Source of the DNA: Heterotrichella gracilis
Lineage: Eukaryota > Sar > Xanthophyceae > Tribonematales > Xanthonemataceae
NCBI GenBank assembly: GCA_032358255.1
Contig: JAULBX010027219.1
Location: 1 to 39,907, forward strand
Direction of reading: 5' to 3'
DNA length: 39,907 bases
Shown: piece after piece, positions 1-39,907 of the stretch
Layout of the letters: each line of letters opens with the position of its first letter
Position numbering within the stretch: position 1 is the stretch's first letter
Program-made: the position numbers and the translations under genes
Notes under the pieces: generated by a model
Told to the model about the DNA's origin: nothing
The model's input: the letters and a program-made list of their open reading frames with translations, nothing else
The model's database searches: none

Positions 1-619
1 AAAACATCCTGGGCATTGAAGTGCCACCCCCATTTTCGCCCATTAAAACCTTACTCGATTACGTGGCTCCCACTGTAATTGGTTGGTATAAAGTTACATG
101 CATCCCAGCAATGCAGCCAGTTTAGCAGTCAGTCTTGCGCGCCCGGCGCCAAGGGGTCCAGTCTTAGCATTAATTTAGTATCCTGGTGGCGTGTTCAAGA
201 ACTGGATGGCCTGGAATCCATCCAAGATGGACCTGGTGGGGGCAGGTGCGGAGGGGGGTACTAGGGTTATGGCGCAGGGTTACTAGGGTCCTGGCGCGGG
301 GATGCTAGGGTTCTGGTGCGGGGTTTTTGAGGTCAGCGATTGCTATTTTCTGGCGTACATATGGAAACGCGTGTGAGGGTTTGCCAGTATTAATGTGGCT
401 CCTGCCCATGCCTGCGATCCCATGGCTCCTATCAGGCACTGGTTAGGGTTTAGGGGTCAGGGTTTCAAGGCGCTCTCGGGTTGTGTGCTGGTGTTTGGCC
501 CGCCTACTGCCAATGTTCCCTTGCTTTGCCTGACCAATGTCGCTGTACCGTGCCTTACCATGCAGCCAATGCTGCTATTATTCCCTAGGCTAATGAGTGC
601 ACCCTTTCATTTCTTTCAG
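1..619. other. Upstream part of PRXL2-like gene or intergenic; no exon recognised
   Basis: No coding exon could be assigned here. Positions about 243-333 hold an imperfect short tandem repeat built on 'ctagggtt...ggcgcgggg' units. The stretch just before 620 ends in a good 3' splice site (ttctttcag). The earlier exons of the PRXL2-like gene should lie upstream, partly outside the window. Confidence 0.4.
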
Positions 620-691
620 GCACTCCAGCAGAGTGATGTGCTTGTGGTTGATGGCTGGCTCCTGGCCCACTATGACTCCAGCCCGGCCTGA
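620..691 (+). pseudogene. Spare copy of the PRXL2 terminal exon
   Basis: An acceptor (ttctttcag, 611-619) is followed by 23 codons and a stop at 689-691. The peptide begins ALQQSDVLVVDGWLLAHYD, clearly a diverged copy of the exon at 791-922 (ALQQGGVLVFDGRRLLLAHY). Compared with the downstream exon it has small internal deletions and stops early, losing the HADFDEVLKLA end. It is in the same phase (0), so it could serve as an alternative last exon giving a shortened C-terminus. A decayed tandem copy is more likely, because the same kind of exon-edge copy occurs in the other genes here. Confidence 0.6.
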
Positions 692-790
692 TTGCTGCCA
701 CTGTATCTACATATACTGTGGGATACCATCTTGGTTGTCAATGGTGGTATCATTCCCTTGACTGACGCATGCAATCGCCCCTTTTCGCAG

Positions 791-922
791 GCGCTCCAGC
801 AGGGTGGTGTGCTTGTGTTTGACGGCAGGCGCCTGCTGCTGGCCCACTATGACCCCAGCACAGGCTCCCATGCCGACTTTGACGAGGTGCTCAAGCTGGC
901 CACGCAGCCCCCCAAGCCATAA
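791..922 (+). CDS. AhpC/TSA thioredoxin-like (PRXL2/AAED1-type) protein, last exon only
   Basis: The acceptor ttttcgcag (782-790) leads in phase 0 into 43 codons and a stop. The peptide ALQQGGVLVFDGRRLLLAHY, followed by DPSTGSHADFDEVLKLA, matches the C-terminal strand-helix of the peroxiredoxin-like 2 (AhpC/TSA antioxidant, FAM213/AAED1) family, which typically has QQGG-x-V then a H-x-DP-x-TG-x-HA pattern before the last helix. The thioredoxin fold and its redox cysteines would lie in upstream exons that I cannot see, so activity cannot be judged. A decayed repeat of its 3' end follows at 923-1012. The family call rests on this short exon. Confidence 0.6.
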   Translation, partial: ALQQGGVLVFDGRRLLLAHYDPSTGSHADFDEVLKLATQPPKP

Positions 923-1012
923 ACCCTAGCTTAGGGTATGGAGATGCACCTGTCGACTTTTCACACAGTAGTGAAGGTGGCCTCGCAGCACTCCAAACCC
1001 TAGCTTAGGGTA
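921..1012 (+). repeat. Duplicated exon-end and telomere-like junction
   Basis: The 18-base string aaaccctagcttagggta occurs at 921-938 and again at 995-1012. Each is preceded by a related piece of the PRXL2 exon end (ggccacgcagccccccaa at about 899-916; ggcctcgcagcactcca at about 979-995). This is a short tandem duplication of the 3' end of the last exon plus a telomere-like element. Confidence 0.6.
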
Positions 1013-2369
1013 CGAAGACGGGCATGTGCGGACTTGTGGCTGGGCATCGGCCCTGGATGGGGGGCGGCGGGGCTGGTTTGCGTCATGCGAGGAAGGGCTG
1101 TGGGGGGATGTGGTGGAGGTGCAGAGTGATGGGAGGCGGGCGGTGTCTTATGCCATGCTGTGGCCTCGGCGCGCAGCTGCCAGATATGATGCCCTGCTGC
1201 CAAATGCGTGGAGACACGCACGTGGCGGGGCTGACCCACAGGCAGCTGCTGATTGCTGGGCCCAGCGTGGCGGGGCCACTTGCCTTGACCCCCCTCTTCG
1301 CACCTCGTTGAAGGAAATGGAAGAAGATGTGCAGCTTACGGGCACACGTGTGCCAGGTAGTTGCAATTATGGACTTTTGTGATAAGGTGGTTGTTGTACT
1401 AAAGGTAGGGGCACACGGTGTTATACTATGGTGGCCACACGCCCTGGACTATCAGGACTTGCCCTGTCTTCAGGGTTTAGGGTTTAGCAGCGCCCAGGGG
1501 TCAGCCCGGGGGTTTGACCATATGGGCCAAACCTCTGTCAAGACAGCTGCTTATAACTGTTGCGAAGGTTATAGGCTGTATGTGGACAATAAAATGGAAG
1601 TAATATCATTCAGGGTTGGATTCTCCGAAGCCATAGCATTGCAGTTGGGAAATTCAGTTGATGTTTTGTGTGTATGCTATATTCGATCACTGTTGCTTAG
1701 TGGTACCTGGAATAAACATGCTCTGCACCTGGCGCTGTTGCGCGTTTATCTGTAGCACCGTCGGCTTCAACCTGTACACTAACTGGGATGGTACCAAAGG
1801 TACACTACTTTTCACAGGTGGTTCTTTTGTCAACTTTGTCACCCTGTTGCCCCGCAAATTGCAAGGAAGAGGGTGTAACGTTGATACCCTGTTCAAAACT
1901 GACGCCACCACCACCTGCCCCTGATCCTTGGCTTCAAACACCACTTGCTGCCTGGAACCCTGCTAGGTTTGTCACGGAATCGTGACAGGTGGCAACGCCC
2001 TTGAAACCGCGAGGGTGCACCAATCTGACCAGTGGGGTTCTGCTGCTGTGCCACCAGCTGTTGCTGCACAGAAGCAGACGGCCGGCCAACACAAGTCCCT
2101 TAATAAGGGCAGGCCTCCGTATGAACCATCACCGCCCCACACAGGCCAGCCATGCACTGTGGCAGGCTGCCAGCCAAGCACTGGAGGCCTCCACCTCACA
2201 GGCTCGGTGTGGGAACTGCACCCGCCAGTTATGCACTGTGCGTTGGCTGTCACATGGGCGTGGGCAGCTGATGTTCCAGCCAGGACACCTCTGGGCCAGA
2301 GAATGCAAGCTGTGACCTTGTGCCACAGGAGCTGTATTGTAACGACAAATCAGCAGGTGATCCACCGAG
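1013..2369. other. No assignable gene; one coding-like stretch
   Basis: Positions about 1026-1356 on the plus strand stay open in one frame with coding-like composition (WFASCEEGLWGDVVEV is the best-looking part) and end near a possible donor (gccag|gtagtt). I could not assign a family or find partner exons. The rest (1360-2369) shows no convincing exon and holds scattered telomere-like pieces (for example near 1480). Confidence 0.25.
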
Positions 2370-2402
2370 CTATGGTGTGTAGTTGAGCTGTTTGTCGTTA
2401 CA
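2338..2402. repeat. 12-bp perfect inverted repeat
   Basis: tgtaacgacaaa (2338-2349) is the exact reverse complement of tttgtcgttaca (2391-2402), with a 41-base loop. The proposed last SEC61B exon (2370-2387) and its acceptor lie inside the loop and right arm. A transcript of either strand could form this hairpin. Confidence 0.6.
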
Positions 2403-3777
2403 GTTCTCAGTGTGCAAACTAGTACAAGGTAAAAAGAAAGCTACATGTGTCCAGATCTGTTGGACACCATCTGACACAAAACTGACTGTCGCAAGCGCAC
2501 GGTGTTCATGACACAAACTGAGTATCAAATGCGCAGGGTGTTCATGACCTGGGGTGGCTGCCGCAACGCTGGATGTTGACAAATTGGCCTGTGCTATTGG
2601 CTGATGCTGCTGCAAAAGCCTCGCTCCATTGGTATAGCTCTCCTGCGAGCTCAAAGTTGCTGACAGGCCTCTGTTCCGCCATGCTTCTGGAGGATTGCTT
2701 AATCATTCCTTTCTGGTTCTCATCCATGCATGCAAGGCCGGGGTTGCCCTTCGCCCCCAGTTTCCCGAAAAGGAGATCGCCTTACACCCCTCGCAGCTGC
2801 AGGCATGCATACAAGCCTTTCAGGACATGGGTTTGCACTTCATGCAACTCCAAGGACAGCACACATGCAACAGCACGAAGGTGACGCGCCTCCTGCCACA
2901 CGGCGCAGCCCAACTCCCAGTGTCCCTGGGCTTACAACCACCATAGCCCAGCTCATGCATAAGTGGAGAGGCCGATGCGCACCGGACCATGCCCACTATA
3001 TGCCATGCCATGGAAAGCGAACATGCCACGGTAGTTGAGTGGGTAGTGCCTCCCTATACACGTGACAGCACAGGCATTGATTGCATAAAGAGTGTCAGTG
3101 CATAGCCGTGAACAGGCTATGACCACCGTGCTGCTTGTACATTTGAGTAGCGTCGCACCTTGCCAACTATGTGCAGGGCGGTGACGAAAAGGATGTATAG
3201 CCCGCTCATAATCAGCACCGCAACCTGCAACAGAGAGCAAGTAAAGACCTTGCATAAGGGCACAATACATGGCTCAAGACCACTCACAAAGCTCAAGTCA
3301 AGGGGCTTGGGTCAAGGCTTGCACACGACTGCCATCAGCGCAGCGCACCCAAACCAGCCTTACCGGTGAGATCTTAAGCCCTGGAGAGTCGTCAGTGTAG
3401 AATTGCATCACACCTTGCTGGATGCTCTTTGCCCCCGTGCTCCTTCCTGTGGGAACCAAGCAAAAAGGTGACTGATGGGCCCAAACATCACCTTCAGCAC
3501 CCCTCATACAGAATAACATATGGATGCATCGATGAAGAGCCCACCGTACTTCACACCCACACATCTTCCGTACTCAGCACAACTTGTTCTTTCCATCCAA
3601 GCAGCATAGTCCTTACGATGCAAGCAGTTCCCACCAGCCAAGCACCCATCCCATACCTGGTCTCCTCCGCATGGCACCAGCTGCGCCCACTGGCCCCACC
3701 CTTGTGGGTGCTCCAGCCGCAGCCGATGCACCACGAGGCACGATGGTGCTCGCCTGGCTCGCTGAACCCTTCGCCAT
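2370..3777 (-). CDS. SEC61B: Protein transport protein Sec61 subunit beta
   Basis: Minus-strand exons: 3777-3657, 3446-3364, 3224-3159 and, less surely, 2387-2370. Phases agree (1, 0, 0) and the total is 288 nt, 95 residues, normal for this family. Sec61 beta is the small tail-anchored subunit of the ER protein translocon. Exon 1 gives a flexible Ala/Gly/Ser N-terminus starting MAKGSASQAS and ending in MRRRPG. Exon 2 carries the diagnostic QFYTDDSPGLKISP block. Exon 3 is the single membrane helix, VAVLIMSGLYILFVTALH then IVGK. The proposed last exon adds LNYTP and stop; families usually continue GKLY, so this end is tentative. In-frame open sequence continues upstream of ATG 3777 to about 4473; I treat it as 5' UTR/promoter because homology begins at MAKGSASQ. 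The gene is divergent from PECT. Confidence 0.85.
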
Positions 3778-4359
3778 CGCAGGCAGGCGCTGATCTCCTT
3801 CACTAGGGGAGGGTTCTCTGATGTGCCTGGTTCTTGGAACAATGGGAATGCCGGTTGCAACAGGAAGTGACGATGGAAGCAGGGGATGAAAAGACTGGTG
3901 GAGCAGCGACTTTCTTTCACTGGATTCAGCTTGGTTCTGCTGCCAAAGCAGGTTGATCGCCCTTAAATTGGGCACAAACGTTTCACAAGCAACTTTTCTA
4001 GGCAACTCGACACCCCCGTTCCACGGCATTTCAGACGCGTCCCTTGCGTATATTTCGTGTATCTTCCTGCCAGCCAAAAAGGTGCGCATGCGACCCATCT
4101 TGTTCTCATTCACAAGTGCAGAACCCCTCTTGTTGGCAGGAATAAGCCCTTCTATTACGTTGAAACTGAATCGAACGGTTCCCTGGGCGTCACGCAGCAC
4201 ATGCATGCGCCTTTGACGTGGACAGGTGAGATGGCGGTGGCGGTGTCGGAGAGTTAGCCCTGCTCCAGTGGAGATGGTGGCACGTTTATTCAGCTCATGA
4301 CCCAGAAAAGCAAGATTTCTTTGGGCTGGTAGCCACTGCAGTACCAGTGGTGCCGAGCG
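3778..4359. promoter_or_regulatory. Shared upstream region of SEC61B (-) and PECT (+)
   Basis: This 582-base interval separates the two proposed start codons and must hold both 5' UTRs and probably both promoters. No TATA box or other defined element was identified with confidence. The minus strand is open in the SEC61B frame throughout, with an in-frame ATG at 4206, so an N-terminally extended Sec61 beta of unknown relevance cannot be excluded. Confidence 0.4.
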
Positions 4360-9188
<4,829 letters not shown>

Positions 9189-10611
9189 GAAACGGAGGGT
9201 CTGTTGCGAAAAGGAAGACCATTGCCTAGGGTTGGCCGCCGCCAGTAAAACAAGGCCTACATGCAGGAGGGAAGCCTGCGTAGGGTCTGGGGGGCTACCA
9301 GGGCCGCGCAACGGAAACCCTTGCATAGGGTTTTTGCTCTGGATTGGCAAAGGGGAGGGTGTGTTGGCGGGTGGGCGCGGTGGTGGTGGTGGTTGGCCAC
9401 AGTATGGCCATGCAAGGGGAGCGCTGTGTCTGAGTGAGAACATTTGTGCACTGCCAGCATTTTGGTGTATGTACGTGGTGGCTGGGTACCCCCCCTGCCA
9501 GGGGTGTGTAGGGTCAAGGGTTGTTTACGGTATGTGTCTGGGCACTACCCTTGACAGGTTTGACACGTGGGGAAGATGACATCACTGATAGATAACAGCA
9601 CGGTAGGGCAGCGCGTGGGGTTGGTGGATTAAAGAAACCATTTTTGGGCAGAGTTTTCCCTGTTGCTGGGTTCATTATTGCGTCCTGGAGGGCGCTGGGT
9701 TTGGTTGACCGAACGCATGTTGGTGGGAATCCCCGGGACGTGGATGCTGCTTCACAGGTCTTTGTTTTTCTGGAGTGGCTAGGGGCATGTTGGAGGGTTT
9801 TCAGGGCTTTGGCTGATACCCTGCATTTGGTGTCTGACTTGTCTTGCCCTAAAAGTGCCTGAGGAAGGGTTATTGGGGTGAGCTTTTAACGCCTGCCAGA
9901 TTTTGTGCGCCGTCCATTTTTTTTGTGTTTTGTGTAACGCAGCCTGCAATCATGGGCAGTACTTTTTGGGTGAGCTAAAGGCAGAGTCCCCTCCTTTGCA
10001 GAGGGGACGATCAGCATCAGCCGATGAGGTTCAACCTGCTGTTTTCAACACGATGAGGTTGCTTTTTCACCATGTCATGGGTGTTGCCACGCATTGCCAG
10101 CGGCAATTGGGACTCAGTCACGTCCTCTCACAGGCTGGCGTCGATCTGTGTTGCGATAAGCCTTCTGAATCAGCCTATTTTCGCGGCCATCAGTTGATGT
10201 AATGCATTGCCGGTGAATGTTTCGTGACACACAGTGTCTGAAACTGCACACGATTGAAAACATACCCCCTACGATTCAGTCAGGCTGGGCAACACAAAAA
10301 ACGAGACTGCTGAGCACAGAGCAGGACTTGGGCCAAAGCAACTGTGGTCGGAAGCAAGTGGGCTGTTTTCAGGCTTTTTGAGGTTCCCGCCAAAACATTT
10401 TGTTTCCTTTTTTGGCTGTGCGTAAAAAGCGAACACTCCAGAAACAAAGAGACGGTGAACACCATCGCTTTGAACACCTTTGAGTTGCAATCACTGCGCC
10501 TGCGTGTTTATTGGCTCGTCTCCTGTGAACTTGCTTCGCGTTTGCAGCTTTGAAAACAGCTTTTGTCCTGCTGCCAGTTGGTTAACCTTGGCGAAAACCT
10601 TAGTTGTGCAG
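9189..10611. other. PECT 3' flank and spacer
   Basis: This probably contains the PECT 3' UTR, with TGTAA motifs (the green-algal polyadenylation signal) near 9932 and 10197, and then the start of the next gene. The stretch 9903-10202 is open on the plus strand but matches nothing I know. No further exon was recognised. Confidence 0.4.
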
Positions 10612-10889
10612 AGTGGTGGATGGTGGTTCTCCGTCCGCCCAGGATCCTAGCGTTGAGGAGGCGCTGGTGGTGGCGTTTTGTAGCACAAGCAACTCCGGTA
10701 AGGGTGGCTTCAACGCTTTTGATCAACGCCCAATTCGTATGCATGCATGCACATGCCATCTTAGTTGCAAACCGCCCTTTGGTGAACCCATATGACTGTA
10801 TGAGACCCGATGGAAAATTGGAGTCTACCACAGACGGCCGTGTCATCTGGAACTTTTACGAGGAGCCACCTGCATCCTCCAATGTTTGA
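10612..10889 (+). CDS. Unidentified protein, two 3' exons
   Basis: Two plus-strand segments join in phase. Exon A, 10612-10697, has acceptor ttgtgcag and donor ctccg|gtaagg and reads VVDGGSPSAQDPSVEEALV then VAFCSTSNS. Exon B, 10765-10889, has acceptor catcttag and reads ANRPLVNPYDCMRPDGKLES then TTDGRVIWNFYEEPPASSNV and stop. Codon choice and splice sites suggest a real gene end of about 70 residues, but I recognise no family and could not find the start exons upstream. A chance open reading cannot be excluded. Confidence 0.35.
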
Positions 10890-11572
10890 ATATACGTCAG
10901 ATGCATGGCCACGGGGTAAGGGGCACGTCTGCAGCTGATCGACATAGGGGCCCTCCTCTGGGATCTGCTATGAACAATGTCTGTCTAATCATCGGTGTTC
11001 GCCGCTACGTTATCAACTGGCCGGTCTGATAGACCAAGCAACACCTAAACCCATAACGTAACCCCAAAATGGGCGTTCACAACCCTGCTTGTTTTTATTA
11101 CCTTCCTGGCGTGGCAATCCAGCCCGCAGAGAAGAAGGATGCGATGTGTGCCTGGTTGCTGCCTAGGGCCGTGAGAGCATGTTGGGTCTTAATACTCTGA
11201 TTATTTCTGAAAAGCATGTTGGGTCACCAGCTGAGCATCTGCTTGCTACTTGCAGGGTTGCAAAGTACTCACCTGGCACCGGCTCGAGGTCGCTGGAAAC
11301 ATTGTCCAGTAACACGAGCTTCCTTCTCGAGTCGACACGAAGCACGTGGGAGCTCCTTTACTGCCATGGTGGCAGCAGACACCGTCACCCAACGCCCAAG
11401 CTGCACCAAGAATAATGTTTCTTGCCTGAAGAGTCAGCGAGACTGCACAGTTGACAGCCCAGTTGAACCTAGTCTCTAGCAGCACCTCATGGCGGCTCCC
11501 AGCACCTCATGGCGAGGACCCAGCCAGAAACCCTAGGCGCCAGCGCAGAGAAAACCTCCAGCCCAAGCTCCC
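10890..11572. other. Spacer, no gene seen
   Basis: This lies between the unidentified tail and the OPA3 promoter side. No exon or RNA gene was recognised. The sequence from about 11480 onward already carries repeats of the cagaaaccctagg type that belong to the OPA3 5' flank. Confidence 0.4.
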
Positions 11573-11712
11573 CAGCCACACGCCAGAAACCCTAGGAGCA
11601 GGCGCTGAAACCCTCCAACCCCAACGGGGCCACCCCCTTCTTCAAGCTCTTTGCGCTCTCCATCACCCTAGCCACGCGCCAGAAACCCTAGGAGCCGGCG
11701 CTGGAAACCCTA
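11573..11712 (+). repeat. Repeated OPA3 5' flank and start-exon fragment
   Basis: The string ccacgcgccagaaaccctaggag (one copy with 'cacac') appears at about 11576-11601 and 11673-11697. Between them, cttcttcaagctctttgcgctctccatca (about 11637-11666) is a copy of the real first exon (ctgctcttcaagctctttgctctaaccatca from 11732). The start region was therefore tandemly duplicated, and the upstream copy lost the ATG (ggggccacc against ccatggcca). Confidence 0.75.
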
Positions 11713-11723
11713 CACCCGCAGCC

Positions 11724-13417
11724 ATGGCCACGCTGCTCTTCAAGCTCTTTGCTCTAACCATCAAAACAGCCGCCAAGCCGCTGAGCAACCGATTCGAGCA
11801 CTATGTGATGAGCCACCCAACCCTGCGGGGCTACGTGTTTCGGATAGCACAGGTGCGCACAAAACCCTACCTCAGGGTAGCTCTAAAACCCTACCACAGG
11901 TGTGCATAATATTCTAGCACGACGCACCCAGCAAACCCGTCCACATGGGACACCCACAAGCTGGGATGCTGCCGCTGTTGGAATGCTGCTGAAATTGTTT
12001 AAATGGACATCCATGCCAAATTTGCATTGCAAGTTACTATGTGCCGGTGCTGCTGCCGTTGTGGTGCACGCTTGCCTTCACTCCAACCCTCAATCTGAAA
12101 CCCTCGTGGTGTCATGCGAGCCGAAAATCACGCACCAAACCCTGACCCGTTGTGGTGCCTGCCAGAAACCCTGACAGCCCGTGCGCAAACCCTTGTGTAG
12201 GGTTTGCATCGGTTCGAGGTGCGCATATCACGCAAGCTAACGATCACCCACCAAACCCTAATCCATTCTGCTGTTTCCCAAAGCCCCTGACAGCCCGTGC
12301 GCAAACCCTTGTGTAGGGTATGCATCGGTTCGAGGTGCGTATATCACGCGAGGCGGAGGGCAAGAAGGGCAAGGCGTTTGTGGGGAACATCAGTGACGAG
12401 AAGGCGCTGCAGCTGGCATCCAAAGTGGCATCCGAGGGTTTTGTGTATATGGTAAGGGTCCCGGGGTGTGAGAAGGGTTTAGTGGGCTTGATGGCAGTGC
12501 TGTAATTATGTATTGGCTTCATACGAGCCTCCTCTGATATAAAAAACGGGGGGGAAAGCTGCATTGCATTTGTGGCGAGCATCAGTGACGAGAAGGTGCT
12601 GCAACTGGCTTCCAAAGTGGCATCCGAGAGCGTTGTGTACATGGTAAGCGTCGTGTACACAAGGAGGGGTGTTGGAGGTTGGACAATTGCATGCCGTTGT
12701 TAAGAGCAGCCAGCCTTGCATACGCGGGTGTGGGCCTAGTAGCCTGGGAGTGCACAATGCCAGCGCAGCATGCTGGAGAAGCTGGAGAAGAAGCTGCCAT
12801 TATCCCAAGTATATTGGGTAATAGAAAAAAAACAAACTACACAAAAAAAGTCTGATAAATGTGGCAGTTGTCCTCTCCCGCGCTGCACGAGAAACTGTTT
12901 CATACTGTTGCAGGTGGGTGCGGGGGTAGTGGCCTGGGAGTACCAGCGCAGCAAGCGGGAGAAGCTTGAGAAGAAGGAGAAGGAGGAGGCCTTCAGGGCT
13001 TCGCTGGACGCAGTGCTGGATGGCGAGCGCAGGTAGATATAAATTTTGAGAAAATTAATTTGGTGATTTTCTGTTACTTGTTTAGCAGAGCACCTTTGCA
13101 CTTTGATACCCGGCAGTTGTTACCCTGGCTGACCATTTCGTTTCATGTCCAACTTGAGAGCCTGCACAATTTTTGGCGCCTAGAATTCCCCTGCGCTGCG
13201 CTGTGTGACAATCCTGGGTTGAATAAATAGATATTTGTTTATTTATACATCTATTTATTTTGGCGGACGCAGGCGGCTAACGATAGAGAACCAGCACCAG
13301 AACGCCATCATCCAAGCGCTGGCGGAGCGGTTGGATGAGCTGGAGAGGCAGTGCCTGGCACAGGAAGAGGCCAAGAGCAAGAAGCAGTCATCATTTTTCG
13401 GCGTGTTTGGGATGTGA
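11724..13417 (+). CDS. OPA3: OPA3-like protein
   Basis: Exons 11724-11852, 12317-12451, 12914-13032 and 13273-13417 join in phase (0, 0, 2) into 175 residues, close to human OPA3 (179). The start ATG sits in gccATGgcc. Residues 1-43 (MATLLFKLFALTIKTAAKPL then SNRFEHYV) match the family N-terminus, with its hydrophobic stretch and KP-x(2)NR motif. Residues 44-98 include HRFEVRISREAEGKK, NISDEKALQLASKVASEGFV and VGAGVVAWEYQRS, the conserved core. A charged coiled coil follows (KREKLEKKEKEE, then LAERLDELERQ), and the protein ends in SSFFGVFGM. OPA3 family proteins sit in mitochondrial membranes; their biochemical role is unsettled. Decayed exon-edge copies lie in introns 1 and 2. Confidence 0.93.
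12181..12243 (+). repeat. Copy of OPA3 exon 2 5' edge
   Basis: gtgcgcaaacccttgtgtag then ggtttgcatcggttcgaggtgcg, repeated almost exactly at 12298-12336 where the true exon 2 begins. The copy keeps the acceptor (tgtgtag) but has TTG where the exon has ATG, and it diverges after tatcacgc. Confidence 0.85.
12550..12792 (+). repeat. Copies of OPA3 exon 2 3' part and exon 3 5' part
   Basis: About 12563-12655 copies the end of exon 2 (tgtggcgagcatcagtgacg..., still with donor catg|gtaagc). About 12722-12790 copies the start of exon 3 (acgcgggtgtgggcctagta..., ending ctggagaagaagctg) without a usable acceptor. Both lie between the real exons 2 and 3. Confidence 0.85.
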
Positions 13418-14469
13418 GAGTGTGACCCTCGCTGCATGGTGGAGCTCCCGTGTGGGGAGCGGCATGAGCTGGTGGTAGATCCTAGCACTGACTGCCATCA
13501 TGCGGTTGTTGAAGGAATGCTAGATGCGCGCGTGGCAGCCATTGCCAAACCCTACAAGGAGGGTAAGGGCATGCGGCAGTTGGGATCCTCGCAGCGTGGT
13601 TGGGATGGGAGGGTGTCTGGTGGAGGTGTGGGGTGGGGGGGTCGCAATGGTAGGCAGCTGGGCAATCAATTGTCGGAAGACTGATAATCAGAACCAAAGC
13701 ACAGCAGCCTGGTGGTCATTCAGTCTTGGCATTTGGGTTGATTGGCATGCGAGCGGGGTTACCCTAGAGGGTTTGCCATCGCCTGCAGGGCAATGGGCAG
13801 TCGGCGCCCCTCGGGGCATGGGCGTGTTTGAGACTTGATGTGGATGTGATGGGCCCGGGGCGTGGGGTGAAATTAACAACAGCTGCCCTCCCCTGTTTCC
13901 CTCCCTTTTGAGATGCGAGGGTGGGGGTTTTCAGGCACCCAATGGCATGGCAGAAGGTGCCCATGGTTGGCAGCGGGGCTATGCTGTGTATTTCAGAATT
14001 TTATGTAGTTATGAGGCTTACGTGTGGCAAGTTCTACACTGTTCTACACCACTAGTGGTGGCAGGATGCGACAGCCATCACGGCCCAGACAAGCTTCGGC
14101 AAAGTTCATATGCACATGCGGTGAAGGAGAGTGTTACGTAGTTTAAGTTAATTTGCTAGTTTATTCAGTGGGGTGCACCTTGAGGGATCTGATCCCGGGC
14201 CCGCATGGCAGTACTGACTAGTGTGCGACTGCAGTACTGTCGACATGAATTGATTTCCGATAATTCATTTATTGGCGGTGGAGTTTTTTTACATGTTGAA
14301 GGTAAATTCAATTCATTCATGCAATGCAGTACCGTCGGCAACTCGAGCAGATCTGTGTCAGCTGAGTCATGAGCCTGCAATTGCTATTGATATATTATAC
14401 CGAACCGAGGGCCACGGGCTGCATGCAAAAATTAATTGCAAATTGCTTATTAATAATCGCCACTGGCAG
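13418..14469. other. OPA3 3' flank and spacer
   Basis: No full exon could be assigned. At about 14228-14243 and 14324-14339 a related string (gcagtactgtcgacat / gcagtaccgtcggcaa) occurs twice. The second reads MQYRRQLEQI and could belong to an early exon of the next gene, with the first as its decayed copy. Support is weak. Confidence 0.3.
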
Positions 14470-14908
14470 GCCCTCAAGGTACACTTGCGGCACCGGGGCA
14501 CCAACGCCATCCGGATGGCCAGACTGAACCTGGACAGTGAGATTCTGAACTGTTATGGCGCGCCAGTCGACTCGACGTGTACAGTCCGACAGTGACAGTC
14601 AGCTGCGCAGCCTGTTGTTCACTGATGTCATTGATTAAGGTTCACTTGCGCATGCATGGCGCCATGCAGCAATTGGCACTCAGTGTGCCTACACATCCAG
14701 GCAAAACCATTATGGCAAGCGCAGTGGCTTTGACTGCAGCAATGCATGTGTCACAGTAACTTTTTTTTTGTAACAAGCAGCCGCGACGGTCGTTGACGAG
14801 ATGTATGAAAGAAAGAAAGAGCTCTACAGGAAGGGGATGCACAGAGGAAGAGTAGGGAGTGGCTATCCCGCCCTACACTGGCTCGCACCAGGGCACCACA
14901 ACTACTAG
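14470..14908 (+). CDS. Unidentified small protein, two 3' exons
   Basis: Exon A, 14470-14536, has acceptor ccactggcag, reads ALKVHLRHRGTNAIRMARLN then LD, and ends at donor gaca|gtgaga in phase 1. Exon B, 14781-14908, has a poly-T tract and acceptor aacaagcag and reads AATVVDEMYERKKELYRKGM then HRGRVGSGYPALHWLAPGHH, NY and stop. The basic helix-rich character and matching phase suggest a real small protein, but I recognise no family and the start is not found. A decayed copy of the exon A start follows at about 14637-14660 (ttaaggttcacttgcgcatgca). Confidence 0.35.
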
Positions 14909-16358
14909 TAGCCAGAATGGCTGGTCAAGCACTGTGCTATTGGTATACGAAGCCTAGTAGGACGATAGTATCATTATTTGAATTGTTACAGTTATTGCGG
15001 TGCGCACAAAGTCAAGTTATTGCACAAACTTAGCCCAGACGGGCACTGCTTGAAGCCTGAAGCACATGCACGGTCCATCCAGGATGCAACAAGTGCCGAA
15101 CCCTAGGGCGCTCAGTGACACAATGATTTCAAATATTAAACCAATTTGACACCCCTGGCCACAGTTTCATCTACATCTATCCAGGGTGGGCGGCAGGCTG
15201 GAAGTGTGAAAATGCCCACACTCTTGAAACAGCGCTAGGCCAAACAGCCTAGACCTCCCCTCACGCCCTAGCCCAAACCATTATGGTTCACCCCCCTGCA
15301 GGCAAATGCCTGGTGGAAACGCCAGGGAGGAAAACCCTTGGAAAACCCTCTGGGACACAAATAACAGGGCGCAGCACCACACTGCAGGGTGGCTGACTCA
15401 GAAAGCAAAGCACACAAGGGCAAAGATAAGGCCACATAAGGAAAAAGGGGACCCCATCTCCCCAGGCTGCCTAACCCAGCCTTGCTTGCAATGCAAACTG
15501 CTTGACTTGTGCACGGCAGGCTGTTCAGCAGTGGGGATCCCCAAACCATGCTTGGGACCCCACCCCTTCCAGGCCTGCCGTGGTAAAGTACTGTTTTTGC
15601 GGCATGCTTGGAGCCCTAAACAAGGGATTGCGGCGCAAATCAGCCCACCATAACTCACACGGTACGCCCTACGCTACGGTAGTTTGGGTCGGTTCTATAA
15701 TGGAAAACAAACGGCTTGTGAGACAGATTGTGTGCACGCCAGTGCAGGTGCTGCGAAATTGCAGCGCCGAGAGGCGGCGAAATTAAGGTGCATTTAGGCA
15801 ACCCTTGCAATGGCAATGGGAACCCGCGTGCCGCAAAGGGATGGGTGTAAATTCGTCCCAAGAAAAATCACATACTAATGGGGGCCAGCGCGTTCAAAAG
15901 TTCACAAGTTGGAGCCCGCATGGCGCTTGAAAAAGCAAATTTCAAGCGACCCATGGGGTTCCATCTTGGCTTCATCACCGCACACCAGGCCCATGCGACA
16001 GTGCTGCAAGGAGGCTGTTGGGCGTGGAGGCAACCCTCCCGTGCTTTGAACTCTAGGGTTTGCAAGCAGATAAGGGCGCACCCATGCCCAGGAGCCTCCC
16101 GCCTCCAAAGCCCTAGATAGGGTCTTTGAAGCAGCCCTTGAAAGAAGAAGACCTGCAGACAGGCGGAATGGCATATTCAGTGAACAAGAAGTGATGACAT
16201 ATTACCATAAACCCTAAACAGCTACGCACGTTCTGCATCACCATACTCTTGTTTTGTGGTCTGTCACTGCATTTGGGCTGGGAGGTGGTGGGCATCTACG
16301 GGGCATGCTTGTGCGGTGTATAGGTGGCTCAGGGTTTTAGGGTTGTGCGTACAAACCT
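14909..16358. other. Spacer between convergent genes
   Basis: This separates the plus-strand small gene from the 3' end of the large minus-strand gene. No exon, RNA gene or mobile element was recognised. It probably holds both 3' UTRs. Confidence 0.4.
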
Positions 16359-19300
16359 CTACAAGGCAAGCATCCTGCGCCCGGTCTTCTTGGCGGGAGG
16401 AGGGGACCTCTTCTTAGGAGGTGGGGACCTCTTCTTTGGGGGTGGGGACCTCTTCTTTGGGGGTGGGGACCTCTTCTTTGGGGGTGGGGACTTCTTCTTG
16501 GGTGGCGGGGACTTCTTCTTGGGTGGTGGGGGGAAGGGCACTGTGGGGGCAGCGCACCAGAGCAAGTGAGCGGACTGCTTCAGGGTTTGTGCTGGAAGGG
16601 TTTGGGGTGTCCGAGGTGGCAACATGAAACCTCTAAAGTAGGATATGATATCTGGAATGGCAAGACTGACAAAGCTATATCACACACAGTTGTGTTTGTT
16701 GGCCAAGCCATTTGAGGACGCCGTAGGGTTTTGCCCCAGATTATTTCCGCCGGGGTGTAGGGTATAGGGTTTTGGGCTAGGTTTGCACGTACCCTTGGCG
16801 ACCTGCTTTTGGCTGACCTAGTCGCTGGTGATGCCACCCAGGTGCAACAGGGTTTTCAGGGTGCGGGGTTTTGGGTTTCCGGCTAGGGTTTAGGGTTTAG
16901 GTTTGTGCGTACCCTTGGCGACCTCTTGCCGCTGGTGACGCCGCCCAGGTGCAACAGGGTTTTCATGGTCTAGGGTGTTCTGGCGAGGGTGCAGGGTTTA
17001 GGGTTTTGGGCTAGGGATTGTGCGCGTACCCTTGGCAACCTTCTTCTGGGTGATCTTCTGGTTGGTGATGCCGCCCAGGTTTCCGGTGCCGCCTGGGGGC
17101 GCGGTGGAGTTTGCGCCGATGGCTGAGGTGCCGTTGGTAACGTGGTTGTACACAAAGTTCTTGGTCACTGTGGTTACCCCAGTGCTGTTGCTGACAACCA
17201 CGTTCTCGGCCTTGCCACCACCTGGGGGAATGGAAGGGTATTTCTTAGGGTTTTGGGGTCGAATGTGTCCCGGGATGGGCTGCTGAGGGTGTAGAGTACA
17301 GGGTTTGGGGTTTTAAGGTTGTGCACAAAAGTTCTTGGTCACTGTAGTTACCCCGGTGCTGTTACTGACAGCCAAAATCTCGGCCTTGCCACCACCTGAA
17401 TGAGGGGAACCAAGGGGGTGAGGGCGGACGAAGCCCAGGGGAATGACCGGGGGGTGTGTTTGCCGGGATGGGGGGCTGCTTTTAGGGTTTGGGGTTAGGG
17501 TTGTACACAAAGGTCTTGGTGGTGGTGGTTACCCCAGTGCTGGTGCTACTGGCCACGTTCTCGGCCTTGCCACCACCTGGGGGAATGGAAGGGTATTCCT
17601 TAGGGTTTTGGGGCCGAAACGTGTCCCGGGATGGGGCAAAGTACAGGGTGTTAAGTGCAAGGTGTAGGGCTTTACGCAAAGTTCTTGGTGGTGGTGGTTA
17701 CGTTCTCGGCCTTGCCACCACCTGGAGGGAGGGTACTTTTTTAAGGGTTGTGGGGGTCGGAACGTGTCCCGGGATGGGCTGCTAATGATGCAGAGTAGAG
17801 GGTTTAGGGTGCAGGGTCGAGGGTAGTGCACAAAGTCCTTGGTCAAGGTGGTTACGCATCGAGCGCATGTTAGGAGCTACACAGATACAAGCAAAAATAA
17901 TTCCAAGCAAAGCATCATCTTATGCAAGTGGCAATGGTGGTCAGAGAGCGTTCAGAGCTGGCCCCGGAGTTGAATTTGTAGGGCTAAGGGTTTTGGAAGC
18001 CGGCACAGCGGCTAGGGTTTAGGGTTTTGGAGCCACGCACCCCATGTGTAGGGCGCGTATCCGGGCGCCTGCGCGTTCTGGGTGATGGTGGCGTTTCCAA
18101 AGTTGGCAACCGAGTTGGTGAGCTGGCTTCCTGCGGTCTTGCCAGGTGGCATCTTGGCGGTGCCCGGCATCACGTCCTGGTGGGTGAAGGTCTGGGTGTT
18201 GTTGTTGCGGATGTTGATGGTGGCCTTGTTGCTGGCCAGACCTGCCGTGGGGGGATTAGGGTTTTAGGGTTTAGGGTTTTACAGTTGAGGGTGGTGATGG
18301 TGGCCCTGTGGAGGGTGGGTGCTGGGGAGGTGCACGGGTGAGCCAAGATGGGGTGGGTGGTGGGTGATGGTGCAGTGCAAGGGTGGGTGCGGAGGCCCAA
18401 GCATTGTGGGGCCAAGGGGTGAGAAAGGCACACAAATCGGCTTTCTGACCAGTTGAAAGCTAAAGGGTTTGCCATCGTCAACTGTTGCAGGGTTCGAAGG
18501 GTTTAGGGTTTAGGCACAATTAGGCATGCCACTGCTGCAGCCATGAGAATTGGCCCCATGACCATTTGTCAGCCTGGGTTTGCTATCTCCATTTGGTGGA
18601 GAACCCAAGGGGCAAGGATGGAACACCACTGTCCCAAATTAAGGGTAGCGCACATGTCATACCGGGGTTTGCCTGGATCTTGCCACCACCCTAGCCATAC
18701 CCGTCCTGCTCTAGGGTTTAGGGTTTAGAGATACAGGGTTTTCTCTGCGCACCTGTGATACCAGGGTTGGCCTTGATCTTGCCACCACCATAGCCATACC
18801 CGTCCTGCTTGATCGTGCTGTTGCCCCCTTGGAAGATGGAGGACCCCGTCTGGGCGATGATGGTGGTCGTCTAAGGAGGAAAAGGAAGGTGAGTTTAGGG
18901 ATCAGGGTGTTGGGATTAATGTTTGGTTATTAGGGTATGGGCGATGATGGTGGTCACCTGTACGAGAAAAAGCAAGCATTAGGGTTTAGGGTTTGGGTGC
19001 AGTCTTTTAGGGTCTGGGCGATGACCAGGTGGCGCCATCATTAATGCACTATTATTATTATTAATAAGAAATATTCCTGTTTTTCAAACTCACCTGTGTG
19101 TTGCCAGTTGGCGCCTTGCTCCCGCTGTTGTCGGCCACAGTGACGTGTGAGATGTTGACGTTGTTGGAGTCAACGCGCTTGACATCGGCTTGGTTAAGGG
19201 ACACACCTGGGGGAGGGAGAGATTGCAGGGTTTGATTAGGGTTTGGAGCTACGGGTTGGGCAGAAACCAAGCAGCATAATATGGATTCATGCTCTTCTGT

Positions 19301-22300
19301 TTAAACCCTACACACTGGGCCCTTAACCCTAGAGAAACGCAGGCCACACGCGCACGTGCAGCCACACCCTGAGGGTTTAGGGCAGCCCCTCACCTTTACC
19401 GGAGACCGATCCAGCACCCAGGCCAGCGCCGTTCTGCTCCTGGGAGTCGTACTGCTGGCTAGACTGAATCTCGGAAGACGCCCCGTTGTAGGTGGTGCTC
19501 TGGTTGCCCGCGTTCTGGAACGACTGCTGGGAGTTCTTGACATAGTTGGAGCGTGACTCAAGGTTGGAGTTGAGGATGTTGGTGGTGTTACCTGCGGGGG
19601 GGAGGGGGGGAGGGGGGTCATTTACCCTGCTGGGGTTTGTAAGGGGATCAATTGCCCTGCTAGGGTTTGTGTTTAGAAGGACTGCTGGCAGGGTGACCCC
19701 GAATACCCTCAAGGGTTTTACAGGGTAAGGCTCCTAGGGTATTTGGGGTCCACACACAACCAAGGCGCAGAAGTTGACCCCTCCAAACCCTTACATACCC
19801 AGGCATTTGAACCCTAAAACCCTAGGCACACCACCTACCGCTGGCGTACAAGTTGAACCCTCCAGAGCCTCCAGCAACCTGGGTGGCTGTGGTGTTCTTC
19901 AGCTGCTGAGCGATGTAGGTACCCCCCTGGGTGACCGCATTCTTGGTGTTGTTGCCAGACACATCAGCGGTGAAGATGTAGTTCTCAACCTGGGGGAAAA
20001 CGGGTGGGAAACAGGGTTTAGGGTTTGGGGGCTTAGGGGTGGGTGGCGAGGGTGTGGGCCAAGGGTGGGAGGCATGCAGCGCAGTGTAGGGTTCGGGGTT
20101 TTGGGCAAAGGGTTGAGGTGTTGAATAGAGTTATTTGCACATCGGCAGTGAAGATGTAACTCTCAACCTCGGGGGAGAGTAGACAACGGGGTTTCAGAGC
20201 GCGGGGCTAAAATGCATACTAGGTTAAGGTAAATATGAAGTTCTCAACCTTACAGTGCGCATGCAGGCATGAAGCAACAAACCCAAACACAAATCTCTGC
20301 AAAACCCTATTCCTAAACTCCAATCTAACTGTGAAATCTAACGCCTGACACGCCAGCCGCCTCCTTACCGCGCGGTTGTTGGTGGACTTCTGGGTGGTGG
20401 TCGCCTTGTTGGTGGCATACCCGGAGGAGCCAGCAAACGCCACACCCACACCCAGCTGCGTGGTGGTCTGGTTTTGGCGCTGGTCGTCCACCAGGTTCTG
20501 GGTCTGGTTGATCGCAGCATTCCCCCCCTTGCCAGCCACGTTGGCGACCAGGAGGTAGGTATCGGCCTTGGCGGTCTTGTTGGTGAAGCCCAGGTGGGTG
20601 GCGTTGTTGGTGACCACGCCGTACTGGCCGGCGTTGGAGGTGGCTTCGCCCAGCTGGGTGCCCACGTACTGGTTGCCCTGCAAAAACCAATAATCACTAT
20701 TAACAATACTCTAATACATATATAAGGCAGGTGTATTAGCAAGTTTTGTTAAAAAGTCAGCAAATATTATTGTGTCACGTTCACAAGCAAATCCAACTAA
20801 CTATAGGGTTTGTGGGGTTGCCGGTGGCCGCGCCCAGCTGGGTGCCGACATACTGGTTGCCCTGCGGGGTGTGGGGTTTAGGGTTTTAGGGTTTGTAGGG
20901 TATGGGAGTAGGGTTTCAGGGTTTGTGGGGTTGCCGGTGGCCGCGCCCAGCTGGGTGCCGACATACTGGTTGCCCTGCGGGGTGTGGGTTTTAGGGTTTT
21001 AGGGTTTGTAGGGTATGGGAGAAGGGTTTCAGGGTTTGTGGGGTTGCCGGTGGCCTCGCCCAGCTGGGTGCCGACATACTAGTTGCCCTGCGGGGTGTGG
21101 GGTTTTAGGGTTTAGGGCTTGGCGTTTAGGGTTTGGAGTTAGGTTTTGTAGGGTTGGAGGGGGTTTCGCCCAGCTGGGTGCCCATGTATCGTGATAGAGC
21201 AGTTTGTTTGCACGCATGAAGAGTAGTGTACCAAAAGAGTAACTGGATGTTCAACAGCAAAGGCATGCGCATTAGGCTGGCTGCCGCCCCAGTTTGATGC
21301 TAGTGGCGGTGAACGCAGTTGCCTCCGAAACCCCTGCAAACCCTTCCCAAAACCCTAACAACAACCCTACCTGCACGCCGAACTGGCTGGATCCCTGGTT
21401 GATGTTGACGGTGTTGGAGCCGTTGACCGCGATGGTGCCGAGCATGGCGTTCTGGTTGTTGTCACCGGTGTTGAGGTTGGTGCTCTTGCCGTTCTGGGTA
21501 ACAGTCACTGCGGGGGGAATTGAAGTGCATTAGGACCGCAGAAGTATGCATTTTAACGTCAGGAGCATCCGCATAGGAAGCGAGAGGCTCCCTTATTTGT
21601 TGTCTTTGGCAATGAGCCCATCTTTGTTTGGTTTTCTAGGGATTTGCTAAGGGTTTTCGGCGCGTACGTGGGCGGGCGGTGCGCTGCGGCACCACGTAGG
21701 TGACCTGGGTCTGGTAAGGGTTTGCTAGGGTGTTGCTAGGGTTATTGTGCTCAGGATTTCAAAGGGGAAAAACGGTTTAATGTTTGCACGTACGTGGGCG
21801 GGCGGTACGCTGGGGCACCACATAAGTGACCTGGGTCTGGTTGGCCACATTGCCTTGCTGGAAGTTGCCGGTGGACTGCTGCGCAGTTGTGGCCGAGCTG
21901 TTGTACACCCCCTGGTAGATGATCTGCTGCCCGTTCTTGAAGTTGTTGGCGGCGCCGTCGTCCAGGGTCTGGGAGATCCTGCCGGGGCCGGTGGTGGGCG
22001 CCAGGGCCTCTTGGACCTGGGAAAAAAGGGGTGCAGGATCAGCGGGGAATAGTATTCAGGTCCAAACCAGCGCACTTGGGAAAGAGTGTAGGGTTTTGAA
22101 GGGTGTGTGCGGCTGCGCCAGCGTCTGGGGGTTCCCGCATGGCCCGTAAGTGCGTCTTGCGATTGCAAAAGGGGTGCAAACAGGTGGAAGGGAAGGACCC
22201 GTTTCATACAATTGTCCCCTTTTTTTGAGTTTCTCGACATTTCCCGCTTTTACAGAGCGGGCACGAGCAGAGACGCCGTAATCATCATATACATATATGA

Positions 22301-25300
22301 TAATTTACAATATTTTTTGTACAATAATAGCGGAATTTCCCTGTACCTGGTTGTTCTGGTTGATCTGGGATCCCTGGGAGGAGGAGGTCTGGTCAGCCTG
22401 GATATTGCCGGTGGAGTTGTCCGAAAAGAGGCGGGTGGTCTTCTGGAAGAGGTTGCTGTTCACGTCACCGGCAGAGGTGAGCTTGCCGTTGACGTTGCTC
22501 TGGTCAAGGTTGGCGGAGTTGGTGACTGTAGGAGGGGAGGGACAGGGGGGTGTGAGTGGCGGGAGTAGGGTTAGGGTTTAGGGTTCAAACGAGCTTGGCG
22601 TTTGCTCTGGTCAAGGTTGGCGGAGTTGGTAACTGTGGGAGGGGAGGGAAAGGGGGATGAGCCGCAGGGCTTAGGGTTTAGGGCGAGCTTGTCTGAACTT
22701 GAGCGTTGCTTCCCCGGCGACATCCGCGTATAAGCCTTCATTGAGACACTAAAACACCCCCCTGTCGCAAGCAGGCAGCACTCTGTACAGGCATATGTTT
22801 TACACTTGTTCACTGCTGCCCACAGAATTTGTATGCCTTCACAATACAACAACACAGCGCCCGCGGCCATGTTGCCTCAACCCTCTCAGCATTTAGGGTT
22901 TGTAGGGTTTTGCTCCCGCACCGTTCTGTCCACCGGCGGTTGGATGAGTGATGATCTCCAACGCCGGTCAGGGCGCCCCCACCAGTGTTGGACTGGGAGT
23001 TCACCAGGTAACATATAGGGTTCAGGGTTTTGGGGTTTAGGGTTTTGGGCACGCACCGTTCTGCCCACCGGTGTTGGAGATGCCGGTCTGGGAGCCGCCA
23101 CCAGTGTTAGTCTGGGAGTTGACCACAGAGTAGCCCTGGTTGTTCCCGACAGTGCCCTTGTTGTTGGTGATGCCGGACTGCGCAGAGGACTTGAGGGTGT
23201 CGTTGTTGTAGTTGGCCTGGGAAGACTTGTCCATCACATTGACCACGCCCTGGCCTGCAGAGAGGAGTGGGTACTGGTGTGGGTGCATGGCCGCGAGGAG
23301 TGGGGGTACTGGTATGGGTACACGGGCTCAGGAGTGGGTACTGGTGTGGGTGCACGGGCTCAGGAGTGGGTACTGGTGTGGGTGCACGGGCTCAGGAGTG
23401 GGTACTGGTGTGGGTGCACAGTTGCGGGCTGGGTACTGGTGTGGGTATTGAAATGGAATGGTGCACAGCCAAAGGACACTACTACAGTGGTCAGGTCCCT
23501 GGATGCATTGCCAGACAAGCTATAGCGCATCTTTAAAGGTACTTATTTATTAATGATGATTGGACTGGACCACACAGCAACACGATGCTGTATGGCAGTA
23601 GAAACCCTATAGGCTACACCCTTACCGATGCGACTGGCCAGGAAACCGTTCTGGATCCCTGCTGGTAGGTGGACTTCTTGGCGCCCTGGTCACTAAAAAC
23701 CCTACAGAGGCCAGTAAAACCCTAGACCCCACAGATGCCAGTAAGACCCTAAACCCTTACCGATGCGACTGGCTAGGAACCCGTTCTGTGAGCCCTGCTG
23801 GTAGGTGGACTTCTTGGCACCCTGGTCATTCACGTTTGAGGCGACGGCGCCGGTGGTGGTGCTGCCTGTGTTGTTGACGTTGGCGGTGGCGAAGAGGGTG
23901 TTGTAGGAGGCCTCGTTGGAGTTGTACTGCTCATAGTACTTCGAGTCAGGGTTGGTACCTAGGAGGGGGTTGCCCTGGGAGTTGCTCACAAGCGCTGCGG
24001 GTGGGGGAGGGGGGCGGTAAGTGGCGGGTAATGAGGCCCGGGGCGGGAGGTTTTTTGCTATACTAGAACTAGAGAGTGTCTCAACATCCTAGAGAGCGCG
24101 CTGGCATGCCCCGATGCCACGTGGTGTGGTGCACCGGTTGCTGGGCTTGCACTTAAAAAGCACACACACACATCCGCCTGCGCTGCGATGTCAACCCTAA
24201 AACAAACCCTAAAACCCTGGCGTGCACCTGCAGGCTGGTCCATGGTAACTCCAATGCCCTCCCCTCCCTGAGTGGGGTTTGTGCACGTGCACAGGTTGCC
24301 CTAAACCCTACACCCACCTCACACCCGGCCCTTGGCGCCTCACACAGCAAACCCCAAAACCCTTCCAAACCCCCGTTGACGCGTCATGACGTGCAGCCCC
24401 TACATCCCAAAACACACCTGCAAACTTGGCCTTGGTCCCTCCAATCCCCTCCCCGTCCTGGGTGGTGTTGGTCTGCCCATGCTATTTGCCCTGAACCCTA
24501 AACCCTGCTCACACAGAAAACCCAAAACCCTTCCAATCCCCGCCTGCGGAGCCTCCCAAACCCTACACCCTACAGAAGGGTCCACACCTAGAGACTTGTC
24601 CTTGGTCCCTCCGATGGCCTCGCTGTCCTGGGTGGTGTGGTGTGCGTGTGCTGGTTGCCCTAAACCCTAAACCCTACACAAAACGGCCCTGGCGCTCCTC
24701 ACAGAAAACCCCAAAACCCTGCCAACCCCGCATTTGACGTGCAGCCCCTAAAACCCTAAACACACCTGCGGACTTGTCCTTGGTCCCTCCGATGGCCTCG
24801 CCGTCCTGGGTGGTGTTGGTCTGCGTGTGCTGGTTGCTCAGTTGGGTGCCGGAGCCATCCAGGGCCACGGTCCCGTTGTTGCCCGCAACCACATGAATGT
24901 TGGCGGCGTTGACGTTGGCGGTGTTCTCGTTCGACTGCAGCTGTGCCAGCTGGTTGCTGGCTGAGCCGAAGGCGGTCTTGGTGGTGCCTCCCTGGGCGGA
25001 GCCCTCCTGGTAGTCTGACGAGTTCACCACCTGGACGAGGACGGGTTTCGATTAGGGTTTGATTTAGGGTTTTGGTTTGGTTTACGGTTCTGCAAGACCC
25101 TCAACCACCCCGGTAGCTTGGCGCGTGCATCTTTGCAAGTATTTTATCCACAATTTATATACCTACACATACATCTACCTATAGGCAGCTTCGGACCTGG
25201 TAGTTGGCGATCGACTGGGCGCCGGTGAGGGTGACTGTGCCGTTGTTCTTGTTGTTGGTGACCTGGCCAGTAATGAGGGCAGAGTCGACGCCGCCGGGGG

Positions 25301-28300
25301 TTGGGGACTGGAGGTATGTGGTGCTGGCGGCGTTGGCTGCCGTGGTGTTGGAGTAACTGATGGCGGTACCTGCAGGAGGAAAAACGGGGACATAAATTAC
25401 CCTAATGCATGACCCTAATCCAGTGTTAAAGTGGCTGATGGCGGTACCTGCGGGCACCGGGGGGGGACATAGATAAACCATAAATTTTATATTCCGTAGA
25501 CCCTAGTTTCTGGAACCCTATACCGGTGTTGCAGTAGCTGATGGCGGTACTACAGGCGGGGAAACAGGGGCATGAACTAGCGGGACGTACGCCCTAAACC
25601 ATTAACCCTGCACCCTACATCATGATGGTGTTGGGAGTAGCGGATGGCCGTGCATGAGGGTCCAGGGGAGGATGCAACGGACCCCTCAAACTTCCAGCAC
25701 AGCCCACTAGGGTTTAGGGCAGCAAAACCCCGCATGCAAGCACCTGTTCCAACCCTCCCAAGAGGGTACTTCACAGCCTAGGGTTTTTACCTGCGCCGGT
25801 GATACCCTTGGCGTCGTTGGATGCGTACTGCGCGGTCTGGGCAACCTGGTTGTTGAGGTCGGTGAAGCCGGTGGTGACCTGCTGGTTGCCCGCAGAGCCC
25901 TGGAGGGTGTTGTTGAGCGTCTGGCTTGCTGTGTATGAGCTGTCATAGGTGTTGAAGGTGTTGGCCCCGGTGCGGGCGGAGGCCTGGGATTTGCCACTGC
26001 TACCAGCGGTGTTGGTGGCGAGCGAGACCTGAAGTAACACGCGTTTGTGAGCGATTTGATACATTTTTTGGGGCGAGTTTCCATGGTGCATGGCTCAGGG
26101 TTTCCCACATAAAAAGGTTGCGGTGTAGAGTAGGAGCTGTCATAGGTGTTGAAGGTATTGGCCACGGTGCGGGCGGAGGCCTGGGATATGCCCGTGCTGT
26201 AAGCTAACTAACCTCACCTGAGCTGTTAACAGACAAGCACCCGCCCACCCACGCCAGCACAGCCCTTCCCCATCCACCAACCCACACCCACCTGCGTCTG
26301 CGTGCGGTTGTTTATCTGGGAGTTGACCATGGCGTTGTTGATGGTGTTGTTGACGGTGCCGGAGGAGTTGGTGGTCCCCACAAAGTTGAGACCCACATAC
26401 CGCTGGCTGTTGTCATTCTCAGCGGTGTCGGTGGCAACGTGGGTCACAGAGCCGCCTGCAACAGGGGGGTTCAGGGTTTTAGGGTTTGGTCACCATTGGA
26501 TTAGGGTTTTGCCGTTCTCAGCAGTGACAGTGGCAATATTAGTCACAGGGTTGCAATCAGATGAGGCATATGAAGTAACATTTGAAGTTTAAAGGGCGAC
26601 ATTTGAGGCTTGGACGAGTTTGGCTGTGTTGATGGCAGTGTGCGAGTTCCGACCCTAGTGTCCCACTAAATGGAAGCGGGGAGAGGAAGCGAGTTGCTCA
26701 ATGTGGAACCCTAGACACGAAACTCTACACCCAATAGGACCCACACCCACCTCCGGTTCCCTTGGTGTCGGAGGTCGCCTGCTGGTTCTGAAACACCGAG
26801 TTCTCCTGGCCAGATGCCGTGAGTGCATTGATGGTGGTGCTAGAGTTTGCGATTGGCAAAATCTTTGAACCCTACACCCACCTCGGGGTGCAAAACCCTA
26901 CACCACACTCTACAGAAGTAAAAATCCTTCACCCACCTCCAGTTCCCTTGGTGTCCGAGGTCGCCTGCTGGTTCTGGAAGACAGAGTTCTCCTGGCCGGA
27001 TGCCGTCACCGTGTTGATGGTGGTAATGGAGTTGCCCTTTGTGGAGTTGGCCACCAGCACGCCGTTCACACCCGTGTAGTTGGCGATGTACTGGTTGTTG
27101 TGGTCATAGGTGGCGGAGTTGGAGACGGTGCCTGCAGGAGGGTTGTGCTTTAGGGTTAGGGTTTGAGCTTTAGGGTTTAGGGCTAGGGTTTAGGGCTTGG
27201 GTGGTGACTTGCCAGAGCCCCAGCTCCTGCCCTGAAAGGTTAATCCGGCCATTGCCAGTGGCACCAAAACATGTCACTGTCATTTGCGCATGGCAGCCGC
27301 TGTAACAGCAACCACTAGAAACCAGTCTTGGCATTTCCTCCCCGCCTCACTTCCCTTGCCACTCAGCTTGCAGTGGATTCAGACCCTGTGCACGCCCTGC
27401 TTTACAAGCGATTTTTGCATTTTCTTCACAGCTACAAGGCATATCAGCTTTAAAATTACAAAAATGCATCCTTTGCTTTTGAAGAGCCAATCCCTCACCT
27501 CCCTTGCAGCTCAGCTTTACCGTGCTGCCAGACCCTGTATTTGCCAGCTGCCCCGCTGGTACAAGGTGTATTTCATTTGCATTTTTATCTAAAGCTACCA
27601 ACGGCGAGGCACACCAAATTTAAAACACTTAGGAAAACTGCCCCTTTGTCTTTTCAGGGGCCATAACAGGGCCACTGTTAAAAGTCGCCTCACCTCCCTT
27701 GCCGCTCAGCTTGACAGTGGAGCCAGACCCTGTATCCGCCAGCTGCCCTGCGTTGTTGACCTGGTCGATGCTGGTGGCGTCCTGGATCTGGATGGTGGCG
27801 TTGGAGGCGGCGTCGCCCCCCGACACCTGGATATTGTTTCCAACCAGGAAGTTGGTGTTCTCTGAAACCAGGTTGGCCTGCTTGCCCTTGTTGTTGCTGG
27901 TGGCGGTGCCTGTGCGGGTGAGGGAGATGGGGGGGTGAGACGAGGCCCTCTAGGGGGTTTTGGTGGACAGGTGCGCAGTGCGTTACGGTTCCCCATCCAC
28001 AGTCCATCTCCACAACCATTCCTCGCAGTACCCTAGACCAGTGACGCAGGCACATGCAAACCTGGCTGCTTGCCTAGATGCGCTGCTGAAGCAATTGCAC
28101 TGGCTAACAGTGCGCGGTTGTCGGGGCAAGCTGTAACCCCTAAACAGGGGTCGGGGCGAAGGGGGCGCACCGTTGAAGGTCCCGTCCGCCTTCTGGGTCT
28201 GCACGTTCTCAGCCACGTTGCCCTGGTTGATGGTCTTACCCTAAACCCCAGACCCCAGACCCCAGGGAAGCAGGCTCATGCAAGGCAGGCTGCTAACCTG

Positions 28301-31300
28301 AAATGTGCCATTTTATTTTTGTACGGTTCAGGGTTTGTGCAAAAGGGGCGCACCGTTGAAGGTCCCGTCCGCCTTTTGGGTCTGCACGTTCTCAGCCACG
28401 TTGCCCTGGTTGATGGTCTTGCCCACCGCCACCGACACATTGGCGGTTTGGGTGGAGTTGACCAGCGACGCCGTCATGCCCGAGTTGACATACAGGTTGT
28501 TGGTGTTGCCCTGGTTGTCGGTCTTGGTGTTGCGCACAGTGCTGCCGCTAACCCCCGAGATGGACTGGTCGTTGGAGGCCTGGTTGATCTGGTTGCCGAC
28601 AGCTGAGCTGGCGTACTTGACCTCCGAGGTTGCCTTTCCAAAGGTGGCCTCGGTGGTGTCGAACTTGGTGACGTTGTTCTGGGCGGTCTGGGTGGCGTTG
28701 TAGGTGTTGGAGGCGCCTGCAGGGTGGGGTTTAAATTTAGGATTTTCATAACGTGGGGTGGGGTTCAGGGTTTAGGGTGCTAGGGTTCACTGCAACCTGA
28801 CGTTGGTGCTACCGCCGTTGCCTACCCTGGTGGCACCGGCACCAGCACCTTACTTAAGCACACAGTAGGAAACCCTAAACCCCACACAGTAGGATACCCT
28901 AAACCCTACACAGTAGGAAACCCTAAACCCTACACAGTAGGAAACCCTAAACCCTACACAGGCGTGCGGACCCACCATTCCTTGCCCCTGTTGTGGCCAT
29001 GCAGCCCAGTTTCTGTCCAATATATTCAATACTTTGAACTTGATGAACTTGACATATTTGACGCAAGACACCAGTCTTGACTAGAGCATACCGGGAGTAA
29101 ATAAAGGCATTCAGAGTTATTTTTAATTTCAACAAAGTTGCAAATAATTAGTTATTTAACTTTTCATGTAGGTACTCGTTAATTTCAAAATGCTCGCCAT
29201 AATTTGGTTAGTGAATGCAGGTACTCACTTGTCTTTGCACTGTTGGTTCCCGACAGCTGCTGCTTGTTGGTGGCGGAGTTGGCAACGTTGCTCTCGGCGT
29301 TAAACGAGAAGCTGGCCTTGTTGTTGGCCGCGTTGTTGGGGGCGCCAGTCAGGTCGATCGTGTGGAACACGTCGTGGGTCAGATTGGAGGAAATCTTCTG
29401 GGTGATGTTGGCAATGTTGCCATTCACCACGGCCCCAGCCGTGGGGGTTGGGGGCGGCATGGGTGGGGTGGGGGGCGCAGGGGGCGGCGACTGGAAGGCC
29501 GCTGCTGGCGGGAACGGGGGCTGCCCCTTCTTGCCGATGTAGACTGTGCTGGATCCGGTGGCTGCGATATTGTTGGATTGCTTGACCTTGGCCACGTTGG
29601 AGCCGGCAGCATCTGCACACACAGCGGCCCCACTCAGGACAGTTTGCACATAAGCATTGACCCCAATGCTGTATTTTAGTACCACCTTACAGCCCACTGG
29701 TGTGTCTAGGGTCTAGGGTTTGCGGTCGTGCCAAGGAACACAATGCTGGAGCCAACTGCAGTGTTATTTGCAGCAATGGATCAGGCAGAGAAAGAATGTG
29801 GAGCATGCGCAGACAAACCACATATTTAGGGTTTAAGGTTTCCCGCGCACCTCCTCCCGCCACTCCCTGCTGGGCCTTGAAGGAGTTGATGGCTGTCTGC
29901 GACACAGTGTCCTTGCCGGTGATCAAGCCAGAGTTGACGGGCGAGAGGCCAGCCACATACACCGCCACGTTGGTGGTGGCGTTGATGGAGTTGTCGATGG
30001 ACTGGTCGGCGGCGATGTAGTTGCCAACAGGGGGGGTGCTGGTGCCTGCAACAGTGGTGTAGGGTTTAGGGTTTTGTGGCCATTGACAGGGACTCAGTGG
30101 TCGGCAGCAATTGCCAACGGGGGGTGTGTGCTGGTTCCCGTGAAAGCGGGGTAGGTATTATGAGGTACTAAACCCTAAGTCATAGACAGGGGTGCTGGTC
30201 CCTATAGTTGCCCACTGGGGGCGTGGTGGTCCCTGTGAAATGGAGATGGTAATATGAGTTTGATGTTGGTGGTCTGTGACGAATGTCTTGAGAGCTGACT
30301 GGAAAAGCGCAGGCAGGCTTTTAGCTGAATAGCTGCTAGTCTCTTTTAGAGCTTCTCAACTCCAACAACATATGCGGTGTGCTTGCCTTGTCCCCTTCTT
30401 CGGCTACTGCAAGTTCCAAGGTGGCCCCGGCACCACCGCAGCCAATGCCTCTTACAGCACCCAGTCCACTTGTGTTCCATGGGTATGCTGCTCTCAACCC
30501 GGAATTCTAAACCCAGTGCACTTGTGTTGAATAAGCTGCATTTGGTCTATACACAGCCAGCCCAAACGGTGTATGGTACCACGACAGCCTTTCTTTCCGC
30601 CCCATATGATTGTTGGAATGGCACAAGGCCTTGCCATGGGGGGATGTGCGAACTCACTCCCGCATGCCAGCCTGTGCAAGCTTGAGTGCGCAGTGGCATG
30701 CGGGAGTGAGTTGTGTCCTGTAAATATGGCACTGCCCCATGGCCTTGTTTGGCCCATCCATCGAGGATGAGATGTGCACAGTGGATGTCGCACGTTCCAC
30801 TGTGTATGCGAGGCAAGCATGGTTGGTGGGAAGCATATGCACCCACTAGGAAGCTCGGTGTGGCCCTGGCCTTGTGGGGTTTAGAAATTCCTTTCAATTA
30901 CCTACTAGGGTAACCGCGTGGTCCAAATGCCGAGACTTTTAAAGAGGACCACATCTTTCCGTTATATGAAAGGAGCAGAGGGTCTGACTAGCCTCCAGCA
31001 TGCAGTGCCAAAGTGTAGGCCCCCGCGCGCACCTGGGCTCATTACAACTACTTGCGTGCTGCCGATGGTGTTATTCGTGCTGGCACTAGAAGTCATATCA
31101 AACTCTTTAGGGTTTTAGGGTTTAGGGTGTACCTGGGCTCAAGCCAACCACTTGCGTGCTGTCAATTGTGTTGTTCGTGCTGGCACTGGATGTGACATCA
31201 AACGACACCTTGACGCCTGCGGGAAGCGTTGGACCAAGGTTCAGAAAGTTCATTCAGATAATGGAGATTTGAAACAGGGAAAGCACCTATTCAAATGTCA

Positions 31301-31884
31301 GCCGCTAGGGAGCCATGTCTGGGCTCAAGGCCACTTGCTGGCTATCAAGGACATAACTTCAAGGTATGCAGGAGCTTCCAACAGACTAGGAACAAATGCA
31401 GGCACGTCTGTGCCACCGCCTAGCCCAAACCTCCGTATGTGATGGTGCCTCAGACCTATCCGCTGTGTGTGTGGGCACCTTGCAAGCGAGCATTCAAATT
31501 TTAAATACAATTTTGAAATGTAAAAAGTGTAAGTCTAAACAAGAACCTACCAGTGGAGGGGACGTAGCCTGGAGGGGGTGGGCTGCACCCAAAGGCGCCG
31601 CAGCCACCTCCCGAGGAGGCCTTTGGTGGCGGCGAGGGCGGGATGGAGGTGCCATAGTTCACAGTCGCAGAGTTGTTCTGAGTGACCTGGTAGTTAGTGG
31701 AGAAGTCAGAGCCCCCAACCGTGACTCCACCCCCGATGTTTATCGTCTGTGTCCTGTTGTTGCTCACGCTGGAACTCTGTGTGAGGGAGAAGGATGGGGC
31801 GGCTGCCTGTGCAGTCGCCAGGGCAAGCACCACACAGCTGAGGACCGCCTGCCAGGAGGCGCCCTGCGTGTGTGAGCTGACCAT
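16359..31884 (-). CDS. Giant secreted N/Q/S/T-rich glycoprotein, 24 exons, no known family
   Basis: Minus-strand exons: 31884-31551, 31216-31133, 30045-29851, 29612-29229, 28716-28354, 27909-27694, 27131-26937, 26455-26292, 26028-25791, 25369-25197, 25030-24766, 23994-23761, 23254-23057, 22525-22347, 22016-21794, 21507-21371, 20677-20369, 19989-19839, 19591-19400, 19206-19094, 18870-18753, 18241-18041, 17221-17030, 16540-16359. All introns are GT-AG and every phase agrees (17 phase 1, 6 phase 0), giving 5040 nt, 1679 residues. It starts with a signal peptide (AVLSCVVLALATAQAAA). Exon 1 adds IPPSPPPKASSGGGCGAFGC, whose two cysteines are the only ones after the signal. Exon 4 has a proline-rich spacer (QSPPPAPPTPPMPPPTP). 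The rest is Asn/Gln/Thr/Ser/Gly-rich with V/I/A alternation (TINQGNVAENVQTQ, FGNATITQNAQ) and about 40 NxS/T sequons. The last exon is a basic SPPPKKR heptad tail. The composition suggests a beta-solenoid or curlin-like fibre in wall or matrix; this is inference. Confidence 0.85.
16381..16528 (-). repeat. 21-bp coding minisatellite (SPPPKKR heptads)
   Basis: Within the last exon a 21-base unit (ggtggggacctcttctttggg on the plus strand) is repeated about six times. The minus strand encodes SPPPKKR/SPPPKKK heptads ending SPPPAKKTGRRMLAL. SPPP motifs are typical of hydroxyproline-rich algal wall proteins; the regular Lys/Arg pairs are unusual there. Copy number is likely to vary between strains. 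Confidence 0.85.
16779..16968 (-). repeat. Two copies of large-gene exon 23 3' end
   Basis: The 3' end of exon 23 (real donor at 17030, NLGGITNQKITQKKVAKG) recurs at about 16909-16966 and 16788-16847, both still with the ccaagg|gtacg donor but with altered and, in one case, stop-containing frames (HLGGVTSGKRSPR; HLGGITSD-stop). Confidence 0.8.
17313..17857 (-). repeat. Four copies of large-gene exon 23 5' edge
   Basis: Copies of the exon 23 start (acceptor plus GGGKAENVVVSNSTGVTTVT in the real exon ending at 17221) lie upstream at about 17313-17395, 17497-17577, 17676-17722 and 17825-17857. The 17497-17577 copy is fully open (GGGKAENVASSTSTGVTTTT then KTFVYN) with a good acceptor (cattcccccag) and would reach a stop near 17482. 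The copy with its edge at 17722 has lost the middle. Confidence 0.85.
18640..18712 (-). repeat. Copy of large-gene exon 21 3' end
   Basis: gcgcacatgtcataccggggtt then tgcctggatcttgccaccaccctagccatacccgtcctgct copies the exon 21 end (18753-18810). Small pieces of the exon 21 start (gggcgatgatggtggtc) are also copied upstream at about 18938-18957 and 19017-19027. Each lies against gggtttaggg sequence. Confidence 0.75.
20138..20256 (-). repeat. Two copies of large-gene exon 18 5' edge
   Basis: atcggcagtgaagatgtaactctcaacctc (20140-20170) and aaatatgaagttctcaacctta (20230-20252) repeat the exon 18 start (atcagcggtgaagatgtagttctcaacctg, ending 19989), the first with its acceptor-side intron. Confidence 0.8.
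20811..21195 (-). repeat. 113-bp tandem array carrying exon 17 5' edge
   Basis: Three nearly identical units start at 20811, 20924 and 21037 (spacing exactly 113), plus a decayed fourth near 21160. Each contains acceptor plus exon 17 start (plus strand: cagctgggtgccgacatactggttgccctgcgggg) followed by gggttttagggtttgtaggg. The true exon edge is at 20677. High similarity marks this as the youngest amplification in the window. Confidence 0.92.
21663..21722 (-). repeat. Copy of large-gene exon 15 3' end
   Basis: gcgtacgtgggcgggcggtgcgctgcggcaccacgtaggtgacctgggtctggt repeats the exon 15 end at 21789-21842, including the donor GTAC. It then runs into agggtttgctagggtg. Confidence 0.85.
22597..22650 (-). 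repeat. Copy of large-gene exon 14 5' edge
   Basis: tgctctggtcaaggttggcggagttggtaactgtgggaggggaggg repeats the edge at 22498-22540 almost exactly, acceptor included. The two are separated by gggttagggtttagggttc. Confidence 0.85.
22915..23010 (-). repeat. Copy of large-gene exon 13 3' end
   Basis: The region resembles 23050-23125: cgcaccgttctgtccaccgg..., then gcgcccccaccagtgttggactgggagtt. It keeps the donor (gtgcgg on the minus strand) but has insertions that break the frame. Confidence 0.8.
23260..23450. repeat. 32-bp intronic minisatellite
   Basis: Units of caggagtgggtactggtgtgggtgcacgggct start at 23329, 23361 and 23393, with diverged units on both sides. They lie in the intron just upstream of exon 13 of the large minus-strand gene. 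Confidence 0.85.
23622..23695 (-). repeat. Copy of large-gene exon 12 3' end
   Basis: Copies the exon 12 end at 23757-23828, keeping the donor (atcg|gtaagg). One base is missing relative to the exon in the QGSQNG region, so inclusion would shift the frame. Confidence 0.85.
24228..24672 (-). repeat. Three copies of large-gene exon 11 3' end
   Basis: Copies at about 24228-24310, 24413-24505 and 24590-24672 match the exon end at 24762-24837. All three break at the same point, where ggttgc runs into cctaaaccct, whereas the real exon continues ggttgctcagttggg. The shared junction shows one founding event followed by re-duplication of exon piece plus telomere-like tract. Confidence 0.88.
25424..25656 (-). 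repeat. Three copies of large-gene exon 10 5' edge
   Basis: gtggctgatggcggtacctgc (about 25431), gtagctgatggcggtactac (about 25534) and gtagcggatggccgtgc (about 25635) copy the exon 10 start (gtaactgatggcggtacctgc, edge at 25369). Each is followed by ggg-rich intron sequence, and two are separated by ccctaatcc- or ccctata-type tracts. Confidence 0.8.
26105..26200 (-). repeat. Copy of large-gene exon 9 internal/5' part
   Basis: gagctgtcataggtgttgaaggt and the following gtgcgggcggaggcctgggat match exon 9 at about 25935-25990 with few changes. It lies upstream of the exon and lacks the true acceptor. Confidence 0.8.
26749..26860 (-). repeat. Copy of large-gene exon 7 3' half
   Basis: About 105 bases matching 26931-27035. 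It is still open on the minus strand (INALTASGQENSVFQNQQA then TSDTKGTGG) and keeps the donor ggag|gtgggt. The available upstream AG is out of frame, so it is probably not an exon. Confidence 0.85.
27340..27567 (-). repeat. Two copies of large-gene exon 6 3' end
   Basis: About 27494-27567 and 27340-27405 repeat the exon 6 end (ctcacctcccttgccgctcagcttgacagtgg at 27689-27720). They are progressively more decayed with distance from the exon, consistent with serial duplication. Confidence 0.75.
28157..28243 (-). repeat. Copy of large-gene exon 5 3' end
   Basis: gggggcgcaccgttgaaggt and about 60 further bases copy 28346-28420 almost exactly, with the donor (aacg|gtgcgc) intact. The copy breaks at gatggtctt|accctaaacccc, that is at a telomere-like tract. 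Confidence 0.9.
28860..28963. repeat. 24-bp telomere-like tandem repeat
   Basis: Four units of cacagtaggaaaccctaaaccct plus one base, in the intron between exons 4 and 5 of the large gene. The unit fuses cacagtagga to two CCCTAAA-type repeats. Confidence 0.9.
30067..30240 (-). repeat. Decayed copies of large-gene exon 3 5' edge
   Basis: tggtcggcagcaattgccaacggggg (about 30091) and tagttgcccactgggggcgt (about 30205) resemble the exon 3 start (tggtcggcggcgatgtagttgccaacaggggg, 30004-30035). They lie upstream in the intron. Confidence 0.6.
30651..30712. repeat. 19-bp perfect hairpin in intron 2 of the large gene
   Basis: aactcactcccgcatgcca (30651-30669) pairs perfectly with tggcatgcgggagtgagtt (30694-30712) around a 24-base loop. 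An outer imperfect arm follows: acaaggccttgccatgggg near 30623 against ccccatggccttgt near 30737. No transposase or clear target-site duplication was seen. It could be a small foldback element or a small-RNA precursor. Confidence 0.8.
31020..31110 (-). repeat. Copies of large-gene exon 2
   Basis: acctgggctcattacaactact then tgcgtgctgccgatggtgttattcgtgctggcactagaagt (31031-31092) is a diverged copy of exon 2 (31131-31216); its minus strand reads SASTNNTIGSTQVVVMSP. A shorter, older scrap (tctgggctcaaggccacttgctggctatc) lies upstream of the exon at about 31317-31346. Confidence 0.8.
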
Positions 31885-34800
31885 CGCACTCCAAACCCTC
31901 AGTTACCCTGCAGGTCCGTGGATGGGTTGTTCACAGCAGAAACCTGCACACCACAGTACGGGCATGTTACTGAAAGCACAGTGAGTTGAACACACTCTGG
32001 TGTGCGTAGGTGGAGCAAAGGCAAGGGCAATTAAAGGATTGCAACTTTTAAATTTTTGAATTTCAAGTCAGAGATGGGTGTCGTGCTAGGTGAAAACTAA
32101 ACTGGATGGTGCAAGCTGCTCGAGGTTAGCTGGCTTCTGCTGTACATGCCTGAATCTAGTGACCTATGGGCACAAACTGGAAATGAGAGTGCTAGCTGCA
32201 CATTTGAAAAGTGCCCATTTAGTCCTACAGCTGCTACAACATGCCATGAAGAAATAGACGGTGGTGTGGTGTTACAGCACACATGAAAAGGAAAAAAGGG
32301 CTGACATTTCACTGACAGTGACAGGCTGAGGGGTGCTAACTCCATCAACTTGTCTTGTAGGCCCAACATGCCTACAACACAAACCTCCAGCAAAGAACGT
32401 CGAGAAAAAGAAAGTTCAAAACAACAAACCTCCCCTAGCCTTCAACCCACAGATGCGGAGAAAAGGAAAAGTGGGTTTACTCACCAACACGGGAGGATAC
32501 AGATACACCCTCTAAATGCCCATGTAAACCCTGCCATCAGTAACCCCAGTCACCGCATGCCTAGACGCCTGCTCGAAGCCCGCACTACCCAATGGTCGCA
32601 CTACAACACGAGGGGGATAGAACACGAGGATCCAGGTGTCACTGCAACCCAGTGATGCGGTGCGTCATAATTACAAACCCCGGCGCGTCATGTGGTTCGA
32701 ACCTCATACCTGCAAAGACCCACGTACCCAAACGAGAAGGTTGTGTCACCCCGTGTACTAGGAACAACCTGCACTCTCAATAACACTCTGTGGCGAAGTG
32801 CGTGCCCAACAAGACGCCTGAGAAAGGAATGAGGTGTCCGCGATTGAAAGTACTGGACGCAGAAAAGTGACTAATAATCCCGTAGGCAATTCGGGCACTG
32901 ATTGCATCTGGAGCTTGAAAAGGAGTGGACGTAGCTCTGGTAGCCTGGTTACCCAACCATCTACCCTTGCACCACCACAATTTGCTACGAGCGTGCACGA
33001 TTCGCCGGGATGGAGTGTTTTTAGAAGCCACTTGGCATCGTGGGCAGCCTGTCGTACCTCTCTGCCTATCACAAACGCTGGGTGCGGGGCAGTGGATCTG
33101 TCCCACGCTGCGCCCAAACGCCTGTTACAACCGCTGCTATGCTGCAAGCTGCAAGCTGGGCGATAGATGCCGAACTGCGCTGGCTGTCCTCGTGAGGCTA
33201 GCGAATTGGCCCGTGGGTTGGGTCCTGGTACTGCGAATGCTCCTCGTCGCGCGTGGGTCACCCCTTCTAGCCTGGCGCGCTGGTTGTGCAGGAGCTAGGC
33301 GCTCGACTGGACACACGACCTACAGATGCCCTGACCAACAGAGGGTGCAGCAGTGTGCATGCAGTGCGATTGGCAGCATGGCCGTGGCGTATGTGACTCA
33401 CCTGCAAAAGTTTGCTGGGCACAAGTGTACGGACGTCCGGATGTCCCAGGCGATACATCTGGCTCCGGAGGGGATCCGGCAGCTTCTCCAAACACGGTCT
33501 TCGGAGTATCCGCAATAGTGACGGACTTGAAAACGACGGGATCGGCCGGGATTCGCAAGATAGGTTTCGGATATGGTTTTTTTAGGATCCGTATTTTGTC
33601 ACAATGACCGGCGCCAGTTGGCAATTAGTTCCGCTGTACAGCCTGGTAGATGAGGTAATAAGACGTCATTTCCTTATAACGTGGCCGCTTTGCATTTAAA
33701 TTTCGAATTTTCTGCTGGACACCTGGCACGGTCAGCGCCGGAGATTGGGGTATCCGTGCACTTTTGGCCTGCGGAGGGGGGTTTCAGGGGCGTGTATCAC
33801 AATCAAGAAAGGCAGTTGACGGAAGCTGCCGCCCGCGGTGCTTACGACGTGGTGGCCTATTTAGACTCTAGATTAGAGGCGTCACGCAACTGGCAACGTA
33901 TCATATACTGCTGTTCCGAGCATCAGAGAAGGTAAGAAAGAAGCAGCAGGGTCCGGTGGCAAACGGGCAGTCTGTCGCAGCATACACTGCAAGGGTCGCC
34001 CAGTATGCTCAGGTCATACATTCTGGTACAAACCAGCGTGTAACCTTGGCAACCCTAGTGTCACTAAGGTGCACCGCGGCGCTGTTTGGACGCGTATCGT
34101 TGTCCAGTCTGTAACTTAGACCGAATCCAGCACCCACAAACAACCTGTTCAACCAGAGTGGGCACATGTCTGTGGCATGTCGCGACCTCCCATGCCTGCC
34201 AACCCTAGACCCTAAACCCTAGATAACCAAGCGCTCCAAGACAAGTGCCTGCAGTGCCATGGCTGCGATATCGCTATACAAGCCAGGGCATATACGCAAG
34301 TTCACTATTGCGGCATCAGTCATTGGGTGGTCCCAACCCCCCCATATGTGACATGTGTGCACTACGAGCAACAACACCCGCCAGCTCAAGAGCTCGGGTG
34401 GGGTACATACTCCATGGCCATGTACCCGGGACTACACTAGTGCTTGATGTGTGCAGAGGCGGGGCAGTCCTCGCAGTGCATAAAACGTTTGGAGTACTTC
34501 AAGCACTGCAAGCATGCAAGCATGGGGGCTGCAGCTAGGACCTAGGTGTTTTGAGTGCAAGTTGGGTTAGCTGGGTTGTTGGCAATGAAGTCCAGTAATA
34601 TACGTATATATTCCACCAGGGTGGGTAGTGCTTTACAACACACACTTCACAGCCCCCGGGGTGCAAGGAAGAAAGAAAGAGGAGGAACCACACAAACGTG
34701 GAGTTACTATTCTAATAGGCCGGGCCAAGTCCCACCCAGAGTTGCCCTGGGCGCGCTCTAGTATTTGCACCAGGGGTGTGAGAGACTGGCGAGTTGGGTG

Positions 34801-35289
34801 CACCGCATGCAAACAGACGTATTGGCTGAAGGACAACTTAATTTCAGCCACCATGTGTACAGATTTGGAATAAAGGTGTGTACCTATGGCGTCCCGCAGG
34901 TCGCAAGTCTTGCTTCAACTGCTCATTAGCTAGTAGGATATACCGTTTTTAGGCTAGTCCCAACTTTGAACAGCGCTGCAACAGATGATGTGCAATGACA
35001 ATTGGCAGCGTTGGTAGTGCAATATTGGAGGAAAATAGGATGAACCATTAATGCCAAAACGCTAGCAACAGCCACCCCACAACATTGGGCAAGTCGTGGC
35101 AGGCATAAAATCGCCCGTCCACAAGATTGACGCAAAGACAGGCAGCCACTAGTAACACTTGCACTTTTGCAGGGTGGTTTGCCCCAAGCATAGCCATGTC
35201 CAGGCGCCCTAGGGCAGTGTCCGATGTGCATCCAACTAAACCCTAAACCCTAGCAGGGCTCCTGAGTCGTGTGCCACCTCTGTCCCTGT
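31885..35289. other. Spacer upstream of the large gene
   Basis: This lies between the start of the large minus-strand gene and the 3' flank of UBC9. Long chance reading frames occur on both strands around 32760-33520, but none resembles a known protein or shows supporting splice sites. No RNA gene was recognised. It should include the promoter of the large gene just above 31884; no specific element was identified. Confidence 0.4.
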
Positions 35290-35520
35290 GTGGCATCTCC
35301 TTCCCACTGGCGGCGGGTACCCCAGTCCGGGGCTTGCCAGCTCCCCTCCCTCCCAACTCCCCACCTCTCTCATATTGGCGGTAGGTCTCCTCCACCCGCT
35401 TCCCACCCAACCACGCGCACCACAGAGCCACCCCGCACCCTCTCCTACCACTCCCGACCCCCCCCTGTAGCGCTGGGTACCTCCTCGCCTCGGTCCTTGC
35501 CTTGTCCTAGTACTGGACAC
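35290..35520 (-). repeat. Copies of UBC9 last-exon 3' end
   Basis: Variants of ggcgggtacctcctggcttggtcctt (real exon 35598-35625) occur downstream at about 35311-35337, 35375-35400 and 35474-35500, each more decayed than the exon. A TGTAA motif on the minus strand (35538-35534) lies 50 bases after the UBC9 stop and may be the polyadenylation signal. Confidence 0.7.
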
Positions 35521-35587
35521 TGGTTGCATGGCATTACATTTGGTCACCTGGTCACCTGGTCCCTCCCCCCCTCCCCCTCAGCCCTTC

Positions 35588-38294
35588 TCATGTGGGTGGC
35601 GGGTACCTCCTGGCTTGGTCCTTCACCTTTCTCCGGTAGTCCGCCATGCGCTGCGTGAACATGAGGAAGGCATCGGCCTGGGCGGGGGAGTTGGGGTTGG
35701 GGGTGTCCAGGAGCTCCTGCGGGGCCAGAGGTGGTGGAGAGGTTTGAAATAGCTATCGTCAAATAAACTAATAAAATTTGGACGAGAAATTGAAGTAAAA
35801 AAAACACATGTAGTGGGCGTGGCTAGGAGCTCCTGCGGGGGGCAGAGGGGGGAAATGTGAGTGGCGGCGCGGGGGGGGAGGGTGTGACAAACCAGCTGGC
35901 CGGATTAGCAGTCAAGTGCAAGACTGACATAAAGCTCGCCCACTGCGGCAACACTATTCCCCCCACAATGTTATTTGTTGTCGTCACCCACGGGACACGT
36001 GGACTGTCCACACACACGCCTTGCTGCACCCCCTCCCTACCCCGCCCGCCCGCCCTGCCACGCAGCTGTACAATACATCATCCGGTGAACAGCCGCATGC
36101 ATCAGAGCTGTGCTGCAACTAAGCTTGCACACGCCGCGCCAGGGCTGTGCACGTAGTGCCGGAGGGATGCATTGCAGGCGACTCACACTACCCCCTGGTT
36201 GATGTCAAACCTGCACACCCCGTTGACCCCGTTCACCCCGTTCACCCCGCGCCCTGTGCACCCCCCCCACCCTGCCGACCGCACCTGAACGCCCAGCAGG
36301 ATCCGGTGGTGATCTACGGCTGCAGCCCTCGTCTTCAGGATATACTAGCACTGTTATCGTACATGGATAGGTTATACTTTTACATTGTGTTATGATTTAA
36401 AAAATATATGCATCATTACCATACCTGAATGCCCAGCAGGATCTGTTTGATGGTGATGGAGGGCCGCCAGCCCTCGTCCTCGTTCAGGATGGACAAGCAT
36501 ACCGTGCCCGAGGGGTAGACGTTAGGGTGGAAGAACTCGGAGGGGAACTTGCACTGCAGCCAAAGGGGGGAGAGGTTTAGGGTTTAGGGTTACGTGATTA
36601 GGGTTAAGGCTTGGGGACTGAGCCTGGGGAGGGACATAAGGTAGGGTGGAAGAGCTCGGAGGGGAAGATGCACTGCGAGCAAGGGGAGTAAAGTGGGGGT
36701 GAGGAGAAGGAAGAACATGCAGGGGTGCACCCACAAACGCGAAAATTCAACAGCGGAATTTTCCAACACCATGTTGAACATTATTTACCTGTGTCTATGG
36801 CTGTTAAGCTATTCCGGCAGTGTGAGGTAAACCGGCCACAAATAATGTGTGCGGCATGCCCACTTATTGGGGTTTAATTAGGGTTTACCACCCACCTTTG
36901 GTGGCTTGGCAGGGTAGTCCTCGCTGAATTCCATAGTGAGCGGGAAGAACCCCCCCTCCCAGTCTGTATCGTCTTTCCCTGGGATGAAGCACTTCCACTT
37001 GAGGTGGTTGGTGGACCTGCGGTGAGGGGTTTAGGGTTTTCAGGGTGTGCGGTATCATCCTTCCCAGGGATGAAGCACATCCATCTGCCATGAGGGTTTT
37101 GGGCTTGAGGGTTTGCGGCTTTGAAGCCATGGGATGGAGCGATGACCATCCTGGCAGCATGGTCAGCAGTGCTGTGTGGTGGGTGGTGTTGAGTGGTGGG
37201 TGGTGCTATGTGGTGGGTGGTGCTATGTGGTGGGTGGTGCCGCGGCTGTGTACGTGGGTGGTGAGTCAATGGGTGCTAAGTGGTGGGAGGGTGCAAGGGT
37301 GTGGCCATCAGTGCGGCAGCGCCGCATGGTGGGCACTGCCATGTGGTGGGTGATGCGGCGTGGTGGGTGGTGCTGCCTAGTGCATGCTGCTTTGTCATGG
37401 GTGGTGGGTGGTGGGTGGTGGCGCCAGGTCAGTAGTGTGTGTGGTGTGTGGGTACAGGGATGGTGGGCATCAGTGGGGCAGCGCCGCATGGTGGGTGGTG
37501 CGGGGTGCGGCATGGTGGGGGGTGGGGGTGCCGCACGGTGGTTGGGGGGAGATGCAGCATGGTGGGGGGTGGGGGTGGGGGGTGCGCACAGTGATGGACC
37601 TGCTGTGCCGTGCAGTAGATGGTGCAAGCGAGTGCATGGCTGACTGCTAGGGCAATGCATCGCTGACTGCTACCCTAAAGAACCCTAAATTACCCGGAGG
37701 GCTTGTCCATGGGCCACGCCTTGCGCTCTTCTGCTAGTCAGATCCCCGCTACACACAACATCACCCCAGGGTGGAAAACCCTTGGTCGGGGTTTCAGAAA
37801 CTACCTTTTGCTGTGGTTTACACCCTACACCCTTCAACCTCCCCACCCTACCCCCTAGCAAAACCCTGTTTACCCGTATGCGTTGCACTCAGGCCGCGCA
37901 TGGAACCCGAATGGCATGTCCCTGCGCCCTGAAACTCAATACTCTAGACCTGAACCCTCAACCACGCCTTGCGCACCCCAGCCAGGCCTCACAACTCCCA
38001 TTTTGCTACCGAGGCACATGGTTTCATACGCTGCTACTCGCCGCCACTGCACCCTAAACCCTAGACCCTACACAAAGACTCACCCGTCTGCAGTCCCCTC
38101 GAGCGCGCATGGAACGCAAAGGGCTTGTCCCTGCGCCTCTACACCCTACATCTAAACCTTAAACCCTAAACCCTAAAGGAAACAAGCACTTACCCGTCTG
38201 CATTCCCCTCTGGCCGCGCATGGAATCCGAAGGGCTTGTCCCTGCGCCAAGCCTTGCGCTCTTCTGCTAGCCGGCCCCGCGCTATACCCGACAT
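35588..38294 (-). CDS. UBC9: SUMO-conjugating enzyme E2 (UBC9)
   Basis: Minus-strand exons 38294-38194, 37016-36896, 36553-36425 and 35716-35588 join in phase (2, 0, 0) to 480 nt, 159 residues, the standard UBC9 length. It starts [20 protein letters not shown], the diagnostic UBC9 N-terminus that binds SUMO and E1. It continues [20 protein letters not shown], then [16 protein letters not shown] with the catalytic cysteine at residue 93 exactly as in the human enzyme, then [18 protein letters not shown] and [17 protein letters not shown], and ends RYPPPT. UBC9 accepts SUMO from the E1 as a thioester and transfers it to lysines of mainly nuclear targets. It appears complete. Copies of its exon edges lie in introns 1-3 and the 3' flank. 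Confidence 0.96.
35815..35850 (-). repeat. Copy of UBC9 exon 4 5' edge
   Basis: ggctaggagctcctgcggggggcagaggggg repeats the exon 4 edge (ccaggagctcctgcggggccagaggtgg, 35707-35734), acceptor included, in intron 3. Confidence 0.75.
36283..36684 (-). repeat. Copies of both edges of UBC9 exon 3
   Basis: About 36283-36340 copies the 3' end (cctgaacgcccagcaggatc..., donor GT lost). About 36640-36680 copies the 5' end (ggtggaagagctcggagggg then aagatgcactgcgagc, acceptor kept). The real exon 36425-36553 lies between them. Confidence 0.8.
37040..37095 (-). repeat. Copy of part of UBC9 exon 2
   Basis: gtatcatccttcccagggatgaagcacatccatctg resembles exon 2 at 36966-37000 (gtatcgtctttccctgggatgaagcacttccacttg). 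It has no usable acceptor. Confidence 0.75.
37160..37620. repeat. GGTGGGTGGTG-rich minisatellite
   Basis: Degenerate tandem units of the type tatgtggtgggtggtgc fill much of UBC9 intron 1. The plus strand is strongly G-rich, so the antisense of the UBC9 transcript carries the G runs. Confidence 0.7.
37688..38140 (-). repeat. Three copies of UBC9 exon 1
   Basis: About 38087-38140, 37880-37935 and 37690-37770 resemble exon 1 (38194-38294). The last one covers the start-codon half (gccttgcgctcttctgctag, then aacatcacc where the exon has gacattacc), so the initiation codon itself is altered. All lie downstream in intron 1, among ccctaaacccta tracts. Confidence 0.8.
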
Positions 38295-39907
38295 TACCCT
38301 AGAGTGTCGGGGCAGGGGATGGGTGGGGGGTGGGCGGGCGTGTGGGTGGGTGGGGAGGGGGAGGGGTGTGCCCTGTGGTTGCTCAGTTGGGCCTGCAGCA
38401 AGGGGTGGTGGGGTGGGTGTGGATGGTGTGCGGGGGTGCTGGGCTGGAGGGATTGGGGGGTGGACGAATGGTGGGGTGGTGGTGGGATATGGATGAAGTG
38501 CGGTGCAAAGGTCGCACAGCCTGCGCACCCTAAAACCCTAAGACGCAAACCCTAAACCCTGGCGGCCGGGGCACAGGGCCTGCCCTGCACCCCATGGAAT
38601 ACATCCAAACCTTTGAAACTCTTAAACCCTAACCCCTCCACTTTGACCGCACCAGCCACCGTCACCACCTGCCACTATGTCTCCACACACAACCCACCGC
38701 CCAACAGCCATATACAACTGTCGCCGCATGGGTGCGGCAAACCCTAAGCCTTGAACCCTAAACCCAAAGAGCACTGGGGCTGCTAGGGTATGCGCTGTGC
38801 AAAGGGTACAGACCCTTGCCGGGGTAAGTACATGTGGGGGGGTGCAAACCCTAACAGGGTATTGTGCACTGTCGGCACCAGGTTTCGCCTCTGCAAGCAT
38901 ATGAAACAAAGATAAAGGGGGCCATTCTACGCACCACTTTGCCCCCCCTCCCTGCATGCATGCATATACAAGCAAGCGCGCACCCATAACTACAGGGAAG
39001 GATGTCTACCTAAGCGCAGGCTTATCAATATCAATGTGGTTCCAGTAAGGCAAACTTTATGCGTGAGAAACAAGACTTTATGCGTGAGAAACAGCTACTT
39101 CTTCCTTGCACAATGACAACGCCTGCATGGAAGGGCATAGGGAGACGGGTATAGCAATACACGGCGGTATGCATGCACGCCATGTGTACACGCCATCTTG
39201 ACCCCGCTAACGGGATCAAACCCCAGACTAGACTAACAACAACCTCCCAAAAGTCAAGAGGGTATGTGTGCGCGTATGCAGGGTGGGGCAGGGTATGTTG
39301 AGGGGGTCACCTGGTATTGCGCACTAAACCTTGATGTGCACCACCCATGACAAGAACGCCGGTAGGGTCTGCTGTAGTTGCCAACAACTGGACAGGGCTG
39401 TGCACCGCTATATCCCGCTGGTTCTGCCACAGGTGAAACCGCCACCGGCTGCTGACGCTTGGAGCTGCGCAACCAGTTTCTGTACAGCAATCACCTCCAC
39501 GAGCGATGGTGTGGTATGGTACGCAGGAAGGCGGCTCGGTATGCGAATGGCGCAGGGTTTTGTTCTTGAAGCAGGCGCAATATGCATAGCATCTACCGGT
39601 AGAAGGGTTAACAACGGTGCCTGCTCCTTGTTCTTGCCTTTTTGGGTCGTGCCGGTGGTTGTTTTGTTTTTGAAATCAAACCCATATTTATTTTCGCGGC
39701 TCAACAGAGTTGGCAATCCCCATCCCTGCTCGATCTTGGGGACGAAAGAAAGGAACTCCCTTTTGTTCTAGGGTTTTACTGGGGATTAAACATAGTTTTC
39801 TGGGATTATCCTCTGTTCTGGCAAACAGGGTTTCTTGCAGTCCTCTGGTTGGTCTCTTTTCCTGAATTTTTAGTGTGCAGTTTGGGTGTTGGGAGAGTTT
39901 TGAGGTT
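38295..39907. other. UBC9 upstream region and right edge
   Basis: The UBC9 promoter should lie just above 38294, in a G-rich plus-strand stretch (38310-38480). No exon could be assigned. A 21-base-spaced direct repeat (actttatgcgtgagaaaca at 39054 and 39075) is present. Frames open on both strands at 39331-39771 match nothing I know. Confidence 0.4.

Follow-up and report, generated by a model that had tools for sequence, protein, structure and literature searches.

Copies of exon edges in neighbouring introns of Heterotrichella gracilis, often with telomere-like sequence at the seams

Genes and exon-edge copies in the window

The window is a 39,907-nt stretch of Heterotrichella gracilis contig JAULBX010027219.1, and our genome-wide searches cover 68.5 Mb. 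Gene models, built with a gene finder and a splice model, comprise PECT, OPA3, UBC9, a 24-exon gene for a secreted protein, and a last exon that the first-pass annotation had labelled PRXL2-like, for which a Pfam search returned zero families at E<=0.01. The modelled PECT exons keep a continuous frame with a PF01467 match, the first coding exon lying further upstream, outside the model; in a protein search, which places the alga among the green algae, the product was 70-71% identical to green-algal PECT, with Micractinium the nearest named. OPA3 likewise has a continuous frame (PF07047, E 7e-28), and UBC9 a complete frame of 159 aa (PF00179, E 2e-45). A single frame runs through all 24 exons of the secreted-protein gene, for whose product no homologue at E<=1e-3 was found among the candidates scored.

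791..922, plus strand: PRXL2-like last exon (gene finder and splice model)
4880..9188, plus strand: PECT, 7 exons modelled (4880-4954, 5294-5435, 5824-5972, 6567-6899, 7341-7491, 8356-8497, 9038-9188)
11724..13417, plus strand: OPA3, exons 11724-11852, 12317-12451, 12914-13032, 13273-13417
16359..31884, minus strand: secreted Asn/Gln/Thr-rich protein, 24 exons, 1681 aa
35588..38294, minus strand: UBC9, exons 38294-38194, 37016-36896, 36553-36425, 35716-35588

At E<=1e-4, comparison of the window with itself yielded 61 local pairs of repeats, all direct except 1 inverted pair. At E<=1e-3 there were 70 pairs, of which 46 matched exon to intron and 2 exon to exon; the other 22, judged by eye, were copy-versus-copy, minisatellite, low-complexity or telomere-like matches. 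Decayed copies of exon boundaries had been claimed for all five genes, and at least one is present in each.

567..682, plus: decayed upstream copy, 5' edge of PRXL2-like exon (73.8% to 739-859 over 122 columns)
6191..6271, plus: first copy, 5' edge of PECT exon 6567-6899 (89% to exon edge; unmatched elsewhere in 68.5 Mb)
6373..6453, plus: second copy of the same edge (89%)
7129..7211, plus: copy with acceptor, 5' edge of PECT exon 7341-7491 (95% over 83 bp, rising to 98.4% in the exon part)
7547..8239, plus: array from self-comparison, 3' edge of PECT exon 7341-7491; four copies (7547-7625, 7682-7748, 7867-7960, 8013-8092) and a fragment (8179-8239)
8653..8721, plus: copy, 3' edge of PECT exon 8356-8497 (82% over 73 bp)
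8844..8910, plus: copy, 5' part of PECT exon 9038-9188 (83.6%)
11570..11665, plus: adjacent copy, 5' flank and start of OPA3 exon 1 (period 96, 81.6%)
12127..12236, plus: copy with intron flank, 5' edge of OPA3 exon 2, a whole-unit tandem duplication (period 116, 86%)
12566..12652, plus: copy with donor, 3' edge of OPA3 exon 2 (87%)
12726..12793, plus: copy, 5' edge of OPA3 exon 3 (78% over 68 columns)
16753..16924, minus: copies, 3' edge of exon 17030-17221 (self-comparison)
17317..17856, minus: copy array, 5' edge of exon 17030-17221 (self-comparison)
18648..18710, minus: copy, 3' edge of exon 18753-18870, telomere-like seam (90.5%)
18935..19024, minus: weak copy, 5' edge of exon 18753-18870 (71% over 101 columns)
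20138..20174, minus: copy, 5' edge of exon 19839-19989 (86% over 37 bp)
20805..21188, minus: copy array, 5' edge of exon 20369-20677 (20814-20865, 20927-20978, 21040-21091, 21153-21188)
21660..21715, minus: copy, 3' edge of exon 21794-22016 (91%)
22591..22683, minus: copy, 5' edge of exon 22347-22525, homologous flank and telomere-like seam (self-comparison; flank and seam tests)
22886..23006, minus: copy, 3' edge of exon 23057-23254 (73.6% over 121 columns)
23614..23692, minus: copy, 3' edge of exon 23761-23994, telomere-like seam (92.5%)
24225..24658, minus: three copies (about 24225-24299, 24415-24489, 24585-24658), 3' edge of exon 24766-25030
25525..25579, minus: copy, 5' edge of exon 25197-25369 (80%)
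26130..26198, minus: copy, 5' part of exon 25791-26028, from 27 bp inside (91%)
26744..26847, minus: copy, 3' edge of exon 26937-27131 (86.5%)
27343..27556, minus: two copies (27343-27389, 27493-27556), 3' edge of exon 27694-27909
28148..28241, minus: copy with donor, 3' edge of exon 28354-28716 (93% over 94 bp; sole other match in 68.5 Mb)
31031..31103, minus: copy, 3' part of exon 31133-31216 (83.6%)
36283..36350, minus: copy, 3' edge of UBC9 exon 36425-36553 (75% over 77 columns)
36629..36686, minus: copy, 5' edge of UBC9 exon 36425-36553 (81.7%)
37052..37083, minus: copy, 5' part of UBC9 exon 36896-37016 (87.5% over 32 bp)
37694..38137, minus: three copies of UBC9 exon 1 (37694-37773, 37870-37928, 38051-38137; 84-88%; unmatched elsewhere in 68.5 Mb)

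For counting, a repeat family was defined as direct, with a period of 50-700 bp and a length of at least 35 after low-complexity filtering, and as exon-involving when it overlapped an exon by at least 15 bp. By this measure 30 of the 32 families in the window overlap an exon, in agreement with the about 30 events first proposed, against 13.8 +- 2.5 expected and a maximum of 23 in 500 rotations of the exon map. We took a sample of 230 kb from elsewhere in the genome, a non-random set of 20 pieces at even contig numbers, two of which were excluded (L017, all N; L018, 35% GC). Its exons were called by a gene finder of ours that was first trained on the window and afterwards retrained on its own output; eight predicted proteins chosen from 17 chains, three of the eight being truncated, were checked against Pfam, and five matched at E<=1e-5. 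In one piece, L005, the gene finder called decayed copies as exons. In the sample 34 of 42 families were exon-involving (17.0 expected). The exon-edge copies inside neighbouring introns are thus a real, confirmed observation.

The first-pass annotation placed copies of 5' edges upstream and of 3' edges downstream, and this holds for 34 of 35 exon-to-intron alignments in the window (score >=54, closer to the exon edge facing the copy) and for 23 of 24 copies in the sample, or 57/59 combined; the sole exception in the window is the UBC9 copy 37694-37773, which holds most of the short first exon, its start included. Three edges (the 5' edge of PECT exon 6567-6899, the 3' edge of exon 28354-28716, and UBC9 exon 1) were searched across 68.5 Mb, and their copies were confined to the same intron as the edge. 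The duplicated exon parts are mostly 33-97 bp, up to 153, and the periods (94-222 bp) cluster around 115 and around 189 bp, two size classes that the earlier reading had missed.

Decay of the copies and the extent of the duplicated unit

Exon and copy mismatch at 66, 72 and 141 sites in the three codon positions (141/279 at the third), as one would expect of an exon that drifts at silent sites beside a neutral copy, and in line with the earlier claim that the intact junction alone stays under selection. Splice dinucleotides are intact in 42 of 51 copies (43.5 expected under neutrality), and 8 of 11 arrays contain two copies that have diverged further from each other than either has from the exon, so that the exon acts as the ancestor; in the array 20805..21188, the copies resemble one another more than they resemble exon 20369-20677. 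A copy stranded in an intron therefore decays as if neutral, and the copy joined to the rest of the exon is retained. That selection keeps the copies as alternative exons or decoy splice sites is, against these figures, very improbable, even with mostly undamaged splice dinucleotides, an open frame in some copies of L005, and a third-position share of differences of 57% in downstream against 41% in upstream copies (p 0.01). By the same figures, the copies do not show the coding constraint expected of alternative or mutually exclusive exons. Gene conversion or constraint on the copies is superfluous for most arrays, a copy in sample piece L006 being a harder case to explain.

How much was duplicated can be judged from the spacer between exon and copy, since tandem duplication of a whole period requires that the spacer be homologous to the flank beyond the copy. 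We examined the nearest copy at 39 edges, of 41 with a copy; the two left out had copies starting more than 14 bp inside the exon. Homology was present at p<0.05 at 17 edges (about 2 by chance) and borderline at 7 (p 0.05-0.11, uncorrected for multiplicity), and 15 gave nothing. The proposal of tandem duplications spanning splice junctions thus stands in so far as the copies lie nearby, in direct orientation and on the side it predicts, and 17/39 spacers are homologous; at the remaining 22 it lacks significant spacer homology. Age alone is insufficient to explain this absence, as exon identity is 0.903 at those 22 edges and 0.906 at the others; the L006 copy is identical to its exon at 60/60 positions, yet its spacer has no homology to the flank (p 0.62). 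Such edges, which include copies 94-100% identical to the exon (p 0.054 in both L004 and L007), would suit an intron break patched with 40-100 bp copied from a nearby exon edge, the spacer being unrelated. We nevertheless give this templated insertion little credence: homologous spacers at 17 edges are a trait of whole-unit duplication, and intron sequence should have served as donor as frequently as exon edges.

Placement of the duplications and telomere-like sequence at their seams

The first-pass annotation supposed that short tandem duplications arise uniformly across the genome and that exons merely make them visible. In its favour, the exon-like parts of duplicated units keep their similarity longer than the intron parts, and some duplications of intron sequence alone exist. 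The visibility of the exon-edge duplications without their exon parts was gauged by masking exons and copies: 16 families remain visible by intron sequence alone, beside 64 exon-involving families. We linked families to exon-edge arrays by a broad rule that takes in whole arrays (16 linked, 10 free noncoding families) and by a narrow one (6/39 edges visible; 21 other families, many beside exon-edge arrays). Outside exons and introns we saw 2 free families, against at least 42 (broad) or at least 26 (narrow) expected at a uniform rate, and on this count the supposition fails genome-wide. Within introns the 8 seen lie little below the lower bounds of at least 16 or at least 10, so that the test, and with it the intron deficit, is weak; it becomes stronger only under a simulation giving noncoding duplications about 0.8 of the visible lifetime of junction duplications, which would raise the expected numbers to some 50 families within introns and some 130 in other places. 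Uniform duplication is accordingly improbable in our view, and the events are concentrated in genes, not between them.

A further feature that had been overlooked is telomere-like DNA at the seams. Because at least seven contigs begin directly with TTTAGGG arrays, we take this unit as the telomere repeat. As in interstitial telomeric insertion, the organism's telomere repeat occurs at the seam: a telomere-like 6-mer lies within 40 bp of 24 of the 39 seams (window 14/21, sample 10/18), against 22% of random intron 40-mers, and is absent from 15. In the 20 bp next to the seam, 33% of the sequence is covered by such 6-mers, against 5.6% of intron. Several spacers of the PECT array 7547..8239 contain AAACCCT, and the copy at 31031..31103 has 23 telomere-like bases inside 40 bp of its seam. 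Part of the excess is regional, since the motif is raised elsewhere in the same introns too, to 0.15-0.22 over the 60 bp next to the real junction, and in the long-period class 13 of 23 seams are without it. Edge copies per exon rise with the telomere-like load of introns (Spearman 0.69, p 2e-4, 24 stretches; 0.53, p 0.015, with the window removed), and in the sample AGGGTTT shows the strongest intron enrichment among 20 units matched in composition, and has an ordinary frequency in noncoding DNA of other kinds.

The tracts might have come first: intronic telomere-like sequence near exons could stall replication or break, acting as a hotspot or as microhomology and not as repair filler. Instability is known to arise from interstitial telomeric DNA (PMC6410037). 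Introns without a visible copy at the edge concerned are also motif-rich near the donor (32% in the first 60 bp, 20% inside; p 0.003), with 29% against 22% at the acceptor (p 0.054), and in some arrays every unit retains a tract, which may thus predate the duplication. Against this, the motif peaks at the seam (0.33) and not beyond the copy, where its density is 0.06 in the first 20 bp and 0.18 at 20-40; the 29-bp spacer 31104-31132, read directly, is mostly telomere-like and the flank beyond its copy is not. We consider this order of events unlikely.

Other accounts of the motif and spacers were rejected. A splicing signal does not fit, as both orientations are about equally common near donors; near acceptors the C-rich form predominates, which we read as avoidance of cryptic TTTAG acceptors. 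Orientation order carries few transitions (17 C-to-G, 9 G-to-C) and hence no telomere-fusion signature. AT-rich islands as alternative filler occur in 4/23 long-period and 2/16 short-period spacers (random 110-bp pieces of intron: 12%), and a set of 200 such islands had just 8 matches among themselves.

Proposed repair and comparison with known systems

We lean towards the view that the exon-edge copies stem from error-prone repair after staggered breaks within genes, in many cases with telomeric filler. Short tandem duplication of this origin would depend on CST, Pol alpha-primase and end joining, and its products should be direct, adjacent and homologous throughout the unit; 60/61 pairs are direct, and spacer-flank homology reaches significance at 17/39 edges. 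In the proposed course of events, a gene suffers a staggered double-strand break, in many cases close to the edge of an exon; both overhangs would be filled in, duplicating 100-200 bp; telomerase or captured telomeric DNA would supply TTTAGGG filler at one of the ends ahead of end joining; and splicing would afterwards strand one copy in the intron. The enzymes and the order of events are what we infer from these patterns. More speculatively, and with considerable doubt, introns in this lineage could owe much of their growth to telomere-directed repair, acting on breaks that are tied to exon edges in transcribed genes and leaving telomere-like tracts and stranded exon edges in introns at two chromatin-related step sizes.

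A conserved exon edge copied into a freely decaying intron is a record of duplication with a built-in ancestor, and a genome rich in such copies would permit direct measurement of how often short duplications arise, how large they are, where they fall and what their seam chemistry is. The proposed repair would link telomere maintenance with intron evolution, and would show introns growing by spliced-out duplicated exon edges instead of by transposons.

In intron gain by genomic tandem duplication, duplicated coding sequence is tolerated because splicing removes the surplus; in the present case the duplicated stretch includes a junction that already existed, and no new intron results.

Introners, too, are insertions; as described in PMC9860276, they enlarge or create introns and tend to insert in linkers. 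That such mobile elements carry our spacers is scarcely credible, even with a longer period class near nucleosome size: here existing introns grow, both spacers searched (2/2) were unique in 68.5 Mb and held no repeated element, and the target duplications named there for some families are 3-9 bp, not 40-100.

Interstitial telomeric insertions share with our seams telomeric DNA at a repair site and, sometimes, direct duplication of the target (PMC7215372). In the horse loci given there, direct target duplication alone marks 3 of 66, with 2 more combining deletion, addition and duplication, and the intron placement of the human sequences is called compatible with random. Here duplication of the exon edge is the rule, but the seams studied were chosen for it.

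Also close in outline are the small tandem duplications reported to arise by CST-Pol alpha fill-in of staggered breaks, with short (<100 bp) insertions (PMC8355091): these are likewise short, direct and repeat-independent, lie at break ends, and involve a telomere fill-in complex. In H. gracilis, by comparison with that account, the periods are 94-222 bp, the seams are often telomere-like, and the events are concentrated in genes.

Gene models and comparison sample

The genome comprises 68.5 Mb in 903 contigs, of which the window is contig 471. We modelled 7 exons for PECT, 4 each for OPA3 and UBC9, 24 for a large secreted-protein gene and 1 for a PRXL2-like fragment. The protein models of PECT, OPA3 and UBC9 each have a Pfam match; Pfam gave none for the PRXL2-like exon or for residues 1-526 of the large secreted protein. 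The PECT protein is closest to green-algal proteins, the nearest named one being from Micractinium (70-71%). Two features of the gene models are entered separately:

4387-4497: candidate first exon of PECT, carrying a hydrophobic stretch and not in phase with the next modelled exon.
16359-31884: gene for the large secreted protein, 1681 aa, Asn/Gln/Thr-rich with a Pro-Lys tail; no homologue at E<=1e-3 among 7985 candidates scored from a set of 5.8 billion proteins.

For comparison we took a sample of 230 kb outside the window, consisting of 18 pieces, each 10 kb long and taken at even contig numbers, and one 50 kb stretch. Two of 20 pieces were left out before counting: L017, which is all N, and L018, at 35% GC. 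The latter (10 kb) has no predicted exons and is perhaps organelle or foreign DNA.

Copies of exon edges and their fate

The first-pass annotation held that introns carry copies of neighbouring exon edges, always on the side that the copied edge faces, and both statements were borne out, the second in nearly all cases. Self-alignment of the window gave 61 local pairs, 60 of them direct, and exons overlap 30 of its 32 repeat families (clusters of local direct repeats), versus 13.8 +- 2.5 under rotated exon maps; the corresponding figures for the sample are 34 of 42 versus 17.0 +- 3.1. Among exon-to-intron alignments with a score of at least 54 (35 in the window, 24 in the sample), the copied part lies nearer the exon edge facing the copy in 57 of 59, and within 8 bp of that edge in 53. 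When three exon edges were searched genome-wide, the only matches were the copies in the same intron. The sole local inverted repeat of the window at E<=1e-4 is an imperfect palindrome at 30651-30712.

The window is a hot region for such copies, with 21 copied edges for 40 exons versus 18 for 209 exons in the sample. Copy rates vary among stretches, the window included, beyond chance (p 7e-5), and the 50 kb sample stretch holds none of these 39 edges.

The copies are local and appear to be dead. Exon-copy differences by codon position (66/72/141 in 41 alignments) show the pattern predicted for an unconstrained copy beside an exon that varies at silent sites alone, and GT or AG is kept in 42 of 51 copies, versus 43.5 expected without selection. 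In 8 of 11 arrays two copies diverge more from each other than either does from the exon. Copies in an array in the sample piece L014 and in that at 20805-21188 differ less from each other than from the exon, indicating that a copy was itself copied, and the PECT exon 5 array has a mixed pattern. Third-position differences are more frequent in downstream (98/173) than in upstream copies (43/106; p 0.01 as a single test). At L005:968-1103, in another sample piece, copies of a 3' exon edge have an open frame, with YKELGMTEEAPK-like stretches repeated; because they keep this frame, the gene finder took them for exons and joined them in a chain.

Placement of the duplications

It had also been proposed that exons merely make visible a duplication process that runs everywhere. 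With exons and copies masked, 16 noncoding families were left beside 64 exon-involving ones, which sets a lower bound of 0.25 on the visibility of a noncoding unit. When units with the observed periods (the distance between copy and exon original) are placed at random, each junction-spanning duplication is accompanied by 1.0 intron-only and 2.6 other noncoding ones, so that this visibility predicts at least 16 intron-only and at least 42 other noncoding families; we found 8 and 2. Under a narrower linking rule, 6 of 39 edges remain visible (0.15) beside 21 other families, many adjoining exon-edge arrays, and the predictions fall to at least 10 and at least 26. Simulation, in which noncoding duplications stay visible for about 0.8 of the lifetime of junction ones, would predict about 50 and about 130. 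Visibility therefore fails to account for the difference between genes and the rest, where 2 families stand against the at least 26-42 predicted, and duplication events are strongly concentrated in genes. Inside genes they are likely to be further concentrated at exon edges, given the simulation and a period filter: the 8 intron families include one minisatellite, one low-complexity stretch and four with periods below 90 bp, outside the exon-edge range.

Seams, telomere-like sequence and origin

Tandem duplication, as first supposed, would require similarity between the spacer and the flank on the far side of the copy. Such similarity is seen at p<0.05 for 17 of 39 edges, where chance would give about 2; another 7 fall at p 0.05-0.11 and 15 give nothing, so the proposal has support for part of the set. 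Exon identity is 0.906 at edges with spacer homology and 0.903 at the others, and age alone thus does not account for the difference. At some edges the spacer may have been unrelated to the flank from the start; the clearest case, in sample piece L006, has 60 of 60 exon bases identical, yet its spacer lacks homology to the flank (p 0.62). Because intron parts of duplicated units shed similarity faster than exon-like copies, some spacer homology may simply have faded.

Periods at the 39 edges form two classes, 115 +- 15 and 189 +- 16 bp (BIC 405 for one component, 394 for two, 395 for three). That the longer step is near-nucleosomal is suggestive only. A telomere-like motif occurs at 14 of 16 short-class versus 10 of 23 long-class seams, the boundaries between spacer and copy (p 0.008).

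We take TTTAGGG as the telomere repeat because at least 7 contigs open directly with arrays of it, oriented outward; arrays occur at other positions too (exact matches: at least 50 forward, at least 51 reverse). Telomere-like coverage is 33% in the first 20 bp from the seam, 15% in the next 20 and 8% by 40-60 bp, with 5.6% in introns. It is also raised beside the real junction of the same introns (0.15, 0.22 and 0.16 in successive 20-bp steps from it), and the seam excess is therefore partly regional. The motif lies within 40 bp of the seam at 24 of 39 edges versus 22% of random intron 40-mers (p 1.5e-7), alike in window (14/21) and sample (10/18). Among 20 units of equal composition, AGGGTTT ranks first for intron enrichment in the sample (0.040, next 0.031) and is ordinary in other noncoding DNA there (0.0186). 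Copies per exon rise with the telomere-like load of introns (Spearman 0.69 for 24 stretches, falling to 0.53 when the window is excluded).

Two further observations concern the motif. Near acceptors, in window and sample introns, coding-strand TTTAGGG is rare and CCCTAAA common, perhaps through avoidance of cryptic TTTAG acceptors; and a 24-bp minisatellite of 4 copies (28860-28961) has a unit ending in AAACCCTAAACCCT, a telomere-like unit.

The main rival explanation is that telomere-like tracts came first and rendered the site fragile. At edges without a visible copy (136 introns for each end), the motif reaches 0.32 within 60 bp of the donor versus 0.20 in the intron interior (p 0.003), and 0.29 near the acceptor versus 0.22 (p 0.054), which would fit tracts that came first or older seams whose copies have faded. 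In the break-repair explanation, which we favour, staggered breaks would occur in genes, their fill-in would yield a duplication of 100-200 bp, and telomeric filler would join one end; the enzymes and the order of events are our inference. That telomere-directed repair of breaks tied to exon edges is a main engine of intron growth in this lineage we consider rather unlikely, in part because, on the lower bounds, the bias to exon edges inside genes is weak.

The CST complex carries out fill-in at telomeres. PMC8355091 describes short tandem duplications that arise from breaks with 3' overhangs through fill-in by CST-Pol alpha-primase and subsequent end-joining. We found no report of the exon-edge pattern in the parts available of PMC8355091, PMC9860276, PMC6410037 and PMC7215372, and searches of one literature collection for introns holding fragments or incomplete copies of exons returned nothing; such reports may exist elsewhere. 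We rate the exon-edge copies as a variant of known repair products, the variant itself being new.
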